This document shows positions 1 through 64,000 of a DNA stretch of 64,000 bases, piece by piece; the stretch's first letter is position 1; every line of letters begins with the position of its first letter. A model generated the notes under the pieces. That model saw only the letters and a list, made by a program, of their open reading frames with translations, searched no databases and was not told the origin of the DNA. The position numbers and the translations under genes were made by a program. Source of the DNA: a virus. Location of the stretch: positions 30,998 to 94,997 of IMG/VR virus record IMGVR_UViG_3300042691_048368, one strand, 5' to 3'.

Positions 1-2
1 AA

Positions 3-1007
3 ATACTCTACGATTTATTCAGTGCAGAATACTATATTGTAAAAGATTTGCCTCAGAACTGGATTGATGTGACAAATGAGCCAGAAATGATTTCATTTTT
101 ATCTGATAGTAGAGCTAAAAGAACTCCGATGCAATGGGATGAAGATAGTTCAAAATATTATGATGTTTCTGGCAGAGGTCAAATAAAAGTTGGTAGGTTT
201 GCACAAGCTTTATTAAATGATCCAGATGTGATTGAAGATTTAGATTTATCCTTTGTTGAAAACTATATTCAAGGACTAACACCAAAAGATTTCGAAGATT
301 TTGTAAACTTGTACAAATCTGAATTTGTAGTAGTTTCTAATGAGTTTAAATTGGTAAAGGGTGATGAAATCCCTTACTATTATGATTTTATGAACTATGC
401 ATATCCCGACAAGGGACACTTGGGTGCATCTTGTATGAGGTATACACATTGTCAAAGATACTTCAGTATCTACAAAAAAAACCCAGAGGTGTGTCAATTA
501 TTGGCGTATGTAAATCAAGAAAATAAAGTTTTGGGTAGGGCACTTGTCTGGAAACTAGATAAGAAAGTTGATGGGTGTCCAGCAGAATATTTTATGGACA
601 GAGTTTATTGTGCAAATGATAGTGATATGATAAAGTTCAAAAATTACGCTAAAGAGAAGGGTTGGGTTATGAAAAACAAAAATGCATCTGATGCGTATGA
701 GGCTTTATTCTTCAACTACAATGATAAAGTCATTTTATCACACATTAGTGTTCAATTGAAAGAATCAAATTTTGCATTTTACCCTTTCATAGACACTCTG
801 TCTTTATTGAACGAAACAAACGGTAAGTTACATAATGTTTTAGGGAAAAATTGTATTGAACTTACTTCGACAGATGGAGATTTTTACACGCCCGATACGA
901 ACAAAAGTAGGAGGGAAAATCTGAAAGAAATGCTAAACGAAATACTCAATGATAATAATTATTTGGGTTATAGAGACCTTATAGAAACTGCATTATCAAA
1001 TCTTTAA
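3..1007 (+). CDS. Conserved phage protein of unknown function, 5' end cut by window
   Basis: The frame is open from the left edge (position 3), so the true start lies outside the window; the first possible start inside it is a TTG at 48. About 334 residues are visible. The most characteristic part is the middle: a Cys-containing segment (GASCMRYTHC, followed by YFSIYKKNPEV), then a GRALVWKL strand and a FMDRVYC strand. I recall similar segments in hypothetical proteins of large phages, but I cannot name a function. No signal peptide, membrane segment or nucleotide-binding motif is visible. It converges on the next gene with no gap: its stop ends at 1007 and the opposing stop begins at 1008. 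It is coding because of its length and normal composition. Function unknown. Confidence 0.75.
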   Translation: MLYDLFSAEYYIVKDLPQNWIDVTNEPEMISFLSDSRAKRTPMQWDEDSSKYYDVSGRGQIKVGRFAQALLNDPDVIEDLDLSFVENYIQGLTPKDFEDFVNLYKSEFVVVSNEFKLVKGDEIPYYYDFMNYAYPDKGHLGASCMRYTHCQRYFSIYKKNPEVCQLLAYVNQENKVLGRALVWKLDKKVDGCPAEYFMDRVYCANDSDMIKFKNYAKEKGWVMKNKNASDAYEALFFNYNDKVILSHISVQLKESNFAFYPFIDTLSLLNETNGKLHNVLGKNCIELTSTDGDFYTPDTNKSRRENLKEMLNEILNDNNYLGYRDLIETALSNL

Positions 1008-1499
1008 TTAACCACCTAAATAATTCATAAGTTCAATTATATTTTTAATCGTATAACCTAAACTTTCTAAATTTTTTGAACAGTTTCTTAAGAATTCGAT
1101 GTAATTGTCTATAAGTAGGATTGTTCTATCATTTTCCGCTAGATGAGCATCTATCAAAGTAGATTTTTCACCAGCATTTGTTTTCAGTCCTATTCCAAGA
1201 GCGTAAAATACAAACTTATCTTGTCTGATCTTTTTAACTTTTACTTCCTCTTTTGACCTTTTATTTAAAAAAAAGGAAATTTGTTCATTTATCATTTGTC
1301 GATAACTCAAAGCTATAGATTGGCATTCAAAAACTTTCGATGAATTATCTATAGTCAATCTATTTTTGATGACCTCAAAAAGTGGTTCTAAATTCTTATT
1401 CCATTCCTCACGTTTTTGGTTGAAAAACTCTTCTAACTTATCATTGGTATCTTTTGTCTTATTGATCCTTTCAAGTTCTTCTGGTGGGTAAAGGTTCAT
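1008..1499 (-). CDS. Hypothetical protein, helical
   Basis: A 163-residue charged, mostly helical protein. The N-terminal third is rich in Lys and Glu (EELERINKTKDTNDKLEEFF), consistent with a coiled coil. The C-terminal half has short hydrophobic helices (LLIDNYIEFLRNCSKNLESL). There are no Cys clusters, signal peptide or recognisable catalytic motif. The ATG at 1499 is preceded on the minus strand by an AT-rich leader with a TATATATAAATA box about 20 nt upstream, close to a T4 late-promoter box. The gene stands alone, divergent from the metallophosphoesterase gene. I do not recognise the family. Confidence 0.7.
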   Translation of the reverse strand: MNLYPPEELERINKTKDTNDKLEEFFNQKREEWNKNLEPLFEVIKNRLTIDNSSKVFECQSIALSYRQMINEQISFFLNKRSKEEVKVKKIRQDKFVFYALGIGLKTNAGEKSTLIDAHLAENDRTILLIDNYIEFLRNCSKNLESLGYTIKNIIELMNYLGG

Positions 1500-1546
1500 A
1501 AAAATAGGGTTTTTTATTTATATATACTTCAAATAGGTAAGTTATC

Positions 1547-2269
1547 ATGAAAATAAAAACTCTTTTCATTAGTGACATACATCTTGGAAATCCAAATTCT
1601 CAAGCTGATAAATTGTTAAGAATTTTAAAAGAGTATGATTTTGAAAATCTTTTCATAATTGGTGACTTCATCGATATGACTTATCTCAAAAGAAAGTTTT
1701 ATTGGGATCAAAATCATTCGACTGTTATACAGAAGATCTTGAGACTATCAAGAAAGGGTTGTAAGGTGACTTACATTTTGGGAAATCATGACTATTATAT
1801 AAGAAGTGTAATTGAAGAAGGAAATATACATTTCGGAGAAATCCTAATTTGTGATGATTATGTTTATCAAACTAAAGGTGGTGAAAAAATCTACCTTACA
1901 CATGGTGACTGTTTTGATGGTTTTGTGAGAATAAGTCCGTGGTTATATTGGTTGGGGGATGTTTCATATGAGTTGTCAATAAAAATAAACAAAATATACA
2001 ATTGGTTCAGGAGATTATTCAAATTAGAATACTGGTCCTTTTCAGCTTACATGAAAACAAAAGTAAAAAGTGCAATTAGTTTCTTGTCTGAGTATAGGAA
2101 GATTTCTGAAGTCAAAATCAAGGAAATGAACTGTGACTCAATAATGATTGGTCATACTCATAATCCTGAAATAAGTAATAATTATTATAACACTGGCGAT
2201 TTTTGCGAAAGTTGTTCTTATATCATTGAGGATCTTGATGGTAATATAAAATTATTATATGTGAAGTGA
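1547..2269 (+). CDS. LpxH-like metallophosphoesterase
   Basis: A calcineurin-fold phosphoesterase of 240 residues with the full metal-binding set: SDIHLG (Asp10, His12), GDFID (Asp40), GNHD (Asn80, His81), THGD (His119) and GHTH near residue 203. Order and spacing match the UDP-2,3-diacylglucosamine pyrophosphatase (LpxH) branch, which cleaves UDP-2,3-diacylglucosamine at the inner membrane during lipid A synthesis. Length is normal for that family. A basic, aromatic stretch around residues 145-175 could be a membrane-contacting helical cap. The stop overlaps the GTG start of the downstream glycosyltransferase (GTGA), so the two are probably co-translated. Fold and metal site are clear; the lipid A substrate is inferred from family resemblance only. 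Confidence 0.8.
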   Translation: MKIKTLFISDIHLGNPNSQADKLLRILKEYDFENLFIIGDFIDMTYLKRKFYWDQNHSTVIQKILRLSRKGCKVTYILGNHDYYIRSVIEEGNIHFGEILICDDYVYQTKGGEKIYLTHGDCFDGFVRISPWLYWLGDVSYELSIKINKIYNWFRRLFKLEYWSFSAYMKTKVKSAISFLSEYRKISEVKIKEMNCDSIMIGHTHNPEISNNYYNTGDFCESCSYIIEDLDGNIKLLYVK

Positions 2270-3222
2270 AAATATTATATGGTATTCAGTCAACAGGAAA
2301 CGGTCATATATCAAGATCAGCAAAAATAGTAAATAAACTTATTAGAAAAGGTTTCATGGTGGATATCCTTTTCTCTGGTAAAAATTCACAATTGGCATTT
2401 CCATTTCCTATAAAATATAATTTCACCGGTCTGACATTTCATTATGACGGTAGTGGTAATATTTCCTATTGGAAAACATTTAAGGACATACACATCATAC
2501 AATTCTTAAATGATATTAAACTAGACCTTACATCTTATGACTTGGTAATTTCAGATTTTGAGCCAATCACTGCCTGGGCGTCAAAGTTACAAAAAAGGAA
2601 ATGTGTAGGTATAAGTAACCAATGTTCTTACATTTCAAATAAAGTACCTAGACCTGAAAAAAAAGATTTTCTTGGTGAATCAATACTCAAATGGATGGCT
2701 CCTGTGTCAAATCCAATTGGATTACATTTTGAAAAATATGACGATTTTATATACACTCCGATTATAAAAGAATCCTTGATGAAAATATCAACAAGTGATA
2801 AAGGTCATTATGTGATTTATTTGCCAACTTTTGAACTCGAAAATGTGTTAAGTCAGGTATATAAAATAAAAACGGTTAGGTTTGACATCTTCACTCACAT
2901 AAAAAAACCTCATTGGATTGGTAAATGTCATGTTTTACCAATAAAAAAAGATTTATTTGATGAAAGTATAAGGACTTGTCACGGTGTAATAAGTACAGGA
3001 GGGTTTCAAACTTCAGTTGAATCCTTATACTTAGGTAAAAAATTGATGGTCATACCAACAAAAGGTCAATATGAGCAGTTATGTAATGCTGAATCATTAT
3101 CCAAAATGGGATGTGATGTGGGTTTATTAACCGATATACCAAAATTTATAGATGGGGGTAAAAACATTAAAATCGAATGGGATGACCCGTCTGATGAAAT
3201 TATTAAAAGATTGTTGAATTAG
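2266..3222 (+). CDS. MurG-like (GT-B) glycosyltransferase
   Basis: A 318-residue glycosyltransferase of the GT-B, MurG/MJ1255-like type. The N-terminal domain starts with ILYGIQSTGNGHISRSAK, the glycine-rich loop with a His typical of this fold. The C-terminal domain carries the donor-binding segment STGGFQTSVESLYLGKKL followed by PTKGQYEQLCNA, the usual GG-x-x-T and Q-x-x-N pattern. The start is GTG at 2266, overlapping the phosphoesterase stop by 4 nt. I recall this pairing with an LpxH-like enzyme from Bacteroidota chromosomes, so the pair may be host-derived and act on envelope glycolipid. The acceptor and sugar cannot be read from sequence. It meets the next gene stop-to-stop with a 4-nt overlap. 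Confidence 0.8.
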   Translation: MKILYGIQSTGNGHISRSAKIVNKLIRKGFMVDILFSGKNSQLAFPFPIKYNFTGLTFHYDGSGNISYWKTFKDIHIIQFLNDIKLDLTSYDLVISDFEPITAWASKLQKRKCVGISNQCSYISNKVPRPEKKDFLGESILKWMAPVSNPIGLHFEKYDDFIYTPIIKESLMKISTSDKGHYVIYLPTFELENVLSQVYKIKTVRFDIFTHIKKPHWIGKCHVLPIKKDLFDESIRTCHGVISTGGFQTSVESLYLGKKLMVIPTKGQYEQLCNAESLSKMGCDVGLLTDIPKFIDGGKNIKIEWDDPSDEIIKRLLN

Positions 3223-4121
3223 ATTTTTTTATCAAACAAGAAAACATCGAATATATTATTGCCTTTTACTCTTTTTATTTTTTTCAAAGTTTCACCGGCT
3301 ATTGAATCCATGACTTTGAAAACCCCAAGATTCGTACCTTTTTCATCAATTACTTTAACAGTATTGCCCGCTTGACCAAGTGCTCCAAGAATCGCAAAGT
3401 ATTTATTACCATAAATGCTTTTCAGGAAAGACATTCTAACATTTGCTATGTCTTTCATATTATTCACGTAAGGATTGTCAAGTGGGTTATTCAAATCAAT
3501 TTTAGTATCAGTAGTTTTGACTCTAATTGTAGCAAATTGTCTAGTTTCTTCACCAAGAGAAATATCTTCTTTATTTTGTATCTCTTGCGCTTTTAGAAGA
3601 GCTTGTTGATTCTTTCTTATTTCATTAAAATCAGCTCTAGCAATGATTCCACCTCTCATTCCTTTATCATTCATATTGTAACCTTGAGGTGGAAGTCTGT
3701 AGAAAGATCCAGTGAACGTGATTGACAAAACTCGATCAAGTCTAAACATTCTCCAAATTTTATTTATGTGTCTGTTGGCCGATACAGACCAACCGTTAAG
3801 GTGATATCCTCTAACTAATTCTTTACCTTTTTGTGAACGTCCCAAAACCATAGGATAAATAACTCTTTCGTGTCCAGCAAAATGTTTATCCTTTGCACCT
3901 TTATAGTTTATGAGGAATACCATACCATATTTAATGGCTTTGATTAGAATTTCTTCTGTTGGTTTTATAGGTTCATTAATTGGTATATCAGCAATCTTGG
4001 TTGCTTTTTTTATGTTAAATCTTGGTACATAAGTATTATCTTCTTTGAGTTCATATTTTTCTTTTATAACAAACTCAACTGGCTTTGTATTGTAATATTG
4101 CCTATACTCACTTAGTGTCAT
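3219..4121 (-). CDS. WYL-like domain protein
   Basis: A 300-residue protein. Residues about 85-165 look like a WYL-type beta domain: a hydrophobic strand MVFLINYKG, then ERVIYPMVLG, RGYHLNGWSVS, and IWRMFRLDRVLSITF, matching the W-x-x-FRLDRI-like end of such domains. The C-terminal 70 residues (NKYFAILGALGQAGNTVKV onward) look like a second small beta-barrel. No helix-turn-helix is visible, so it is not a standard WYL transcription factor; WYL domains also occur in phage and defence proteins as ligand-binding modules. The ATG lies 5 nt downstream of a TTATATAT box, so its mRNA may be leaderless. Function unknown; the WYL label is moderately supported. Confidence 0.6.
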   Translation of the reverse strand: MTLSEYRQYYNTKPVEFVIKEKYELKEDNTYVPRFNIKKATKIADIPINEPIKPTEEILIKAIKYGMVFLINYKGAKDKHFAGHERVIYPMVLGRSQKGKELVRGYHLNGWSVSANRHINKIWRMFRLDRVLSITFTGSFYRLPPQGYNMNDKGMRGGIIARADFNEIRKNQQALLKAQEIQNKEDISLGEETRQFATIRVKTTDTKIDLNNPLDNPYVNNMKDIANVRMSFLKSIYGNKYFAILGALGQAGNTVKVIDEKGTNLGVFKVMDSIAGETLKKIKRVKGNNIFDVFLFDKKI

Positions 4122-4126
4122 AATCT

Positions 4127-4134
4127 ATATATAA
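4127..4134 (-). promoter_or_regulatory. Late-promoter-like box TTATATAT, 5 nt before start
   Basis: On the minus strand TTATATAT is followed by 5 nt and the ATG of the WYL-like gene at 4121. It is one of several boxes with the same 5-6 nt spacing. If it works like the T4 late box (-13 to -6), transcription would start at the initiation codon. Confidence 0.45.
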
Positions 4135-4168
4135 AAAGTAAAAAGTCAGACACATTTGTATCTGACTT
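4133..4168 (-). terminator. Hairpin terminator after lipoprotein gene
   Basis: A perfect 8-bp stem (4143-4150 with 4161-4168) has an inner 3-bp extension. On the minus strand it is followed by a broken T tract (TTTTTACTTTTT). It lies downstream of the lipoprotein gene and immediately upstream of the box for the WYL-like gene. Confidence 0.65.
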
Positions 4169-4174
4169 CAAGAG

Positions 4175-4225
4175 GTCGACCGATTAGGTCAAATTCCACC
4201 AACTTGTTATGTAGAGGTAACAAGT
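4175..4225 (-). other. Structured 3' region of lipoprotein mRNA
   Basis: Between the lipoprotein stop (4237) and the terminator there is a second perfect 8-bp hairpin (4202-4209 with 4218-4225, 8-nt loop). Next to it is a GACC/GGTC mini-stem around 4175-4190 containing the palindrome GGTCGACC. These could stabilise the mRNA or be part of a small RNA. No coding potential is visible. Confidence 0.35.
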
Positions 4226-4236
4226 AACCTTTATTC

Positions 4237-4425
4237 TTAGTGTGCAGCTGAGTCAACTTTAACACTGTCTGCGCAACAAGCTTTAGTTGTGTCACAAGCA
4301 GTAGAATCACAAGAAGTTGAATCCTTAACTACCGCAGTAGAATCTGTAGCAGTTCCTTCTTCAGAAGAAGAACCACATGAAACTAGGAAAGAAACAACTG
4401 CAAACATCAAAAATAGTTTTTTCAT
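4237..4425 (-). CDS. Small outer-surface lipoprotein, Ser/Thr/Asp/Cys-rich
   Basis: A 62-residue protein with a classic lipoprotein signal: MKKLFLMFAVVSFLVSC, with the acylated Cys at position 17. The residues after Cys (GSSSEE) are serine followed by acids. This resembles the lipoprotein export signal that sends Bacteroidota lipoproteins to the cell surface. The mature part is low complexity, with repeats of DSTA/DST and four more Cys in ACDTTKACC-type spacing. It has no enzymatic motif. It is flanked by a terminator downstream and TATA-rich sequence upstream, so it is an independent unit. Small phage lipoproteins often alter the host surface, for example superinfection exclusion. That role is a guess; the lipoprotein assignment is firm. 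Confidence 0.8.
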   Translation of the reverse strand: MKKLFLMFAVVSFLVSCGSSSEEGTATDSTAVVKDSTSCDSTACDTTKACCADSVKVDSAAH

Positions 4426-4464
4426 AATTTTTTTATTTTTTTAATTTTTTATACTTTTCTATAT

Positions 4465-5262
4465 ATGCAAAATGAAAACAAAGGTTTTGGGAAGAGTAGA
4501 TTTTTTATGATGAAATTTTTAATTGGTTTCTTTTTTAATATATATAGATGTATGAAAAAGATTTCGAATAGAAAAGAGGCTAACACTTATTATAAAATTG
4601 TGAATGATGCTATAGATAAATTTTCTAATGAAACTAAATCTACACCGTCGGAGATCCATAGATATTTATCTCGCAATGGAAAAAGTTTTCTCAAAAGACT
4701 TGAAATAAATGATATAGAAGGAATAGACAGTGTGTTGAATGATGTTTTGGTACACAGAAAAAATATAGCTGAAGATAATATCATGTCTTTTGAGAATTTC
4801 AATACATTAAATGAAAATATTTTGACGTTATCCCCTCCGACCGTAGAACATGAAAAGGTTTTGGCAGATTATTTCAATACAAGTTTGGGTCATATAGATT
4901 TACTCGATCCTTCTGTACATTTGTACAGTATTAGTGACTTTGGTGATAAAATATTTGCTATAATTATTCATGAATCTGAAATCGATGTGATTCGAAAAGA
5001 GATGTGTAACAATATAAAGTCCGAAATACTTTCTAAGACAATTAGTATTTCTGAATGTAAAGGGGTGTCAATTAATCCTATCAAATTTTGGGTTGATGAT
5101 TTTTCTCAGTCAGATTTGATTGATGATTATATATCTTCTAAGGTGACTGACTCACATTTGTTCGAGTTCTTTATAGGTGGTCTATCCACTACAAACTCAT
5201 ATGACTTATCAGACTTGTCCTCTAAGGGTAAGATCGGGGAGTACTACCTTTGGTCTAAGTAA
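4465..5262 (+). CDS. Hypothetical protein
   Basis: Up to 265 residues from the ATG at 4465; in-frame ATGs at 4507 or about 4552 are alternative starts. A short hydrophobic, aromatic segment near the N-terminus (MMKFLIGFFFNIYRCM) could be a single membrane anchor or a hydrophobic helix. The rest is soluble and charged, with a central helical part (PSEIHRYLSRNGKSFLKRLE) and mixed alpha/beta sequence after it. The C-terminus ends in GKIGEYYLWSK. I do not recognise the family. It sits just before the fibre gene block and is divergent from the lipoprotein gene. Confidence 0.65.
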   Translation: MQNENKGFGKSRFFMMKFLIGFFFNIYRCMKKISNRKEANTYYKIVNDAIDKFSNETKSTPSEIHRYLSRNGKSFLKRLEINDIEGIDSVLNDVLVHRKNIAEDNIMSFENFNTLNENILTLSPPTVEHEKVLADYFNTSLGHIDLLDPSVHLYSISDFGDKIFAIIIHESEIDVIRKEMCNNIKSEILSKTISISECKGVSINPIKFWVDDFSQSDLIDDYISSKVTDSHLFEFFIGGLSTTNSYDLSDLSSKGKIGEYYLWSK

Positions 5263-5319
5263 ATCCTACTAATTTATGTAACATCATGATATAGATACTA
5301 TATTTGGAGTCTTCACTTT

Positions 5320-5327
5320 TAATATAT
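5320..5327 (+). promoter_or_regulatory. Late-promoter-like box TAATATAT upstream of fibre operon
   Basis: TAATATAT preceded by a CTTT stretch, 19 nt before the ATG at 5347. It is the only such box before the block of four structural genes, which follow with gaps of 20, 35 and 4 nt, so it probably drives all four. Confidence 0.5.
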
Positions 5328-5346
5328 ATGTAAAATCTTATCTAAT

Positions 5347-6372
5347 ATGCAAGAGTATGGGTTGAGTGGTTCGGGTACATATGCCGTGTCATTTCTAAAT
5401 GTTGATGACATGATGGCGGTATTACCGAACAATAATGTAAATCAAATTTCTGCTAGAAATCTAAGGGACGTAATTTATACTCTTTGGGTAAATGGTGGGG
5501 GTGCTGGTGGTTCTTTTTCTTATACACAAGGGTTCCCATTGGATAGAACATCTATCGAGGTAGGCGGTGTCCCGAAGGGTACTAACTTTGTCAATGTCCC
5601 TCTACAAGTTGTTTTAGATACTTTATTTTTCAAACAAAGTGATAACACTGTATCGATACAAGGTACCGGAGAATTCGAGTATGGTTTTTCAAATCCAAGG
5701 GTCAATCTGACCGTTAAATTGAATCAAAATAATGATAATTTGATAAACTTTGCTGAGATTAGACGTTCTAGTGAGAATGCACGTATTCCAACTTGGCCTC
5801 TATTGGGCACTACTTTGGAACCAATTCCTAATCTTCCGACAGCAGTCAATACCGTAGCCCAAACTCCTTATAACAATGAAGAAGTTCACAGAAATAACAA
5901 AACTACTTGGACTTTGACTGCTAGGGATATTAATAATAAAACTTACACTGCTAAAACAGATGCTACATGGTTTTTGAGGAGATTTTGGGGTTCTATTGAT
6001 TTATCAAGTTTTGGTCTCACTTTCAATATATTCTCCGCAACACCAGCTCAACTCACAGCAATAATAAATGCTTTAGCTGATATACCAGTAAGGACACCTG
6101 GTGTCGAACCTTTGAATTCCTCTAGTTCTCAGTCTCAACTTTTCAAAGTAGATTTTGTAGTACCTGGTCTAAGACATATTTGGTTTGCTTGGCCTAGTAC
6201 AGACTACACAAATGGAGTACCTTCTCAATTTCAAGATGCCAATAGAAATGAAGCTAATATTTTCAGAAGAGTGATAACAAGAAATTTCGAAAATCAATAT
6301 GGTTATGTTACCAGTTATGATTTTTGGGTTGTAAATTACCCACAAGGATCTACAACTGTTTATGTTTTATAA
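5347..6372 (+). CDS. Tail fibre/baseplate-associated structural protein
   Basis: A 341-residue protein, Thr/Asn/Ser-rich and beta-rich, as expected for an extended phage structural protein. After an N-terminal module (residues 1-50) containing a Gly-rich hinge (VNGGGAGGSFSY), the remainder resembles the C-terminal 280 residues of the 579-residue protein two genes downstream. Both have GG[IV]xxGxxF followed by a DTLFF / DIFYP helix, then a W-x-x-R strand (TWFLRRFWGS versus DWMWRVYHGS), an aromatic RHIWFAW / KYIAFPE strand, and a C-terminal NQYGYVTSYDFWVV / NAFGLEKQYKIYR hairpin. It is therefore a paralogous adhesion or structural module. It is first of four genes in the same direction. Confidence 0.65.
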   Translation: MQEYGLSGSGTYAVSFLNVDDMMAVLPNNNVNQISARNLRDVIYTLWVNGGGAGGSFSYTQGFPLDRTSIEVGGVPKGTNFVNVPLQVVLDTLFFKQSDNTVSIQGTGEFEYGFSNPRVNLTVKLNQNNDNLINFAEIRRSSENARIPTWPLLGTTLEPIPNLPTAVNTVAQTPYNNEEVHRNNKTTWTLTARDINNKTYTAKTDATWFLRRFWGSIDLSSFGLTFNIFSATPAQLTAIINALADIPVRTPGVEPLNSSSSQSQLFKVDFVVPGLRHIWFAWPSTDYTNGVPSQFQDANRNEANIFRRVITRNFENQYGYVTSYDFWVVNYPQGSTTVYVL

Positions 6373-6392
6373 AATAAAAAATGATATAAGAA

Positions 6393-9239
6393 ATGCCTAC
6401 AAAGAATCAAGGAACGTTAGTACTAGGTACAGTAAAAACCCAATATCAAGAACAATTATTTCCTGTAGCAGAAAATAATGATTTAAAAGGTGGTATACAC
6501 GGTATTACTAATAGTGTTCGTGGAAGTCTCATCGAAGGTTTTGGTACTATAAACGAACTACGTAGGGCTTGGGGTATGATGGTGTATGTTTATGATGAGA
6601 ACAGGTTATACCAATTACAACCAGTTGCAAGTGGTGCTATCTCGAATGACAACAACTTTGTACCATTGCAAGTAGGACAAAAATCTACAACAGAATGGAT
6701 CGATTCTGTTATTGGGATTGCAGTGGATGCAACAGATATCAGTACAAAAGTTAATGGAGATAGGTACTTAGTAAGTCAGAATCCATCTGGTGCTGATTTT
6801 AGTGGTAAGATGAACCAAATAGCTGTTTGGAACTCTGTTAAAAATATTACTGGTGGTTGGGATACAACTGAACCAACAAATGGTACGACACTAAGAGTCG
6901 ACACTGACCCATATGCTACTTATGTCTTTTTAGGAACTAGTAGTACTGCTGGTAAATGGTATAGAGAAGTACAGAATGCAGTTAGGTATATAGAACCAAC
7001 TTCGAATAATGGTAGAACATTTAGTTTTATTAGTAATAGTCAGACTCCAATATCACCAGTGATGGGTTATACATCGTCTGTTTACTATGCGTCTTTTGGA
7101 ACTGCAAATTCGGGTACAGTCTCTTTATCTATAGATGGAAACTTTTATGTTCCCATCAAAAAAGTCGCTAATGGGTTATTGACTGAACTTGTTGCAAATG
7201 ATTTTGAAGCAGATATACGATATCAACTCACATATGACAGAGGTGTTTTTCAAATAAATCTTCCCTCCTCAGGTTCAGGTGTTATAGGTGACGCGGAAGA
7301 CGCCGCTGGATATTCTGATGGTCTGTTTACTGATTTCACAACTAGTACTCCAGTCGGTACTGCGGTTGATAGATTCAATGAGATTCTGAAATTTTTGGTA
7401 CCCTCACCAGCACCGGATCTCAGTTCATGGGGTGTTCTGTCAGCAAACTTGACCAATTTCGTATCAGGAAAAATATCCTATCAATTCACTGACGAACCAG
7501 GTATAGATGGTGGTTTAGTTTCTACTACTTTTTCTGATATAGATGGTACTCCAGCTTCTGGTACTGGAATCACTAGAGGAGGTTTATTCGAAAAGAGTAA
7601 TCCGACTAGACGTTTGGGCGTCAAACCTTTCAATGATGTAGATGTGAGTGGTATACTAAACATAGGTGTCAATGGACATCCGTCCCAACCATCGCCAGCT
7701 TATGCGACTTACTCTTTCGGTAATGGTATAACTGGTAGTGTAGTTTTATATGTGAATGATGTAGCTGTATCTAGTGTTGATTTAGGAGCTAATTTGGGGT
7801 CGGTTAACACAACATCAACTAACACTACCTCTGGACTTATATTATCAGCAGCGACTGCTTCGAAGTTTTCAACTGGTGTTCCATTCGAAAATTTCTGGTA
7901 TAGAACGGGTACATTCTTAGTCAAGTATAATGATGCTAACATGAAAAGAGGTTTCAACTTCATACAGGTCAAACATTTGTTACCTACGTCTACTTTAAGT
8001 TTGGCTAAGATTGAGTTTCTTACTGATTCGTCCACGTCCGCAACTGACCTGAAAACTCCATCTCCTAGTGCATGGGTAACAACCAATAAGAAATTCCTTT
8101 CTGGTATCCAATATTTATCCACTGGAACTACATTTCAACACAATCAACAAGCGGATAATATCTACAAAAATACTTATTATCCAGGTGATGACGCTGGTAC
8201 TTTTACAGATGAAACCCAAATATCAAATAGTCCTATTTATAATAACGCTAGTCCAACAGATAACACTTCTTATCAGACCAATTCACCAGTAACATCTGGC
8301 GTTTTGCAAAAAATATTTGATCCAGATGGTGATTTTCAATCATTGTCAACTCCGAATGGTGTTAATAGTTCATTTGTATTTACAAAAAAATTTATTGTCA
8401 AAACACCGGCTCGAAAGATAGGTACATCGACAACTACTTTTGTTTCTGCAAAACGTACAGTACAAGCTACTGTCAAAAACAACCCATTGACAGTACCTGG
8501 TTGGTTTATTGATACATATCCAATCAGTAGTGGGGATAGAGTTGAAAATTTTGATGATGAAGATAGGAGACTTGTATTGGGTGACTATAATACTGTTGTT
8601 AGTTTTCCTACCTCTGCACCATATTCGAATTGGAGTTCATCTACAAGTATCAGAACTTCAAATGATTTACAAATTGCCGATGGTAGGTTATTTTACCCAC
8701 ATTATAATTTCACATCAGCAGGAGATGCAAATACTAATCCAAACTTCAATTTGGGCATAACCCGTAACTATTTGAATTGTAAGGCTTCTACCTCTGGTAC
8801 ATCAAAGGGTGCCGGTACAAGGGCTTATATAAGAGCTTTTTATGTTGGTAACGTTCCAACAGATAAAATCAGAGTGACAATGAACTGGGTAAACACCAAC
8901 TTTGTAAAAGCTACGACCACTTTGACTGGTGGTAATAACCAAAACTGTACTCTAGAATTCAAGATCCCTTATAACACAAGTACACCATTTCCATCTGGTA
9001 CAAGTATTGGTGGAGCTGCTACTGGTTGGTTAGACGCTTATGTCCCTTTTTTACCAGACCAATTCCAAAATGGTGATGGTTGTTTAGAAGGAACGAGACC
9101 CACAACTAGTGGTAATGTTTGGAAAATATATTTCGGTACAAGGACTACTGCTTTTTCAAATGGGTGGGTATTGATGAGGTTTACAGCGGGTTCTGAATGG
9201 ACTGGATATTTATCGGACATAAACGTTACTCTGACTTAA
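6393..9239 (+). CDS. Large tail fibre protein
   Basis: A 948-residue protein rich in Ser, Thr, Asn and Gly, with long beta-strand patterns and few charged helices. The N-terminal region (residues about 30-100) contains a RRAWGMMVYVYDENRLYQLQP strand pair followed by TTEWIDSV. This is a short module also seen in the 235-residue protein at 11019, and I recall it near the base of many phage fibres. Around residues 300-330 the sequence GLFTDFTTSTPVGTAVDRFN matches a motif I know from marine-phage structural proteins. The C-terminal 250 residues (Thr/Gly/Trp-rich) could be the receptor-binding tip. It lies 20 nt after the previous gene in the same operon. Structural role is well supported; which fibre it forms is unknown. 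Confidence 0.65.
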   Translation: MPTKNQGTLVLGTVKTQYQEQLFPVAENNDLKGGIHGITNSVRGSLIEGFGTINELRRAWGMMVYVYDENRLYQLQPVASGAISNDNNFVPLQVGQKSTTEWIDSVIGIAVDATDISTKVNGDRYLVSQNPSGADFSGKMNQIAVWNSVKNITGGWDTTEPTNGTTLRVDTDPYATYVFLGTSSTAGKWYREVQNAVRYIEPTSNNGRTFSFISNSQTPISPVMGYTSSVYYASFGTANSGTVSLSIDGNFYVPIKKVANGLLTELVANDFEADIRYQLTYDRGVFQINLPSSGSGVIGDAEDAAGYSDGLFTDFTTSTPVGTAVDRFNEILKFLVPSPAPDLSSWGVLSANLTNFVSGKISYQFTDEPGIDGGLVSTTFSDIDGTPASGTGITRGGLFEKSNPTRRLGVKPFNDVDVSGILNIGVNGHPSQPSPAYATYSFGNGITGSVVLYVNDVAVSSVDLGANLGSVNTTSTNTTSGLILSAATASKFSTGVPFENFWYRTGTFLVKYNDANMKRGFNFIQVKHLLPTSTLSLAKIEFLTDSSTSATDLKTPSPSAWVTTNKKFLSGIQYLSTGTTFQHNQQADNIYKNTYYPGDDAGTFTDETQISNSPIYNNASPTDNTSYQTNSPVTSGVLQKIFDPDGDFQSLSTPNGVNSSFVFTKKFIVKTPARKIGTSTTTFVSAKRTVQATVKNNPLTVPGWFIDTYPISSGDRVENFDDEDRRLVLGDYNTVVSFPTSAPYSNWSSSTSIRTSNDLQIADGRLFYPHYNFTSAGDANTNPNFNLGITRNYLNCKASTSGTSKGAGTRAYIRAFYVGNVPTDKIRVTMNWVNTNFVKATTTLTGGNNQNCTLEFKIPYNTSTPFPSGTSIGGAATGWLDAYVPFLPDQFQNGDGCLEGTRPTTSGNVWKIYFGTRTTAFSNGWVLMRFTAGSEWTGYLSDINVTLT

Positions 9240-9274
9240 TAAAAAAAATATATAATAAAAATCGATTGTAAAAA

Positions 9275-11014
9275 ATGGCCATAGATTCAAGTGTACAGGG
9301 TAAGATAGCCTTTAAAAATCTTGCTGGTAAATCCCAAACAACAGACAACTTAGAGTTAAATGGAGAAGCTTATGGTATAAGTTTCGAAGTTCAGGCGAAA
9401 GATGTAACAATCGATAGAATTAGTTCAACATCTTCAATTACTATTCAAAATGGTTTGGCGATAAGGGTGAGAGCGGATCTTGTACAAGAGGCAAGTGCTG
9501 GTACGAAAGGTTACTTAGCTAAATGGCCATCAACTCTTACCGGTAATATATTGTTACAACCACCTGGTGGTGATCCAAATAATGGATTACAACCTTTCGA
9601 GTACGGTAAAGGCTCTTTAAAAGATGTGAAAGCAGGTGACCGTATAACAAATTTGATTTCTAACTCAATATCGGGCGACTACAGAGCGATTCTAAGAGGA
9701 TCTGGGTTAGATGAGATACCCCCTCTCGATGCAGGTGATTGGCTTTTTCAATATAACTCTGGTATATTATATGTTGATAAACCTACTAGCATTAGTTACA
9801 CACCTACATACATAGATGTTTATTATTATATTGGTACAAGACTGACTGACTTTAGTACAAAAACTCAAACCAATATAAGAATCTCAGCAACTGGATCCGA
9901 TAGTTATTTTGCAACCTATAGTTCTCCATCTATTGACGCTTATCAGTCTAATTATATATTTTTAGTAGATTTTTTTGGTTATAATACAGGGGCTACTGTT
10001 ACACTTAATATTAATTCCATAGGGACATTATCAGTTTATAAACCTTCATCATCTGGTCCTATGCCATTGACAAATGGTGATATCATTGGTGCTACCGGAG
10101 GTACTGGTGGTCCAATTTACTATTTGACTTATAATCAAGGGGGTAAATATTTTGAATTCTTCTACACAAACCCTGTAGCAATGAGTGGTAACTTTACAAA
10201 TCCAGTATCTACCAATTATAATGTTGGTGGTATACAGAGTGGGTATTCATTTAACGATGTGAAGATAGTTGATATGTTGAAAGATATATTCTATCCTGAA
10301 TCTATGGGAAGAATAGGTACTTTTAGTATGACCTCAGAAGGGGTACAGGTTTCGAAATCTTATGAAATAGGACAAACAATAAGTGGTGGTTTGTATTATA
10401 CATTCAGTTGGGTTTTTGATAATCAGGGTGATTTGAAAGATAAGACTTTGAGAATCGAAGATGTGACACCCGTCACACAAACTCAAACATATTGGCAACC
10501 ACCATCTGCAACTCCATTTACACAAAGTACAGGATTGACTGGTCCGATGGGATTTTTCTTTGCGAATTCAATCAAAAGTAATGTACCAGCTAAGAGGGTC
10601 TTCAGATTATCAGTTGAGAGGTCAAATGGTACAAGAGTACACAAGGACTACGAAATTGATTGGATGTGGAGGGTTTACCATGGTTCGTCTACATTTTCTA
10701 CTCTGACGGCTAGTCAAGTAAGGGATTTGTCAAACAAAACTCTCTCAAAACAGTCAAGTGGTACTTGGAGTCTACCTGGTGATGGTTTCAAATATATTGC
10801 ATTTCCTGAAGATAGTGATTATAATTTTCAAAATATTACTTATAAGAATCTTCCTCTCGCTATGGCTGGAACAAACAGTGGGTATAGTTATAGTTTTGCT
10901 GATTTAAATTATTTATTTGTCACTGTGAGTAATGCATTTGGTTTGGAAAAACAATATAAGATATATAGAACAAAAAATGAAATTAACGCAACTTTTTCAG
11001 TAAATATAAGTTAA
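9275..11014 (+). CDS. Tail fibre/structural protein with duplicated module
   Basis: A 579-residue beta-rich protein. Residues 1-300 carry a Gly/Ser/Thr-rich fibre-like region. Residues about 300-579 are the module shared with the 341-residue protein at 5347: GGIQSGYSF, DMLKDIFYP, DWMWRVYHGS, KYIAFPEDSDY, and a terminal NAFGLEKQYKIYR hairpin. The arrangement of a variable N-terminus with a common C-terminal module suggests gene duplication followed by replacement of one end. It is 35 nt downstream of the 948-residue fibre gene and 4 nt upstream of the next gene, so co-expression is likely. Assignment as virion structural protein rests on composition, context and the paralogy. Confidence 0.6.
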   Translation: MAIDSSVQGKIAFKNLAGKSQTTDNLELNGEAYGISFEVQAKDVTIDRISSTSSITIQNGLAIRVRADLVQEASAGTKGYLAKWPSTLTGNILLQPPGGDPNNGLQPFEYGKGSLKDVKAGDRITNLISNSISGDYRAILRGSGLDEIPPLDAGDWLFQYNSGILYVDKPTSISYTPTYIDVYYYIGTRLTDFSTKTQTNIRISATGSDSYFATYSSPSIDAYQSNYIFLVDFFGYNTGATVTLNINSIGTLSVYKPSSSGPMPLTNGDIIGATGGTGGPIYYLTYNQGGKYFEFFYTNPVAMSGNFTNPVSTNYNVGGIQSGYSFNDVKIVDMLKDIFYPESMGRIGTFSMTSEGVQVSKSYEIGQTISGGLYYTFSWVFDNQGDLKDKTLRIEDVTPVTQTQTYWQPPSATPFTQSTGLTGPMGFFFANSIKSNVPAKRVFRLSVERSNGTRVHKDYEIDWMWRVYHGSSTFSTLTASQVRDLSNKTLSKQSSGTWSLPGDGFKYIAFPEDSDYNFQNITYKNLPLAMAGTNSGYSYSFADLNYLFVTVSNAFGLEKQYKIYRTKNEINATFSVNIS

Positions 11015-11018
11015 AAGT

Positions 11019-11726
11019 ATGGAGAATATACCGTTTTCGGGATTGATAACCCCAATAAATTTATCAGACAAGTATCCTGTAATAGACCCAATATATGGAG
11101 TTGATGGATTCAGAAATTTATCCACCACTCAGAGTATGTATGATATACCTTTGGAAAAAAGGAGAGCTGGTATGGTGGTTGGTGTAGCCGATACTTCTAA
11201 TACAAATGTTTACTATTACAAACTAAAACCCCAAAATAATGGTGTCACTTGGTCTGTTGGTGATTCTACAAATTGGGATAGTTTTCTTATGTCTGCTACA
11301 GCTGCAATTCCTGTAAAACATACTATCATAAATGAAACACTTGAGGTACCTTCAAATTATATGTACGTTGTATATAAAGATTTACTAATAGGAGCAACTG
11401 GTGTTTTGAATAATTATGGTAGGGTGGTAATTATAAATGGTAATTTGGTCACACAAAGTAATGGAGTTTTGAACAACTTATCGGGTGGTGAGTATATTAC
11501 TGCTAGTTTTTATGTACAAAAAGTTGTCAAAACATTTTCTAGTATATCTAATAACGGTATAACTGTGTCGCACAATTTGGGGACAACTGATTTCACTTAC
11601 ACCGTCAGAGATGGTTATAATTTTGTCTATGCTAATGTAGAATTAGCCTCAAGTGATCCGGCAAATAAAGTGGTAGTAACGTGTGCGACGTCAATCAATT
11701 ATTTGACTATGACTTTTGTTGGTTAA
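11019..11726 (+). CDS. Tail fibre/baseplate accessory protein
   Basis: A 235-residue protein, last of the four-gene fibre block; its ATG is 4 nt after the preceding stop. Residues about 40-90 repeat the module of the 948-residue fibre: EKRRAGMVVGVAD, then a YYYKLKPQNN strand, then TNWDSFL. A middle beta-solenoid-like stretch is rich in short V/I-G-N strands (GVLNNYGRVVIINGNLVTQ). The C-terminus (GITVSHNLGTTDFTYTVRDG, ending YLTMTFVG) is a short beta module that I recall from C-termini of fibre-associated proteins. It is probably a virion attachment or adaptor protein; exact position unknown. Confidence 0.55.
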   Translation: MENIPFSGLITPINLSDKYPVIDPIYGVDGFRNLSTTQSMYDIPLEKRRAGMVVGVADTSNTNVYYYKLKPQNNGVTWSVGDSTNWDSFLMSATAAIPVKHTIINETLEVPSNYMYVVYKDLLIGATGVLNNYGRVVIINGNLVTQSNGVLNNLSGGEYITASFYVQKVVKTFSSISNNGITVSHNLGTTDFTYTVRDGYNFVYANVELASSDPANKVVVTCATSINYLTMTFVG

Positions 11727-11765
11727 TTTTTTGAAAATTTTGGACTTAAGGTAAAACAATCCATA

Positions 11766-11773
11766 TAATATAT
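11766..11773 (+). promoter_or_regulatory. Late-promoter-like box TAATATAT
   Basis: TAATATAT 25 nt upstream of the gp26-like start at 11799. A second TTATATAT lies only 2 nt before the ATG (11789-11796). The more distant copy fits the leadered class of boxes. Confidence 0.4.
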
Positions 11774-11798
11774 AATTTCAAAAAAAAATTATATATTT

Positions 11799-12737
11799 AT
11801 GTCTAAACAAGAAGAGTCAAACTTATCTGAGGAAGATTACCTCAGAAAACATTTAGAAAGTTTAGAAAAACCAAAACAAACAAACTTCGAAGAACCAAAA
11901 GTTAAGGTTAGCGTTGATACTTCTCGTGCTTCGGATCTTCACTATTTCGCATTCGATGTAAAGGAATTTCCCTGTGGTATGTTCTACCCAGATGGTTCTA
12001 CAATTCAAGTGAGAGCTGCCCAAGTAAAAGAAATTCAAGCTTACTCAATGGTCGATGATAATAATTTTTATGATATCGTCGAAAAAATGAATGACATGCT
12101 TTCTTCTTGTGTTCGAATAAAATACCTTGACGGCACTATTGGTTCCTACCTAGAGATCAAAGATCCAGATAGATACTTCCTCATTTTCTTAATACGTGAG
12201 TTAACCTTTCAGAAAGGTACTTCTCTTACCACAACTGCGGTTTGTGAATGTGGAAATGAAGTTTCAATCGAACTAAGAAGGGATAATTTTAAACTGTTCG
12301 AACAGAGTGAACGTCTTTTGAGTTTTTTCGATCCTATCACGTTGTCTTTTAGATTTGAGGTTAAAAATGGTCGTGTATTCAATTTAGCGCCACCATCGAT
12401 CGGTTTACAGAAATCTTTTACCGAATACATCATAAAAGAGAATCAAGAGAAGAAAAAACCAAACCTTTCTTTCTTAAAGATTATTCCATTCCTTTTGTAT
12501 GATCGTACTTCGATTACAATTGAAGGGATTAAATCTAAGTTAGAAGAGTACCAAAAGATGGATGATGTTTCATTTCAGTTTTTGAATGCTGCTGTTGAAA
12601 AAATGACTTTTGGTATTGAAAAGTTAAGGAAGCAGTGTGAGTGTGGTCTAGAGAGCCACACTGATATGATATTTCCCGACGGACCGTCAGCTATTTTCGT
12701 TGTTCATGACGCCTTTGAACAGTTTATTAAAGAATAA
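11799..12737 (+). CDS. T4 gp26-like baseplate hub/assembly protein
   Basis: A 312-residue protein resembling the T4 baseplate protein family typified by gp26. It has two CxC pairs: CECGNE at about residue 150 and CECGLES near residue 285. They probably form a zinc-binding site, a recurring feature of this family. Between them is a helical region with the pattern LAPPSIGLQKSFTEYI. The N-terminal 45 residues are charged and disordered. Family members act in assembly of the baseplate hub. The tail tube gene lies just beyond, on the opposite strand. The 3' end overlaps a small gene in the +1 frame, a layout reminiscent of tail assembly chaperone pairs. Confidence 0.6.
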   Translation: MSKQEESNLSEEDYLRKHLESLEKPKQTNFEEPKVKVSVDTSRASDLHYFAFDVKEFPCGMFYPDGSTIQVRAAQVKEIQAYSMVDDNNFYDIVEKMNDMLSSCVRIKYLDGTIGSYLEIKDPDRYFLIFLIRELTFQKGTSLTTTAVCECGNEVSIELRRDNFKLFEQSERLLSFFDPITLSFRFEVKNGRVFNLAPPSIGLQKSFTEYIIKENQEKKKPNLSFLKIIPFLLYDRTSITIEGIKSKLEEYQKMDDVSFQFLNAAVEKMTFGIEKLRKQCECGLESHTDMIFPDGPSAIFVVHDAFEQFIKE

Positions 12738-12948
12738 ACTTTTACTTCAAAAAAATTACCATTTGCAAGAGTTTGCTATAGATTCCTGGCCTTTTTGGAT
12801 GTTGGAAGAAAATATCAAAATAGTCAATGAATTAACTGAAGAAGAGGATAAACAAAGGAAGAAAGAAGAAGGGTCCCAAAAAATGCCAAACTTCAACCCA
12901 TCCTCAATAATGAATAATATGTCCTCAATGGCTAATAAGTTTAAATAA
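12706..12948 (+). CDS. Small protein overlapping gp26-like gene, +1 frame
   Basis: An 80-residue product from the ATG at 12706; a TTG at 12700 gives two more residues. It overlaps the end of the gp26-like gene by 32 nt in the +1 frame. The core YHLQEFAIDSWPFWMLEEN followed by a charged helix (ELTEEEDKQRKKEE) and a Met/Asn/Ser-rich tail resembles the second reading frame of phage tail chaperone pairs, which typically carry a short aromatic W-x-x-E helix. It may be made by reinitiation at ATG 12706 or as a frameshift fusion to the upstream protein; I see no obvious slippery heptamer. A strong terminator follows directly. Confidence 0.6.
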   Translation: MTPLNSLLKNKLLLQKNYHLQEFAIDSWPFWMLEENIKIVNELTEEEDKQRKKEEGSQKMPNFNPSSIMNNMSSMANKFK

Positions 12949-12950
12949 AA

Positions 12951-12978
12951 AAAAACCACCTTTTGGTGGTTTTTTTTT
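12951..12978. terminator. Bidirectional terminator
   Basis: A perfect 10-bp stem AAAAACCACC / GGTGGTTTTT (12951-12960 with 12965-12974) with a TTTT loop and T tracts on both strands. It separates the gp26-like transcript from the convergent tail tube gene. Confidence 0.9.
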
Positions 12979-12994
12979 ATTTAGGAGAATAAGA

Positions 12995-13612
12995 TTAGTA
13001 TCCTGCGATGAGTGGTGGGGTGATTGTGAATGAACCATCGATATATTCATCAACCCAGTAGTCAGCTACGAATTTAGCTTCTACGTTATTAAGAATCTCT
13101 GTTGATGACCAGTCTAGTGAATAACCTTGTAGACCAGTGATTTGACAGTTTTGGAAAGTAACCCTTCTTAAAACAACACCTTTTTTATCATGTTGATTCA
13201 CAATTACCGTTCCAATGATATCAGATTTATAGTTCACGGTACCATTTTGAGAGTTCCAAACTACATCATACCAAGCTTTCAAAGTATTCCAAGTAATCAT
13301 ATTACCCTTATCGTTCACGTTAACATTGTGTTTGATTGTGAATTCGATATGGGTTTTTTCTGGCATACCCATGTAAGCTCTGGTTGAATACTTGAACCTC
13401 TGATCTTTAACACCAATATCTGGAGTAAGATTCAAATCAACAGACGATGCTTGTTGAAGTTGCATAATTGGATCTCTACCCTGTGCTTGGAGGATAGTAG
13501 GGAAAATGAAAGTAATCTCAAACAGGTTAAGATATACTACCTCATCTGGTTTTGTACCGGGACCCCCTGGTGAACCTGTCATCAAGAGTTGTGTAAAATG
13601 TGGTAATGGCAT
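12995..13612 (-). CDS. Tail tube protein (gp19-like)
   Basis: A 205-residue protein matching the T4 tail tube family in length and layout. The N-terminal region has the strand NLFEITFIFP followed by a loop. The middle contains RFKYSTRAYMGMPEKTHIEF, and the second half LRRVTFQNCQITGLQGYSLD, then FVADYWVDEYI near the end, the usual closing strands of tube subunits. It forms the stacked hexameric inner tube through which DNA passes. The ATG at 13612 follows an AATATATAATAT stretch about 30 nt upstream. The tail sheath gene is far away (34-37.9 kb), unlike T4 where 18 and 19 are adjacent. Confidence 0.85.
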   Translation of the reverse strand: MPLPHFTQLLMTGSPGGPGTKPDEVVYLNLFEITFIFPTILQAQGRDPIMQLQQASSVDLNLTPDIGVKDQRFKYSTRAYMGMPEKTHIEFTIKHNVNVNDKGNMITWNTLKAWYDVVWNSQNGTVNYKSDIIGTVIVNQHDKKGVVLRRVTFQNCQITGLQGYSLDWSSTEILNNVEAKFVADYWVDEYIDGSFTITPPLIAGY

Positions 13613-13721
13613 AGAATTTTAAATTATTTTTTATAATATTATATATTTTGTCAATAATCTTTCTAGTCATTTTTTAATATAAATAGGTTTAGAAAATTGC
13701 CATTTCCACTTTTAGTATGTG

Positions 13722-13729
13722 ATATATAT
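13722..13729 (+). promoter_or_regulatory. Late-promoter-like box ATATATAT, 5 nt before start
   Basis: ATATATAT followed by 5 nt and the ATG at 13735 of the endonuclease gene. Same spacing as the TAATATAT boxes elsewhere in the window, although the box is less exact. Confidence 0.35.
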
Positions 13730-13734
13730 TAAAT

Positions 13735-14565
13735 ATGAAGTGCAACTATAGATATTGTGGTAGAGAAATAAACTTCGGTAGACCAGATAGAAAGTTTTGT
13801 AATAAAAACTGTAAAATAAAAGAAAATAATTTAATTAAAGAATTAAAATCACTGGATAACAAATCTATTAAGACTAAAGATTTTATAGAAAAATCAAAAG
13901 AAATACATAATAATAAATATGGATATGAATTATCGATATATGTTAATTGTAGAACAAAAATTAAAATAATATGTCCGATACACGGTGTGTTCGAGCAAAC
14001 CCCAAGTAATCATTTATATAATAAACAAGGATGTGATAAATGTGCTAGAGATGAACATAAACTTACTAAGCTATCTGATTCCAGAATAGATAATCTTAAA
14101 AGAGTCCATAATAATAAATATCTATATAATGATACATCCATTAATGAGGGATTTATAAATATAACTTGTCCAGATCATGGCGTCTTCACACAATATTTAT
14201 ATTTTCACGAATATGGACATGGATGTTCACAATGTAATTCCTATTCTAGAGGAGAAAATTACATAAAAAGATACCTTGACAAAAGAGGAATAAGATACCA
14301 CAGGAATTTTATATTTGAGAATTGTAAAAATAAGAAAGGATTAAGATTTGATTTCTATCTATACAATGAAAATACTATTATTGAGTATCATGGAGAGCAT
14401 CATTTTATTGAAAATAAATATTTTGGAAATGCAAATCTAGAATATGTTAGAAAAAATGATGAAATCAAAAAAGAATATTGTTTATTGAACTCAATAAGAC
14501 TAGTAAGGATACCATATTATGATTACAATAATATTGAGAGTATATTAAATAGTGTCATAGTTTAA
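13735..14565 (+). CDS. Free-standing homing-type endonuclease (Zn ribbons + PD-(D/E)XK-like)
   Basis: A 276-residue protein. It opens with a zinc-ribbon (CNYRYCGREINF, then FCNKNC). Then come two copies of a DUF723-type repeat, each with IHNNKY, a CPIHGVF / CPDHGVF segment and a closing Cys pair (GCDKC, GCSQC). The C-terminal 100 residues look like a Vsr/PD-(D/E)XK nuclease: GLRFDFYLYNENTIIEYHGEHHF, then a helix and RLVRIPYYDY. Proteins of this build are usually selfish DNA-cutting genes inserted between phage genes. It is AT-richer than its neighbours, in keeping with recent acquisition. No intron is apparent around it. Nuclease activity is inferred from the motif layout. Confidence 0.65.
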   Translation: MKCNYRYCGREINFGRPDRKFCNKNCKIKENNLIKELKSLDNKSIKTKDFIEKSKEIHNNKYGYELSIYVNCRTKIKIICPIHGVFEQTPSNHLYNKQGCDKCARDEHKLTKLSDSRIDNLKRVHNNKYLYNDTSINEGFINITCPDHGVFTQYLYFHEYGHGCSQCNSYSRGENYIKRYLDKRGIRYHRNFIFENCKNKKGLRFDFYLYNENTIIEYHGEHHFIENKYFGNANLEYVRKNDEIKKEYCLLNSIRLVRIPYYDYNNIESILNSVIV

Positions 14566-14621
14566 AAAAAAATCATTTTTACCCGATTTGAACTATGATC
14601 AACTAAGTTTATATAATAGTG

Positions 14622-15746
14622 ATGTCAAAAATTCTAATTATTGGTGATACCCACTTAGGTCTTGGTTACCCGAATTCGATTGATAAATGGTTTAAAGTAC
14701 ACAGGGAATATTTTGAAGAATTTTTAATTCCTTTAGTTCGGAAAGAAATGACCGAAGATGATATTATAATCCACTGTGGAGATTTATTTGACAATCGGTC
14801 AGTGGTTCCGATTAATATACTCAATTACGCACAAGATCTCCTCGAAAAACTATCTTCTATATGTCCGGTGCATATACTAATTGGTAATCATGATTTGTAC
14901 ACTAAAGCCTCTAATGATGTGAATACTGTCAAATTATATAAGTATATACCAAACATTACCGTTTACGAAAAGCCTACCAAAATTGATTTTTGTGGAAAGT
15001 CAATATTGATGTTACCTTGGGTTGAGAAAAAACAAGACCAAATTGACATACTAAAAAGATTTTCTGGTTGTGATTATCTTTTCTGTCATTCGGATTTGAA
15101 CGGTGCAAAAATGCATTTGACCTCTGTTGCACATAAAAATCAAGATAAAATAGATGTGGAAGATTTTTCAGGTTACAAAAATGTATATTCTGGTCATATA
15201 CACATCTTGCAAGTCACAAAAAATTTCACTTTTGTCGGTAATAATTTTGAAATGGATCGAAATGACATTAACAATCAAAAGGGAATTTTTATCTTAGATA
15301 CTTTGGTTGACGAGGAGAGATTCATTCCTAATAATATTTCACCGAGATACAAAAAGATATACATAAGAACTCAAGAGGATATTGATCAATTAGAAAACAC
15401 TTCGACAAAAGATTATATTGATCTTTTCATATCAAATTCATTGTTGATAAACAATAGGAAATTAAGAAGAAAGTTAGAGTTAATGTTGGAATCCGGTAAC
15501 TTTGCTTCAGTTGACTACATCGATGATTTAGTTTTGGAAAAAAATGAAGAAACTAAATCTGTGATTGAAGAAATTACTGAAGAAGAATTAAACAATGGTG
15601 TGGTTCCATCTATTCAATTAGAATATACTGATTTAATTAGACAATACATTAATACTCAGAAATATGAAAGTGAGAAGATCAAAAATGGCGTCTTACAAGA
15701 GTTTAATGAAATTGCTAGAATATATGATGAGGGTTATTTAGAATAG
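14622..15746 (+). CDS. Recombination nuclease subunit (gp47/SbcD-like)
   Basis: About 374 residues from the ATG at 14622; a GTG just before it at 14619 is the alternative. It is a calcineurin-like nuclease with GDTHLG at the N-terminus, HCGDLFDNR, IGNHD, CHSDLNGA and SGHIH in the order found in T4 gp47, SbcD and Mre11. The partner gp46 (SbcC/Rad50-like ATPase) processes DNA ends for recombination-dependent replication with this subunit, but it is not in this window. The C-terminal 100 residues are acidic and helical, consistent with the partner-binding region. The 3' end overlaps the convergent small gene by 13 nt. Confidence 0.85.
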   Translation: MSKILIIGDTHLGLGYPNSIDKWFKVHREYFEEFLIPLVRKEMTEDDIIIHCGDLFDNRSVVPINILNYAQDLLEKLSSICPVHILIGNHDLYTKASNDVNTVKLYKYIPNITVYEKPTKIDFCGKSILMLPWVEKKQDQIDILKRFSGCDYLFCHSDLNGAKMHLTSVAHKNQDKIDVEDFSGYKNVYSGHIHILQVTKNFTFVGNNFEMDRNDINNQKGIFILDTLVDEERFIPNNISPRYKKIYIRTQEDIDQLENTSTKDYIDLFISNSLLINNRKLRRKLELMLESGNFASVDYIDDLVLEKNEETKSVIEEITEEELNNGVVPSIQLEYTDLIRQYINTQKYESEKIKNGVLQEFNEIARIYDEGYLE

Positions 15747-16036
15747 TTTGGTTTTCTTCCACTACCTTTAGATCCGGTACTCTCTGCTTTTCTTTTCCTA
15801 GCAACCGCTGCTTTCTTTTGTTTCGCCGACATCTTAGCGGCAACCCTTACTTTTCTGCATTTGGGATATCCACCTTTACTTGTGTCAGACCTTCCGCATG
15901 GTGGATGAGACCCATCTTTATTTGTCTTGGAAATATCAACCCATTTTTCTTTGAACCATTTATCGAGTCCACCATGAGAACCCTTATATGATTTTTCCTC
16001 ATGGATGAAATCTTCAAATAATAGTAGATGTTCCAT
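15734..16036 (-). CDS. Small basic protein with capsid-targeting-like N-terminus (DUF5872-like)
   Basis: A 100-residue, very basic protein. It begins MEHLLLFEDFIHEEKS, a peptide closely similar to the starts of its neighbours. The core GGLDKWFKEKWVDIS, then CGRSD, then GGYPKCRKVRVAAKMSAKQ with a Lys/Arg/Ala-rich tail resembles a small family of virus proteins (DUF5872, from memory). The W-x-KEKW and CGR...YPKC pattern suggests a small metal- or nucleic-acid-binding fold. Its ATG overlaps the stop of the upstream gene by 1 nt (TAATG), so translation is coupled. A head-internal DNA-binding role is inference from charge and N-terminus. Confidence 0.7.
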   Translation of the reverse strand: MEHLLLFEDFIHEEKSYKGSHGGLDKWFKEKWVDISKTNKDGSHPPCGRSDTSKGGYPKCRKVRVAAKMSAKQKKAAVARKRKAESTGSKGSGRKPNYSK

Positions 16037-16254
16037 TATCTTTTCTTAGACTTTTTAACTTTTGACTTTCTCCAAGTGCCACCTTTTTTCTTATATCTTT
16101 TTGCAGCAGCTCCATTAGCATAAGCTGATGGATAAACGTCATAGGTATTTTTTGCCCAAGCTTTACAGGAAGCCCATAAAGATGGGTTATTTGGCACGTT
16201 TTTCTCAACTACAAGTGATTCTTTAAAATCTTCGAAAGGTAATAAATGATTCAT
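16036..16254 (-). CDS. Small basic protein with capsid-targeting-like N-terminus
   Basis: A 72-residue protein: MNHLLPFEDFKESLVVE, then a compact core SLWASCKAWAKNTYDVYPSA, YANGAAAKRYKKKGGTW, and a Lys-rich tail. I recall the YPSAYAN...GGTW pattern in small proteins of cyanophages and large algal viruses, always of unknown function and often beside other small structural genes. A possible protease site is VVE|K at residue 17. It is preceded by a perfect TAATATAT box 5 nt before the ATG and is coupled to the downstream gene through TAATG. Confidence 0.7.
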   Translation of the reverse strand: MNHLLPFEDFKESLVVEKNVPNNPSLWASCKAWAKNTYDVYPSAYANGAAAKRYKKKGGTWRKSKVKKSKKR

Positions 16255-16259
16255 AACAT

Positions 16260-16267
16260 ATATATTA
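16260..16267 (-). promoter_or_regulatory. Late-promoter-like box TAATATAT, 5 nt before start
   Basis: On the minus strand TAATATAT, 5 nt, then ATG (16254). The box overlaps the stop codon of the upstream cupin-like gene, so a second transcript can start inside this small operon. Confidence 0.5.
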
Positions 16268-16531
16268 TTTTATTTTAGTAACTTTTAATACTAAATCACC
16301 AGTGCCCTTTATTAGTCTGTGGTAGACCCCTTTAGGTACAAATATTTTTTCATCTATTTTTTTGGGTAATTCGTTATCAATTTGAAAGGTCCAATCTGTT
16401 GGATGAGTTGGTTCTATTATTCTGTCCTCTCTGTCACGATGCCAATGTAAGTTTCCATTATCTACATTTTCATGGAATGTTCTTAAATAAGTCAAGTCAT
16501 TCAATTTGGATTCTTCAAATGGTAAAATCAT
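16265..16531 (-). CDS. Cupin-like small protein
   Basis: An 88-residue protein when started at the ATG at 16531 (MILPFEESKL). A longer frame reaches 16582 but would overlap the upstream gene, and the shorter start matches the peptide shared by its neighbours. The body, LHWHRDREDRIIEPTHPTDW, then a FQIDNELP strand, KIFVPKGVYHRLIKG and GDLVLKVTK, has the paired His strands of a cupin barrel: HWHRD...E...H and a later YHR. I recall near-identical small proteins in T4-like cyanophages. Metal binding is plausible; the reaction is unknown. Confidence 0.65.
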   Translation of the reverse strand: MILPFEESKLNDLTYLRTFHENVDNGNLHWHRDREDRIIEPTHPTDWTFQIDNELPKKIDEKIFVPKGVYHRLIKGTGDLVLKVTKIK

Positions 16532-16538
16532 AAATAAA

Positions 16539-17117
16539 TCACCAGAAACCTGGATATGTTTTTCCTCCCCAAAGATTTGCATATCTATTAGCCCTACAAG
16601 CCCAGTAACCTGGTTTGGTCTTATCCTTTTTCAAATGGCACTGATGTCTTGCAGCAAAAGCTTTTCTAGCTTTAGGATCAGAAACCTTTGCACTCAGACC
16701 ACCTTTAGCATCACCAAAGTTTACTACTTTAACTTTTTTTGTCTTGGGATTAATCACATAAACTTTGTATTTTTTTGGACCCGAGCTTCTCATAGGTTTG
16801 CCTATTGGAACTTTTTTTCCATGATATTCGGCTTCGTTCAAATCTTCGACTTCTTCTAATGGTAAGTCCAAAGGTACCATTTCACCTTCGTATTCTGCAA
16901 ATTTACCAATATCAGTTGTTTCAAATAAAATTTTATCTATTCCCGATAATTCTACTTTATTAGTATCAAACAAAATTCTAGCTTCCTTTATTAGATCATA
17001 GAACGAATTGGAACCAGGTCTGAACACATTTTCCAAAACGGGAAGGTTGTTATCGACATGATATTTTAGATTCTCACTGATTGGATGAAAATTATCGAAT
17101 AGATTAATATATTTCAT
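16539..17117 (-). CDS. Probable head-internal DNA-binding protein
   Basis: A 192-residue protein beginning MKYINLFDNFHPISEN, with possible gp21-type cleavage sites ISE|N (residue 15) and VLE|N (residue 29). The N-terminal half is acidic and helical. The C-terminal 80 residues are basic and carry KKYKVYVINPKTKKVKVVNF, GDAKGG, DPKARKAFAARHQC, and a GYWACRANRYANL end. I know this C-terminal motif from many T4-like cyanophage and large-phage proteins. The conserved Cys/His/Trp residues look like a small metal-binding domain. It is first in a four-gene minus-strand set whose N-termini are alike. Location inside the head is inferred. Confidence 0.65.
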   Translation of the reverse strand: MKYINLFDNFHPISENLKYHVDNNLPVLENVFRPGSNSFYDLIKEARILFDTNKVELSGIDKILFETTDIGKFAEYEGEMVPLDLPLEEVEDLNEAEYHGKKVPIGKPMRSSGPKKYKVYVINPKTKKVKVVNFGDAKGGLSAKVSDPKARKAFAARHQCHLKKDKTKPGYWACRANRYANLWGGKTYPGFW

Positions 17118-17176
17118 TGGAGTATGTTTTTTATTGTAGATATATATTATTTATTTTAGTATTAAAACTCTTCTTT

Positions 17177-17184
17177 TAATATAT
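17177..17184 (+). promoter_or_regulatory. Late-promoter-like box TAATATAT
   Basis: CTTTTAATATATAC context, 23 nt before the ATG at 17208 of the giant baseplate/tail gene. Almost identical to the box and flank before the fibre block at 5320. Confidence 0.5.
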
Positions 17185-17207
17185 ACATAAAATACGACAG
17201 TCTTTTA

Positions 17208-20200
17208 ATGCAATCACTTATATTTTTCAACAAAGAAGGGGACAATTTAAATTTTAGATACAACGAGGATGATGAAAGGTGGGAAGGTGATATGATTTTC
17301 CACGCTAATAGTGATGACACTTTTAAGACAGCTGGTCTTTATATGTTTGAAAGAATACCTTCTTTTGAATATGAAAAACCTGGTGACCTTTTTTTACAGA
17401 AATTCCAATTATTTAATGAATATAGATTCAACATAACGGGTTGTTCTTACTTCAATCGACCCGTTACAAGAGTTGAATTGCCAAATAATGATCAATTATT
17501 TTTCTCAAAATGGATTTACGGGAACAATTTTGAGAAAATGTTTCCAATAGGAACTCAAATAATGTTCGATAAAAAATACTTGGAATTTACAAATATAAAT
17601 CAATCATACACTGTAGTTAAAACGAAGAAAAATGGCATAATGATTATGTCAAATCTTGACAATAGAAGTTTCAACAGTAAATATGGTTCGGTAATTGAGG
17701 GGACTGCGTCACTTGAAGGCATTTCAGTAAGTGGAGTTAATTCTATCGGAGTTTACAACTACATCGACGATCAATACAAAGATAATTTATCTTCTTGGTC
17801 TGAGCCAGATTTTTATGATAAGTATTATAATGGTAAAGTTTTGAACCTTTTTGGAACTGAACGAAACGATGGTATTTATACGGTGAGAAATTATTTGCTC
17901 AATGATAAAGTTTATAAAAGATATGAGTTGGACGCTAAATCACTTACACAAAGTTATGATTTATTAATTGATATTTTATTAAAAACGGAATTGCCGACAG
18001 TTTACACTGGAGGATTATATCTGACTGCGAGTAGGATTTATTTCACGGATGGTGTACCAAAGATTCTAAAGCCAGGTGTAGAATTTCACTTACCAAATGC
18101 TTCTATAAATACAAATTCATTAAAGATCCTAGATGTTGTCAAATTCGAAGGTATCAACAAATTAACTTATTTTGCTACCCAATCACAAGTTCTTTACGGA
18201 AATTCTCTCTATGAATGTGTTTTGTCTCATTATTGGACAGCGACCTCATCAATTCTACCAGATAATAAAACTTATTGGGATGCTCCCACGTATTTATCAG
18301 TCAGCGGCATTTCGGATTATGAAGTTTTTCAATCTGCTGAAGTGCAGTTGACAAAAAATAGATTCACATATTCTTTTTCGTTTACACAAAGCATGCCTGT
18401 GACGTTAGCGTCATCTGTGGAAAAATATAAAGAAGATTTTAAGTTTTTCTTATTGGATTATTATTTCGAGAACAAAAAACTTCATTTGGATCTTTTATAT
18501 CCTAGTAATTATGTGGATGCTAAGATACTATTATCGTTAGATGGTGTTAATTATGAAAATAGAGCGGTCACAAAAAATATCTATGAACAGAATGTTGAAA
18601 TAGAGGAGGTTTTATTGCCAGAGATCACTGAGAATATTTGTGAGAATTTTTCATACAATATAGTTTTTACAGATATAGATGAATTTGGAATAAGATTGAC
18701 CATTAATGGACAAGTATATTATCAAGAAGTTGAATTTATTTATGATTCTTTGAATGTTAATATGGAAAGAACCATAGATAAAACCCTTAGAAATTGGCTT
18801 ACAACTTGGTACATCGAATTATCGATGACAGGTATATATCCAAAATTGAAGTTTACCGGTAAAGATTATTCCTTCTACCTGAACACTATACAGCTAACAA
18901 CTGAATATCCGAATGTTGAACTCACTTTTAGTGTTGAGGTTGGAACTACAGCAGACTTTTATCTCCAAAGAGCTCAAATTGTTTTTAATAATATTGGTTC
19001 TTACTTTGTAGTCACAATCAATGATCGAAATTATGGTCAAAAATCGAGTTACTTTTCAAATGGTAAAGTTGATTTTGCCAGTTCTTTGAATGAGTGGGTA
19101 GAAACATATGGTGATATATTAGAAGGTTATGGAATTTATGCTAAATCCGTACTATCGATGTTGACCTTTGACGTGAAGGAAATAGATACAAGATTTGAAG
19201 TTTCTGTAAATACCGGAGTATTCAGTCTACCTGGTAACGAAACATATTTCATAAAAAATCTCTTCAGAGGTCACTTAGGAGCATTTTTAACTTCAAATGA
19301 AATAATATTGTCCGGACCTTCATATTCATTCGAGGATGAAAATTTTGCGACAGGACAACTTGTTGCTATTAATAACAGTAGCAGGCCTTGGAATAATCAA
19401 GAATATAATATCGAATACTTAGGTCCGAAAGATCTTGTTTTGAGTTATCAGGGACCATTTTGGCCCACTACAGATCCATTGTGTAATATAGCACCATTTA
19501 TAACTATAGCTTTGAGTAATGGTTTTGGCGCTACAGGTTGTACACCCGCAGTATTGGCGAAACCCAATAATGGGGAATTTGGTCTTTTAGATTTTTCAGA
19601 TGCTTTCAGTATTAGGTTTGGGGCTACCAATAGTTATGTGATTAACAAAAACTTCCCAATTAATGACGAGGCCAAATTTGTTGACTTGATATATCTAGGT
19701 TTGGTAAACAAGATCTATGTATTTGGTGAAAGGCTGACAGTGATAGATTCTGTGAGTGGTAGGGTCGAAACGGAAGTTAAGTTGCCTAATTTCACATCGG
19801 GCATATCAATGACTTTCAACCCATATAATAATTATTTATATTGTCTCTCTACAGATAAAATATACCTTATAGATCCTCTATTTCCTAAATTGGATCATAT
19901 TATAAATCTTTCTCTGCCTGGTAAAAAATGTGTTGTGAATCCGAATAATGGTGATGTATATGTTGCATATAATTCAACAAAATTCGACATTTGGTATGAT
20001 AATAACTTCACATCAACACCATCAAAGTCCTATCCATCGGTACCTACAAATAAAAGATATTATAATTTTATTTATAATGCGTCTGAGAAGGACATTTATG
20101 TGTGTTCTGATGATGAGCTTTTGAGATTCGATGGTTCATCTCGTAATTTACAAGCCTCTATTTCGGTACCTGGTCTGAAAAATAATTTTTTATACGAACC

Positions 20201-23200
20201 AATAAGGTCGTCAATATATCTATTTGACACCACAAGGATTTTAAATTTGAACGGCGGTGTAGTAACCCCATTGAATGCTCCAAATATTACAATATCTCCC
20301 TGGTTAGCTTCACCATCTGGTATAACAAACTCAACATTAAGAGATGTACATTTTGGATCTACTGCTTCTGGTTTTGTAGTTGGAGATAAAGGTTTGGTAT
20401 TGAAAACAACTAGCGCTGGAGAAAACTGGGGTACACAATCAAGTGAAATAACAGAGAATTTAAGATCTGTATATTCCACAACATATAGCACTGTTTGGGC
20501 AGTTGGTGAGAAAAATAGGGTCATAAGATCACTAAATGGAGGATTGAATTGGCAGACCATCCTTGGACCCGCTGGACCTAATACGACGCTGAATAGTGTT
20601 AGAGTAATACAAAATAATTTAGTTTTAATTTGTTCGGATGATAGTAGGTTACACTTATGGAATGGCTCAGCATACCAAAACGTACCACTTAGTCAGAAAC
20701 CAAAAGCTATTTGGGCCAATGATAATGGTAGTGTGTGTTTCATAGTAGGTGAAAATGGGTTGATTGTAAAATATAATGCTCAACTACTTACCCAATCGGT
20801 TCAAACAACCAAATCTAAATTATTATCTGCCCATTTCAAGGTTTCTGCAACATCAAATGTGATGGTAGTCGGAGGTGAGAATGGGTCACTATTATTTACA
20901 AGTAATGGCACTGATTGGTATACGAATTTTACTGGACTTACTACATCATCGATTAATTCAATTTATTTTGTACCCAATACAAATATAGGTTGGTTAGTTG
21001 GTGGAGATGGAATGATAAGGAAGACAACAAATAATGCTGTAACTTGGTCTAGACAAACATCACCAACTACAAATAATTTGAATTCTGTGAATTTTGCAAC
21101 TTCTACATTTGGTATTGCGGTTGGAAATAATGGATCGATTTTGTTTACAGAAGATGGATCAGGTTGGAATGCTCATACAAATTTAACATCTCAAAACTGG
21201 ACCACATATAAATTAAACAGTGTTTATGTCTCAAATCCGCAAGTAAAAAATATAGTTGGTGACCTAGGTACCATTCTACGATCCGATGCAACAAGATTCA
21301 GAAGAGTGAGAATCGTATCTGTTATTGGTGTATTTGCGACACAATCTTATGGTTTATCTAATTTCATAGCAAATCAAACCTCTGCTGACACCAACGTTTG
21401 GGGAGGTGGAACTGGTGCTGTTTTCAATTTGTCTATTTCTTCGAGTGGTATCGTCACCATAAACTCATATGTAAATCGAGGTGTGAATTACGTTGGTGGG
21501 AATAAGATTACTGTTAGTGGATTCAATCCTTCTTTTCCAAATGATTATATAGAATTCAACGTTGCTAGTACAATTACTGAATACTATACTGTACCTACCC
21601 CATCTGGTATTGCTGCAAATGAGAATTTACTTGCAGTCCACTTCAGTTCGAATTATGGTTATGCTATAAGTGATTTTGGTAAAATTATAAGAACAGCTGA
21701 TACTGGACAAAGTTGGCAATTGATAATTACTCCAACTAATAGTAAATTATCTTCTGTATTCTTTATTAGTGTAACAATCGGTTGGGTAGGTGGAACCAAT
21801 GGTAGGATTTGGAAAACGGTTGATTTTGGTAATAGTTGGGGATTACCAGTGACTGTTTCAACCTCTACAGGAGATATAACTTCGATATCTTTCAAAGATA
21901 CATCGAATGGTATTTGTTGTGATAGCAATGGTAGATTTTTCACTACTATAAATGGTGGTAGCAGCTGGTCACCTGTGGAGTTCAACTTTACTGATGTAAA
22001 TTTCGTGAATGACACAACTGGATGGATTGTCGGTAATAACGGTATAATGTTAAAAACAACAGATGGTGGTAACAAATGGGATTATGTCTATACGGGTTTA
22101 TCTGCAAGTTTGACATCTGTTGATTTTGCAGACACTACGGTTGGTTATCTTGTGGGTGAGAATGGAATAATTAGGAAATCAGAACAATCCGGTATAAATA
22201 ATAGTTGGATCAGGCAAGATAAAGGATCAAGAAATTTCAATTCCATTTACATGTTAGACTCGAATGTTGGGTTTGTAGTTGGTGATAGTGGTGCTCTATA
22301 TAAATCAGAGATAGACCCACCATTTGTAAGAAACCTATTATTCAATAATTTAAAAAATGAAATAGTTTTGTCCACACCAGAGGGTATATCAGTTTTTGAC
22401 TTGGAAGGGAACCAATTAGCCTTTGGTGAAACACCGGAATATGGTCCATTAGCTTTGAATCAATATGATGGTGACATATATCTTGCTTCTCAAAATACCC
22501 AACAATTATTTGTGGTTGATACTGATAACTATAAAATAAAACATTCCGAAACATTTTTTGAAGGATCGATCAAAGAGGTTTTATATAATCCTGACCGACA
22601 GAGTATTTTTGCAATTATTCCCAATGATATAATCCAAATACAATCACTCGTTGAGGTACAAGTTATTTTAGCAACTAGTTTACAACAAAATACTTTATCA
22701 ACTATTGAAGTTGGAGAAAATAATTATGGCACATTAGATCCTAATTACCAAAAACATCCAGATATTTGGCTTAAAACAAGAGAATACATTAGAAGACCAA
22801 GGGAAAACTACAATGATGAACCTTTTGCGGATTTAATATTCAAATGGGAAGACGACCAAATACCTGAAATATTTTTATACGATTTTTCTGGAGAACAATT
22901 GCCAGTGGGTGGAATTTATGATTATACTGGAGAAAGACCTTTGCCAATAGTATCTTTGAATCGTAAGCCTAATACAAAACTTACCAGAGTAGCTTTACCG
23001 GAGTTCCAACAAACAATATTTGATGAGTTGACTTATACATTGGATCATGTTGATTCAGTGGTAGATTTTACTAATAAGCCAACACCTATTGAAGTTTTTA
23101 TTGGCATGAATGGAACTAATGAGGGTGTTTTATCTTCTAGATTAAATCTTTATAAAAGAGAATCTATAAAGTTCACGGTTTATGCAAATGCTACAAATAG

Positions 23201-25085
23201 TGATGTCTTATCATTCTCGATGGGAGTAAATGATGAAGATGGTCTATACGGTATGATTGCGTTTGATTTGAATTCCAAAACAAATTTCCGACAAGATGAT
23301 GATGGTGTCACAAGGGGTTTGAAACCCGGTCAGTTATTAAAAATAACAATAAAAGACGATAGTAATCAGAAAAACAAATATATTTCACTAAACAGTGGAA
23401 TAACTGTTAAGATACTTAAAGTTTTTACAAAATATTTGGTTGTGACGTTTATAGATAGGTATTTTACAAATGAGTTTACTCAAGTCGATGATTATCCAAC
23501 AAATGGTTCAACTACATACTTGACGGTTAGTTTTGAAGTAGTAGATAAATTGATAGGTACTTTTGAGATAAAGTCACAAACTGAAATAGAAGATGTGAGA
23601 TTTAAAATTGAGTTAGCTAACTCTGGTCATTTGGTAGATCCATATGACACTTTTATTTTCAAGACATATGATATCAATGAACAAGGTATAGATTGGAATT
23701 TCCTAAACAAAAAGAGAAAAGAAATGCTCTTAGTCAGGGATCAGATTTTTCCTTATATTGGATCTTATAAAGCTATTATAAACTCAATAAATTTCTTCGG
23801 GTACAATGATTTAGAATTATACGAATACTATAGAAATATCAATATAAGTTCACCCGACTTTTATAAATTGTTCAAAGTAGAAATACCTGACATCTTTGAT
23901 AACTCAGTTGAGGGATGGAAAGAAAACGATTTTATAAAACACACTTTGCCGAACCCGAATTTCGAAGAGACAAATTTATTCAACTTAACATATCGTATAA
24001 CTGACAAAGAAGGTACGAATGTTCTGTTGTATTCATTAGCCGAAGTAATTATGAAACTGCAAGGTTTGAAAATGTGGTTGGAAAGAAAAGTAATTCCGAT
24101 AACTCATAGAATATTAGATATTACAGGAAGAGCTGACTTTGTTGGAGTTGATACAATACAACATAGAAATTATGATACACGTATAGTAAACATAAAACAA
24201 TCCTTTTCCCCTATAGATTTCAGTTTGAATGAGGCATATTTGATGCCAATCAATAGTGGATCCACTGTTTATACATGTCAAGTCGATTTTTATATGTCAC
24301 TTGGTTTGACACAATCTGAAGTACCGGACTATTTCACTGTTAGAATAAAGACTTACAAAACTTATAAAGAATGGGATCCGTTTTTCACTTACAAATTGGG
24401 AGATAGAGTAACATACTACGACAAAATATATGAATCTGTCATAGAGAGTAATAAACTAAAAAACCCTTTAAAATATAGTGGAATTTCTTCTTGGAATGGA
24501 AATGTTAATTATCTATTAGGCCAATTTGTTGAATATAAAAGAGAAATTTATCAATATATCGGTACTCAATCATCATTCACTATTTTTGGAACAGTTTCTA
24601 CAGTAAGTCCCTTCTTGGATTTGCAGAATAGAAAATCTTTCTCAAGTTGGTTCTATATGACTGAGTGGCGTTTGACAGATTTAGTACCTGTGCAAAATCT
24701 TTTAGAATATCGTTTAGTCGCTACATATAGTTTGGAAGATAATAAACCAAAAATTGGTGAAAGAAAAAAACCTATAAAGGCTGGTCATTCTTACAATTTT
24801 ACGATTGATGCTAATATTGATCCTTTCATTTATATAGAAGTGAGTTCCGATAATGGTTACGGTCAAACTTATACAACCAAAAAAACTTATGAGATAAGAG
24901 GACTGAATGATCTTTCTGCTAATAAAACAGAGGGTGATCCGATAGGACCATTTGTACCTGTCAAGACACATAAGACATTAGTGGGCCTAGCTAGTTTACC
25001 ACCTGATGAAAGGATTGGTGCACCAGGAGGTGGTCCAGAACCTGGTGGCCCTGATAGACCGGGGGGTAGTGGTGGTGGTGGTTAA
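17208..25085 (+). CDS. Giant baseplate/tail protein with nested beta-propellers
   Basis: A 2625-residue protein. Residues 1-800 are beta-rich structural sequence. About 820-1030 resemble a YVTN-type propeller (KIYVFGERLTVIDSVSG, YLYCLSTDKIYLID). About 1040-1700 hold Ycf48/BNR-like repeats, each with a VG-x-x-G...TT-x-x-G-x-x-W pattern. At about 1700-1830 the YVTN-type repeats resume (GISVFDLEGNQLAF). Residues 1850-2600 are a structural region with a helical segment (FLNKKRKEMLLVRDQIFPYI, then GSYKAIINSINFFGYNDLEL) that recalls baseplate wedge proteins. The tail is Pro/Gly-rich. Size and context suggest a gp7-like wedge protein carrying a receptor-binding propeller; the wedge identity is uncertain. 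A terminator follows at once. Confidence 0.6.
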   Translation: MQSLIFFNKEGDNLNFRYNEDDERWEGDMIFHANSDDTFKTAGLYMFERIPSFEYEKPGDLFLQKFQLFNEYRFNITGCSYFNRPVTRVELPNNDQLFFSKWIYGNNFEKMFPIGTQIMFDKKYLEFTNINQSYTVVKTKKNGIMIMSNLDNRSFNSKYGSVIEGTASLEGISVSGVNSIGVYNYIDDQYKDNLSSWSEPDFYDKYYNGKVLNLFGTERNDGIYTVRNYLLNDKVYKRYELDAKSLTQSYDLLIDILLKTELPTVYTGGLYLTASRIYFTDGVPKILKPGVEFHLPNASINTNSLKILDVVKFEGINKLTYFATQSQVLYGNSLYECVLSHYWTATSSILPDNKTYWDAPTYLSVSGISDYEVFQSAEVQLTKNRFTYSFSFTQSMPVTLASSVEKYKEDFKFFLLDYYFENKKLHLDLLYPSNYVDAKILLSLDGVNYENRAVTKNIYEQNVEIEEVLLPEITENICENFSYNIVFTDIDEFGIRLTINGQVYYQEVEFIYDSLNVNMERTIDKTLRNWLTTWYIELSMTGIYPKLKFTGKDYSFYLNTIQLTTEYPNVELTFSVEVGTTADFYLQRAQIVFNNIGSYFVVTINDRNYGQKSSYFSNGKVDFASSLNEWVETYGDILEGYGIYAKSVLSMLTFDVKEIDTRFEVSVNTGVFSLPGNETYFIKNLFRGHLGAFLTSNEIILSGPSYSFEDENFATGQLVAINNSSRPWNNQEYNIEYLGPKDLVLSYQGPFWPTTDPLCNIAPFITIALSNGFGATGCTPAVLAKPNNGEFGLLDFSDAFSIRFGATNSYVINKNFPINDEAKFVDLIYLGLVNKIYVFGERLTVIDSVSGRVETEVKLPNFTSGISMTFNPYNNYLYCLSTDKIYLIDPLFPKLDHIINLSLPGKKCVVNPNNGDVYVAYNSTKFDIWYDNNFTSTPSKSYPSVPTNKRYYNFIYNASEKDIYVCSDDELLRFDGSSRNLQASISVPGLKNNFLYEPIRSSIYLFDTTRILNLNGGVVTPLNAPNITISPWLASPSGITNSTLRDVHFGSTASGFVVGDKGLVLKTTSAGENWGTQSSEITENLRSVYSTTYSTVWAVGEKNRVIRSLNGGLNWQTILGPAGPNTTLNSVRVIQNNLVLICSDDSRLHLWNGSAYQNVPLSQKPKAIWANDNGSVCFIVGENGLIVKYNAQLLTQSVQTTKSKLLSAHFKVSATSNVMVVGGENGSLLFTSNGTDWYTNFTGLTTSSINSIYFVPNTNIGWLVGGDGMIRKTTNNAVTWSRQTSPTTNNLNSVNFATSTFGIAVGNNGSILFTEDGSGWNAHTNLTSQNWTTYKLNSVYVSNPQVKNIVGDLGTILRSDATRFRRVRIVSVIGVFATQSYGLSNFIANQTSADTNVWGGGTGAVFNLSISSSGIVTINSYVNRGVNYVGGNKITVSGFNPSFPNDYIEFNVASTITEYYTVPTPSGIAANENLLAVHFSSNYGYAISDFGKIIRTADTGQSWQLIITPTNSKLSSVFFISVTIGWVGGTNGRIWKTVDFGNSWGLPVTVSTSTGDITSISFKDTSNGICCDSNGRFFTTINGGSSWSPVEFNFTDVNFVNDTTGWIVGNNGIMLKTTDGGNKWDYVYTGLSASLTSVDFADTTVGYLVGENGIIRKSEQSGINNSWIRQDKGSRNFNSIYMLDSNVGFVVGDSGALYKSEIDPPFVRNLLFNNLKNEIVLSTPEGISVFDLEGNQLAFGETPEYGPLALNQYDGDIYLASQNTQQLFVVDTDNYKIKHSETFFEGSIKEVLYNPDRQSIFAIIPNDIIQIQSLVEVQVILATSLQQNTLSTIEVGENNYGTLDPNYQKHPDIWLKTREYIRRPRENYNDEPFADLIFKWEDDQIPEIFLYDFSGEQLPVGGIYDYTGERPLPIVSLNRKPNTKLTRVALPEFQQTIFDELTYTLDHVDSVVDFTNKPTPIEVFIGMNGTNEGVLSSRLNLYKRESIKFTVYANATNSDVLSFSMGVNDEDGLYGMIAFDLNSKTNFRQDDDGVTRGLKPGQLLKITIKDDSNQKNKYISLNSGITVKILKVFTKYLVVTFIDRYFTNEFTQVDDYPTNGSTTYLTVSFEVVDKLIGTFEIKSQTEIEDVRFKIELANSGHLVDPYDTFIFKTYDINEQGIDWNFLNKKRKEMLLVRDQIFPYIGSYKAIINSINFFGYNDLELYEYYRNINISSPDFYKLFKVEIPDIFDNSVEGWKENDFIKHTLPNPNFEETNLFNLTYRITDKEGTNVLLYSLAEVIMKLQGLKMWLERKVIPITHRILDITGRADFVGVDTIQHRNYDTRIVNIKQSFSPIDFSLNEAYLMPINSGSTVYTCQVDFYMSLGLTQSEVPDYFTVRIKTYKTYKEWDPFFTYKLGDRVTYYDKIYESVIESNKLKNPLKYSGISSWNGNVNYLLGQFVEYKREIYQYIGTQSSFTIFGTVSTVSPFLDLQNRKSFSSWFYMTEWRLTDLVPVQNLLEYRLVATYSLEDNKPKIGERKKPIKAGHSYNFTIDANIDPFIYIEVSSDNGYGQTYTTKKTYEIRGLNDLSANKTEGDPIGPFVPVKTHKTLVGLASLPPDERIGAPGGGPEPGGPDRPGGSGGGG
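20341..22300 (+). repeat. Ycf48/BNR-like repeats (protein level)
   Basis: Inside the giant tail gene, repeating units of about 40-50 residues contain a VGxxGxxxxT core and an xGxxW turn, for example VVGDKGLVLKTTSAGENW, AVGEKNRVIRSLNGGLNW and LVGGDGMIRKTTNNAVTW. There are roughly a dozen units, interrupted by a non-repeat insert around 21300-21600. They diverge at DNA level, so this is an old protein repeat rather than a recent expansion. Confidence 0.7.
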
Positions 25086-25087
25086 AA

Positions 25088-25115
25088 AAAAACCGTCGAG
25101 GACGGTTTTTTTTTT
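25088..25115. terminator. Bidirectional terminator
   Basis: Perfect stem AAACCGTC / GACGGTTT (25090-25097 with 25101-25108), GAG loop, with A and T tracts on the two sides. It separates the giant tail gene from the convergent 208-residue gene. Confidence 0.9.
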
Positions 25116-25117
25116 AT

Positions 25118-25744
25118 TTAGATATTTACACCAGCTTCGTCGAAACTTGCGACCCAATCTTGAATTGCCTTTGATAAACTTTTAGCATGTGTGTCATAGT
25201 ATGAAACAATCTTGGAAATCTCACCAATTCTAAGTAGAATGTCGGCAAATGTCATAGTATCCTTTCCGAGCCCTACCACTTTATGTTTAGCAATTAAGTG
25301 ATAGATATAAGTAGTTTCAGTCGCATCGGCTAGATACCCTTTGAGATCTGAGGTTTCTGGTGAACCTTCTTCTTCCCATTTACCTAACAATTTTACTAAT
25401 TCGATTGCAAAAAACACTGTGTTTGCATCATACTCTAGTTTGTTATTTAATAAGTCTAAGAGTAATGTGTGTTGGTCCTTATTCAGATAGATCGTATAAA
25501 CAACTTCTTTGAACTCAGAGATAAAGCTTTTCCATAGATTTTTTGCATCCTCGTATAGTTTATCTTTTTCTTCTTCGCTGCAATATTTACCATCATTGTT
25601 TTTCATGTAATTTTCAATTTCAATGATCTTGCTGTCAAGACTAAGTTCGTGCATAAATGGCATTAGTCTGTACTCAACGCTATCATTTTGAATTGAAAGT
25701 TGTGGTTTTATTACATGATTTTCTAAATGCTGTTTGTTTTCCAT
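25118..25744 (-). CDS. Hypothetical protein
   Basis: A 208-residue acidic, all-helical-looking protein: repeated heptad-like helices (LYEDAKNLWKSFISEFKEVV, TLLLDLLNNKLEYDANTVFF) and a C-terminal helix ending DWVASFDEAGVNI. No motif, signal peptide or Cys cluster. It is at the 3' end of a minus-strand run that includes the tape measure gene (33165 to 25118), a position where tail assembly factors are often found, but this is only context. The ATG at 25744 is preceded by TTTTAAATATATGG-like sequence. Function unknown. Confidence 0.65.
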   Translation of the reverse strand: MENKQHLENHVIKPQLSIQNDSVEYRLMPFMHELSLDSKIIEIENYMKNNDGKYCSEEEKDKLYEDAKNLWKSFISEFKEVVYTIYLNKDQHTLLLDLLNNKLEYDANTVFFAIELVKLLGKWEEEGSPETSDLKGYLADATETTYIYHLIAKHKVVGLGKDTMTFADILLRIGEISKIVSYYDTHAKSLSKAIQDWVASFDEAGVNI

Positions 25745-25765
25745 ATATTTAAAATTATTTTTTTA

Positions 25766-26191
25766 TTATAAAAGAAAGTCCTCTTGGGCATCTTCTTTTT
25801 GTTGATTGTACAATTCCTCAACTTTATTAGCTTTTGCAATCTTTTCTATTCCGTACTTATTTATGAGACTTGAAAAGGTAGTCAAATCGGGTTTAACCAT
25901 TTTTATTTTTCCAGTGTCCATATTTACAGAAATTTTATCAATTTCTTGCTCGAATAAAATTTGAATTGATTCTGGGTCAAATACAGACATCAAATCTTCA
26001 TTTATTTGTACTAATAACTCTTTTTCCAAAATGAAAGAAAACTGATCAGGCATTTTGGAAATTTTGATAAGGTTTTTTTGTGATTCGCACCCAACAAATT
26101 CGAAACCTACATTGAATGGAAATGATTTCCTATTGAAAGTGGTCTTGAATGTGCTTATACTATCGTCCGAAAGTTTGTAAAATTTACTCAT
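25766..26191 (-). CDS. Conserved phage protein, unknown function
   Basis: A 141-residue protein with pattern KLSDDSISTFKTTFN, VGCESQKNLIKISKM, ELLVQINEDLMSVFDPESI, FEQEIDKISVNMDTGKIKMV, then a helix KYGIEKIAKAN. I recall related small proteins in many phages, some annotated as putative metallopeptidases, but this one lacks an HExxH motif (LFEQEIDKI sits at the corresponding helix), so that activity is not supported. It ends in an acidic QEDAQEDFLL tail. It lies between two other small genes in the tape-measure run. Confidence 0.65.
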   Translation of the reverse strand: MSKFYKLSDDSISTFKTTFNRKSFPFNVGFEFVGCESQKNLIKISKMPDQFSFILEKELLVQINEDLMSVFDPESIQILFEQEIDKISVNMDTGKIKMVKPDLTTFSSLINKYGIEKIAKANKVEELYNQQKEDAQEDFLL

Positions 26192-26222
26192 ATTGTATTA
26201 TATTTTGTTTTGGTATAAGGTT

Positions 26223-26657
26223 TCAGATTACTGATAATGTAATTATTGATAATATTGTAAGTATTAATATTACAGGTGTCCAAAAATAAATAAGTCTATT
26301 TGCTAGACGTTTGGTATTCATCAATGAATAACCGAAAACTAAGAGATAACTATATTTGTCAACCTTTTCCATATCATATAACATATATAGTTCTGTCAAA
26401 CCATTTGCATTTAGGAACTGAGATAATTGAGATGTATATTCTTGTATATAAGTTTTGCTCATTGTATTAATATCAGATCTTCTGAAATTGTATGGTTCTT
26501 CAAAAATTTGTTCAGGTATATTCAGTACGGTGTATAGTCTGTATATACTATCGATTCTGATATTATATTGTATTTTAAGATCTGTTTCGATATTCAAAAT
26601 CTTATTTCGAAATACAAAAAAAAGAATAATGCGTCTGAAAAAATTAGTTTTCATCAA
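26223..26657 (-). CDS. Small membrane protein with C-terminal anchor
   Basis: A 144-residue protein. It starts with a basic, hydrophobic segment (NFFRRIILFFVFRNKIL) that may be a first membrane helix or amphipathic anchor. It ends in a clear transmembrane segment (FWTPVILILTILSIITLSVI). The middle is a soluble helical region of about 90 residues. An ATG immediately before the chosen one (MM) makes the exact start ambiguous by one codon. The topology suggests a protein held in the inner membrane with its centre on one face. No holin or antiholin family is recognised, although a membrane role in lysis or exclusion is possible. Confidence 0.6.
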   Translation of the reverse strand: MMKTNFFRRIILFFVFRNKILNIETDLKIQYNIRIDSIYRLYTVLNIPEQIFEEPYNFRRSDINTMSKTYIQEYTSQLSQFLNANGLTELYMLYDMEKVDKYSYLLVFGYSLMNTKRLANRLIYFWTPVILILTILSIITLSVI

Positions 26658-26685
26658 ATAATTATATTTGAATCAAAAAAAAAGT

Positions 26686-29600
26686 TTAGTCGTCAATTAG
26701 ACTTGATTTTTCTTTCTTTTTAGCATTAAGATATTCTTGTAGAGAAACCTTGCCATCTTTAGATCCACCAACTATGACACCAGCTATTGACCCGACGATT
26801 GAGTTGAGTGCTTTGATTGCCTCAGTCAAATTCTTCATTGTATCTTCTGGTGTCTGTTTCGGAGTGGTGGCAGTTGGAGTTTTTACTGCAGCAGTCGTAG
26901 TTGGTTTGGTGCCTGGTTTAACTTCTGCTGGTTTTGTAGGTTTAGCTTCCATTGCAGCTGGTGCTGATGATTGGGTATCTTTCATCACATCTACAAATAT
27001 CTTAGCTTTACTCTCTAAGGATGTCATCATTGACTCGAATTGAGCGGAATCCATAAGAGATAACATTACTATAGAACCAGAAAGATTTTTTAACATAGTC
27101 ATTCTCTCCATATCAACCGCTCCTAATTGTCCATTAAGATTTGTTAATGCTTGTGATAGTCTATCATATGCTTTAGCTAATTCAACCATCGAATCAGCCA
27201 TATCGCTCACCGAATCATAATCAGCATCAGCTTCTTCAAGTGATTTTGTTATGTTGATGTATGATGTAGTACTATCAGCTAAGTTTTTGAAATATTTTGG
27301 GTCTAATATTTTATCGAATTTACCTCTAGCTAATTTTTGTGAAACAATTACTAATGAGTCTGCTATGGCACTGACACCTGATTTGAATTTATCTTCGCCA
27401 CCAGATAATAAACCTTCATTTTGTTGAATGTAATTAAGTCCTGGTAGTACAGCATTTATTGCAGTGCTGAAACCTTGTGACCATTCCAATTTTGGTACTT
27501 TTCTTAAATCGAAAGGTACCTTATTCTCATTAAATTTGGTCGCAAGTTGAATTATACCATCGGCTAATTGATTAACTTTATCAGTTGTGGACGTTGAAAG
27601 AAAGGAAAATAAACCATCCCCTTTGAATGTATTCAGCATCTGTGAGAATGATACAAGATTAACTCTCAAAGAATCCATCCAAGCTTTTGGAATTACTTTA
27701 CTGAAGTTTCCTCTAGCTATAATGTGTGATACATTTTTAAGATTTGTAGCCAATTCTATCATTTTCTCAAGTTTGTCCTCATCAACTTTGTAGGCTTCCA
27801 TTACTTTTGTGATGCTCAAAAACGTCGAAATGTTAATCTTAGTGTTAGCCATGTAATTTGCTGGGATGTCCTTGTAATTACCTGTCGACAATTTATTACT
27901 TATAGAAACTAGTGTGTCGGTAGCTTTGGACAATTTATAGAAGTCGCCATCTTCATCCATATCGATGTCGGCTTCATCTAGTTGTTGAAGTATCAATGTA
28001 AATTCATTGAAGGTGAGTTTCACATTCTGTCCCCATTTAGGATCGATTATTGTTGTGAAATTCCCCCCACTTATAGTTCTACCAGCTTCAGCAATAGCTT
28101 GTGATATCGCTCTCATATTAGTCACAGTGGTTTCGGCACCATCTGTAAACCAACCACTTTGTTCACTGATATATTTCAATGCTGGTATAAATGCTTGGAA
28201 CGTGTCATTGACTGCCTGTCCCCATGCTTTTTTAGGAACTTTATTCAAATCATACGAAACACCCTCTCCCCCAAGAGCTTTTGCGGCTTCAGCAAGACCC
28301 ATACCTATAGACTGAATTGCTAACTTGTATGTTTCTGGTTTGATTGGTCCACTAAACCAACCCGAATCAGCATTGAGAACTTGGAAAACACCAGTAAAGG
28401 CTTGTAATGCTGTTGACACGCCTTCTGCCCAAGCTTTAGTCGGACCTTTCTTGTAATCTTCGGTGCCCCTACCAAGCTCTGTAGCTGCTGTGACTATACC
28501 TTGACTTATAGAAACTATTGCATTTTTAAAGTCATCTACACTCACACCACTTTTCCAAACACCTTGATTATCGACCAAAATTTTGTATATAGGTGCAAAT
28601 CCACCAAGGGCTAGTGATACACCCTCTGACCATTCTTTACTAGGTCCTTTCTTATACTCTTGTTCTCCCTTAGCTAATTCTGTGGCGGCGGATTTTATAC
28701 CTTGTGAGATTGTTACAATAGCAGTGGCAAATTGTTCGGGTGTGACACCGCTTCTAAAGAATTCGATACCAGCATTATCTAGTAACATCTTATAGACTTG
28801 TCCAAATGCACCTATAGCTAGAGATACTCCTTGTGACCATTTGAAATCTGGTCCACCTTTGAAATTCCCTTTACTCAGATAAAAGGCTGCTGTGTTAATC
28901 GATTTGGAGATAGTTACGATAGCTTCTCCAAACTCTTTTGGTCCAACTCCACCACCGAACAAGTCAAATATTGCATTAGCGAGAAGCATTTTGTATACCT
29001 GTCCAAATGCACCAAGTGCAATCGCAACTGAAGAAGCCCACTGTTTAGTAGGTCCACCCGTGAAATTTCCTTTTGATAATTTATTAGCTGCTTCTACTAT
29101 TGAATCGGAGATCATCAATATTGACTCAGAAAATGCTTTTGGTCCAATATCTGCTCCTCCAAATAAGGACATAACAGAATTTGCTACCAACATCTTATAA
29201 ATGTCACTAAATGCAGCTAGTGATAGAGCAACACCACTAGCCCATTGTACAGTGGGCCCATTGCCATATTTACCTTTAGATAATATTTCAGATGCCAAGA
29301 CAACAGTCTCAGCCACTCCTAATACCGCAGCAGCACCGAGTGCTAAAGCTGCGGCACCTAGTCCAAAGGATCCTGCAATAATTGCACCAAGTGTACCCAT
29401 GCCCGTTGCAAATCCAGTCAACGCAAGTCCAACACCTTTCGTCCATTCTATTGATGGATAATTAGTATATTTACCAACCGATAGTATTTTGTCTGTAGCC
29501 ACTACAACTGCTGCGACAGCTAATAATGCGACACCTCCTACTATGACTAATGGTAACATTGGTCCTAATAATACAGCAGCTAAACCAAATGGCACCATAG

Positions 29601-32600
29601 CGGCGGCTGTCTGTAAAGTCCACTGATATGGTACTGGTTTGGTATAATCACCTTTGTTTAGTATCATACTAACCGCCATAACGGTTCCTGCTATAGCTAT
29701 TATTGCAACTAATCCTGCTAAAATTGCTAGGGCACCAACACCAGAGCTTGCTATAGTACCTAACAGTACGGCTGCTATACCAAAAGGTATCATGGCGGCA
29801 GCTGCTCCTAAAGTCCAGGCAAAACTTGGGTATTTGTTGTATTCGCCCATATTTAGTAAAAGAGATGAGACGTATATAGTAGCTGCAATTGCGATAATTG
29901 CGATTCCCCCCTTTATTGCTTGTGCAACTGATAAGCCTACTTTATCAAGTAGGTATATTGCAAAACCAAAAGATACCATAGATAGTGCAGCATTGATCAA
30001 CCAAGTGAATGATGGGTATTTATCGTAAGTACCCTTACTCAATATTAAAGAAGTTGCAAGAATTGCTGCTGATATGACAACAAGAGAAATAGCACCTTTC
30101 AATACTTTTGTTGGTGTCATTTTTAGTTTATCAAGTGCAAAAATTGCGTAACCAAATCCAACCATTGCGATTCCCGCAAAGAAAATCCAAGTAATAGATG
30201 GATATTTATCATACTTGCCAATTGACAAAATTAGAGATGTGGCAACAACTGCAGCCGATATTATTACCAAATTGATTGCCCCATCTATCATTGTTTTCTT
30301 ATTGAACTTCGAAAGTCTATTGAAAACAAAACTCATTCCAACTCCTATCAGACCAAGTACTATCGATATACCAACAGCATTGACCAATTTACTGAATGGT
30401 ACTATTTTGATTTCCGACAAAATATAGGAGCTTAACATTATTGTCAATGCCATTGCTACCAATATTATTGGGACTAGAGCCATCTTGGCGGGACTTACAT
30501 TTGATATACCTTTAGTTATGTAAGGTATAGCAAATGATATAGGTATAAACACAATTGCTATCAATACAGCGGTCAGTGCTTGGAATAATCCTATCGGTTT
30601 TACACCAGCAAGAAGGAATGATGATCCCAAAATTGCCGCTGAAACTGCTATTAGAAGTATGGGTAGTATCACGGATGCTAAGATCGCTTTTCCTTTACTG
30701 ATCCCTTCCATACCTTTCAGTAGTTTACCTAGACCATAACCTATTACTGCAAATACACCAGCTATAAAAACAGATGTAATAAGTTGGAATAAACCAACTG
30801 GTTTTACACCAGCTAATAGGAATGATGAACCTAAAATAGCTGCTGAAATTGCAACCAAGACTAATGGTAGTAGTGGTATCATTGCTATACTTTTCACACC
30901 CAACTTACCTAAGCCACTCAATAAACCACCTAAACCATAGGAGACTGCTGAAAACATTGCAGCAATTAGTATCGAAGTTATCATTTGGAATAAACCAACT
31001 GGTCTTACCATTCCGAGTATCTGTGATGACGCGGCGATTGCTAAAGAAATACCTACCATTATGAAAGGTAAAAGAGGTACCATTAAAAGTCCTTTACCAC
31101 TAATCTTACTTATACCAATCAACATTTTACCGAGACCATATGACAATACGGTAAACATACCTGCAATCAATATGGCGGTAATCATTTGTAATACTCCGAC
31201 CGGTCTTACCGCTGCTAAAATAAATGATGATAACATTACTGCGAGTGATATACCAACCAATACTGCGGTGAGTCCAGCTGCCCTTCCTGGTGTCAAATTT
31301 TTAGCTTCAGCTAATTTAGTGAAAGCAATTGCGAGTACCGATATAGCAATACCGAGACCTAGCACAGAAGCGAAATTAACATTTCCTACTATTTTAAGTG
31401 CTAGACCAATTGCTAGTACGCCAGCCGCTATCAATATTATTATCTTGAGACCAGACTGTATCTTTTGTGTCTCTTTCGGATCACCAGCTTTTCCAAATAT
31501 TCCACCATCTTTATCAGACTTAGCTTGTGATTCAATAGTCCTAGGTTTTGGTTTTTTGTACTTAACTTCTACTTCAACTGGTTTAGGTTGTGGTAGTATT
31601 GGGGGTTTTGGTCTACCAAATTTTAAACCTATTTCAGGCATTTTTGGTAAAGATGGAAACTTAGGTAGTTTCGGTTTCAAAAATTCCAAATTTATGTTTG
31701 GCATCTTTGGTAAAGATGGGAACTTTGGAAGTTTTGGTTTTTGTATTGATAAAGATAAATCCGGTAGTTTTGGTAACTTTGGTAACTTTGGAAGTTTCGG
31801 AGTTGTAAAACCAAGATCTATTTTCGGAAATCTTGGTAATTTTGGCATTTGGGGCAATTTAGAGACTGCAAAATCAATACTCGATTTTATTTTTGGTACA
31901 GTAGGTAATTTTGGTAACTTAGATACCGTAAAATCGATACTTGATTTAATATTTGGTACATTTGGTAATTTTGGCAGTTTTGATACGGTAAAGTCAATAG
32001 TTGATTTGAGACTCTTTACCGTCGGTAACTTTGGTAATTTAGATACGGCAAACTCAATACTCGACTTCAAATTCTTCACCGTCGGTAATTTTGGCAGTTT
32101 TGATACGGCAAAGTCAATAGTTGATTTGAGACTTTTTACCGTCGGTAATTTCGGAAGCTTCGATACTGCGAAATCAATACTTGACTTTAAATTCTTTACC
32201 GTCGGTAATTTTGGTAATTTGGATATGGCAAAGTCAATACTCGATTTCAAATTCTTCACCGTCGGTAACTTTGGTAATTTGGTTACGGCAAAGTCAATAG
32301 TTGATTTGAGACTCTTTACTGTCGGTAATTTTGGCAGTTTTGATACGGCAAAGTCAATAGTTGATTTGAGACTCTTTACTGTCGGTAATTTCGGAAGCTT
32401 CGATACTACGAAATCAATACTTGACTTTAAATTCTTTACCGTCGGTAATTTCGGAAGCTTCGATACTACGAAATCAATACTTGATTTCAATCTAGGTACC
32501 GATGGGAATTTTGGAAATTTGCCAATTATAAACTCAACAGTTGATTTTATATTTGGTATTGTTGGAAGCTTAGGAATTTTCGAAAAAGATAGATCGATAC

Positions 32601-33165
32601 TTTGTTTTAGTTTTCCAAGTGTTGGAAATTTTGGAAGTTTGGAAAATACTAAATCTATCGATATTGGGTTGATAGTGGGTAACTTGGGAATGGTTGGTAT
32701 TTTACTAAAGACAATACTCAAAATAATTGGTTTTGGTATTGGTAACATCAGTGGATCCAGTTTACCATATCTAAGTGGTATTATCAAAGTCCTCGGTTTC
32801 GGTAATTTAGACAATTGATCGGTTGTTACTAATTGGGTTTCTGTGTTTGAAATAGATTTTTGAATATCCAAAAGCTGCTTAGTTGATGAGGAAAGTAATT
32901 TCTTTACTGTAAGTTCTATCTGATTTATTTTTTTAGAAAATTCTACTGAACTGTTATCCTTAGTTGGTTTCTTTGCAGTTTTTTGACTTTCCTCTATAGA
33001 TTCTTTCAGAGATTTATTAAGTTCTCCAAGTTTTTTCGAAATATCTCCACTAGATAGTGCCTTTGATGTGTCGGATTTCTTATCTGTCTTCTTGGACAGA
33101 ATTCCTGTCATCATTTCAATAGCAAACGATAAATTGTTCAGAGCATCGAGTAACTTCTTATCCAT
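26686..33165 (-). CDS. Tail tape measure protein
   Basis: The longest minus-strand gene. I choose the ATG at 33165 (MDKKLLDALNNLSFAIEMM), giving 2159 residues; the frame extends to 33342 but that would run through the divergent promoter and the next gene. Residues about 155-435 are 20-residue repeats SKLPKLPTVKSLKSTIDFAV, followed by Pro/Lys-rich SLPKMP-type repeats. About 560-1250 is a series of long hydrophobic segments with recurring SSFLLAGVKPVGLFQ motifs. After that come about 60-residue repeats with SKGNFTGGPTKQWASSVAIA. Size, repeats and hydrophobic segments are typical of tape measure proteins, which fix tail length and help DNA cross the membrane. T4 gp29 is about 590 residues, so this one is unusually long. 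Confidence 0.8.
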   Translation of the reverse strand: MDKKLLDALNNLSFAIEMMTGILSKKTDKKSDTSKALSSGDISKKLGELNKSLKESIEESQKTAKKPTKDNSSVEFSKKINQIELTVKKLLSSSTKQLLDIQKSISNTETQLVTTDQLSKLPKPRTLIIPLRYGKLDPLMLPIPKPIILSIVFSKIPTIPKLPTINPISIDLVFSKLPKFPTLGKLKQSIDLSFSKIPKLPTIPNIKSTVEFIIGKFPKFPSVPRLKSSIDFVVSKLPKLPTVKNLKSSIDFVVSKLPKLPTVKSLKSTIDFAVSKLPKLPTVKSLKSTIDFAVTKLPKLPTVKNLKSSIDFAISKLPKLPTVKNLKSSIDFAVSKLPKLPTVKSLKSTIDFAVSKLPKLPTVKNLKSSIEFAVSKLPKLPTVKSLKSTIDFTVSKLPKLPNVPNIKSSIDFTVSKLPKLPTVPKIKSSIDFAVSKLPQMPKLPRFPKIDLGFTTPKLPKLPKLPKLPDLSLSIQKPKLPKFPSLPKMPNINLEFLKPKLPKFPSLPKMPEIGLKFGRPKPPILPQPKPVEVEVKYKKPKPRTIESQAKSDKDGGIFGKAGDPKETQKIQSGLKIIILIAAGVLAIGLALKIVGNVNFASVLGLGIAISVLAIAFTKLAEAKNLTPGRAAGLTAVLVGISLAVMLSSFILAAVRPVGVLQMITAILIAGMFTVLSYGLGKMLIGISKISGKGLLMVPLLPFIMVGISLAIAASSQILGMVRPVGLFQMITSILIAAMFSAVSYGLGGLLSGLGKLGVKSIAMIPLLPLVLVAISAAILGSSFLLAGVKPVGLFQLITSVFIAGVFAVIGYGLGKLLKGMEGISKGKAILASVILPILLIAVSAAILGSSFLLAGVKPIGLFQALTAVLIAIVFIPISFAIPYITKGISNVSPAKMALVPIILVAMALTIMLSSYILSEIKIVPFSKLVNAVGISIVLGLIGVGMSFVFNRLSKFNKKTMIDGAINLVIISAAVVATSLILSIGKYDKYPSITWIFFAGIAMVGFGYAIFALDKLKMTPTKVLKGAISLVVISAAILATSLILSKGTYDKYPSFTWLINAALSMVSFGFAIYLLDKVGLSVAQAIKGGIAIIAIAATIYVSSLLLNMGEYNKYPSFAWTLGAAAAMIPFGIAAVLLGTIASSGVGALAILAGLVAIIAIAGTVMAVSMILNKGDYTKPVPYQWTLQTAAAMVPFGLAAVLLGPMLPLVIVGGVALLAVAAVVVATDKILSVGKYTNYPSIEWTKGVGLALTGFATGMGTLGAIIAGSFGLGAAALALGAAAVLGVAETVVLASEILSKGKYGNGPTVQWASGVALSLAAFSDIYKMLVANSVMSLFGGADIGPKAFSESILMISDSIVEAANKLSKGNFTGGPTKQWASSVAIALGAFGQVYKMLLANAIFDLFGGGVGPKEFGEAIVTISKSINTAAFYLSKGNFKGGPDFKWSQGVSLAIGAFGQVYKMLLDNAGIEFFRSGVTPEQFATAIVTISQGIKSAATELAKGEQEYKKGPSKEWSEGVSLALGGFAPIYKILVDNQGVWKSGVSVDDFKNAIVSISQGIVTAATELGRGTEDYKKGPTKAWAEGVSTALQAFTGVFQVLNADSGWFSGPIKPETYKLAIQSIGMGLAEAAKALGGEGVSYDLNKVPKKAWGQAVNDTFQAFIPALKYISEQSGWFTDGAETTVTNMRAISQAIAEAGRTISGGNFTTIIDPKWGQNVKLTFNEFTLILQQLDEADIDMDEDGDFYKLSKATDTLVSISNKLSTGNYKDIPANYMANTKINISTFLSITKVMEAYKVDEDKLEKMIELATNLKNVSHIIARGNFSKVIPKAWMDSLRVNLVSFSQMLNTFKGDGLFSFLSTSTTDKVNQLADGIIQLATKFNENKVPFDLRKVPKLEWSQGFSTAINAVLPGLNYIQQNEGLLSGGEDKFKSGVSAIADSLVIVSQKLARGKFDKILDPKYFKNLADSTTSYINITKSLEEADADYDSVSDMADSMVELAKAYDRLSQALTNLNGQLGAVDMERMTMLKNLSGSIVMLSLMDSAQFESMMTSLESKAKIFVDVMKDTQSSAPAAMEAKPTKPAEVKPGTKPTTTAAVKTPTATTPKQTPEDTMKNLTEAIKALNSIVGSIAGVIVGGSKDGKVSLQEYLNAKKKEKSSLIDD
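31861..32700 (-). repeat. 60-bp tandem repeats in tape measure gene
   Basis: About 14 in-frame units of 60 bp encode KLPKLPTVKSLKSTIDFAVS-type 20-residue repeats. Units between roughly 31981 and 32480 are nearly identical and alternate between two subtypes (ending STIDFAV or SSIDFVV/SSIEFAV). Outer units are degenerate. There are no spacers, so this is an expanded coding repeat. Confidence 0.9.
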
Positions 33166-33210
33166 TGATAATATAAATATTATTGTATATATAAATTCGT
33201 GGAAACTCTT

Positions 33211-33218
33211 TAATATAT
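33211..33218 (+). promoter_or_regulatory. Late-promoter-like box TAATATAT, 6 nt before start
   Basis: CTCTTTAATATATAATC context with the ATG at 33225 only 6 nt after the box. A second TTTATATATAC box on the opposite strand (about 33186-33196) precedes the tape measure ATG at 33165, so the 59-nt gap between these divergent genes probably holds two promoters. Confidence 0.5.
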
Positions 33219-33224
33219 AATCAT

Positions 33225-33683
33225 ATGGCCTCACAAAGTATTTACATACAATCAAGTAATAGAGAATCTCTGAAAGATAGTCATCTAAACGACATTTTGG
33301 ATAAAATCCAAATTGGTGGGGTCTTGTCGGAATTAGAAACAAAATTCATTCAAGAATATGAAAATCTATTAGAAACTGACTTGAAAGATTTTTCACACTT
33401 ATCAAAAAATCAAGTATTTGATAAAGTTTGTTATCTTTTGGAAAGAAACAAGACTATCATATGTGATTTGTTCGACAAAAATGGAAAAATAAATGATAGA
33501 ATAATTTCGATCGAGAATCTCTTTGAGGAAGAGTGTTGTTCTATTCTATTGAAACATGGAGATTCTGTAAAGATAATGGACAAATACTTGTATAAAATTA
33601 GTTATAACATCAGAAAAGATCAATATAATTTGGAGTTACAAGGTGAGTACTATGAAAAAATAAGCAAAGAGAATGGAGATTAA
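33225..33683 (+). CDS. Hypothetical protein with ILDKI motif
   Basis: A 152-residue protein. Residues about 20-45 contain LNDILDKIQIGGVLSELETK, then FIQEYENLL. This is the short helical hairpin ILDKI-x(3)-G-x(2)-SL-x(3)-E that I recall from the C-termini of Bacteroidota proteins such as rhomboid proteases (DUF6576-like) and that also ends the 123-residue protein at 41710. The rest is mixed alpha/beta with no catalytic motif. The start is 6 nt after a TAATATAT box. It overlaps the next gene by 11 nt, so the two are co-translated. Function unknown; the motif suggests a protein-interaction or processing role. Confidence 0.65.
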   Translation: MASQSIYIQSSNRESLKDSHLNDILDKIQIGGVLSELETKFIQEYENLLETDLKDFSHLSKNQVFDKVCYLLERNKTIICDLFDKNGKINDRIISIENLFEEECCSILLKHGDSVKIMDKYLYKISYNIRKDQYNLELQGEYYEKISKENGD

Positions 33684-33939
33684 CAGATGGAAAAAATTCA
33701 TTGAATCGATAAGTGGTACAACAGATACCATGCCGTTCGGTCCTAATTCACCCAGACAAGAATTAAAAAACACTATTTCAAGTAAAGACACAACAGTATT
33801 GGAGGGATCCGATGGCGTTTTTTATGATCTTTATAAGTTTCAAGATTTATATAATCAATATCTATCAAATGGTGGTGGCGAGAATCTTTCGGATTTTACT
33901 AAAGAAAATATTGATAAAATTCTACATTTTTTGTCTTAA
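33673..33939 (+). CDS. Hypothetical protein
   Basis: An 88-residue protein starting MEINRWKKFIESISGTTDTM, which loosely resembles the short N-terminal peptides of other small proteins in the window. It has a Pro/Ser/Thr-rich linker (GPNSPRQELKNTISSKDTT) and a C-terminal helical part (YDLYKFQDLYNQYLSNGGGE). Its ATG lies inside the end of the upstream gene (11-nt overlap) and a strong terminator follows. No family recognised. Confidence 0.6.
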   Translation: MEINRWKKFIESISGTTDTMPFGPNSPRQELKNTISSKDTTVLEGSDGVFYDLYKFQDLYNQYLSNGGGENLSDFTKENIDKILHFLS

Positions 33940-33943
33940 AATA

Positions 33944-33972
33944 AAAAAACCCTCTTTCGAGGGTTTTTTTTA
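33944..33972. terminator. Bidirectional terminator
   Basis: Stem AAAAACCCTC / GAGGGTTTTT (33945-33954 with 33959-33968) with TTTC loop and flanking A/T tracts. It ends the two-gene plus-strand unit and the convergent sheath transcript. Confidence 0.9.
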
Positions 33973-33993
33973 TTATATCTCTTGCTGTGTCGA

Positions 33994-36900
33994 TTATGCA
34001 AATCCACCAGCTTCGATAGCTCCAGTTCTGAGTATTGTGATATTGTTAACAATAACACCCATACCTTTGATTGGTTCAACGTATGTATCGATAACACCAA
34101 TTTGTCTGTCGATAAGATCAGGTGGGTTGTTCTCTTCATCACACTTGTTGAAGTAGTTATATAGACCATTTCTAGCTACATAAGTTTCACAGATAACGTC
34201 AGCTTTCAACTTAATTTCAGCTCTTGTATCAGGTGTATTGAACTTCCACTGGAAATCAAGTAACATATTTCCAAGTTCTCTTTCAAGTTCAATAAGAACT
34301 TCTCTAACGTGGAGTAATGAAAGAGCTGATTTGTAAATGACTTGAGCTGTGTTTTCAGTTTCGATAACGAATCCTCTATTTCTCTTGAACACGATTGGGT
34401 TCATTTGAGCTAAGTTGAGGTTCTCAATGTCAGTGAAACTGTAGTTTTGTTCTACACCTTGAATACCAAGAATCTTACCATTAGTTACACCAGCTGCGAT
34501 AGTCCAAGGTACAATCGAAGTTTCAAGTGCTAACTGCTTTCTTAAGTAAGTAGTAGCTGCGAACATAGCTGGTGGTAATTCTGCTGGTCTTCCGTTATCA
34601 TTTACGATTAGATATGGTAGGAAGTAACCAACTGCACTTACACCTTTTCCTTTACCGAATGAATATAAGAAATTCGGATTCTTTTCAGCGTCTCCACCAG
34701 CTGCGATGAGTGCTGTATCGAGATTGCCATTAGCATCTAAGAAGTTAGGATTTGCAGAATTTCTAAACTGTCTCATAGATGGCATGTTTATGAATCCAAG
34801 ACAATCAAGACGTTCTCCACATATATCTACTATTTCTTGCTTCGAATCTTCGGTGAGACCTAGTCCAAAGGAATCAACTACATATCTGAAATCAATAGCG
34901 TCTTTATTAACTAATGCTTTGAATAATGTAGTACCTCTAGATACAACACTCATGATATTATCTTGGGTTGCATCTGTACCATCAGGCATGGAAGCGTCTC
35001 TTACTCTGAACCCTTTCAAAGGAATAGCTTTGTAAGTACCTGCATAAGAATCTAGAGGAGTATATCTTAGAGTCTGTTTTCCACTACCTACTGTGAACTT
35101 TTGAATTTTTGCATCACAAGTAACTTCAGCATATGTTGGATCGACTGACCATGATTTCTTATTCAGAATTCTAGTTAATCTTCTACCTACTTCACCAGTT
35201 GATAATTCATCTGGATCCTCATTTACATATGCAAGTAGGAAATCACCTATTTTAACATCAGCGTATCTAGATCCCTTTATTAGAACTTTATTATCAATTG
35301 GTGTGTAACCAGCTGGTTCATAAATTTCTAGAGTTTCTTTCAAGTTACTCAAATCTGAAATAACAGTTATGTCTTTATTCAATACTGTTGGGCTTGGTAC
35401 AGAAACAGTGCCTGTGAGTGTATTATTTTTGAAATCAACGAAAAGATCTGTTCCAGTTGAATAAGCTGAAATATAATATCTTGTTTCCGCATTCCAAACT
35501 CTTGTGATGCCAGTTAGTACTTCATCAGTGGCTGACTTGTCTAGATAGTATGAGAAGTAATCGGTACTATATGCTCCTGAAAAAGTTGTACCAGTACTTG
35601 GATCAACGATGGAGTTTGTTGCTACATCACCGAGTGTGTATGTTTTATAATTCAATACTGAATCTGGTACTATGATTGATTCTGTACCAGCAACACCAGT
35701 CCAAGGTGATTGATCGAATACAATTACTGGTTTATCAACAGAATCGTTTGTGAATACAACTCTTAGAACTTTATCAGTAAGATTTCCGAAGAAATAATCA
35801 CCAGAGTTTATACGACCATCGAAGAATGATGTATATACAGACGAATATTTACCAGCTACCCCATAGGTTGCGGATGAACCAACTTGTGTTTTTGTTTCTA
35901 ATCCGAGTGTTCCTATGAAAAATTCATCATCCTGTTTATAGAATACTAAGTTTCCATTTGCGATTGATTCCGGAACAACAGTCACTCCCAAAGACAATTT
36001 GAAAGATTTATTTTGTGTTGTTGTTGTGATTATATTCGAAATAGTAGCGTTTTCTAATGATAACTTTTCTTTTGTAGTGGTATTTGTAAGAATAGTCATC
36101 TTTTTGATGTTAGTTGAATCTAACATTGAAACAAGAAGATTGAAAATTCTAAATCTTCTGTGAGCATCATAATCATAATAAACATCTGTCTGAGCTGTTC
36201 CGAGGAAAGTTACAGTAATACTACCATCACCATTGTCGATAACTGTGTAATCAGTACCCTTTACAAAATTTCTGTTATCTGTAAAGGTTGCAGGTGTTGC
36301 TAATTCACTGAATGTTCCACCAATACCAACTCCAATGAAGGTTGCGTTATGTAATGTGTTCAGAGTTGAAAGACTATACGATGCGTAACCAATTACAACA
36401 TCAGTAGCTGTAAGTGTGGGTAATTCACCCGCTTTGAGTCCAATTGATCTTTCAACATTACCAGTTGTGCTATTTAAATAGAAAGTTGAAGCGAAACTTT
36501 GTGTTAAAGCTGCCGTGAGACCGACGTAATTGTTTGTGGAGATAGAGAAAGTAATTGATGTTGCACTACTCACTCCACCTTGAACCAATACTTTGGAACC
36601 GTTAGAAACAAAATATGGTTGTGAAGTAGTACCTGAACCAAGAGAAGGTGGACTTGCAACAAACTCAACAATTATTTGACTAGTAGATTGAGTTAATGAG
36701 CTAGCTGATCCCAAGATGATACCATTTATATAGTTTTCTGAGAAATAAGCAGTTCTAGAACCACCAGAATACCAAGTATCTGTTCTTAATGATGAAAGTG
36801 AAGGTCCTAAAGCAACAACAGTTTGTCCAGTAGAACCACCAGCTAAGTCAAGTGTTTTAGCTTCAAATGGATTGTATTCCGTGATTGTTTCTTTATATGA

Positions 36901-37902
36901 TAGAAAATCGATGGTATCTTGCTCGATATCAACTAAAGAGTTGTTTTTAGCTAGATTGTTACCGATGATATCTACCATACCATTTGAAAATTCACCTTCC
37001 AATTTGGCTGCGTTGAATGCACAAAAGACACCTGTTCTTTCGGTATCTGCATTTATAGTTGATTCGATGAAGATATTTCTTCCGTTAGAATCTTTGAAAA
37101 AGGGAATTAAAGAACAACCCTCATAGAAAGCTAAAGTGTTAACATTTCTATTTTGTGCGAAATTTGATACTTGGTCCTTGTTTAAACCCTTTGTCTGGAA
37201 ATAAGCTGACCACCTTGGATCTACTGCTAATTCCTGATAATTTGACCAATCTCCACCCACGATTAAAACGTCTACTAAGTAGTCAGATGCAAAATCCAAC
37301 TGATTTACATAAGTTGGTACTTTATCAGCTGTGCCGTAGTACTCTAATAATGGTTGATTAAAACCAGTCAATTTAGATTTGAAGATGAATACACTTACAT
37401 ATCTGTTTGAAAGATTTGTGATTGAGAACAATCTATCAGCTCCGTTCGGTTCATTTTTTACCGATTCTAAGAATGTAGTTGTATCTTTTTTCCAGAAACT
37501 TGATGTGTCATGAACTTTTCTGAATGGAATTTCTCTGATAATATCATTTGATTTATCAGAACTTGTTGATAGTGACCTATATTGAACTTTATCTAAAGTA
37601 TCATCTGTGGCAAGAAGATTCATTGCCAAGACGGTATTAGACTCAAGCATTTTAGCCACTGTTCTGTGAAAGAACGAACCCTTTCTTTCGAGGTTTCTAT
37701 CCAATGGGCCAAACACCAGTTCTAAATCCGAAAGATTCGAAATAAGTATAGGTGTATTAACAGGTCCCTTCTTGGACACCCCTATTACAAGAGTTGGTGG
37801 AATGTTAACTCCGGGTACAGGTGGGTTTGGTATAATCGACTGGTCAAATTCTTCGAAGAAGATACCTGGTCTTTTATATTTACCAATTTGAATTGCTGCC
37901 AT
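33994..37902 (-). CDS. Tail sheath protein (gp18-like)
   Basis: A 1302-residue sheath protein, about twice T4 gp18 (659). The N-terminus IGKYKRPGIFFEEFDQSIIP followed by TLVIGVSKKGPVNTP is the typical sheath start. The C-terminal 300 residues carry the conserved sheath core: FINMPSMRQFRNS, VPWTIAAGVTNGKILG, LNPIVFKRNRGFVIE-type strand, and the ending EPIKGMGVIVNNITILRTG. The extra length lies in the middle (about residues 330-950), a Thr/Ser/Gly-rich beta region that would form domains on the sheath surface. The sheath contracts to drive the tube into the cell. The codon use looks biased (many AAC, TTC, GGT), as expected for a highly expressed virion protein. Confidence 0.9.
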   Translation of the reverse strand: MAAIQIGKYKRPGIFFEEFDQSIIPNPPVPGVNIPPTLVIGVSKKGPVNTPILISNLSDLELVFGPLDRNLERKGSFFHRTVAKMLESNTVLAMNLLATDDTLDKVQYRSLSTSSDKSNDIIREIPFRKVHDTSSFWKKDTTTFLESVKNEPNGADRLFSITNLSNRYVSVFIFKSKLTGFNQPLLEYYGTADKVPTYVNQLDFASDYLVDVLIVGGDWSNYQELAVDPRWSAYFQTKGLNKDQVSNFAQNRNVNTLAFYEGCSLIPFFKDSNGRNIFIESTINADTERTGVFCAFNAAKLEGEFSNGMVDIIGNNLAKNNSLVDIEQDTIDFLSYKETITEYNPFEAKTLDLAGGSTGQTVVALGPSLSSLRTDTWYSGGSRTAYFSENYINGIILGSASSLTQSTSQIIVEFVASPPSLGSGTTSQPYFVSNGSKVLVQGGVSSATSITFSISTNNYVGLTAALTQSFASTFYLNSTTGNVERSIGLKAGELPTLTATDVVIGYASYSLSTLNTLHNATFIGVGIGGTFSELATPATFTDNRNFVKGTDYTVIDNGDGSITVTFLGTAQTDVYYDYDAHRRFRIFNLLVSMLDSTNIKKMTILTNTTTKEKLSLENATISNIITTTTQNKSFKLSLGVTVVPESIANGNLVFYKQDDEFFIGTLGLETKTQVGSSATYGVAGKYSSVYTSFFDGRINSGDYFFGNLTDKVLRVVFTNDSVDKPVIVFDQSPWTGVAGTESIIVPDSVLNYKTYTLGDVATNSIVDPSTGTTFSGAYSTDYFSYYLDKSATDEVLTGITRVWNAETRYYISAYSTGTDLFVDFKNNTLTGTVSVPSPTVLNKDITVISDLSNLKETLEIYEPAGYTPIDNKVLIKGSRYADVKIGDFLLAYVNEDPDELSTGEVGRRLTRILNKKSWSVDPTYAEVTCDAKIQKFTVGSGKQTLRYTPLDSYAGTYKAIPLKGFRVRDASMPDGTDATQDNIMSVVSRGTTLFKALVNKDAIDFRYVVDSFGLGLTEDSKQEIVDICGERLDCLGFINMPSMRQFRNSANPNFLDANGNLDTALIAAGGDAEKNPNFLYSFGKGKGVSAVGYFLPYLIVNDNGRPAELPPAMFAATTYLRKQLALETSIVPWTIAAGVTNGKILGIQGVEQNYSFTDIENLNLAQMNPIVFKRNRGFVIETENTAQVIYKSALSLLHVREVLIELERELGNMLLDFQWKFNTPDTRAEIKLKADVICETYVARNGLYNYFNKCDEENNPPDLIDRQIGVIDTYVEPIKGMGVIVNNITILRTGAIEAGGFA

Positions 37903-37936
37903 AGTATTTACTTTTTTTTTTATTTTAATGTATATA

Positions 37937-37975
37937 TAAAAACCAAATTATCATTTTCGGGTGATTTGGTTTTAT
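37937..37975 (-). terminator. Terminator upstream of sheath gene
   Basis: Perfect 10-bp stem AAAACCAAAT / ATTTGGTTTT (37939-37948 with 37964-37973) with T tracts on both sides. It ends the minus-strand transcript of the preceding head-protein genes. A TATATATACATTAAAAT box follows it before the sheath ATG. Confidence 0.75.
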
Positions 37976-38021
37976 ACACTACAATATGTTTTATATATTT
38001 TCATCAAAAACCCTATTTTTT

Positions 38022-38591
38022 CTAAGTTTTTATGAACGATCTATCTTGCTTGATTTCCCTAGTCCCATTTCGGATATCCTTTTCGAATTCCGCTAGTTTG
38101 GACATAGTGTTTCTTTCAAGTCTATCACATTCGGCTTTTATTTCACTTATTTTTCTTTTGATATTTTCAATATCAGTTTTTTTGTTTGTGATATCCTGCA
38201 TTAGTGAATCCTTCATTGTGGGATTTGACGAGGACTGACTTTCTTTATCCTTAATCGAATTTTCTACACTGATTTTTTCTTTTTCAAAATCCAATAGTTG
38301 TTTTTTTAGGTCACAGACTCTTGCATACTCTCCTATTAAGGGATTCAAGAATTTCATTTGAGATTTTGTGCCAGTGGGGTTTATGAACTTCTGTGCAGAT
38401 AGTTTAGATACCAAATCCTTCTCATCTTTTGACGTATTGTAAATATTTTCAAGAGTGACACGTTTAATCTTGAATTCTTTTATATTGTCTTCTATTTGAT
38501 TTATCGAATTTGCAGTAGAAGCGATACTAGGCTTGTCTACGCTACTAACACTTATTTTTTCGTTGGTAAAATCATGAAACTTCTTTATCAT
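38022..38591 (-). CDS. Coiled-coil protein with short N-terminal targeting-like peptide
   Basis: A 189-residue protein that is nearly all coiled coil: heptad-rich helices such as SINQIEDNIKEFKIKRVTLE and NKKTDIENIKRKISEIKAEC. It begins MIKKFHDFTNEKISVS, similar to the N-terminal peptides of other suspected head cargo. Its ATG overlaps the stop of the upstream 1008-residue gene (ATGA), so translation is coupled and the proteins may work together. Scaffold-like or core-like proteins have this composition, but no family is recognised. Confidence 0.65.
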   Translation of the reverse strand: MIKKFHDFTNEKISVSSVDKPSIASTANSINQIEDNIKEFKIKRVTLENIYNTSKDEKDLVSKLSAQKFINPTGTKSQMKFLNPLIGEYARVCDLKKQLLDFEKEKISVENSIKDKESQSSSNPTMKDSLMQDITNKKTDIENIKRKISEIKAECDRLERNTMSKLAEFEKDIRNGTREIKQDRSFIKT

Positions 38592-41500
38592 TTTTTTACA
38601 AGTCCAAAGTTATTTTTTATTCTATCATTTTTGAATTTTGAAGTAATTCCTACAACTTTATCACCACTAGGTCTGTCATATTTTGCACCTCTTTTGGCAG
38701 CTACTGCTTTTCTAGTTTTCGCGTCAGTGGATCCAAGTATAGAAACTTTTGAGACTTGCACATCAATTTCTACAGGGTTGTCTGAATTTATTGATTCACT
38801 TTTGACAAATTTAATTTTGAACGATTTACCAATTTCAAAAATTCTATCATCCTCTTTTTTAAATTCAATGGTACCAACATAGACTATTTCATTTGGTACA
38901 TTTCCTTTTGATATAGATTCCTCCAATGTTTTAGCATCATCTCCAGTTAGTTCTTCACTCAAATATGAAGTTATTAGACTTTGTTTTATTTTATTAGGTT
39001 CGTTAATGTGGAACTTTACAAGTAACACATATTTGTTACCAACATCCGAAGCCTTGGGTTGTGCGTTTATGAATATTATAAGAGATTTATTACCTTTCAA
39101 GGAATTTGATTTAACATCCACTTTGAAAAATGTACTCAAATAGTTTACTTTTTCACCACCTTTGAAATCTTTATAGGAAAATCCTCTTTTTCCGTAAGTG
39201 CCAGACAGTAAGAAACTTAATTCACCTGCTTTACCCAAATCTTCTTTCGCGATCTTAGGAATTTCATCCGGATCAGCATCTCCTGCTTTATCTTCTATAC
39301 CTTGACCTTCTCCAAAATACTTATTGAGTAATGCATGTCTTCTTTGTCTAAATGTAGAATAAGCCCCTCCTTCATTTAACATATCATTTACAAATGTGAA
39401 TAAAGTCAATCCTGATCCTTCTTCTTGATTAGGTCCAACATTTTTAAACTTCGAGTTAGCAAATATCTTTCTATATTTTGTGTCTTGTAAGATATTCATA
39501 ACACCATCTTGCCATTGTTCATATGTCCTTCTAGCTGCCCAAGGTCCGTATCCGGGATTTTCATTAGCACTCCATTCTGGTATACTACTGTCATCTTTCC
39601 CTATAAACTCATATTCCCTAAATGTTTTTAGTGATATTCTCCCTTCCGGTCTTCCCGAAGGAATGTAATCGACCGCATACATTTTATAAGCTTTACCAAA
39701 TATTTTGACTACTTCGAGTATTCTGTCATATATCTGTGCATTTTTAATATCGAGTACAACAGTTGAGTCCTCATCGGCCGCATCTTGTAATGATTTAGCT
39801 TCTTTTTGATCGACTTTATATTTTCCTTCTTCCTCTTCGGTGAATTGTTCCCTCCAAGCATCTTTTACCCTGTCATTGCCACCGGCCTCATCATCTCCAG
39901 TTTCCTCATCATCTTCGGGTGGGTCTACGTTACCCATTTCATCATCATCGGTTGGGGTATCAGCTTCAAAAAGTCTAAATGATTCCCTTTGTGCTTGGGG
40001 TTTATCTTGGCCTCCTTTCTTCTCCGATTCCTTAGCTTTATCTTCTTTCGGCTCTTCTTTCTTTTCACCGATTTTAGCGACATTCTCTTTAGCTATGTCA
40101 TAGGCTTCAATAAAGTCTAATATTGGTTTTTTCAACTCACCAAGAGCTCCTAGAAGTCCTTTATCTTCTTTGAAGGCTAATAATACTCGCGCTACCACAG
40201 AAATGGATTTAACTATGGGTGCATATTTTGTCTTTAATACGCTTACTGCTTCTTTAATAGAATAAGAATCCATAATCTTATCAAAAGTCAATTCTTTAAA
40301 AGTCATTGGTTTTCCTACCGTAGATTCGTTAGCAATAACTTCTTTCATTATCGAAATCAAATATCCTTTTACATTCTCATCACTTTTGACATCATTTTGA
40401 ATTTGAGTCATCGCTGATAAACCTTCTTTCAATAATTCTTCGTTACTTTCAAATGTTCCTCTAACTTTCTTGAAAGCTGCTGATGCTCGATTCTCCCCTT
40501 TCTCATATTCCTTCAATGATTTTGGATCTCCAGGTATTACCTTTTTTGGATCTCCAGGCTTTATTGCTGAATCAGCTGCCTCTCCTCTACCTCTACCAGT
40601 TCCTACCAATTCTTCATTTACCAAAGATTCACTGAGAGTCTTTGGATCTATGATGTTAATAATTGAACCAGCGCCGTAAACACCTTTGTTATTTTTTTGT
40701 GCTACGAGGATTTTAGGTACTATCTTTTTCTTAGGATCTACGACGTCGTCTTTAGTTAAGAATTCCCCATCTTTACCAGGTTGTCTTTGATTTTTTATAT
40801 CAATAACTTTTACTTGTACTTTTTTACCACTTTTATCTGTGTAGGTATATTCTTTACCAACTTCAGGTGTTATAGGTTTTTTATTCTCACCTTCTAATGA
40901 AACTTTCTTCAACTTTAAGGTATCGAAGACTATTCTTATTGATCTAAACATAACAAATAAATTCATCCTTACAATAGTTGCCGGACTTTTTCCACCTTCG
41001 GTAGTTTCATCTTTTTTATTCTTATCTTCATCCTTGTCTTCATCCTCATTGTCCTCATCTTCATCCACATCATCCTCGGGAAGATCTCCAATTTCTTCTT
41101 TCATAGCTCTAAGAGCTTCTAAAAATGCTTCCAATTTTTTTATTACTTCGTCCTTTTCGTCAAAGTTTTCTATTTTTTCAATCATTGTGATAGTTGATCT
41201 GACCAAACCTGGATTAGTATTGTTATCGGCACCTAGCAATGTGGCGACTTTTTTCTCTACTGAATCGGAACTATTGACTACTTTTATTATTTCTTCTAAT
41301 AAAAATTGACTTGTTATTTTTTGTAATTGTCCTTGTTGGGTTTCATCCAATCGAGAGACCGCAATTAAATCATCAAGTGCTTGTTTTAGTCTAGGTATAA
41401 GAAAATTAACCCTAACAGTTTTAACATAGATACCAAGTACTCTAATGGTTGAATTTACAAGTCTCCCTATAAGAGAGGCTCCCCAAGTTATGTCATTTTC

Positions 41501-41611
41501 AAATGTCTCGTTAATTAGAGCGGAGGTTTTGAAATCTTTTTGAAGATTTATATTGTTTGGATTTAACGTTTTTTCAACCAGAAAGTGATTTCTTTTGAGT
41601 AAATATCGCAT
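38588..41611 (-). CDS. Large probable head protein or polyprotein with candidate protease sites
   Basis: Taken from ATG 41611 (MRYLLKRNHFLVEKTLNPNN), about 1008 residues; a TTG 45 nt upstream is the alternative. The sequence alternates folded and charged stretches: an acidic linker (DVDEDEDNEDEDKDEDKNKK), a small beta domain (KEYTYTDKSGKKVQVKVID), a Glu/Lys region, then SFRLFEADTPTDDDEMG. Candidate gp21-type sites are ALINE|TFEN near the N-terminus and RLFE|ADTP in the middle. The C-terminus is basic (KTRKAVAAKRGAKYDRPSGD) and resembles part of the 192-residue protein at 16539. I suggest a head-internal protein cut during maturation; function is otherwise unknown. Co-translated with the coiled-coil gene. 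Confidence 0.6.
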   Translation of the reverse strand: MRYLLKRNHFLVEKTLNPNNINLQKDFKTSALINETFENDITWGASLIGRLVNSTIRVLGIYVKTVRVNFLIPRLKQALDDLIAVSRLDETQQGQLQKITSQFLLEEIIKVVNSSDSVEKKVATLLGADNNTNPGLVRSTITMIEKIENFDEKDEVIKKLEAFLEALRAMKEEIGDLPEDDVDEDEDNEDEDKDEDKNKKDETTEGGKSPATIVRMNLFVMFRSIRIVFDTLKLKKVSLEGENKKPITPEVGKEYTYTDKSGKKVQVKVIDIKNQRQPGKDGEFLTKDDVVDPKKKIVPKILVAQKNNKGVYGAGSIINIIDPKTLSESLVNEELVGTGRGRGEAADSAIKPGDPKKVIPGDPKSLKEYEKGENRASAAFKKVRGTFESNEELLKEGLSAMTQIQNDVKSDENVKGYLISIMKEVIANESTVGKPMTFKELTFDKIMDSYSIKEAVSVLKTKYAPIVKSISVVARVLLAFKEDKGLLGALGELKKPILDFIEAYDIAKENVAKIGEKKEEPKEDKAKESEKKGGQDKPQAQRESFRLFEADTPTDDDEMGNVDPPEDDEETGDDEAGGNDRVKDAWREQFTEEEEGKYKVDQKEAKSLQDAADEDSTVVLDIKNAQIYDRILEVVKIFGKAYKMYAVDYIPSGRPEGRISLKTFREYEFIGKDDSSIPEWSANENPGYGPWAARRTYEQWQDGVMNILQDTKYRKIFANSKFKNVGPNQEEGSGLTLFTFVNDMLNEGGAYSTFRQRRHALLNKYFGEGQGIEDKAGDADPDEIPKIAKEDLGKAGELSFLLSGTYGKRGFSYKDFKGGEKVNYLSTFFKVDVKSNSLKGNKSLIIFINAQPKASDVGNKYVLLVKFHINEPNKIKQSLITSYLSEELTGDDAKTLEESISKGNVPNEIVYVGTIEFKKEDDRIFEIGKSFKIKFVKSESINSDNPVEIDVQVSKVSILGSTDAKTRKAVAAKRGAKYDRPSGDKVVGITSKFKNDRIKNNFGLVKK

Positions 41612-41709
41612 TATATTGCTTAATTTTTGTTTATATATTAATAATAAAGTACTCAAAAAATATTTTTAAACAAGATTCTATATTAAAATAAAATAAATAG
41701 ATCTAATAT

Positions 41710-42081
41710 ATGAAGTGGTCATTAAATATTGTTAAACTCGATTTGAGATTCTGTAATACCCTAGAGGATTGTAAAAGATTGAGAGAGGACAATGACATCG
41801 ATCCAGATTTAATTTCAGATGAGAAACTATTTGAATATAAGAATGTTGTAGACATATTTTTTTATGACAAAGAAACCTATAATATAGTTGGTGTCATTCC
41901 ATTTGGACAATCTAACATACAATTTACAGAGGATTTCATTAACCATTTAACACAACTTGAACCAATAAAGTATAAACGCACTAGCTTGAATCTTGATGAA
42001 ATTCTTGATAAGATAAGTTCTAGTGGTCTAGAATCTTTGAATAAAATTGAAAGAAGATTTTTGAGAAAGTTTTCCAAATAA
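41710..42081 (+). CDS. Hypothetical protein with C-terminal ILDKI motif
   Basis: A 123-residue protein. The N-terminal 85 residues are an alpha/beta mix (SLNIVKLDLRFCNTLEDCKR, DIFFYDKETYNIVGVIPFG). The C-terminal 32 residues, LNLDEILDKISSSGLESLNK then IERRFLRKFSK, match the short helical hairpin I know from C-termini of Bacteroidota proteins and from the protein at 33225. The motif is at the extreme C-terminus, as in host proteins. This is the first of three small plus-strand genes. It is a hint of host ancestry; function unknown. Confidence 0.65.
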   Translation: MKWSLNIVKLDLRFCNTLEDCKRLREDNDIDPDLISDEKLFEYKNVVDIFFYDKETYNIVGVIPFGQSNIQFTEDFINHLTQLEPIKYKRTSLNLDEILDKISSSGLESLNKIERRFLRKFSK

Positions 42082-42160
42082 TAACGTTTTTTTCTTAAAT
42101 AAATCAACTTCAATAATAAGTTCCATTTATTAATAAATATATAAAAATGAGTTTTTATTT

Positions 42161-42448
42161 ATGCGTTTCAAAGAACTTATCTACGGGGACAAGAAAATTA
42201 CTAACAATAGAGAAATTGATAGAATCCTCGAAAAAAATAATTTTCATTGGTTAATAGATTCCGAAATTGAAGATGCGCAAATCGAAATCAGTAACAATAC
42301 TTTGATTTGGCATGGGGGTAATTATTATTCAGGGTTTTGGCATTATGGTATTTTTAAAAATGGTAATTTTTATGGTACTTTTGAAAACGGAATTTTTGAA
42401 AATGGAATCCTCCAAGGCGAATTTATAAGTGGTGTGAAACTGGTTTAG
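42161..42448 (+). CDS. Small MORN-like repeat protein
   Basis: A 95-residue protein. After a 45-residue N-terminal part the sequence becomes a ladder of short Gly/Phe/Trp strands: LIWHGGNYYSGFWHYGIF, KNGNFYGTFENGIFENGILQ, GEFISG. The spacing of G-x-[FWY]-x-x-G resembles MORN-type or similar beta-hairpin repeats, which form elongated surfaces for protein or lipid binding. It lies 79 nt after the previous gene. The repeat character is visible; binding partner unknown. Confidence 0.65.
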   Translation: MRFKELIYGDKKITNNREIDRILEKNNFHWLIDSEIEDAQIEISNNTLIWHGGNYYSGFWHYGIFKNGNFYGTFENGIFENGILQGEFISGVKLV

Positions 42449-42470
42449 ATATAAAAAAATAGTTTTTTTT

Positions 42471-42920
42471 ATGGGAAAAAAACGTTTTACCAGATCCAAT
42501 AACATTAAAGAAGAAGTATTAGATGTTATTAGGATAATCGAAAAGGAAAATGGTCAAGTATTTTTTGAAATTGAAGACCATATAACACAAGATGTAGCGG
42601 AAGCAGTAGCAATCTTGATGAGAAAACCTAATATAAGTAAGTCAATCTGGTCCAAAGAAATAAATGTGGATTTAGATACAATTGACCCTCGTAGGTGTTT
42701 ATATTGGCTTACCGGTGGTGACAATGAATGGGTGAAACTACATAACTATAAAAAACCCTGGAATCAATGTGATGAGTTGTTTGTTCAAGAATTTGATTTT
42801 GTAATTAATTGGATTGTCAAAAAGTCCAAGACTTTGGAAGATGTTAAAAATTCATTTATCGAATATTTAAATTTACCTACTCTTTACGAGTTCGCTTTGA
42901 AAAGAAATCTTATAAAATGA
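42471..42920 (+). CDS. Hypothetical protein
   Basis: A 149-residue soluble protein. Starts with a basic MGKKRFTRSNNIKEEVLDV, then alpha/beta sequence (IEKENGQVFFEIEDHITQDV), a Trp-rich middle (RRCLYWLTGGDNEWVKLHNY, KPWNQCDE) and C-terminal helices. No signal peptide or known motif. It is the last gene before a strong terminator and 22 nt after the MORN-like gene, so they are probably co-transcribed. Not recognised. Confidence 0.65.
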   Translation: MGKKRFTRSNNIKEEVLDVIRIIEKENGQVFFEIEDHITQDVAEAVAILMRKPNISKSIWSKEINVDLDTIDPRRCLYWLTGGDNEWVKLHNYKKPWNQCDELFVQEFDFVINWIVKKSKTLEDVKNSFIEYLNLPTLYEFALKRNLIK

Positions 42921-42925
42921 TTTAA

Positions 42926-42952
42926 AAAAACCCACCTTTCGGTGGGTTTTTT
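42926..42952. terminator. Terminator
   Basis: Stem AAAACCCACC / GGTGGGTTTT (42927-42936 with 42941-42950) with TTTC loop and a T tract. It ends the plus-strand three-gene unit 41710-42920. The next promoter box begins a few bases further on. Confidence 0.9.
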
Positions 42953-42956
42953 ATTT

Positions 42957-42964
42957 GAATATAT
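42957..42964 (+). promoter_or_regulatory. Late-promoter-like box GAATATAT, 6 nt before start
   Basis: GAATATAT directly after the terminator, 6 nt before the ATG at 42971. The gene downstream has no room for a conventional leader if this box sets the transcription start. Confidence 0.45.
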
Positions 42965-42970
42965 ACATTT

Positions 42971-43822
42971 ATGTTGAGAGGTATATTTATAGACTTGAAC
43001 GTACTTTTGCAGATGGAGAATCATGCTTGGGTTGTTGATAAGAAAAATGCTAATGTTCCTATAATTAAAATTTCACAATCTGATTTGAATCTAATTCAGA
43101 GTGGTATATTTAAGAAGCAAGGTAATAAAGTTGATTTTAACGGTAGAACATATTATTTACCTGAATCACTTATGAACAAAATAAAAATAAAAACAAAATC
43201 GTTCAATATAAACTTCGCCGATCTTGGTATTTCAATGCAAGAATTTATGAACAAATCTATAATAGAAAAAAAGGATTTTGAAATTAATAAAGATTTAATA
43301 CTTGAGTTGAAGAACGAAGTTGATGATATTTACGTTATTTGTTCTAATCAGACTAAAAAATCCTATGAGACAATAATTGAGAAAATAAAAGAGGAGTTCG
43401 AAAAAAATGGATTGAAAATAAAAACTTTCTACCCCATTTCGGAAAACTTTATGAACAAAAGTGATGACGATATTAAGTTCAAAAAAATGAGGTTATTATT
43501 GCAACATATGGTTGGTTATAAAACTGATGGGCAAAAGTTTAAAGATGAGGAAATCACAAGATATGATCAAATTTATTATTATGATAATTATTTAGAAACT
43601 CTAAAGATCACAAAAGAAATAAACAATCTGCTTGAATTTTTACTATCAAGGTCCGATGATGGTTTAAGAAGTGTAATCAAAGAAAATGTTTCGGACTTCA
43701 GACCAACTCTTTGGGTCCATAAAGAAAATGAAAATAAAGTAAACAAAAGAACATCGGACAAGGTTATCTTAAATATTTCCAAAATTGTCAAGACTTTCGA
43801 AAACTTCAATCCTTGTTCTTAA
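42971..43822 (+). CDS. HAD-like fold protein, catalytic motif altered
   Basis: A 283-residue protein laid out like the HAD-type phosphatases of T4-like phages. The N-terminal strand is GIFIDLNVLLQ, where the usual DxD is D-x-N (Asp8, Asn10). There follow NHAWVVDKKNANVPIIKI and a cap region. In the second half IYVICSNQTKKSYETIIEKI gives the motif II Ser/Thr position, and RYDQIYYYDNYLETLK the acidic motif IV position. The missing second Asp suggests it may be a binding protein or a divergent enzyme. Its start is 6 nt from a GAATATAT box. It overlaps the convergent TerS candidate by 17 nt. Confidence 0.5.
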   Translation: MLRGIFIDLNVLLQMENHAWVVDKKNANVPIIKISQSDLNLIQSGIFKKQGNKVDFNGRTYYLPESLMNKIKIKTKSFNINFADLGISMQEFMNKSIIEKKDFEINKDLILELKNEVDDIYVICSNQTKKSYETIIEKIKEEFEKNGLKIKTFYPISENFMNKSDDDIKFKKMRLLLQHMVGYKTDGQKFKDEEITRYDQIYYYDNYLETLKITKEINNLLEFLLSRSDDGLRSVIKENVSDFRPTLWVHKENENKVNKRTSDKVILNISKIVKTFENFNPCS

Positions 43823-44414
43823 GCATTTTTTCGATCATATCATTTAGTGTTCTGGAATCGACTATCTTACCATCTGGTTTTGCCTCAATACCTTGTTCAA
43901 TTTTTGTTTGTTTGAGGTTTTCCATCATTCTATCGTAATCTTTTCTCATATCACGATAGTACTTTTCCAATTCTGTTCTTTGACTCTGTGCAAATTTGAT
44001 ATTATCTCTAATTTGAGATATCGATTGATTTACAACTTCATGCATTCTAGCAGAAGAGTCTCCATTATCAACCTGTTTGAGTTGTGTGAGGAAATTTTTC
44101 CTAGTCATTTTTTGTAAGAAAATTGTCTCAGCGTATACTTGAGCATCTTCTTTGACTTTTTTTACTAAGTATTTATTTTCTTGTATTCCTTCTATGTCCC
44201 CAAAATATAAATCAAAGAGAGCATCTAAGACTTCTTCAGCTGATTCAATACTTTCATCTAAATCCCTATCATAATCATAGATTTGTATTTCTCCTAGGTC
44301 AGGTAAATCTTCTCTTTTAGCAAGGTATTTTGTAACATCTAAGTCTTTATTTTCATCTTGAATCCTACTGAATTCTTCTTGGAGACTATTTATCTTTTGC
44401 TCCTTTTTGTTCAT
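43806..44414 (-). CDS. Candidate small terminase subunit (gp16-like)
   Basis: I start it at the ATG at 44414 (MNKKEQKINSLQEEF), giving 202 residues; the frame runs on to 44645 but that overlaps the divergent terminase gene. The layout follows T4 gp16. A short N-terminal part has an acidic DLPDLGEIQIYDYD segment (T4 has a similar LPG...EIKVYE stretch). A long central helical hairpin has AQVYAETIFLQKMTRKNFL and ISQIRDNIKFAQSQRTELEK, and the C-terminal region is charged. Small terminases form rings that recognise DNA and stimulate the gp17 ATPase. It is divergent from gp17, 45 nt away, unlike T4 where they overlap. Assignment by layout and neighbour, not by strong identity. Confidence 0.5.
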   Translation of the reverse strand: MNKKEQKINSLQEEFSRIQDENKDLDVTKYLAKREDLPDLGEIQIYDYDRDLDESIESAEEVLDALFDLYFGDIEGIQENKYLVKKVKEDAQVYAETIFLQKMTRKNFLTQLKQVDNGDSSARMHEVVNQSISQIRDNIKFAQSQRTELEKYYRDMRKDYDRMMENLKQTKIEQGIEAKPDGKIVDSRTLNDMIEKMLKNKD

Positions 44415-44459
44415 ATGAGCCTTTGAAATTTCCCATATATATCGGAAAAAGTAACTTCC

Positions 44460-46595
44460 ATGGCTGAAAGAAAGGAACAAGAAGAGGAAAGGAAAATTAT
44501 TTTCACCAGTGAAATGGTTACTGATACTACTAACAAAATCAATGATGGCGTTATAGTAAAAAGGTATCAAAACCCTTGGTTTCAAAATGAGGTAGGTGTA
44601 AGGAGAGCTAATCTCACATTCATGATGACCGATGAGGAAATCCAAGAGTATATTAGATGCAAATTAGATATCCATTACTTCGCTGAAAAATACTGTAGGA
44701 TTAAAACCGAAGATGGTTCGGTACAGAATATAAAATTAAGAGATTATCAAAAAGATATATTAGATCTTTACACCAAAAATAGGTTTAGTATATTATGTGG
44801 GTCGAGGCAGATAGGTAAAACAGTGAATGCTGCTATAACTATGTTACACTTTATAACTTTCAATAATGATAAAAATATTATGATTGTTGCTAACATCCGT
44901 AGCACGACAATAGAAATCATCGATAAAATTAAGAATATTTACATCCAACTCCCATTTTACCTAAAAGTTGGTATAAAGAATTGGAATCAACAATCAATAA
45001 TATTCGAAAACGGCTGTAGGATAAAATCATCAGCCAGGAGTAAAACACCAGCCATTGGTTATACGATTGACTTTTTGTATCTTGATGAATTTGCTCACAT
45101 TCCATCAAATATCATAGAGCCGTATTATACGGCCGCATTTCCAACAGTTTCAGCAATTGAAAATTCGAAAATAGTTATAACTTCTACTCCAAATGGTATG
45201 AATCTATTTTATAGATTATTGAGTGATTCCGAGAGACCAGATGGAGACCCCCTGAAGAATAACTACAAAGCTATGAGAGTTTATTGGTATCAAGTCTCAG
45301 GTAGATTTGTTACTTTTTTCAAACTTAACAATCATAAATTACATGAATACGGCCTGACCAAGGAGCAAATATTTGAAAAGGTTAAAGAAGAATTTGGAAG
45401 TATCACAAACGTAGAAATGAAATTTCATACCGATTCGGTGAAAGATGTCATATACGTTTATAATAATGAATTGTGTAGTGATCAAATGGTAAAATCTTTT
45501 ACTTTTACAAACGACGAGGGGAAAGAATTGTCAATCTACAACATATCAGAAGTGACAACTTGGAAAGAGGAAGCCATTAAAGATATTGGCGGTGAGGATG
45601 CTTTCAATCAAGAATACGGTTTGAGGTTCATAAACGCTACTAGATCTTTATTAAGTGAACATATTATTGAAAATCTACTACACAATAAGAGGAACTATAT
45701 TTTTGAACAAATAGAAGAACTAGATAGAAGATTGAAATTCCCTTATGATGAATTGCTATGGGTTGACGATGATTCTGTTTTTACTCCATTGGAAAGAAAG
45801 TCTGTTAGGGGCATAATATCGGTCGATATATCTGAGGGTTTGGGACAAGACTATTCAGTGATCAACATATTCAAAATAAATGTGAAGCCAGATGAAGTTA
45901 TTGAATCTCAAGGTAATTCTTATACAAACTTGTCAGATTTTTTTTGTTTGGAGCAGATAGGGATTTTTAGATCCAATCATGTTTCGGTAAAACAACTTGC
46001 TGAAATATTCTATGTTTTATTGTTCGAATACTTTAATTATGAAAATTTCAAAGTTGTTTTGGAATTGAATAACTATGGGAATGAATTTTTAGCACATCTC
46101 CCAGGTTTATTTGAAGGTAATAATAATTATGGATCCAGCGTATTTTTCAGATACAAACACAGAGTGGATTCAACGGAAGAAAAAATAGGTTTGAAGGTTG
46201 GGGAAAATAAAAATATGCTTGTAAAAGATTATCAAGACTGTATGGATAAAAGGAACTTTTTAATTACGAATGAAGATAATATAAGGGAAATAACCACTTT
46301 TGTAAAACACATTACATCATCTGGAAATGTTAGGTATGCCGCTGACATGGGACATGATGATACTGTAATGACCTTGGTAAATGCATCTAGTGTTTTTGCT
46401 AAATATGAGTTTAGAGAAATGATTGAGGATTATGCCCCATCTATAGTTGATGGTGGTAAGTTATCACATTTTAGAAATATACTTGGCAAAGTCGATTATT
46501 CTGAGGGAATTGACTATCAAGGTTTGTTGAATGTAAATAAAAGAAGGAGAATGTATAACAATCTCCTTTCCAAAACCACAAAAAATTTATGGTAG
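44460..46595 (+). CDS. Large terminase subunit (gp17-like)
   Basis: A 711-residue DNA packaging motor. Walker A is GSRQIGKT (residues 114-121) in the phage-terminase form, followed by a Walker B FLYLDEFAH (Asp209, Glu210) and a coupling motif ITSTPNG. The C-terminal RNase H-like nuclease has SVDISEG near residue 457, a VVLELNNYG strand, and HDDTVM near 631, providing the acidic metal ligands. The length exceeds T4 gp17 (610), mostly at the N-terminus and in the linker. It translocates DNA into the prohead through the portal and cuts concatemers. The ATG at 44460 follows a CATATATATCGG stretch. Confidence 0.95.
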   Translation: MAERKEQEEERKIIFTSEMVTDTTNKINDGVIVKRYQNPWFQNEVGVRRANLTFMMTDEEIQEYIRCKLDIHYFAEKYCRIKTEDGSVQNIKLRDYQKDILDLYTKNRFSILCGSRQIGKTVNAAITMLHFITFNNDKNIMIVANIRSTTIEIIDKIKNIYIQLPFYLKVGIKNWNQQSIIFENGCRIKSSARSKTPAIGYTIDFLYLDEFAHIPSNIIEPYYTAAFPTVSAIENSKIVITSTPNGMNLFYRLLSDSERPDGDPLKNNYKAMRVYWYQVSGRFVTFFKLNNHKLHEYGLTKEQIFEKVKEEFGSITNVEMKFHTDSVKDVIYVYNNELCSDQMVKSFTFTNDEGKELSIYNISEVTTWKEEAIKDIGGEDAFNQEYGLRFINATRSLLSEHIIENLLHNKRNYIFEQIEELDRRLKFPYDELLWVDDDSVFTPLERKSVRGIISVDISEGLGQDYSVINIFKINVKPDEVIESQGNSYTNLSDFFCLEQIGIFRSNHVSVKQLAEIFYVLLFEYFNYENFKVVLELNNYGNEFLAHLPGLFEGNNNYGSSVFFRYKHRVDSTEEKIGLKVGENKNMLVKDYQDCMDKRNFLITNEDNIREITTFVKHITSSGNVRYAADMGHDDTVMTLVNASSVFAKYEFREMIEDYAPSIVDGGKLSHFRNILGKVDYSEGIDYQGLLNVNKRRRMYNNLLSKTTKNLW

Positions 46596-46724
46596 TCTCT
46601 TTAATTTCTTGGTTTTACCGATATCTGTTTTTTCAAACAGATTAGAAAACCAATTTTTCTTAAGGTTTTTTTGTTTTTGTTTTGTCTCATTCAAGAGTTC
46701 TTCGAGGATTTCTAAGTTTTTCAT
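46587..46724 (-). CDS. Possible 45-residue protein
   Basis: A short frame on the minus strand beginning ATG (46724) and ending TAA, 45 residues: MKNLEILEELLNETKQKQKN, then LKKNWFSNLFEKTDIGKTKK and a basic end. It overlaps the last 9 nt of the terminase gene and ends 8 nt before the ClpS gene. A perfect 8-bp hairpin (46623-46630 with 46635-46642) lies inside it. It could be a real small gene or chance; the sensible amphipathic composition favours coding. Confidence 0.45.
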   Translation of the reverse strand: MKNLEILEELLNETKQKQKNLKKNWFSNLFEKTDIGKTKKLKRLP

Positions 46725-46732
46725 ATAATTAT

Positions 46733-47014
46733 TTAGGCAATTTCCATAGTGACCGACAGACCATTTGATTTTAATTTTTCATACATTTTTTGTATAGTTT
46801 CATGATCTCCACGTTTCACATCACATTTACCAGTGAAGTGTACAATATGGGCACATTGTGATGCTTGTTCCGGACCATGTTCACAATATTTTATGAGACA
46901 ATTTATTACATGGTCAAATGAATTATAATCATCATTGTGGAGGATGAGTATGTATGGTTTATTAAGTATTTCTTCTACTTGATAGCTTGTTTGTTCTCTC
47001 GTAATTGTTGCCAT
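46733..47014 (-). CDS. clpS: ClpS-like adaptor
   Basis: A 93-residue protein with a complete ClpS core. The N-degron pocket strand is LILHNDDYNSFDHV (Asn27, Asp28, Asp29), followed by the helix INCLIKYCEHGPEQASQC, then AHIVHFTGKC (His59, equivalent to the pocket His of bacterial ClpS) and a closing helix and LSVTMEI strand. ClpS delivers proteins with N-terminal Phe, Leu, Trp or Tyr to ClpAP, and in hosts with ClpC to that unfoldase. The short N-terminal extension before residue 20 is what activates ClpA/ClpC. Context is structural and late. A phage copy could redirect host proteolysis or protect phage proteins. Confidence 0.85.
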   Translation of the reverse strand: MATITREQTSYQVEEILNKPYILILHNDDYNSFDHVINCLIKYCEHGPEQASQCAHIVHFTGKCDVKRGDHETIQKMYEKLKSNGLSVTMEIA

Positions 47015-47085
47015 AGACTTGTATATATTTTTTCTAGGAGTTAATTGAATACAAATATATAGAAAAAAATCGAAAAAAGAAACTT

Positions 47086-47520
47086 ATGAACAAAATATTT
47101 TTAGTTCTTGGAATTATATTGATTGGGCTTGGTATTTTTTGGGGAGTTAAATATAAATTTAAAATACCCGATTTTTCGAAGTGGAATATTTTTGGAAAAT
47201 CTGAACTCGATATTACTGAAGAAAGACTATTGCAAAGATTGACTGATTTAGAGAGAAAAAGTGATTCAATAGGTCCCATTTTGGAAAAATATCAACACAC
47301 TACCGATAGTCTTAGAAAAAATGATTCTCTTATAGATTTGAAGGTTTTCGATTTAAAACAAAAGGATTTATTACTAGAAAGAAAGTTGTCTCAATCCAAA
47401 GACTCTTTGAATAAATATAGAAACAATTTGAGGGATGTAATGAAAAATTATGATCAGGTAAAAAAGAATACAAAAAAGTCATCGAATAAAGAAACTATCG
47501 ATTTCTTCAAAAAATATTGA
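47086..47520 (+). CDS. Membrane-anchored coiled-coil protein (i-spanin-like)
   Basis: A 144-residue protein with one N-terminal transmembrane helix (IFLVLGIILIGLGIFWGV) and a long, Ser/Lys/Leu-rich coiled coil afterwards (LERKSDSIGPILEKYQHTTD, LKQKDLLLERKLSQSKDSLN). The tail is a Lys-rich helix. The topology is that of Rz-type inner-membrane spanins, N-in with a periplasmic coiled coil. It is 6 nt before the next gene, which is exported. The pair could form a spanin complex that fuses inner and outer membranes at lysis. No endolysin is adjacent, so this remains an inference from topology. Confidence 0.6.
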   Translation: MNKIFLVLGIILIGLGIFWGVKYKFKIPDFSKWNIFGKSELDITEERLLQRLTDLERKSDSIGPILEKYQHTTDSLRKNDSLIDLKVFDLKQKDLLLERKLSQSKDSLNKYRNNLRDVMKNYDQVKKNTKKSSNKETIDFFKKY

Positions 47521-47526
47521 AAAATT

Positions 47527-48021
47527 ATGAAAAAAAATATATTTACTTTGATTTTTTTTATAACAACTAATTTCCTTTATTCTCAAGATTTGCCAAAATA
47601 TTATATTCTTAATGGGGACACAGCAGGTATGACTCTGTCGATGGCGCAGGTTAAAAGAATCAAGACAGATCTAGAACTAAAGTCTATTCTCGAAAAGATG
47701 AAGATATCTTGTGATTCACTATCGAATAAATCAAAAACACAGGAGAGAGATTGTGATGAGAGAATAAGTTCGAAGGATAAAATAATATTTCAGATGGACA
47801 CTTCGATTCAATCAAAACTAAACCGTATTAATAACTTGAATGGTGAGTTAGTTCTAACAAGAGAAGATAGAAATGTACAAAAAAAATTATCCCAAGTAAA
47901 GGACAGTTTACTTATAGTTTCTAATTTGCGACTGACAGAAGCAAAAACTCAGAGGAACTTTCTGTTCGGGAGTACAGTTTTATTTTTTGTAACTACAGTA
48001 GCTTTGTTTTTATTCCATTGA
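47527..48021 (+). CDS. Exported coiled-coil protein with C-terminal anchor
   Basis: A 164-residue protein. A Sec signal peptide (MKKNIFTLIFFITTNFLYSQ) has a cleavage site near FLYSQ|D. The mature part is helical and heptad-rich (LELKSILEKMKISCDSLSNK, QSKLNRINNLNGELVLTRED). It ends in a transmembrane helix (FGSTVLFFVTTVALFLF). A signal peptide plus a C-terminal membrane helix would place the coiled coil in the periplasm, parallel to the upstream protein's coiled coil. Two Cys in the central part could be structural. It is probably the partner of the upstream protein in an envelope complex; unlike o-spanins it has no lipobox. Confidence 0.6.
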   Translation: MKKNIFTLIFFITTNFLYSQDLPKYYILNGDTAGMTLSMAQVKRIKTDLELKSILEKMKISCDSLSNKSKTQERDCDERISSKDKIIFQMDTSIQSKLNRINNLNGELVLTREDRNVQKKLSQVKDSLLIVSNLRLTEAKTQRNFLFGSTVLFFVTTVALFLFH

Positions 48022-48042
48022 AAAAAAATCAGTTTTTGTATA

Positions 48043-48050
48043 TAATATAT
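48043..48050 (+). promoter_or_regulatory. Late-promoter-like box TAATATAT
   Basis: TGTATATAATATATAAC context, 31 nt before the ATG at 48082. A leadered example. Confidence 0.4.
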
Positions 48051-48081
48051 AACATACATATTAAAAAAATATTCTTTGAAA

Positions 48082-48621
48082 ATGAATCATATCAGAAAAT
48101 TTGAATCCTTCAGAAAGGGTAAGAAAAGGGAAGAAATCATTAAAGAAGCAGTGCTTCAGGTTAATGATATTTATAAAGTTAAATCCACTATAGACATACC
48201 ACAATCTTTGATAAATGCCTATGTAAAGAAGGTTAAAGACAACACTGGTAAGAATTTAAGACAATTCTTCGGTGATATGGACATTGCTGAAGAAATTGTA
48301 AAACACGTAGCTCAGACTGGATTAGATGCTGACAAGCTTTCGGCCACTGCTTTAGTTGGGGGTTCCCAAGAACAAAGTCAAGGTCAGTCTCAACCACAAG
48401 CTCAAACACAGCCTCAAGTACAAGTAGAATCCCAACCTCAATCTGATTCACAAACTCAAGCTCAGGGACAGGGTCAATCACAGGGTGAGGGCCAAGGTCA
48501 AGGACAAGCTCAAGGTCAATCACAGGATGAAGGACAAGGTCAAGGACAGGGTGAATTTGAAGAAGTTCAAGAGGAAGGTGAAGAAAAAGAAGAAGAAGGG
48601 GAAGAAGAACTTCCTGAATAA
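48082..48621 (+). CDS. Gln/Gly-rich low-complexity protein
   Basis: From the ATG at 48082 (a TTG at 48076 would add two residues), 179 residues. The N-terminus MNHIRKFESFRKGKKREE resembles the shared short peptide of the head cargo candidates. Residues 20-90 are helical (QSLINAYVKKVKDNTGKN, EIVKHVAQTGLDADKLSA). From about 95 it becomes a repeat of QGQ, QSQ and QAQ pairs (about 60 residues) and ends in a run of Glu with few other residues. It is probably a disordered, negatively charged tail. Function unknown. A terminator follows. Confidence 0.6.
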   Translation: MNHIRKFESFRKGKKREEIIKEAVLQVNDIYKVKSTIDIPQSLINAYVKKVKDNTGKNLRQFFGDMDIAEEIVKHVAQTGLDADKLSATALVGGSQEQSQGQSQPQAQTQPQVQVESQPQSDSQTQAQGQGQSQGEGQGQGQAQGQSQDEGQGQGQGEFEEVQEEGEEKEEEGEEELPE

Positions 48622-48626
48622 GATAT

Positions 48627-48656
48627 AAAAAACACCGATTAATCGGTGTTTTTTTT
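48627..48656. terminator. Terminator
   Basis: Perfect inverted repeat AACACCGATT / AATCGGTGTT (48631-48640 with 48641-48650) with A and T tracts. It ends the plus-strand unit from 47086. Confidence 0.9.
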
Positions 48657-48664
48657 GTGCCTTT

Positions 48665-48672
48665 TAATATAT
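48665..48672 (+). promoter_or_regulatory. Late-promoter-like box TAATATAT, 5 nt before start
   Basis: CCTTTTAATATATATTCT context, 5 nt before the ATG at 48678. It directly follows a terminator, so this gene must use this promoter if it is functional. Confidence 0.55.
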
Positions 48673-48677
48673 ATTCT

Positions 48678-49289
48678 ATGATCCATTTAAAACTATTCGA
48701 AAACTTTCAAAATGAGGTTTTATTGATCGTTGATGTTCAAAAGTCATTCAGAAAATTTTTCACAGAAATGTACATACATGAGTTGAAAAAATATTGTGAA
48801 AAATTCGAAGATGTTTATCAAATTTGGGACAATCATGTTGATGGTAAAGGGGTTGATAAGGATTATCTTTTTGACGAAAATCCAGATATACCAGTTCATA
48901 ATGATTTATATAACTTTCCTAATCAAAAAGATATCATAGAAAAAAGATATAATTATGATGTCGATGTAAATTTCTATAAAAAAGTATTAGACAAAAAAAC
49001 ATACGATGAAATAAGTTCGAAAGAAAAGAACAAAACATTGAAAAGGGGGGACTTATTTAAAACAAAAGAAGGCACGGTATTAGTTTATATTGGTAATAAT
49101 CACAAATGGTTTCATATGCCAAAGAAACTATACTTACTCTTTGAAAAATTGAAAAATAAAAGTGTGACTGTTGTTGGTGGGGCTGATTCAGAATGTCTAT
49201 CGGATGTATTCATATCTGCTGAATCCATGGGAATAAATATAAAAAGAGATTGGTCATATATCTGGACCGCAACTAGTTGTCCGATTTAG
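48678..49289 (+). CDS. Isochorismatase-like hydrolase with short N-terminal peptide
   Basis: From ATG 48678 (MIHLKLFENFQNEVLLIVDV), 203 residues; an earlier in-frame ATG would run across the box. The fold is isochorismatase-like: LLIVDVQKSFRKFF gives the catalytic Asp, and the last third has VTVVGGADSECLSDVFISAE with Cys in the nucleophile position (G-x-x-x-x-C-L-x-D). Between them is a long insertion rich in Lys and Tyr. The enzymes are amidohydrolases or nicotinamidases. The N-terminal peptide is the same short motif as in small head proteins, placed directly before the catalytic domain. Substrate unknown. Confidence 0.6.
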   Translation: MIHLKLFENFQNEVLLIVDVQKSFRKFFTEMYIHELKKYCEKFEDVYQIWDNHVDGKGVDKDYLFDENPDIPVHNDLYNFPNQKDIIEKRYNYDVDVNFYKKVLDKKTYDEISSKEKNKTLKRGDLFKTKEGTVLVYIGNNHKWFHMPKKLYLLFEKLKNKSVTVVGGADSECLSDVFISAESMGINIKRDWSYIWTATSCPI

Positions 49290-49669
49290 TTGAATCTACC
49301 TATTTGAGCTATGATATCGTAATCTGCTATTGTTAAATTAACAAACATCATGTCTTGATGATTTTCTGGATCTTGTACAAAGACTACTTGTAAGTTATAA
49401 CTTGATCCCAACATTTCGGGAATGTATTCATCTATTTGCTCTTGTATTTTTGATTTCACATAATCTTCAGAAACTCTAAACTCGAATAAAATTTCTTCAA
49501 GATTTGCTCCAAAATCTGGATCACCCATAACTTCACCTTTATTAGTAAATAAAACCATTTGATACTTTTGTACAATTACACGAAGAAGCTCATCCTCGAT
49601 GATTTCATTCGGATCGTATTTTGGTTGACCATCATAAAGTATATAAAAATCGGTAAAGTCAAAGGCCAT
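49286..49669 (-). CDS. Baseplate wedge protein (gp25-like)
   Basis: A 127-residue protein of the gp25/W family: TDFYILYDGQPKYDPNEIIEDE, then a long helix VIVQKYQMVLFTNKGEVMGD, followed by PDFGANLEEILFEFR, the conserved D-P-x-F-G-x-x-L signature, and a final beta hairpin. gp25 sits at the sheath-initiating ring of the baseplate with gp6 and gp53. It overlaps the convergent isochorismatase-like gene by 4 nt. A perfect TAATATAT box is exactly 5 nt before its ATG. The gp44-like gene lies 10 nt upstream, so it may also be co-transcribed. Confidence 0.85.
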   Translation of the reverse strand: MAFDFTDFYILYDGQPKYDPNEIIEDELLRVIVQKYQMVLFTNKGEVMGDPDFGANLEEILFEFRVSEDYVKSKIQEQIDEYIPEMLGSSYNLQVVFVQDPENHQDMMFVNLTIADYDIIAQIGRFN

Positions 49670-49674
49670 TACCT

Positions 49675-49682
49675 ATATATTA
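49675..49682 (-). promoter_or_regulatory. Late-promoter-like box TAATATAT, 5 nt before start
   Basis: On the minus strand TTTTAATATATAGGTA then ATG (49669). The box overlaps the stop codon of the gp44-like gene. Exact 5-nt spacing. Confidence 0.55.
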
Positions 49683-50654
49683 AAATAAATCTCGCAACTT
49701 ACCCATCAGAGTCATTCCCAAGATTATAGGATCGGTTTGTGATTCTAGTAAGTGGTGGTAATCGGAGACTATATAATTGACTTGAAATAGTTTTTCAATA
49801 TTTTCATTCTTTTCAGTGAATGAGTATTCTATAAACTGTTTACCAAACAAATCAAATAGATCGTGTATTTTGTCTTGCCCCCAATTGTTTAACAGAAAGT
49901 GATAAACATCCTCATAAGTCTTGGACTTGTCAAAAACCATATTGAATGTTTCGAGTTTTAACTTATTATTAGTTACATTTGATTCTATTGCGTTTCCTGT
50001 TAATTTATAACTATCTAGTGAAATGAGTATGGATCTAAAATCAGGAAAATTAGAATTAATAATTTTGACTAAATCATCTTTTTTTATGTCGAATTTTTCT
50101 GCAGGACAGATAACATTTTTTATTTTCTTATAGATTTCTTGTTTCAAAAATCTCTCCTCTTCATTGTTAAGACAATCGAAGTTTACTTCAATCAATCTAG
50201 ATCTAATTCCTTGAGAAACTTTATTTATATGATTCGTTGTGAAAATAAATCTGACATTTTTTTTTGAATATTCTTCAATGTATGCTTTCAAAGCATCTTG
50301 GTATTGAATGGAAGTCCTATCAAATTCATCTAGAAAGACATACTTTATGTCATCACTTTTTATTTCATTTTCTAAATCGAACCCCATGTAAACTTTGGAA
50401 CAAAAATCGTCAATTTTTGTTCTCAATGTGTCTATAGATGTGTAGAAGGAACTGTTTATTTCCAAAAAGGGTTTATCTTTTGTGTATTTTCCAATCAAAA
50501 TCCTCGAAAGTGTTGTTTTGCCAGTACCAAAACTACCATATAAAATATAATTATTGGTTAAGCCATTTGTAAATAATTGTTTTATTCTTGGTAGTAGAAT
50601 TATATCATCAAGGTTTTGGGGTCTCCATCTTTCAGAAAGTAACAAATTTTTCAT
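49680..50654 (-). CDS. Clamp-loader large subunit (gp44/RFC-like AAA+ ATPase)
   Basis: A 324-residue AAA+ ATPase close to T4 gp44 (319). The order is: ERWRPQNLDDIIL at the N-terminus, Walker A GSFGTGKTT (residues 40-48), Walker B KYVFLDEFDR (Asp109, Glu110), sensor 1 FIFTTNH, and an SRL-type arginine motif (QGIRSRLIEVNF) that reaches into the neighbouring subunit. The C-terminal helices form the collar. gp44 with gp62 loads the sliding clamp gp45 for replication. In T4 the same clamp is needed for late transcription with gp55, which is also in this window. gp45 and gp62 are not seen here. Confidence 0.85.
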   Translation of the reverse strand: MKNLLLSERWRPQNLDDIILLPRIKQLFTNGLTNNYILYGSFGTGKTTLSRILIGKYTKDKPFLEINSSFYTSIDTLRTKIDDFCSKVYMGFDLENEIKSDDIKYVFLDEFDRTSIQYQDALKAYIEEYSKKNVRFIFTTNHINKVSQGIRSRLIEVNFDCLNNEEERFLKQEIYKKIKNVICPAEKFDIKKDDLVKIINSNFPDFRSILISLDSYKLTGNAIESNVTNNKLKLETFNMVFDKSKTYEDVYHFLLNNWGQDKIHDLFDLFGKQFIEYSFTEKNENIEKLFQVNYIVSDYHHLLESQTDPIILGMTLMGKLRDLF

Positions 50655-50707
50655 AGATTTGACTTATAAATTATACGAGATATAAAGTTTGAAGGCTGTC
50701 TGTTTAT

Positions 50708-50715
50708 TAATATAT
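50708..50715 (+). promoter_or_regulatory. Late-promoter-like box TAATATAT, 5 nt before start
   Basis: TTTATTAATATATACTTT then ATG (50721); the spacer is 5 nt. The gp15-like gene has no other leader. Confidence 0.55.
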
Positions 50716-50720
50716 ACTTT

Positions 50721-51854
50721 ATGATAGGTGAAAGATTCAACTTTGAGGATGTCTTTTTTAGAGATTTGACGGTTTGTGTGCTTGATACACTTGAGGGAGA
50801 AGTCAGATGGGTGAATAAGTTTAGTTCTGGTGACAGAGTTGTGAATGTGCCATTTTATTACTCATTGACTGGTGACGAAAGATTTCTTTTGGATTCTTTC
50901 ACTGATGATATTGTTTCAAATAGTAGGTACGTCGATTTAAACACCGATATAATACCTAGAGGACATTTGACATTGACCAGTTATGAGATTAGGGGAGATG
51001 AATTTGCAAACCCTAATGTTTGGTTGAAAATGGTAATCGAAAATGAAACTGAAATTAGGAACATGCTCACCAAAGTTAGAGCAATTCCAATAACGGTTAA
51101 GTATGACCTTGTTATTTTTCTTTCCTCCGAGATTGACACATTCAAGTGTAGTCAAGCAATTATGGATACTCTTTGGCTTTACCGATTCATGTATTTCGAA
51201 CACAATTTTATGAATATCGATGCTGTTATGCAAATACCAGATTCGAATAACATTGAAATTAATAGAGAAAAGAATTTGACCTCTGATAATACGATAAAAC
51301 TTACAGTCTCTTTTGATGTGCAGACTTATTATCCCGCCTATAGAAAGCCGAAGCTCCCCGATACTTTGCCATTTACATTATCAACCAATTATATAAATAA
51401 AAACCTAAATATCAAAATTGATCTTATTTCAGGTGATTCTCAAGTCAGGTATTCCGAATATCATAATATGACTACCTCATCAGATGGAAGTGTGGTAATT
51501 CTGATTGGATCTGGATCTGCAATTAGAGGGAATTATTTGAATATAAATCTAAAAGAAAATGGGTTGAAGATAAAAATCTTCATAAATACGAATATAGATT
51601 CCGAAAATTATGAGGAATTAGCATTTTCCGGTGATTTGGAACCGTTTTCTGATTCAAATGCAGATTTGGAAACGTTAAATCAGCTGTCGTCGAATTCATA
51701 TAGTTCGCCAACCCCTAATGGTGATTTCAGAGATATAATTATACTACCAAAAAGAACACGCTGGTATAATAATCTTATCAACACTAGGGGGGGTGGTATT
51801 AGAAGTAGAACTCCTTATAACAGTGAAAATATTAACAATCAAAAAAAACTGTAG
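50721..51854 (+). CDS. Tail sheath stabiliser/terminator (gp15-like)
   Basis: A 377-residue protein whose first 210 residues follow T4 gp15: ERFNFEDVFFRDLTVCVLDT, a SGDRVVNVPFYYSL strand, PRGHLTLTSYEIR, then IPITVKYDLVIFLSSEIDTF and the conserved SVSFDVQTYYPAYR-type strand (TVSFDVQTYYPAYR). gp15 caps the finished tail tube and sheath and joins it to the head neck proteins. The C-terminal 130 residues are an extra Ser/Asn-rich beta region not in T4. Similarity is by pattern and strand order; I judge it good. Its start is 5 nt from a TAATATAT box. Confidence 0.7.
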   Translation: MIGERFNFEDVFFRDLTVCVLDTLEGEVRWVNKFSSGDRVVNVPFYYSLTGDERFLLDSFTDDIVSNSRYVDLNTDIIPRGHLTLTSYEIRGDEFANPNVWLKMVIENETEIRNMLTKVRAIPITVKYDLVIFLSSEIDTFKCSQAIMDTLWLYRFMYFEHNFMNIDAVMQIPDSNNIEINREKNLTSDNTIKLTVSFDVQTYYPAYRKPKLPDTLPFTLSTNYINKNLNIKIDLISGDSQVRYSEYHNMTTSSDGSVVILIGSGSAIRGNYLNINLKENGLKIKIFINTNIDSENYEELAFSGDLEPFSDSNADLETLNQLSSNSYSSPTPNGDFRDIIILPKRTRWYNNLINTRGGGIRSRTPYNSENINNQKKL

Positions 51855-51940
51855 AATAGTTTCGAAAACAAAAAAAATGGAAAAAAATCAATTTCAAATT
51901 GAATATATATACAAAGAATAAAAAAATAATACCTATTATT

Positions 51941-53230
51941 ATGAAGAATCTCAAATTGGAGTTATTCAACTATAGAAAAAACCTTTCTGTTGAAGACGTG
52001 CAAATATCTTCAATCGTTGAAGGTCATATCAACGCTTGTAATAACCTTTCTGAAAAACAAGTAATATTGTCACTTAATGAGCAATTGAAACAATATACTT
52101 TTGATAAATCTGTCAAAGCTCTCCTTGAATCATTAAATGATGATATGAAAGAATATCAACTTTTATATGAATTAAAGCATCTATACAATGTTTTGGATAG
52201 CAAAAATCAAGGTGAACTTTATAGACAACCAATCAATGTTTTATTACAAACAATTAATTTAGAGTCTGATCAGGATAGAATGTCTAAAATTCTTAACGAA
52301 TTAGCTGTTTATGATTGGGTACCTGAAATCAAATTATTTGTACACAATTTAGTAAAATCACCTGAGAAAAAGACTAATCTTTTATCTGGTGGTAAGGGTG
52401 AGTCAATATACACTGTAGTAGAACAAGTTGAAGATGGATATTGTTGTTTAGTTAGAGATTCTTGGTTTATATTGACTGAGAACAATATCGAGAAAACTCT
52501 CCTTGAAAATCATGTAAATGATCCAGAGAAGTTAAAAACTCTTAGAAACCTTGAGATCGGTATGAGATTTGCTTCAATGAGCAAGGACAGAATAAATTTC
52601 AGAATATCCGAGAATTTAACAATTGGACTTTCTACAAATAAAAAAGGTATCATTTTCATCAACGATGACGAGATGAATAAAGAAACTACTCTCGAAAGTT
52701 TATTTGCTTCTCCAATTATTCCAATAGTTAATAAGAATTTCTATCCAATTTTACTTGAGACTTCTCATAACTTGAATAAATTTGTTGAAATGGACGTGGT
52801 GAAAAGAGTTTCGAACTTGATCAACCCACATCTAGAAGTTTTTGCATTTAACTATAAAAATGCTATCTATTTATATAGATGTGATGAAAGATATGGCAAT
52901 TCGTTCTTTAAATATGAATCAGCTCTTGAATTAGTAAATGAAGTTAGAAATGAACTAAACTATGATTTAACATATTTCTATGAGAACAATCTTAGCAAAG
53001 AAATGATCACAAAGAGAAAGTTAGAAGATAAAGAAAGAGAAATCACATTGAAACTAGAAGATGTAGAACTGAATATCGGTAAAATTGAAAACTCAATCAG
53101 AATGATCGGTGAATCAAATACATTAACAATAGCTCTTGGCAATTTGAAGAAAAGAAGGGATGCGCTTGAAGAGGAAATATTAGCTGTAAGAGAATTACAA
53201 TATAGAGAAAGAGAAAAAGAAAGAATCTAA
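51941..53230 (+). CDS. Conserved phage protein, possibly head-associated
   Basis: From ATG 51941 (MKNLKLELFNYRKNLSVEDV), 429 residues; a TTG 42 nt upstream overlaps the box and is less likely. The body is helical at first, then alpha/beta (GESIYTVVEQVEDGYCCLVR, AIYLYRCDERYGNSFFKYES), and ends in a strong coiled coil (EDVELNIGKIENSIRMIGES, then a Lys/Arg-rich helix). I recall related 400-450-residue proteins in T4-like phages of Bacteroidota beside head genes, without assigned function. A possible cleavage site SIVE|G sits near residue 28. Terminator and sigma gene follow. Confidence 0.6.
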   Translation: MKNLKLELFNYRKNLSVEDVQISSIVEGHINACNNLSEKQVILSLNEQLKQYTFDKSVKALLESLNDDMKEYQLLYELKHLYNVLDSKNQGELYRQPINVLLQTINLESDQDRMSKILNELAVYDWVPEIKLFVHNLVKSPEKKTNLLSGGKGESIYTVVEQVEDGYCCLVRDSWFILTENNIEKTLLENHVNDPEKLKTLRNLEIGMRFASMSKDRINFRISENLTIGLSTNKKGIIFINDDEMNKETTLESLFASPIIPIVNKNFYPILLETSHNLNKFVEMDVVKRVSNLINPHLEVFAFNYKNAIYLYRCDERYGNSFFKYESALELVNEVRNELNYDLTYFYENNLSKEMITKRKLEDKEREITLKLEDVELNIGKIENSIRMIGESNTLTIALGNLKKRRDALEEEILAVRELQYREREKERI

Positions 53231-53233
53231 TAT

Positions 53234-53260
53234 AAAAAACCCTCGAAAGAGGGTTTTTTT
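53234..53260. terminator. Terminator
   Basis: Stem CCCTC / GAGGG (53240-53244 with 53249-53253) with GAAA tetraloop, A tract before and T tract after. It separates the head-associated gene from the sigma gene. Confidence 0.85.
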
Positions 53261-53290
53261 ATTAAACTAAATTAGTGGTAAATATATAAC

Positions 53291-53705
53291 ATGAAAGAAT
53301 TTTAAATCCAATCATGGATTAAAAAATAATTCAACGGCTATTTACTTACATAATAAAGACCTTTATATCGAGATTATTGTCTCAAAGGCTCAGGGAAAAC
53401 TCACCAAGAATTGCAAATTAATGTTGGAAGTTCTTGCAAAAAGAACTATAAAAAAAATGCGTTATTATAATAACGATGATAGGATGGACTGTTATCAATC
53501 TGGATTATTGGATATGTTCTCAAATTGGCACAACTTTAATGAAGAAAAATCAGATAATGCTTTCGCTTACTTCACTGAAATCTTCAAAAGAGGATTAGCA
53601 AAAGGGTTTAATGAACTTTACAAGAAAAAGGGAGATAGTGACCACCAAATTAGATTGATCTCTATTGAGTCATCAAATGATGGAATGGGTTTACATTCTA
53701 TTTAA
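53291..53705 (+). CDS. Late sigma factor (gp55-like), read through a +1 shift
   Basis: Sigma region 2 is clear: MLEVLAKRTIKKMRYYNNDD, DCYQSGLLDMFSNWHNF, then NAFAYFTEIFKRGLAKGFNE, similar to T4 gp55. An ATG-only start at 53421 would lose homologous sequence just upstream (IYLHNKDLYIEIIVSKAQGK). That frame is open back to 53295 but has no ATG. The ATG at 53291, placed behind an AATATAT box, gives MKEF and then TAA; a +1 slip on TTT-TAA (53300-53305) joins the two frames into a 137-residue protein. T4 gp55 is 185 residues. The frame could also be broken by a sequence error. gp55 binds host RNA polymerase and reads TATAAATA late promoters. Confidence 0.65.
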
Positions 53706-53712
53706 TGAGTGT

Positions 53713-53785
53713 GGGCCCTGTTGGAATCGAACCAACCACCTACTGATTATGAGTCAGTTGCTCTAACCTACTAAGCTAAGAGCCC
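53713..53785 (-). tRNA. tRNA-Met (CAU)
   Basis: A 73-nt cloverleaf on the minus strand. The acceptor stem GGGCTCT pairs with AGGGCCC, with one U-G pair. The D arm is GCTT...GAGC, the anticodon stem ACTGA/TCAGT has loop CTCATAA, and the T arm is GTTGG-TTCGATT-CCAAC. The anticodon CAU means Met, or Ile if the C is modified to lysidine. No CCA is encoded. No ORF overlaps it. Confidence 0.9.
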
Positions 53786-53790
53786 GAAGT

Positions 53791-53863
53791 AGACAGGGCG
53801 GGACTTGAACCCACAACCTTGACTGTATAAGAGTCCTGCGCTCACCTATTGCGCCACCTGTCC
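53791..53863 (-). tRNA. tRNA-Ile (UAU)
   Basis: A 73-nt cloverleaf on the minus strand, 5 nt from the Met tRNA. Acceptor GGACAGG/CCTGTCT (G-U at the end), D arm GCGC...GCGC, anticodon loop CTTATAC giving UAU, T arm GTGGG-TTCAAGT-CCCGC. The first pair of the anticodon stem is a G-A mismatch. It reads AUA, a codon that is common in this AT-rich genome. Confidence 0.85.
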
Positions 53864-53951
53864 AAATGAGTGTACAAATATATACTAAAAATTCGAAAGA
53901 GTTCTAATTTTTGAAAAAAAACTTTCACAAAAAAATAATTTATAAAAAAAA

Positions 53952-54176
53952 ATGGGATACCAAGCTAATTACGAAGACGAACATCCATTGTGGAGAAACT
54001 ATATGGATAAATTGGGGGAAATGAACCCAAAAGAACAAACTGAATGGATGGAACAAATAGATCCTGGTGTAGAGCTACCATTTCCAACAAAAAGTTATTC
54101 GGCATATTCCGAAGAAGATTTTTTAGAAATGTTGGATAAAGATGAAGTGTTCAGAGATAAATGGGGTACATTATGA
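53952..54176 (+). CDS. Small acidic protein
   Basis: A 74-residue acidic protein, MGYQANYEDEHPLWRNYMDK, with Trp and Tyr residues and a C-terminal helix FLEMLDKDEVFRDKWG. No known motif. The stop overlaps the start of the next gene (ATGA type), so the two are coupled. It follows the tRNA pair and is preceded by a long A-rich leader. Function unknown. Confidence 0.6.
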   Translation: MGYQANYEDEHPLWRNYMDKLGEMNPKEQTEWMEQIDPGVELPFPTKSYSAYSEEDFLEMLDKDEVFRDKWGTL

Positions 54177-54523
54177 TGAATTCTATTTTTTATCTTTGTT
54201 CTTTATGTTTCATTTGGGTTGAAATTTTTCAACTTAGAAATAGGGGGGACATCCACCGTTTGGATTTACAACAATCAAATCCAAAGACATGGATTCTCTT
54301 CTATATTTCGAAAATCGGATATATAATTTGGACATTTCTGGGGTTATTCACTGAAAATTATCCATTATTTGCTACTATAATGTTACTTACTGCTTTGAAG
54401 TTTTTGATTGTGAGAACAAAAAGTAATTTTTATATCAATCTTTACGATTTGATTTCATTTATTGCCACTGTAGCTTTACTAATATGGTCTAGTTTTTTAG
54501 GTGTTGCTCCGTTATTATTATAA
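54173..54523 (+). CDS. Small integral membrane protein
   Basis: From the ATG at 54173 (within ATGATGA overlapping the preceding stop), 116 residues; an ATG at 54161 is an alternative. Four hydrophobic segments: IFYLCSLCFIWVEIFQ, TWILFYISKIGYIIWTFLG, LFATIMLLTALKFLIV and DLISFIATVALLIWSSFL, with short loops carrying Arg/Asp. The arrangement suggests a four-helix membrane protein. No family recognised; holin-like roles are possible but not supported by a motif. It overlaps the convergent gp4 gene by 35 nt. Confidence 0.6.
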   Translation: MMNSIFYLCSLCFIWVEIFQLRNRGDIHRLDLQQSNPKTWILFYISKIGYIIWTFLGLFTENYPLFATIMLLTALKFLIVRTKSNFYINLYDLISFIATVALLIWSSFLGVAPLLL

Positions 54524-54995
54524 ATTCAAACCCTTTTCTCTCACAATATTCGATCATAGCTTTCCATTTGCTTAGATTTTTGTTATACATTTTTAGAGCA
54601 TATTCAAAGTTTTTCAACTGTTTAGCGGTTGGGTTATTAACAAGTTTTGGTTCGATTGTTTCTGAGTGTGGTTTTACTTCTGCTACAACTTTCGAAATCG
54701 AACCATCTTTTCTCATAAGTTCATAATAGAAGTCGGGATAATAGCTGTGTTCAGTAGTTCTGAATTCTTGTTTTTCTGATAGCCATTCTGTTTTAGTATA
54801 AGGTACTCTTAAATGTTCAGCACCCCAAAAAGTTATATTTTGGTTCATATCCAGATATATCATCATCTTTTGTTCTAGACCTGAACGATAGTATAAACCA
54901 CCCTGAGAGTTCAATTTTATTACTTTGTCTTTATTAGTTGGTGTATAAAGACCTTGTTTATACTTTGTTGGTTGTTTTGGTGCACTATTGATCAT
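54489..54995 (-). CDS. Head completion protein (gp4-like)
   Basis: Started at ATG 54995 (MINSAPKQPTKYKQG), 168 residues; a TTG 12 nt upstream is possible. The pattern LYYRSGLEQKMMIYLDMNQN, then FWGAEHLRVPYTK, SYYPDFYYEL, KVVAEVKPHSET and NLSKWKAMIEYCERKGFEFI matches T4 gp4, the head completion protein. It shares the PD-(D/E)XK-like nuclease fold: D in PDFYYEL and E-x-K in AEVKP. gp4 acts after packaging so that tails can join the head. It is divergent from the gene at 55040 across a shared palindromic box. Confidence 0.75.
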   Translation of the reverse strand: MINSAPKQPTKYKQGLYTPTNKDKVIKLNSQGGLYYRSGLEQKMMIYLDMNQNITFWGAEHLRVPYTKTEWLSEKQEFRTTEHSYYPDFYYELMRKDGSISKVVAEVKPHSETIEPKLVNNPTAKQLKNFEYALKMYNKNLSKWKAMIEYCERKGFEFIIITEQHLKN

Positions 54996-55012
54996 CGAAG
55001 ATTCCAAATTTT

Positions 55013-55024
55013 GAATATATATTC
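55013..55024. promoter_or_regulatory. Palindromic late-promoter-like box GAATATATATTC
   Basis: A perfect 12-nt palindrome containing GAATATAT on both strands. It lies 21 nt from the gp4-like ATG (54995, minus) and 15 nt from the ATG at 55040, so a single element may drive both divergent genes. Confidence 0.45.
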
Positions 55025-55039
55025 TAAATAACTAACCTT

Positions 55040-55738
55040 ATGGGACTTTTGTTAGAAAGAATAAAACTTAGCAATCTTGTAAATGGTGACGGAATAGCCG
55101 ATAACTATAAAAAGAATTCTCTTTATTTTTATGAAAAATTTAGAAAATCTGATCATGAAGTTCAATCGGTAGCTTTATCTAAAATACAAGCGGGTAGATT
55201 TTACTTCTTCCACTATTTAGATGACTCGAATTGGATGAAATACTCACCTGTTTTTGTTATAAGTATTAAAAAGTTCGAAAACTTACAAATTATAATGGCA
55301 ATAAATATGAATTTTGTACCATTGGAAGTAAGGACTTCGGTGTTTGATAATGTTATAGTTGAGCAGAACTTTGAAAAAGATGAACCTTTGAATGTGGATT
55401 TTAACGGTGTCTACCAAAGACTGAGGAAATATGGATTCGAATATTCAATTTGTGAGTATAATTTGGCTCAAGTTAAATTGTGTCACAAAATAAACATGGA
55501 CTCGGTTCCGAGGTTTTTATATTCTGGACATCCAAAAAATAAATATGATGCCAGAAAACTCTACAGTATATGGAAAGCGAAACTGAAGACTAGAGATAAA
55601 AGAGATGCTGAGATGTCTTCTTCTTTAATAAAAGATTTTTTCGATGTCACTGATGATATATCGAACAATTATGAAGTATTGAGAGGTCATATACAGAGAC
55701 TGCAAAGTAGTCTTGAAAAATATGGCAGACAAAGTTAA
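55040..55738 (+). CDS. Conserved phage protein of unknown function
   Basis: A 232-residue protein with ALSKIQAGRFYFFHYLDDSN, WMKYSPVFVISIKKFENLQI, then MNFVPLEVRTSVFDNVIV. I recall this pattern from phage proteins between neck or head-completion genes and the portal, but no function is known to me. The C-terminal 60 residues form a helical coiled region (DITNNYEVLRGHIQRLQSSL-like). The gene sits between gp4-like and portal, as gp53/gp2-type genes do in T4, but it does not look like either. Confidence 0.6.
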   Translation: MGLLLERIKLSNLVNGDGIADNYKKNSLYFYEKFRKSDHEVQSVALSKIQAGRFYFFHYLDDSNWMKYSPVFVISIKKFENLQIIMAINMNFVPLEVRTSVFDNVIVEQNFEKDEPLNVDFNGVYQRLRKYGFEYSICEYNLAQVKLCHKINMDSVPRFLYSGHPKNKYDARKLYSIWKAKLKTRDKRDAEMSSSLIKDFFDVTDDISNNYEVLRGHIQRLQSSLEKYGRQS

Positions 55739-55743
55739 TATAT
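55736..55743 (+). promoter_or_regulatory. Late-promoter-like box TAATATAT
   Basis: The box begins with the TAA stop of the previous gene and lies 32 nt before the portal ATG at 55776, allowing separate expression of the portal. Confidence 0.4.
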
Positions 55744-55775
55744 AACACTATAACAATAAAATATTAATTTTTTTA

Positions 55776-57506
55776 ATGGCCGCTTATAATCCTTTGAATA
55801 ATCAAAATCAAAACCAAACGAATTTATCTTCTGCTGTTGAGAATAAAGGTTTATTCAATAGGCTACTGAGAAATCTATCAAATTTCGGTATGAAATATGA
55901 TGATATGATTCTCAGAAACACAGTTGGTGTTGGTATAAACGAAGACCCCTATTCTGCAAAAAATAATTCAATGTATGACTTTTTCAGTCAGAAAGCGGTA
56001 GCCTCTGTCTTGAATAAGAAATCGATACCCTATCTCGATAGGTCATACGCTGATAAAAGAAGAATTCTAAGAGAATATTCAATAAAAGATGAGATAAGAG
56101 ATTTCGTGGCTGCTGTATCCGATGAGGCTATAATCTATGGAACAGACAAGGATTTCTGTTCACCCGAGCCATTGTCTACAGATTTTTCACAGGACATTAG
56201 AGACAAGTACCAAGAATATTTTGAGGTCATATATAATAAGTTTGGTTTTAATGATAATATAACTGCTTGGAACATGATGAGAGATTATCTCATTGATGGG
56301 TATGTGGCAATCGAAATAGTTTGGGATGATAAGAAGAAAAATATAATTCATTTCAACAGATTGAGGCCAGAAACTTTGGTACCAGCTTATGAACCAGCCA
56401 TCGGAAATCTTTGGATACAGTTTCCCGAGGATCCACAACTTAGGAGGATTTTTCTCGATTCTCAGATTGTTTTCATATCCTATTCGACCCAAAATGATTT
56501 TACCGAAACATCTTACGTTGAGGGTTTGATTAAACCATATAATCAATTGAAGATATTGGAACAGACAAAGATAATGTTTAATATCATCAATGCCACTGTC
56601 TATCAAAAGTTTACAGTACCAATCAAGGGTCTACCAAGACAACGTGCGGAAGAACAGATCGGACAATTGATAGCTGATTATTCTGAAGAAATTGAATGGG
56701 ACGATACACTCGGTACAGTATCAATTAATGGAAAAAAACATCTACCATATAATAAACAAATCTGGTTCCCCGAAGGTGACGCTGGAACTCCACAGATGGA
56801 ACTGGTGAGTCCAGAAGGTCACAATCTAAATGAGGACAATATGTTGACTTGGTTTTATAATGTTCTTAAAAGAGCATCGAAGATTCCATTTCAAAGATTT
56901 GATAAGGAGAATGGGGGTGGTACTGTATTTGATGATGCTGCTTCTATGACTAGAGATGAAGTCAAGTTTAATAACTTTGTTAATAGACTCAGAGCTAACT
57001 ATAAAGAGTTGATTGTGAAACCATTACGTCTTCAAATGTGTATGGAATTTCCAGAGTTGAAAGATGATGAGGTTTTTCTAAATCAAGTTGACATTTTATT
57101 CGTATCTAATCAATTATTCGAAGAATGGAAAAGACTTGGAAATCTAGAGAAAAGAAGTGGTATATTGAGTACTCTACTTGGTATACAAACGGCTGATGGC
57201 AAACCATACTTTCACATTGATTATCTCATGGATAAAATCATGAAATTAACACAAGAGGAAAAAGAAGAAAATAAAGCTTATTGGATTAAGGCGTCACAAG
57301 GTGGTGGAGCTGCTGAAGGTGGTGCTGAAGGTGGCGTTGAGGGAGGTGCTGAAGGTGGTATGGAAACTGTAGGTATGGAAGCTGGTGCTGAGACTGGTGG
57401 AGAAGCTGGCGGTGCTCAGGCAGCACCTGAAGGTGGTGCACAAGCCACACCGGAGGCTGGTGGAGCTCAAGCAGCTCCGGAAGGTGGAGGAGAATTTGAA
57501 TTCTAA
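55776..57506 (+). CDS. Portal protein (gp20-like)
   Basis: A 576-residue portal; T4 gp20 is 524. Conserved portal patterns: KRRILREYSIKDEIRDFV, VAIEIVWDDKKKNIIHFNRL, then a long clip and stem region with PYNQLKILEQTKIMFNIINA, WFPEGDAGTPQMELVSPEGH and RASKIPFQRFDKENGGGTVF. The last 85 residues are a low-complexity Gly/Ala/Glu tail (GGAEGG, GGVEGG, AAPEGG units) not present in T4. It forms the dodecameric ring at the packaging vertex and nucleates head assembly. The convergent endonuclease-like fragment overlaps the last 4 nt. Confidence 0.9.
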   Translation: MAAYNPLNNQNQNQTNLSSAVENKGLFNRLLRNLSNFGMKYDDMILRNTVGVGINEDPYSAKNNSMYDFFSQKAVASVLNKKSIPYLDRSYADKRRILREYSIKDEIRDFVAAVSDEAIIYGTDKDFCSPEPLSTDFSQDIRDKYQEYFEVIYNKFGFNDNITAWNMMRDYLIDGYVAIEIVWDDKKKNIIHFNRLRPETLVPAYEPAIGNLWIQFPEDPQLRRIFLDSQIVFISYSTQNDFTETSYVEGLIKPYNQLKILEQTKIMFNIINATVYQKFTVPIKGLPRQRAEEQIGQLIADYSEEIEWDDTLGTVSINGKKHLPYNKQIWFPEGDAGTPQMELVSPEGHNLNEDNMLTWFYNVLKRASKIPFQRFDKENGGGTVFDDAASMTRDEVKFNNFVNRLRANYKELIVKPLRLQMCMEFPELKDDEVFLNQVDILFVSNQLFEEWKRLGNLEKRSGILSTLLGIQTADGKPYFHIDYLMDKIMKLTQEEKEENKAYWIKASQGGGAAEGGAEGGVEGGAEGGMETVGMEAGAETGGEAGGAQAAPEGGAQATPEAGGAQAAPEGGGEFEF

Positions 57507-57907
57507 GGTTTATTTTTCCTTGCTAAGATCTCTTTCGATTTGGACGGGTTATCAACACCAAATTTTTCGATCATTGTCTTTTCTATTCTTTTACGAATCT
57601 CTTTATTCTGTATTGGATATTCGACCCCCCAGTTCTGTTTGAGAGTTGCTTTTCGTTTGGATTCTGAACATTTGCGACAATAGTATTCTCCCCATCTATT
57701 ATTATACCGTACATAGTTTTTGAATAGTACATCTTTTTCTGTACCACAACCATCGCATTTACAAGTTATTTTATAATGGCTGCCTGTTGAAAGTAGTTCT
57801 ATTGGTATTTCGAGAGTTTCCCCAATAGTAACATCATAACCCAATTCTTCGTAGTATGAATAATTAGATTCATTTATTTTTATCAATATTTCTCTAGTGA
57901 GGATCAT
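57503..57907 (-). CDS. Endonuclease-related Zn-binding fragment
   Basis: A 134-residue protein. The centre has two Cys pairs, CKCDGCGTEKDV and YYCRKCSESKRK, forming a zinc ribbon. The C-terminal part has two units of the repeat KQNWGVEYPIQNKEIRKRIE / KFGVDNPSKSKEILARK that I know from DNA-binding regions of phage-encoded HNH or GIY-YIG endonucleases. No catalytic domain is present, so it may be a remnant or a DNA-binding relic of a larger homing endonuclease. It lies directly behind the portal gene on the opposite strand, a typical insertion place for such genes. Confidence 0.55.
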   Translation of the reverse strand: MILTREILIKINESNYSYYEELGYDVTIGETLEIPIELLSTGSHYKITCKCDGCGTEKDVLFKNYVRYNNRWGEYYCRKCSESKRKATLKQNWGVEYPIQNKEIRKRIEKTMIEKFGVDNPSKSKEILARKNKP

Positions 57908-57917
57908 ATAATATATC

Positions 57918-58343
57918 TTATGTTATATTGAAATCAATGTCAAAAGTTACTAACTGATATTCATCATCTTTTTCTTTTTTATAATAAATGGGTCTCAAAA
58001 TTCCCTTTTCAAAGTCAACTATGTCACCATATGGTGATGGTTCAATGTGTCCGTAGAATATTTCGTCTTCTTTTGATATACTTTTTATGGTGTGAGATAT
58101 AGCGTAAATATCTTCGTTACTTCTCCAATGTGATTGAAAAGTGCTTCCTGGTATTTCTGTTATATTTATTGGTAAATTAGTTTTGAATAAACTGTCAATA
58201 TTGAGTGGGGAACTTTCGGAATTTAATATATTATCAATAGAAAAATCTCTCTTGAGTGAAGAGGAATTTTTCAATAAAAAAATGACTAATTCCTTTTCGA
58301 AATCTTTAGTTTTTGGAAAAATTTTGACCTTATAAGTATTCAT
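57918..58343 (-). CDS. Hypothetical protein
   Basis: A 141-residue soluble protein: MNTYKVKIFPKTKDFEKELV, a Ser/Asn-rich helical region (SSLKRDFSIDNILNSESSPL), then beta strands (INITEIPGSTFQSHW, EIFYGHIEPSPYGDIVDFEK, RPIYYKKEKDDEYQLVTFDI). No motif or signal is seen. It is 10 nt upstream of the endonuclease-like fragment on the same strand, and may be an ordinary accessory gene of this stretch. Not recognised. Confidence 0.6.
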   Translation of the reverse strand: MNTYKVKIFPKTKDFEKELVIFLLKNSSSLKRDFSIDNILNSESSPLNIDSLFKTNLPINITEIPGSTFQSHWRSNEDIYAISHTIKSISKEDEIFYGHIEPSPYGDIVDFEKGILRPIYYKKEKDDEYQLVTFDIDFNIT

Positions 58344-58429
58344 TTAAATTTTTATAGAGTTCAATGATTGTAAAGTTTTCATTCGCTCCATAAAAAGTCC
58401 TTCTTGAAAAAAATGTGGTTTTTTTAAGA

Positions 58430-58437
58430 CAATATAT
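58430..58437 (+). promoter_or_regulatory. Late-promoter-like box CAATATAT
   Basis: GACAATATATAATATAC context 28 nt upstream of the protease-scaffold ATG at 58466. The 122-nt gap before this gene contains nothing else recognisable. Confidence 0.4.
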
Positions 58438-58465
58438 AATATACTCAAAAAATAAATCGCGATAA

Positions 58466-60580
58466 ATGAAACCAATCCTAATTGTTGAAAACAATACGAA
58501 TCCATTGAAGGAGAATGTTCAAGTTAGTGGTGGTAAAAAAGAATACGTTTTGGGAGGTATATTTACTGAATTCGGTGTTAAAAACCGTAATGAAAGAATA
58601 TACACTGCGGACAAATTCTTACCTTGCCTAAAAGAACTTAATGAACGAATCAATACTATGGGTGTAGTTTATGGTGAATTCGACCATCCTGATGTGTTTG
58701 ATACATCTCTTTCTAGAGCGTCACACATAATCAAAAAAACGAATTTTATAAAAGAATCCAATAGAGTAGAAGGTGAAATAAAACTTCTAAACACTTATTG
58801 GGGAAAAGAAGCTAAATCACTGGTTGATGATAATTGTCCAGTATTTGTTTCTTCGAGGGCTGCTGGTGTTACAGAAGCTGATGGGACTGTAACTCTAAAG
58901 AAACTTTTCACCTATGATATCGTAGCTGATCCTGGTTTTGCATCAGCTAGAATGAGCTCTATAAATGAGTCACTTAATTTTTCAAATAAAGCTAACTTTA
59001 GGATATATGAAATGTCCGATGAGTCAAAAATAAACGATATATTCACTATGAACAAGAATGAATACGTTACCAAGCAACAATTGACTGATTACTCTAAGTA
59101 TCTTATCAATGAGATTTCATCTACTAAGAAACAAGTTCAGTCCGCTGTTAAAAGTGGTAATATCAATCCAAAGAAATTAGAGCAACTTTTAGAATATTAT
59201 GAGGAGCTCAATAAGACAAACACACAGATGGTTAAATATCTAGATTATTTAGCTGAGAAAGTACAGGTTGTTGTGAACGAAAACAGTAACCTAAGAACTA
59301 CTACAGAGAAGTTAATTTCACACAATGATTATTTAGCTGAAAACTTAGAAAAGGCTATCAACTATTCTGAGTACTTAGCTGAAAACTTAGATAAGAATAT
59401 CTCTTATTCTGAATATCTAGCTGAAAACCTAGACAAGAATATTGCTTACTCTGAGTACTTAGCTGAGAACTTAGATAAAAATATCTCTTACTCTGAATAC
59501 ATTGCTGAAAACCTTGATAGGAACATTGCATATTCAGAATATATCGCTGAAAACTTAGATAAAGGTATTTCTTATGCTGAGTATCTAGCTGAAAACTTAG
59601 ATAATTCAATTGCATACTCTGAATATTTAGCTGAGCATGTTGAAGGAAACATCGCTTATTCCGAATACATTGCTGAGCACTTAGATGATAACATCGCTTA
59701 TTCTGAATATATTGCTGAAAATTTAGATAAGACAGTTTCCTATGCTGGCATCATCGCTGAAAAACTCAATAGTGGTTCATTAAATGAATCAAAAAAATCT
59801 GCTAAAAATGTACCTACATTAGAAGAATTTGGTTTCGAAGAAAATCCTATGGAAGAAGAGGAAATGATGGCACATGAAGAAGAAATGATGGCTTCTGAAG
59901 AGTCTGAAGAAGAACTTCCCCACTTAACAGCATCCGAGGAAGAAATTAAATCACAAGCTTGGCCTACAAGTGAAGAAGAGGATACTTACTCTTGGGAAGC
60001 TGGTGAAGAAGAAGGTGATACTCATGAAGAAGGTGCTCATGAAGAAGAAACCTATGAAAAGAATTCTGATACAGAATTATCAAAACAAATCGATAAATTA
60101 ATTCAAGAGGCTAAAAAACGCAAAGTTTCTGAAACGTCTGAAATGCACTTCTTGAAGTTCTTGAACAAGCGTCAAGCAGATGATTTTTATAATCTGACAC
60201 TTGAGGAGCAAGAGCAAGTAAAACTTTATATAAATGAAAAAAGTTATTTCTCTCAAGCTGAAGTTCTAGGACTCATCCAAGAAGCATTATCAACGAAAAA
60301 TGAATCTCTAGAAGAGAGATTGATTAGATTGATGCCCGAAAACATTAAGCCAATCTGGTCCCAACTTAATGAATCTTCTAAGAAATCAATTATGTCTCAA
60401 GCAAGATTGTACCCTGATTTAACTACAGAGTCCAATATTGAACATTTTTGGAATACTAGAAGTCTTAAGAAAAAAGAATCTGGTACTAAGAAACTAGTTT
60501 CAGTTGATCCTGTCATACAAGAAGACAGACTAGCTGAGAACGAAGTTAAATCAATCTTAGAAAGATTCAAAAGCCTTTAA
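58466..60580 (+). CDS. Prohead protease-scaffold fusion (gp21-gp22-like)
   Basis: A 704-residue protein. Residues 1-165 are the gp21-type serine protease: GGIFTEFGVKNRNERIYT, YGEFDHPD (His74), FVSSRAAGV (Ser129 or 130) and FTYDIVADPGFASARMSS. A possible self-cleavage site, SINE|S, follows at residue 168. The rest is a scaffold. After a helical segment, residues about 287-432 are eleven 14-residue repeats SEYLAENLDKNISY, predicted as coiled coil. Then comes an acidic Met/Glu-rich stretch and a helical C-terminus like a T4 gp22-type core protein. T4 has separate genes 21 and 22. The protease trims capsid and core proteins during maturation. Confidence 0.8.
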   Translation: MKPILIVENNTNPLKENVQVSGGKKEYVLGGIFTEFGVKNRNERIYTADKFLPCLKELNERINTMGVVYGEFDHPDVFDTSLSRASHIIKKTNFIKESNRVEGEIKLLNTYWGKEAKSLVDDNCPVFVSSRAAGVTEADGTVTLKKLFTYDIVADPGFASARMSSINESLNFSNKANFRIYEMSDESKINDIFTMNKNEYVTKQQLTDYSKYLINEISSTKKQVQSAVKSGNINPKKLEQLLEYYEELNKTNTQMVKYLDYLAEKVQVVVNENSNLRTTTEKLISHNDYLAENLEKAINYSEYLAENLDKNISYSEYLAENLDKNIAYSEYLAENLDKNISYSEYIAENLDRNIAYSEYIAENLDKGISYAEYLAENLDNSIAYSEYLAEHVEGNIAYSEYIAEHLDDNIAYSEYIAENLDKTVSYAGIIAEKLNSGSLNESKKSAKNVPTLEEFGFEENPMEEEEMMAHEEEMMASEESEEELPHLTASEEEIKSQAWPTSEEEDTYSWEAGEEEGDTHEEGAHEEETYEKNSDTELSKQIDKLIQEAKKRKVSETSEMHFLKFLNKRQADDFYNLTLEEQEQVKLYINEKSYFSQAEVLGLIQEALSTKNESLEERLIRLMPENIKPIWSQLNESSKKSIMSQARLYPDLTTESNIEHFWNTRSLKKKESGTKKLVSVDPVIQEDRLAENEVKSILERFKSL
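59321..59761 (+). repeat. 42-bp in-frame repeats in scaffold part
   Basis: Eleven 42-bp units encode 14-residue SEYLAENLDKNIAY repeats. That length is two coiled-coil heptads. Units are near identical in the middle and degenerate at both ends. Synonymous differences between units suggest an established, slowly diverging array. Confidence 0.85.
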
Positions 60581-60658
60581 TCTATAAAAAGTCCAGTCTA
60601 GAAAATTAATAGTTTTTTAAGGAAAATATATAGATAACAAAAAAAAATAAAAAAAAAT

Positions 60659-62422
60659 ATGTCACACATTAGAATTGACAAACAGAAGGCTCTTAAAAAA
60701 TGGGCTCCTGTTTTAGAAAACATGGGTGTTGCGGGCGAAGATAGACTTGATTGGATGTCAGAATATGCTGAGTTTCACTCAATCAATGAGAATGCATATG
60801 TTAATGCTACTCTTGCTGGTATGGGCGCAGTTCAATCCCCTCAACCATCTCTTTATCCTGGTTACAACCAAGGAACAGTTACAAACAACACTTGGAACAC
60901 ATCCACTGGTAACTTCGGTTCCGGAGATTTAGGTCAGAACCTACTTCCAGTTGCTATGAAGATCGCTGCTCAGACTATCGGTCTTGATTTAGTTGCTGTA
61001 AAACCTTCCCCAGGTCCAAAATTAGATCTACTTTATATTGATTTTCAATATGATGATTTAGCTAGTGCTGGTACAACTGGTCGTCCACAAGTATTCAAAA
61101 TCACTGCTATCAATTCTGGTACTACTTTGGATAACGTAAAAGCTTATCTCAGAAACGAAATGGCTGCTGAAGGTATCAGATTAACTTCTGATGGTCTTCA
61201 GAATGGTAGAATCTTCTTAACACTAGCTACTGGTTCTTCTGCTACAACTTACTGGCAGACAGGTGCTGGTGTTCTTCAGCAGACTCCTCCTACTACAGTT
61301 TTTGGTGGTGCTGCTGAATTCTTAGGTTTCTCTCGTATCGACGGAAATCCAATTTTCAGAACTTACAGACAGGCTAACTCTGAAAGAGTATCTAACCCAT
61401 CTTACCCTTATACATTCGATGGTTCTCAGAATACTTTCGTAAGTGCGACTCAGTCTATGGTTGAATTTATCAAATCCATTGGTACTGCATCTGTAGTTAG
61501 CCCAACTATCGAAATGGTATCTGCTTTGGAAGATCACCTTCCTGGTTTCTCTGCAAACTGGACTGGTGGACCTGCTGCTACTGATGCTTCTGGTGCTTAT
61601 CCAATGGACAGATTATCTGATGATAATTCATACGCTGGTGTTATCGGACCTAAAGTTTCTTCAAAGTCAATCGCAGTTGGTACTATCGAAGTATCTTCAG
61701 CTCTTAGAAGAACTGAAATCGAAGATATCAAAGCTAATACTGGTATGGATATCGTTCAGAAAATGGAATCTATCCTTGTTAACGAACTTTCTCAGACTAT
61801 CTCTAAGCAGATTGTTTCTAAGATTTTCGAAATGGGTGCTCTTAACAGATCTAGCTCAGCTCCATTAAAAGGTACATTCACTGCTGTAAACGGTACTGCA
61901 TCAACTATCTTTGACTTAGATACTACATATGCTGGTTCTGCTGTTTCTGGTGAAACTACTCACGCTGTACAAAGAAAGCTTATCACTAAGATGGTACACG
62001 CTTCTAACTTCATCGCAACAGAAGGTCGTGTCGGACCTGCTCAGTTCGCCGTAACAAACGGAGGTTTAGCTGCAGCTCTTATGGATATTGCTGGTTACAC
62101 TATCAACCCAACTAAATCTAAGATCAATGGTTCTGGTCAACTTTACCCAGTTGGTCAAATCGGAGACATCCAAGTTTATGTTGATCCATACATGAAGTAC
62201 AACGATAACAGAATTGTTCTTGGTAGAAAGAATAACCCAGATCAGCCTGGTATCATTTTCGTACCTTACTTAATGGCTCAGTCAATCAGCCTTATCTCTG
62301 AAGCAACTTTTGCTCCAAGATTATTACTCCGTTCTAGATACGCAGTAGCTGAAGTTGGTTGGTATCCACAGAAGCAGTTTATGCAAATCGGTGTTTACGA
62401 TCCTGAGAACTTACTTAACTAA
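60659..62422 (+). CDS. Major capsid protein (gp23-like)
   Basis: A 587-residue capsid protein of the gp23 type (T4: 521). The N-terminal delta segment KKWAPVLENMG, then DRLDWMSEYAEFHSINE, ends in a likely gp21 site SINE|N at residue 44, matching the T4 pattern (residue 65). The mature core has LLPVAMKIAAQTIGLDLVAV, VSSALRRTEIEDIKANTGMD and the closing FAPRLLLRSRYAVAEVGWYP, all typical of gp23. The gene uses a different codon style from its neighbours (CAG, CTT, GGT, AAC), as expected for very high expression. A strong terminator follows. Confidence 0.95.
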   Translation: MSHIRIDKQKALKKWAPVLENMGVAGEDRLDWMSEYAEFHSINENAYVNATLAGMGAVQSPQPSLYPGYNQGTVTNNTWNTSTGNFGSGDLGQNLLPVAMKIAAQTIGLDLVAVKPSPGPKLDLLYIDFQYDDLASAGTTGRPQVFKITAINSGTTLDNVKAYLRNEMAAEGIRLTSDGLQNGRIFLTLATGSSATTYWQTGAGVLQQTPPTTVFGGAAEFLGFSRIDGNPIFRTYRQANSERVSNPSYPYTFDGSQNTFVSATQSMVEFIKSIGTASVVSPTIEMVSALEDHLPGFSANWTGGPAATDASGAYPMDRLSDDNSYAGVIGPKVSSKSIAVGTIEVSSALRRTEIEDIKANTGMDIVQKMESILVNELSQTISKQIVSKIFEMGALNRSSSAPLKGTFTAVNGTASTIFDLDTTYAGSAVSGETTHAVQRKLITKMVHASNFIATEGRVGPAQFAVTNGGLAAALMDIAGYTINPTKSKINGSGQLYPVGQIGDIQVYVDPYMKYNDNRIVLGRKNNPDQPGIIFVPYLMAQSISLISEATFAPRLLLRSRYAVAEVGWYPQKQFMQIGVYDPENLLN

Positions 62423-62435
62423 TCTTAAGTATACG

Positions 62436-62468
62436 AAAAAAACCTCCCCTATGGGAGGTTTTTTTTTT
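62436..62468. terminator. Strong terminator after capsid gene
   Basis: Stem AACCTCCC / GGGAGGTT (62441-62448 with 62453-62460) with CTAT loop, an A tract before and ten T after. It ends the capsid transcript. Confidence 0.9.
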
Positions 62469-62493
62469 CATATATAAATAAAAAAATCTTATT

Positions 62494-62688
62494 ATGCAAA
62501 GGGATGACCAAGAAATGATCAGGGGTAATGCTAAGTTATCCAAAGAAGACGAAAATGTTTTGAGAGAAAAGTTTGTATTAGACTATTGTAGGAAGAAAGG
62601 TTGGGATAAAGAAAATTTATCACCAACACAGATGTTAGAAATGGTACAAGAAAGTGGTTATAAGAATCCTGGTATGATTCTATCATAA
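62494..62688 (+). CDS. Small conserved phage protein
   Basis: A 64-residue protein, MQRDDQEMIRGNAKLSKEDE, then FVLDYCRKKGWDKENLSPTQ, MLEMVQESGYKNPGMIL. I recall small proteins with the KKGWD...LSPTQMLEM pattern next to capsid genes in many T4-like phages, function unknown. It is preceded by a CATATATAAATA box about 17 nt upstream. The helix-rich, soluble sequence suggests a small assembly or regulatory factor. Confidence 0.65.
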   Translation: MQRDDQEMIRGNAKLSKEDENVLREKFVLDYCRKKGWDKENLSPTQMLEMVQESGYKNPGMILS

Positions 62689-62733
62689 GAAACTTATCTC
62701 GATAGGGGAATATAATAATAAAAAAAATATTAG

Positions 62734-63477
62734 ATGGTCAATTTATATAAACCAAAATTTACCTATATCATCCCCTTTCGATATAAAAATGACAGAATTA
62801 TACCACTCAGGAGAGTCATAGAATGGTTATCAGGATTTCAAGCAATAGAGATAATTGTTGTTGAGCAAGACAACCATTCCAAAATTTCAAATTTAAATCT
62901 TAAAGCTGTTCACATTTTCACTGAAAGTGAAGCTCCATTCAACAAAAGTTGGGCTTACAATGTAGGTCTGAAAGTCGCTAGTTCGAATATAATTGTTTTC
63001 GGTGATGCCGATTTCATAATGAACCCAAATGACCTTATAGAATCACTCAAAACTTTAGAACACCATGATTGTGTATTACCAACGTCTAAGGTAATAAAAT
63101 TAGATCCTCAACAATCAAGTATGGATTTTGGAAATATATTTCAAATCAGCAATTCACAAACCAAAATGTCAATGACTGATGGAATTTCACTATACAAAAA
63201 GGAATGTATCTTAAAAATTGGAGGTTGGAATGAAGACTTCCTTGGCCTGGGTTTCTCAAACAAATTTCAAGATCTAAAAATAAAGAGAATGGTGAATTAC
63301 AAACAGATGGACTTCCTAGGATATCACATGTATCATAATAGTGAAAAGATGGATTTTTCTTTATTCCAAAGGAATCAACAAATTATTGATCATTATACTA
63401 AGCCGGAATCTGACCTATTTGGTCATGTAAACGTAACAATACCAAAAATAGGTTATAAAAATAAATTTCAATTTTAA
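62734..63477 (+). CDS. GT2-type glycosyltransferase
   Basis: A 247-residue GT-A glycosyltransferase. N-terminal YIIPFRYKNDRIIPLRRVIE, then IIVVEQD, the DxD metal motif GDADFIMNP (Asp91, Asp93), and a C-terminal GGWNEDFLGLGFSN segment of the galactosyltransferase type, followed by FLGYHMYHNSEKM. The sugar and acceptor are not known; phage GTs decorate DNA or capsid or alter host surface. It is the last complete gene, 45 nt after the small protein gene. Confidence 0.75.
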   Translation: MVNLYKPKFTYIIPFRYKNDRIIPLRRVIEWLSGFQAIEIIVVEQDNHSKISNLNLKAVHIFTESEAPFNKSWAYNVGLKVASSNIIVFGDADFIMNPNDLIESLKTLEHHDCVLPTSKVIKLDPQQSSMDFGNIFQISNSQTKMSMTDGISLYKKECILKIGGWNEDFLGLGFSNKFQDLKIKRMVNYKQMDFLGYHMYHNSEKMDFSLFQRNQQIIDHYTKPESDLFGHVNVTIPKIGYKNKFQF

Positions 63478-64000
63478 TTGTATTCGAATCTTAGCTTATT
63501 ATACTTTATAAGTAATTTGTAAAGAGATTCATATTCAAGATCCAAATTAGATATTTGTTTTTTCTTCCAAGTATTCTCATTTAAATACTCAACAATCATA
63601 CCTTCTTTCAACTCTGACTTCAATTTTGGAAAATAATACATCTTCTCCTCGATGAACGAAAACGACAACCCATCGTAGAGATATGTTTTATTTTCCAAGT
63701 CAGAATCATACAAGATTACACCCAATGGTTTTTCTGAACCATCGGATAAAATCTTAGTTGCCTTTGGGGTTTTATTATATTTTATTATTATTGAATCTTG
63801 ATGAAATATTTCAAGTAGATATAGACCATCCATTCTTACCGAATCATTGTCATCTTTATTCGGAAATGCTAATATAGATCTTTCATTTAATCCTTTGTAG
63901 TGTCCTAAGACTTCCAAGATAGTGTAATCCTTTGAGTATAAAATACTACAAGCTTTTTCGAAATTAGATTTATTTTCTGAATTTGATAGTGAATCATTTT
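63474..64000 (-). CDS. Hypothetical protein, 5' end cut by window
   Basis: A minus-strand frame open to the right edge. A TTG at 63917 is not the real start, since the frame continues upstream with normal sequence (SNFEKACSILYSKDYTILEV). At least 174 residues are visible. Beta-rich sequence (LSFSFIEEKMYYFPKLKSEL, VRMDGLYLLEIFHQDSIIIK) and no known motif. It overlaps the convergent GT2 gene by 4 nt. Function unknown. Confidence 0.6.
   Translation of the reverse strand, partial: NDSLSNSENKSNFEKACSILYSKDYTILEVLGHYKGLNERSILAFPNKDDNDSVRMDGLYLLEIFHQDSIIIKYNKTPKATKILSDGSEKPLGVILYDSDLENKTYLYDGLSFSFIEEKMYYFPKLKSELKEGMIVEYLNENTWKKKQISNLDLEYESLYKLLIKYNKLRFEYN

Follow-up and report, generated by a model that had tools for sequence, protein, structure and literature searches.

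Putative late promoters abutting start codons predict leaderless mRNAs in a huge phage of the Mahaphage group

Overview

A 9-nt element, TAATATATA, with 4 nt between it and the ATG, is predicted to be a late promoter core that gives leaderless mRNAs in a huge phage and its relatives, and we put the probability that this is the whole explanation at about 0.84. The 9-mer corrects the 8-nt version of the box described initially. It would cover positions −13 to −5 and be read by the host RNA polymerase together with a phage gp55-like sigma factor, with transcription starting from the A located 5–6 nt past TAATATAT. In 30–60% of the boxed genes of the contig and its near relatives this +1 A would be the A of the AUG, and the mRNA would therefore have no leader (0, sometimes 1–4 nt); the other boxed genes, including those for the most highly produced structural proteins, would have leaders of ~14–24 nt, and leaders of ~6–13 nt appear to be avoided. 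The late timing, the exact 5′ ends, the translation of the leaderless mRNAs and the identity of the polymerase are inferred from sequence.

The window, i.e. the whole stretch of DNA that was analyzed (64 kb), is part of a 95-kb contig, and contig-wide counts refer to the 92 genes of that contig. The contig is predicted to be a member of the Mahaphage huge-phage group from its close homology to genomes of more than 600 kb, and its hosts are predicted to be Bacteroidota. Its major capsid protein shares 67% identity with that of LR756502, 66% with LR745206, 50% with LR756504 and 49% with LR756501; genomes larger than 634 kb with Bacteroidetes hosts have been placed in the Mahaphage clade (PMC7162821); the LR relatives are of matching size, and we infer that they are the Mahaphage clade genomes of Al-Shayeb et al. 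2020. The reference relative, W01, is 642 kb long with 968 genes, and a wider replication set contains 1001 genes from about 80 other relatives; gene starts are those of our own gene caller, and the relatives are not statistically independent of each other.

Enrichment of the box upstream of genes

The initial annotation listed eight genes with a box 5–6 nt before the start codon, and all eight are present at that spacing when the sequences are printed (Table 1). The identities of the boxes hold at most of these sites; the box at 42971 is GAATATAT and not TAATATAT, and that at 13735 is the weakest example because it has neither the AAT core nor the ninth A. A comparison with AT-rich sequence of matched composition, the control named in the initial annotation, shows this spacing to be enriched. 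There are 23 copies of TAATATAT in the window compared to 9.7 in shuffles, 24 within 80 nt upstream of the 92 contig genes compared to 2.7 in 500 dinucleotide shuffles, and 8 at a spacing of 5–6 nt compared to 0.08, an excess of ~100-fold. Among 70 anagrams, TAATATAT ranks first at spacing 5–6 in the contig (8 copies; median 0), in W01 (73; median 1) and in W02 (69; median 1), and in W01 the box is followed by N5-ATG 53 times, compared to twice for the reversed motif. Because the genome is 68% A+T and the TAA of the upstream gene falls inside some boxes, a coincidence of AT-rich sequence or of upstream stop codons might be considered, but the excess over shuffles, the rank among anagrams, the conservation of the box in orthologues, and its being commonest at divergent genes, which have no stop codon in front of them, refute it, and we regard its probability as negligible.

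Alignment of 352 pooled boxes reveals no information at −35 and, around −25 and −31, a weak signal at most. The T4 core, TATAAATA, which in T4 spans −13 to −6, was also considered as the box, and is not enriched at promoter spacing in these phages. No TAATATAT was found upstream of genes in the smaller Bacteroidota phages PTm1 and MaF61, the latter having GATAAATA in its place.

Table 1. Predicted promoter boxes and associated features in the window.
Box or feature	Coordinates	Strand	Gene	Predicted class or comment
TTATATAT (4127–4134) + 5 nt + ATG	4119..4134	−	300-aa gene 3219–4121	leaderless
TAATATAT + 8 nt + ATG	4536..4554	+	236-aa gene at 4552	leader 0–3 nt
ATATATAT + 5 nt + ATG	13722..13737	+	HNH homing endonuclease at 13735	weak example
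TAATATAT (16260–16267) + 5 nt + ATG	16252..16267	−	72-aa gene 16036–16254	leaderless
TAATATAT (33211–33218) + 6 nt + ATG	33211..33227	+	152-aa gene at 33225	leaderless
TTATATAT, 29 nt upstream of gene	37932..37939	−	tail sheath gene 33994–37902	long-leader version
GAATATAT + 6 nt + ATG	42957..42973	+	283-aa gene at 42971	leaderless
palindromic ATATATAT	44435..44442	.	divergent terminase large subunit and 43806–44414 genes	common to both genes
AAATATAT + 8 nt + ATG	47012..47030	−	93-aa gene 46733–47014	
TAATATAT + 5 nt + ATG	48665..48680	+	203-aa gene at 48678	N-terminus MIHLKLFENF, capsid-targeting-like
TAATATAT (49675–49682) + 5 nt + ATG	49667..49682	−	127-aa baseplate wedge subunit (gp25-like)	
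TAATATAT + 5 nt + ATG	50708..50723	+	377-aa gene at 50721	best-conserved leaderless case
T4 gp55-like late sigma factor	53340..53705	+	121 aa, ATT start	phrog_234, E = 4.3e-9 and 2.7e-9
TATATTTG (host sigma-A type −7 box)	53875..53882	−	tRNA-Ile/tRNA-Met pair	11 nt upstream of the pair
TAATATAT, 32 nt upstream of gene	55736..55778	+	portal protein	long-leader version
CAATATAT, 28 nt upstream of gene	58430..58468	+	head maturation protease	long-leader version
AAATATAT, 27 nt upstream of start	60624..60661	+	major capsid protein	long-leader version

Spacing and the predicted transcription start

The distance between the box and the start codon has a sharp lower edge. In W01 the numbers of genes with TAATATAT at 0 to 4 nt from the ATG are 2, 1, 0, 1 and 0, followed by 51, 22, 16, 9, 6, 2 and 1 at 5 to 11 nt; the spacing is bimodal, nearly empty at 12–18 nt with a second hump at 19–29 nt, and W02 repeats this distribution. 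The ~80 other relatives have a single gene at 0–4 nt in total, 52 at 5 nt and 23 at 6 nt. The edge is also seen in W01 without gene calls, with 53 ATGs at 5 nt downstream of TAATATAT as against 4–13 at 0–4 nt. Secondly, the sixth base past the box, the predicted +1, is an A in most of the long-leader genes: 83% in W01 (p 1e-8), 78% in W02 (1e-6), 86% in W03, 78% in the contig and 80% in the other relatives (4e-8). Thirdly, both features are displaced in W04, where the ATG edge has moved to 6 nt (14 genes, compared to one at 5 nt) and the A peak to 7–8 nt (88%). The base directly 5′ of the ATG is T in 72% of genes at spacing 5 and 62% at spacing 6, which agrees with a Y(−1)A(+1) initiator.

The tail of spacings from 5 to 10 nt, together with the possibility that T4-type and host sigma factors use several start positions, would fit a promoter that starts 1–4 nt 5′ of the AUG and gives very short leaders rather than none. 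However, the peak sits at the smallest permitted spacing, and at spacings 5, 6 and 8 the base before the ATG is T and not A, in agreement with a start at the A of the ATG, so we consider general short leaders improbable; the genes at spacing 6–10 may nonetheless have leaders of 1–5 nt.

The boxes mark the starts of transcription units, not genes within operons. A leaderless box precedes 174 of 720 divergent genes and 44 of 1535 tightly tandem genes (p 2e-53), and in most genomes the box is found at 4–5% of operon-internal genes as compared to ~50% of divergent ones. This pattern bears on whether the box is instead an AU-rich site for ribosome or S1 binding that replaces the Shine-Dalgarno sequence, with transcription beginning further upstream. 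Bacteroidota do initiate without Shine-Dalgarno sequences and prefer A at −3 and −6 (PMC6847099), and a ribosome site would likewise give a fixed spacing of 5–6 nt. But operon-internal genes need initiation signals too and nearly lack the box, the spacing falls into two modes separated by an empty zone, the A at +6 persists when the start codon is 19–29 nt away, and A(−3) occurs in 40% of leaderless genes against 55% of unboxed ones (p 3e-6); the host promoter box, moreover, peaks at its own known leaderless distance (see below). A role in translation is thus very unlikely.

Conservation among orthologues

Among W01/W02 orthologue pairs, 29 are leaderless in both, 35 leadered in both and 10 mixed (p 1.5e-10). 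At the level of single genes, the box of the 377-aa gene is at spacing 6 in the orthologues of W01 (76% identity), W02 (76%) and W03 (39%), with a long leader in W04. Orthologues of the 203-aa gene (W01 67%, W02 62%) have start residues aligning one to one and spacing 6, and those of the 300-aa gene have spacing 6 in W01 (74%) and 5 in W02 (70%). The gp25-like gene has spacings of 9 in W01 and 7 in W02, and the 93-aa gene a spacing of 8 in W01 too (70%) with a long leader in W02. The 283-aa gene has spacing 7 in W03 and no box in W01 or W02, and the 152-aa gene has a long leader in both of the latter. Overall, ~30–60% of boxed genes are at leaderless spacing, compared to 2% in a Bacteroidota chromosome put through the same pipeline.

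The long-leader boxes of the head, tail and packaging genes (Table 1) suggest that highly produced structural genes use leaders rather than leaderless starts. The palindromic box is 17 nt from the terminase large subunit gene (+) and 20 nt from its leftwards neighbor (−). As to the avoided leader lengths, a ribosome of this host, without Shine-Dalgarno pairing, can probably use an AUG at the very 5′ end, or else a leader whose length suffices to occupy the mRNA channel.

A host-type promoter with its own leaderless peak

The box TAnnTTTG has its own leaderless peak in these phages, at 4 nt before the start; mapping of TSSs in Flavobacterium psychrophilum has put this box at −12 to −5 (PMC9723704). 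The −7 promoters of Bacteroidota sigma-A (sigma-ABfr) are like those of the phages, with the same box at an equal distance from +1, but leaderless spacing is rare in a Parabacteroides chromosome (2% of boxes) and frequent in four of these phages (35–78%). PTm1 has a small peak at 4 nt (4 genes). These promoters probably serve early genes and tRNAs, so that early-type promoters would often be leaderless too. An Rfam search of the window found two tRNAs and nothing else. As a promoter test free of ribosomes, tRNA genes are mostly uninformative because phage tRNA arrays seldom carry the late box, with a few instances in W02 and W04.

A gp55-like factor and T4-type late transcription

A gene for a T4 gp55-like late sigma factor lies in the window, and such genes were found in 10 of 11 records searched with phrog_234, including W01, W02, W03, W05 and G001. 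The similarities to T4 late promoters are a sigma factor of the gp55 family, a core of ~8–9 bp near −13 that consists of A and T only, the lack of a −35 element and service to head, tail and packaging genes; box-bearing genes here include virion and packaging genes. The differences are the core itself, TAATATATA here often abutting the start codon, and the weakness of gp45. T4 late transcription requires the gp45 clamp, and T4 late mRNAs have leaders containing Shine-Dalgarno sequences. The window encodes the clamp loader gp44 at 49680–50654, and the gp45 clamp family phrog_223 has a weak match in W02 only (E = 1.8e-4).

Because the T4 core is not enriched, the gp55 assignment rests on homology and analogy, and the promoter could be read by another factor, such as a second sigma factor of the phage or a host holoenzyme that has been modified. 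The short gp55 matches only part of the profile, the clamp evidence is weak, and W04 has no phrog_234 match although it carries the box; yet the breadth of gp55-like genes, the position of the box in the T4 late-box register, and the absence of a −35 element with at most a weak −25/−31 signal all favor the gp55-like protein, and we think another factor unlikely, if the most credible of the alternatives.

The reading of the box as a T4-type late promoter element, with transcription from the A of the ATG, passed every sequence-level test applied, and its support comes from the spacing edge, the A at +1, the joint shift in W04, the restriction to unit starts, the conservation in orthologues, the host-type box and the gp55-like factor.

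The gp55-like gene apparently starts at AUU; of 21 relatives, 12 have AUU or AUC as its start codon. Alignment of the gp55 leaders gave no consensus base pairs, although leaders fold individually and some of the stems appear to covary.

Capsid-targeting-like N-termini

Many predicted leaderless genes encode N-termini that resemble by motif the T4 capsid-targeting sequence, an N-terminal propeptide of ~10–20 residues with a prohead-protease site. The motif M-K-[HY]-[LI]-K-x-[YF]-x-x-F-E is present in 48% of W01 leaderless genes, using a score trained on W02. The association is strong in W01, W02, W03 and W04, the W04 score not being independent because it was trained and tested on identical genes; the contig itself, with 16 leaderless genes, shows no detectable association.

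Precedents and implications

Systematic use of leaderless mRNAs by phages, which the initial annotation considered to be known in few cases, has a precedent in Thermus thermophilus phage phiYS40, for which most middle and late transcripts are described as leaderless (PMC3594737, citing the original work). The phages are alike in having largely leaderless transcripts, but phiYS40 has a host of an unrelated phylum where leaderless genes are common, whereas the Mahaphage host phylum has few, and in Mahaphages one promoter class would hold both leaderless and leadered genes. Leaderless genes of Deinococcus-Thermus and Actinobacteria have a −10 box adjoining the open reading frame (PMC3160421, PMC12340547), the same positional signature and one validated experimentally in Deinococcus, but these are cellular genes under the main sigma factor. 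In Bacteroidetes/Chlorobi a leaderless signature was reported in 1 of 37 genomes, with 2.4% of genes (PMC3160421).

The unusual gp55 start codon leads to a speculation that we consider doubtful. Start codons of the AUU/AUC class are disfavored by initiation factor IF3, which is also able to repress the translation of leaderless mRNAs. If IF3 activity fell in the course of infection, the late sigma factor and the leaderless regulon could be turned on together; much early and late expression in Mahaphages might then be leaderless, gated via gp55 and falling IF3 activity, and deliver capsid-targeted proteins into the virion.

If 5′-end mapping confirms the predictions, leaderless initiation would be a major expression route in phages that are among the largest known, with hundreds of viral messages predicted to start at the start codon without a lead-in, in a phylum whose mapped transcriptomes contain a few per cent of leaderless mRNAs. 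The roughly one hundred aligned examples per large genome would place the transcription start to the nucleotide, reveal leader lengths (~6–13 nt) that are shunned by ribosomes without Shine-Dalgarno pairing, and improve the annotation of gene starts in these genomes, and they would point to a late sigma factor whose start codon is not AUG and to a large set of predicted virion-packaged proteins.

Relatives of the contig and genomes compared

The window spans bases 30998–94997 of a virus contig of 94,997 bases, all of which was read. The major capsid protein encoded by the contig is 67% identical to that of LR756502 (642 kb; W01) and 66% to that of LR745206 (635 kb; W02), and shares 50% and 49% identity with those of LR756504 (636 kb; W03) and LR756501 (735 kb; W04), all four being uncultured phage genomes. 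Mahaphages have genomes in this size range and predicted Bacteroidetes hosts (PMC7162821), and we infer from their sizes and source that the four records are Mahaphage genomes of that study, which makes no mention of leaderless genes. W01 and W02 were taken whole, and W04 (600 kb), W03 (300 kb), LR756500 (W05; 200 kb), an IMG/VR relative (G001; 240 kb) and Flavobacterium phage MaF61 (PQ858689; most of the genome) were sampled in part; PTm1 was also compared, and a 400-kb stretch of a Parabacteroides chromosome was the control. Related genomes were pooled, and gene starts are those of our own caller, a codon model blind to upstream sequence, which called 92 genes on the whole contig.

Spacing of the putative late box

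The initial annotation described TAATATAT-like boxes, the proposed core of T4-type late promoters, 5–6 nt before the start codons at window positions 48678, 50721, 33225, 42971 and 13735 (plus strand) and 49669, 16254 and 4121 (minus strand), and predicted leaderless late mRNAs from them. A box is present at all eight, with its sequence corrected at two: GAATATAT is read at 42971, and only ATATATAT at 13735. Within 80 nt upstream of the contig genes TAATATAT occurs 24 times versus 2.7 in dinucleotide shuffles, and at a spacing of 5–6 nt from the start codon 8 times versus 0.08; among all 70 anagrams it ranks strongest at this spacing in the contig, W01 and W02. The short spacing is therefore enriched over composition-matched sequence, and the possibility raised in the initial annotation that it reflects composition does not hold.

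The distribution in W01 has a sharp edge, with 2, 1, 0, 1 and 0 genes at distances of 0–4 nt and 51, 22, 16, 9, 6, 2 and 1 at 5–11 nt, followed by almost none at 12–18 nt and a hump at 19–29 nt, and this pattern recurs in W02, W03 and G001. Genes with the short spacing are predicted to be leaderless and are so termed below, those of the hump leadered. Among 1001 genes of about 80 further relatives, a single gene lies at 0–4 nt, and 52, 23, 10 and 4 at 5–8 nt. The 5-nt edge is also seen without gene calls, and in W01 the motif outnumbers its reverse there by 53 to 2. The full box is TAATATATA, mostly with T in front. Leaderless genes make up 63% of late-box genes in W01, 48% in W02, 45% in the contig, 39% in W03, 29% in G001, 27% in W04 and 20% in W05, where genes are few.

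The box as a probable promoter

In long-leader genes the sixth base after TAATATAT, the same position as the A of ATG in spacing-5 genes, is A in 78–86% of cases, versus about 55% at neighbouring positions. W04 has its edge one base further out, with 14 genes at 6 nt and one at 5 nt; its A peak, at positions 7–8 (88%), moves in step. The base preceding ATG in leaderless genes is T in 72% (spacing 5) and 62% (spacing 6), resembling an initiator with a pyrimidine at -1 and A at +1. Divergent and tandem genes alike would need a ribosome-binding element, yet the box concentrates at divergent genes: it precedes about half of these and 4–5% of tightly tandem genes in W01, W02 and W04, 50% versus 10% in the contig and 31% versus 1% in W03. 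The box at leaderless spacing alone precedes 174 of 720 divergent versus 44 of 1535 tightly tandem genes (p = 2e-53, related genomes pooled). Orthologues in W01 and W02 tend to keep their class (29 pairs both leaderless, 35 both leadered, 10 mixed; p = 1.5e-10), and at gene 50721 the box is held at 5–6 nt in four phages within otherwise divergent upstream sequence. Judged from sequence, the box is probably a promoter from which transcription of spacing-5 genes would start at the A of AUG.

The host-type TAnnTTTG box of the Bacteroidota main sigma factor, probably serving early genes, is also present in these phages. It lies at -12 to -5 relative to the transcription start in Flavobacterium psychrophilum (PMC9723704) and 4–5 nt from it in F. 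johnsoniae (PMC6847099). In the phages it peaks exactly 4 nt before ATG in W02 (20 genes), W03 (16) and G001 (15), and at 4–5 nt in W01 (10 and 9 genes), and shows the late box's empty zone too. After background subtraction, 35–78% are at leaderless spacing in W01, W02, W03 and G001, versus 2% in the Parabacteroides chromosome. The published leaderless rate is 5.5% in F. psychrophilum, and leaders under 10 nt account for 3.7% in Bacteroides thetaiotaomicron (PMC7366714).

Genes behind the box

Long-leader boxed genes in the window encode the major capsid protein, portal, head protease, terminase, tail sheath and head-closure proteins; the leaderless ones include a baseplate wedge gene and the genes at 50721 and 48678. 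An N-terminal motif like MKHLKxYKIFES, scored in W01 after training on W02, is found in 48% of leaderless, 14% of leadered and 3% of unboxed unit-first genes. About 157 W01 genes carry it by this score, 70 at leaderless late promoters and 65 within operons; the association was undetected in the contig itself. In the form M-K-[HY]-[LI]-K-x-[YF]-x-x-F-E it marks large protein families, and is seen in leaderless genes of W01–W04 and in window genes 48678 and 48082. These N-termini resemble the propeptides, short and with a prohead-protease site, that target T4 internal proteins to the capsid (PMC9958956), and the motif-bearing proteins are tentatively predicted to form a virion-packaged set. Palindromic boxes between divergent genes look like candidate two-way late promoters.

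Locations of late-transcription and initiation-factor features
Feature	Location	Strand	Search result
T4 gp55-family late sigma factor	window 53340-53705	+	phrog_234, E = 4.3e-9
Palindromic boxes between divergent genes (ATATATAT, GAATATATATTC, TTAATATATATATTAA)	window 44435-44442; window 54996-55039; contig 16939-16993		
Phage-encoded IF3	W03 110044; W04 50202; W05 57155; G001 386334		PF00707, E about 1e-26 to 1e-31

The late sigma factor

Homologues of gp55 were found in 10 of 11 records searched, the phrog_234 search giving no match in W04. The box register and the missing -35 element resemble those of T4 late promoters, whereas the core sequence differs, and the gp55-like protein likely reads the box. 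A match to the sliding clamp on which T4 late transcription depends was obtained in W02 only, and weakly (phrog_223, E = 1.8e-4). In MaF61, a smaller Bacteroidota phage, GATAAATA occurs 14 times upstream of genes versus 0.4 expected and is a likely T4-type late box; no leaderless spacing peak was found for it in the part of the genome sampled.

The window gp55 gene apparently starts with ATT; counting the window gene itself, 21 distinct sequences have ATG (9), ATT (7) or ATC (5) at the corresponding codon. Conservation sets in exactly at this codon, and an in-frame AUG, GUG or UUG upstream of it before a stop is absent in all but one of the 21, the simplest reading being a non-AUG start of the late sigma factor. 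Such an AUU start (AUC or AUG in relatives) would belong to the IF3-sensitive class. The gp55 leaders of the window and of about 20 relatives (L003–L072, L237, L238) have in common TATATAACATGAAAG, a conserved AAAAAATAAT block just upstream of the start, and small hairpins.

Proposed leaderless initiation

Beyond the observed spacing, +1 signature, gene context and conservation, we propose that late RNA polymerase would begin transcription at the A of AUG and that 70S ribosomes would bind directly to the AUG at the 5' end, in the manner that a review describes for leaderless mRNAs elsewhere (PMC9031893). The Thermus phage phiYS40 is a precedent, its middle and late mRNAs being mostly leaderless, with IF2 reported as raised and IF3 as lowered (PMC3594737). 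W03, W04, W05 and G001 encode their own IF3; no IF3 gene (PF00707) was found in the whole genomes of W01 or W02, the two in which the leaderless share is highest. Together, the phiYS40 shift and the distribution of IF3 genes suggest that initiation-factor balance may matter in these phages.

Leader lengths of about 6–13 nt are nearly absent in both promoter classes (W01–W05 and the boxed genes of the contig), and the same gap is found for TAnnTTTG in Parabacteroides. Leaders of this length appear to be avoided, and the gap may offer a natural gauge of the shortest leader usable without Shine-Dalgarno pairing.
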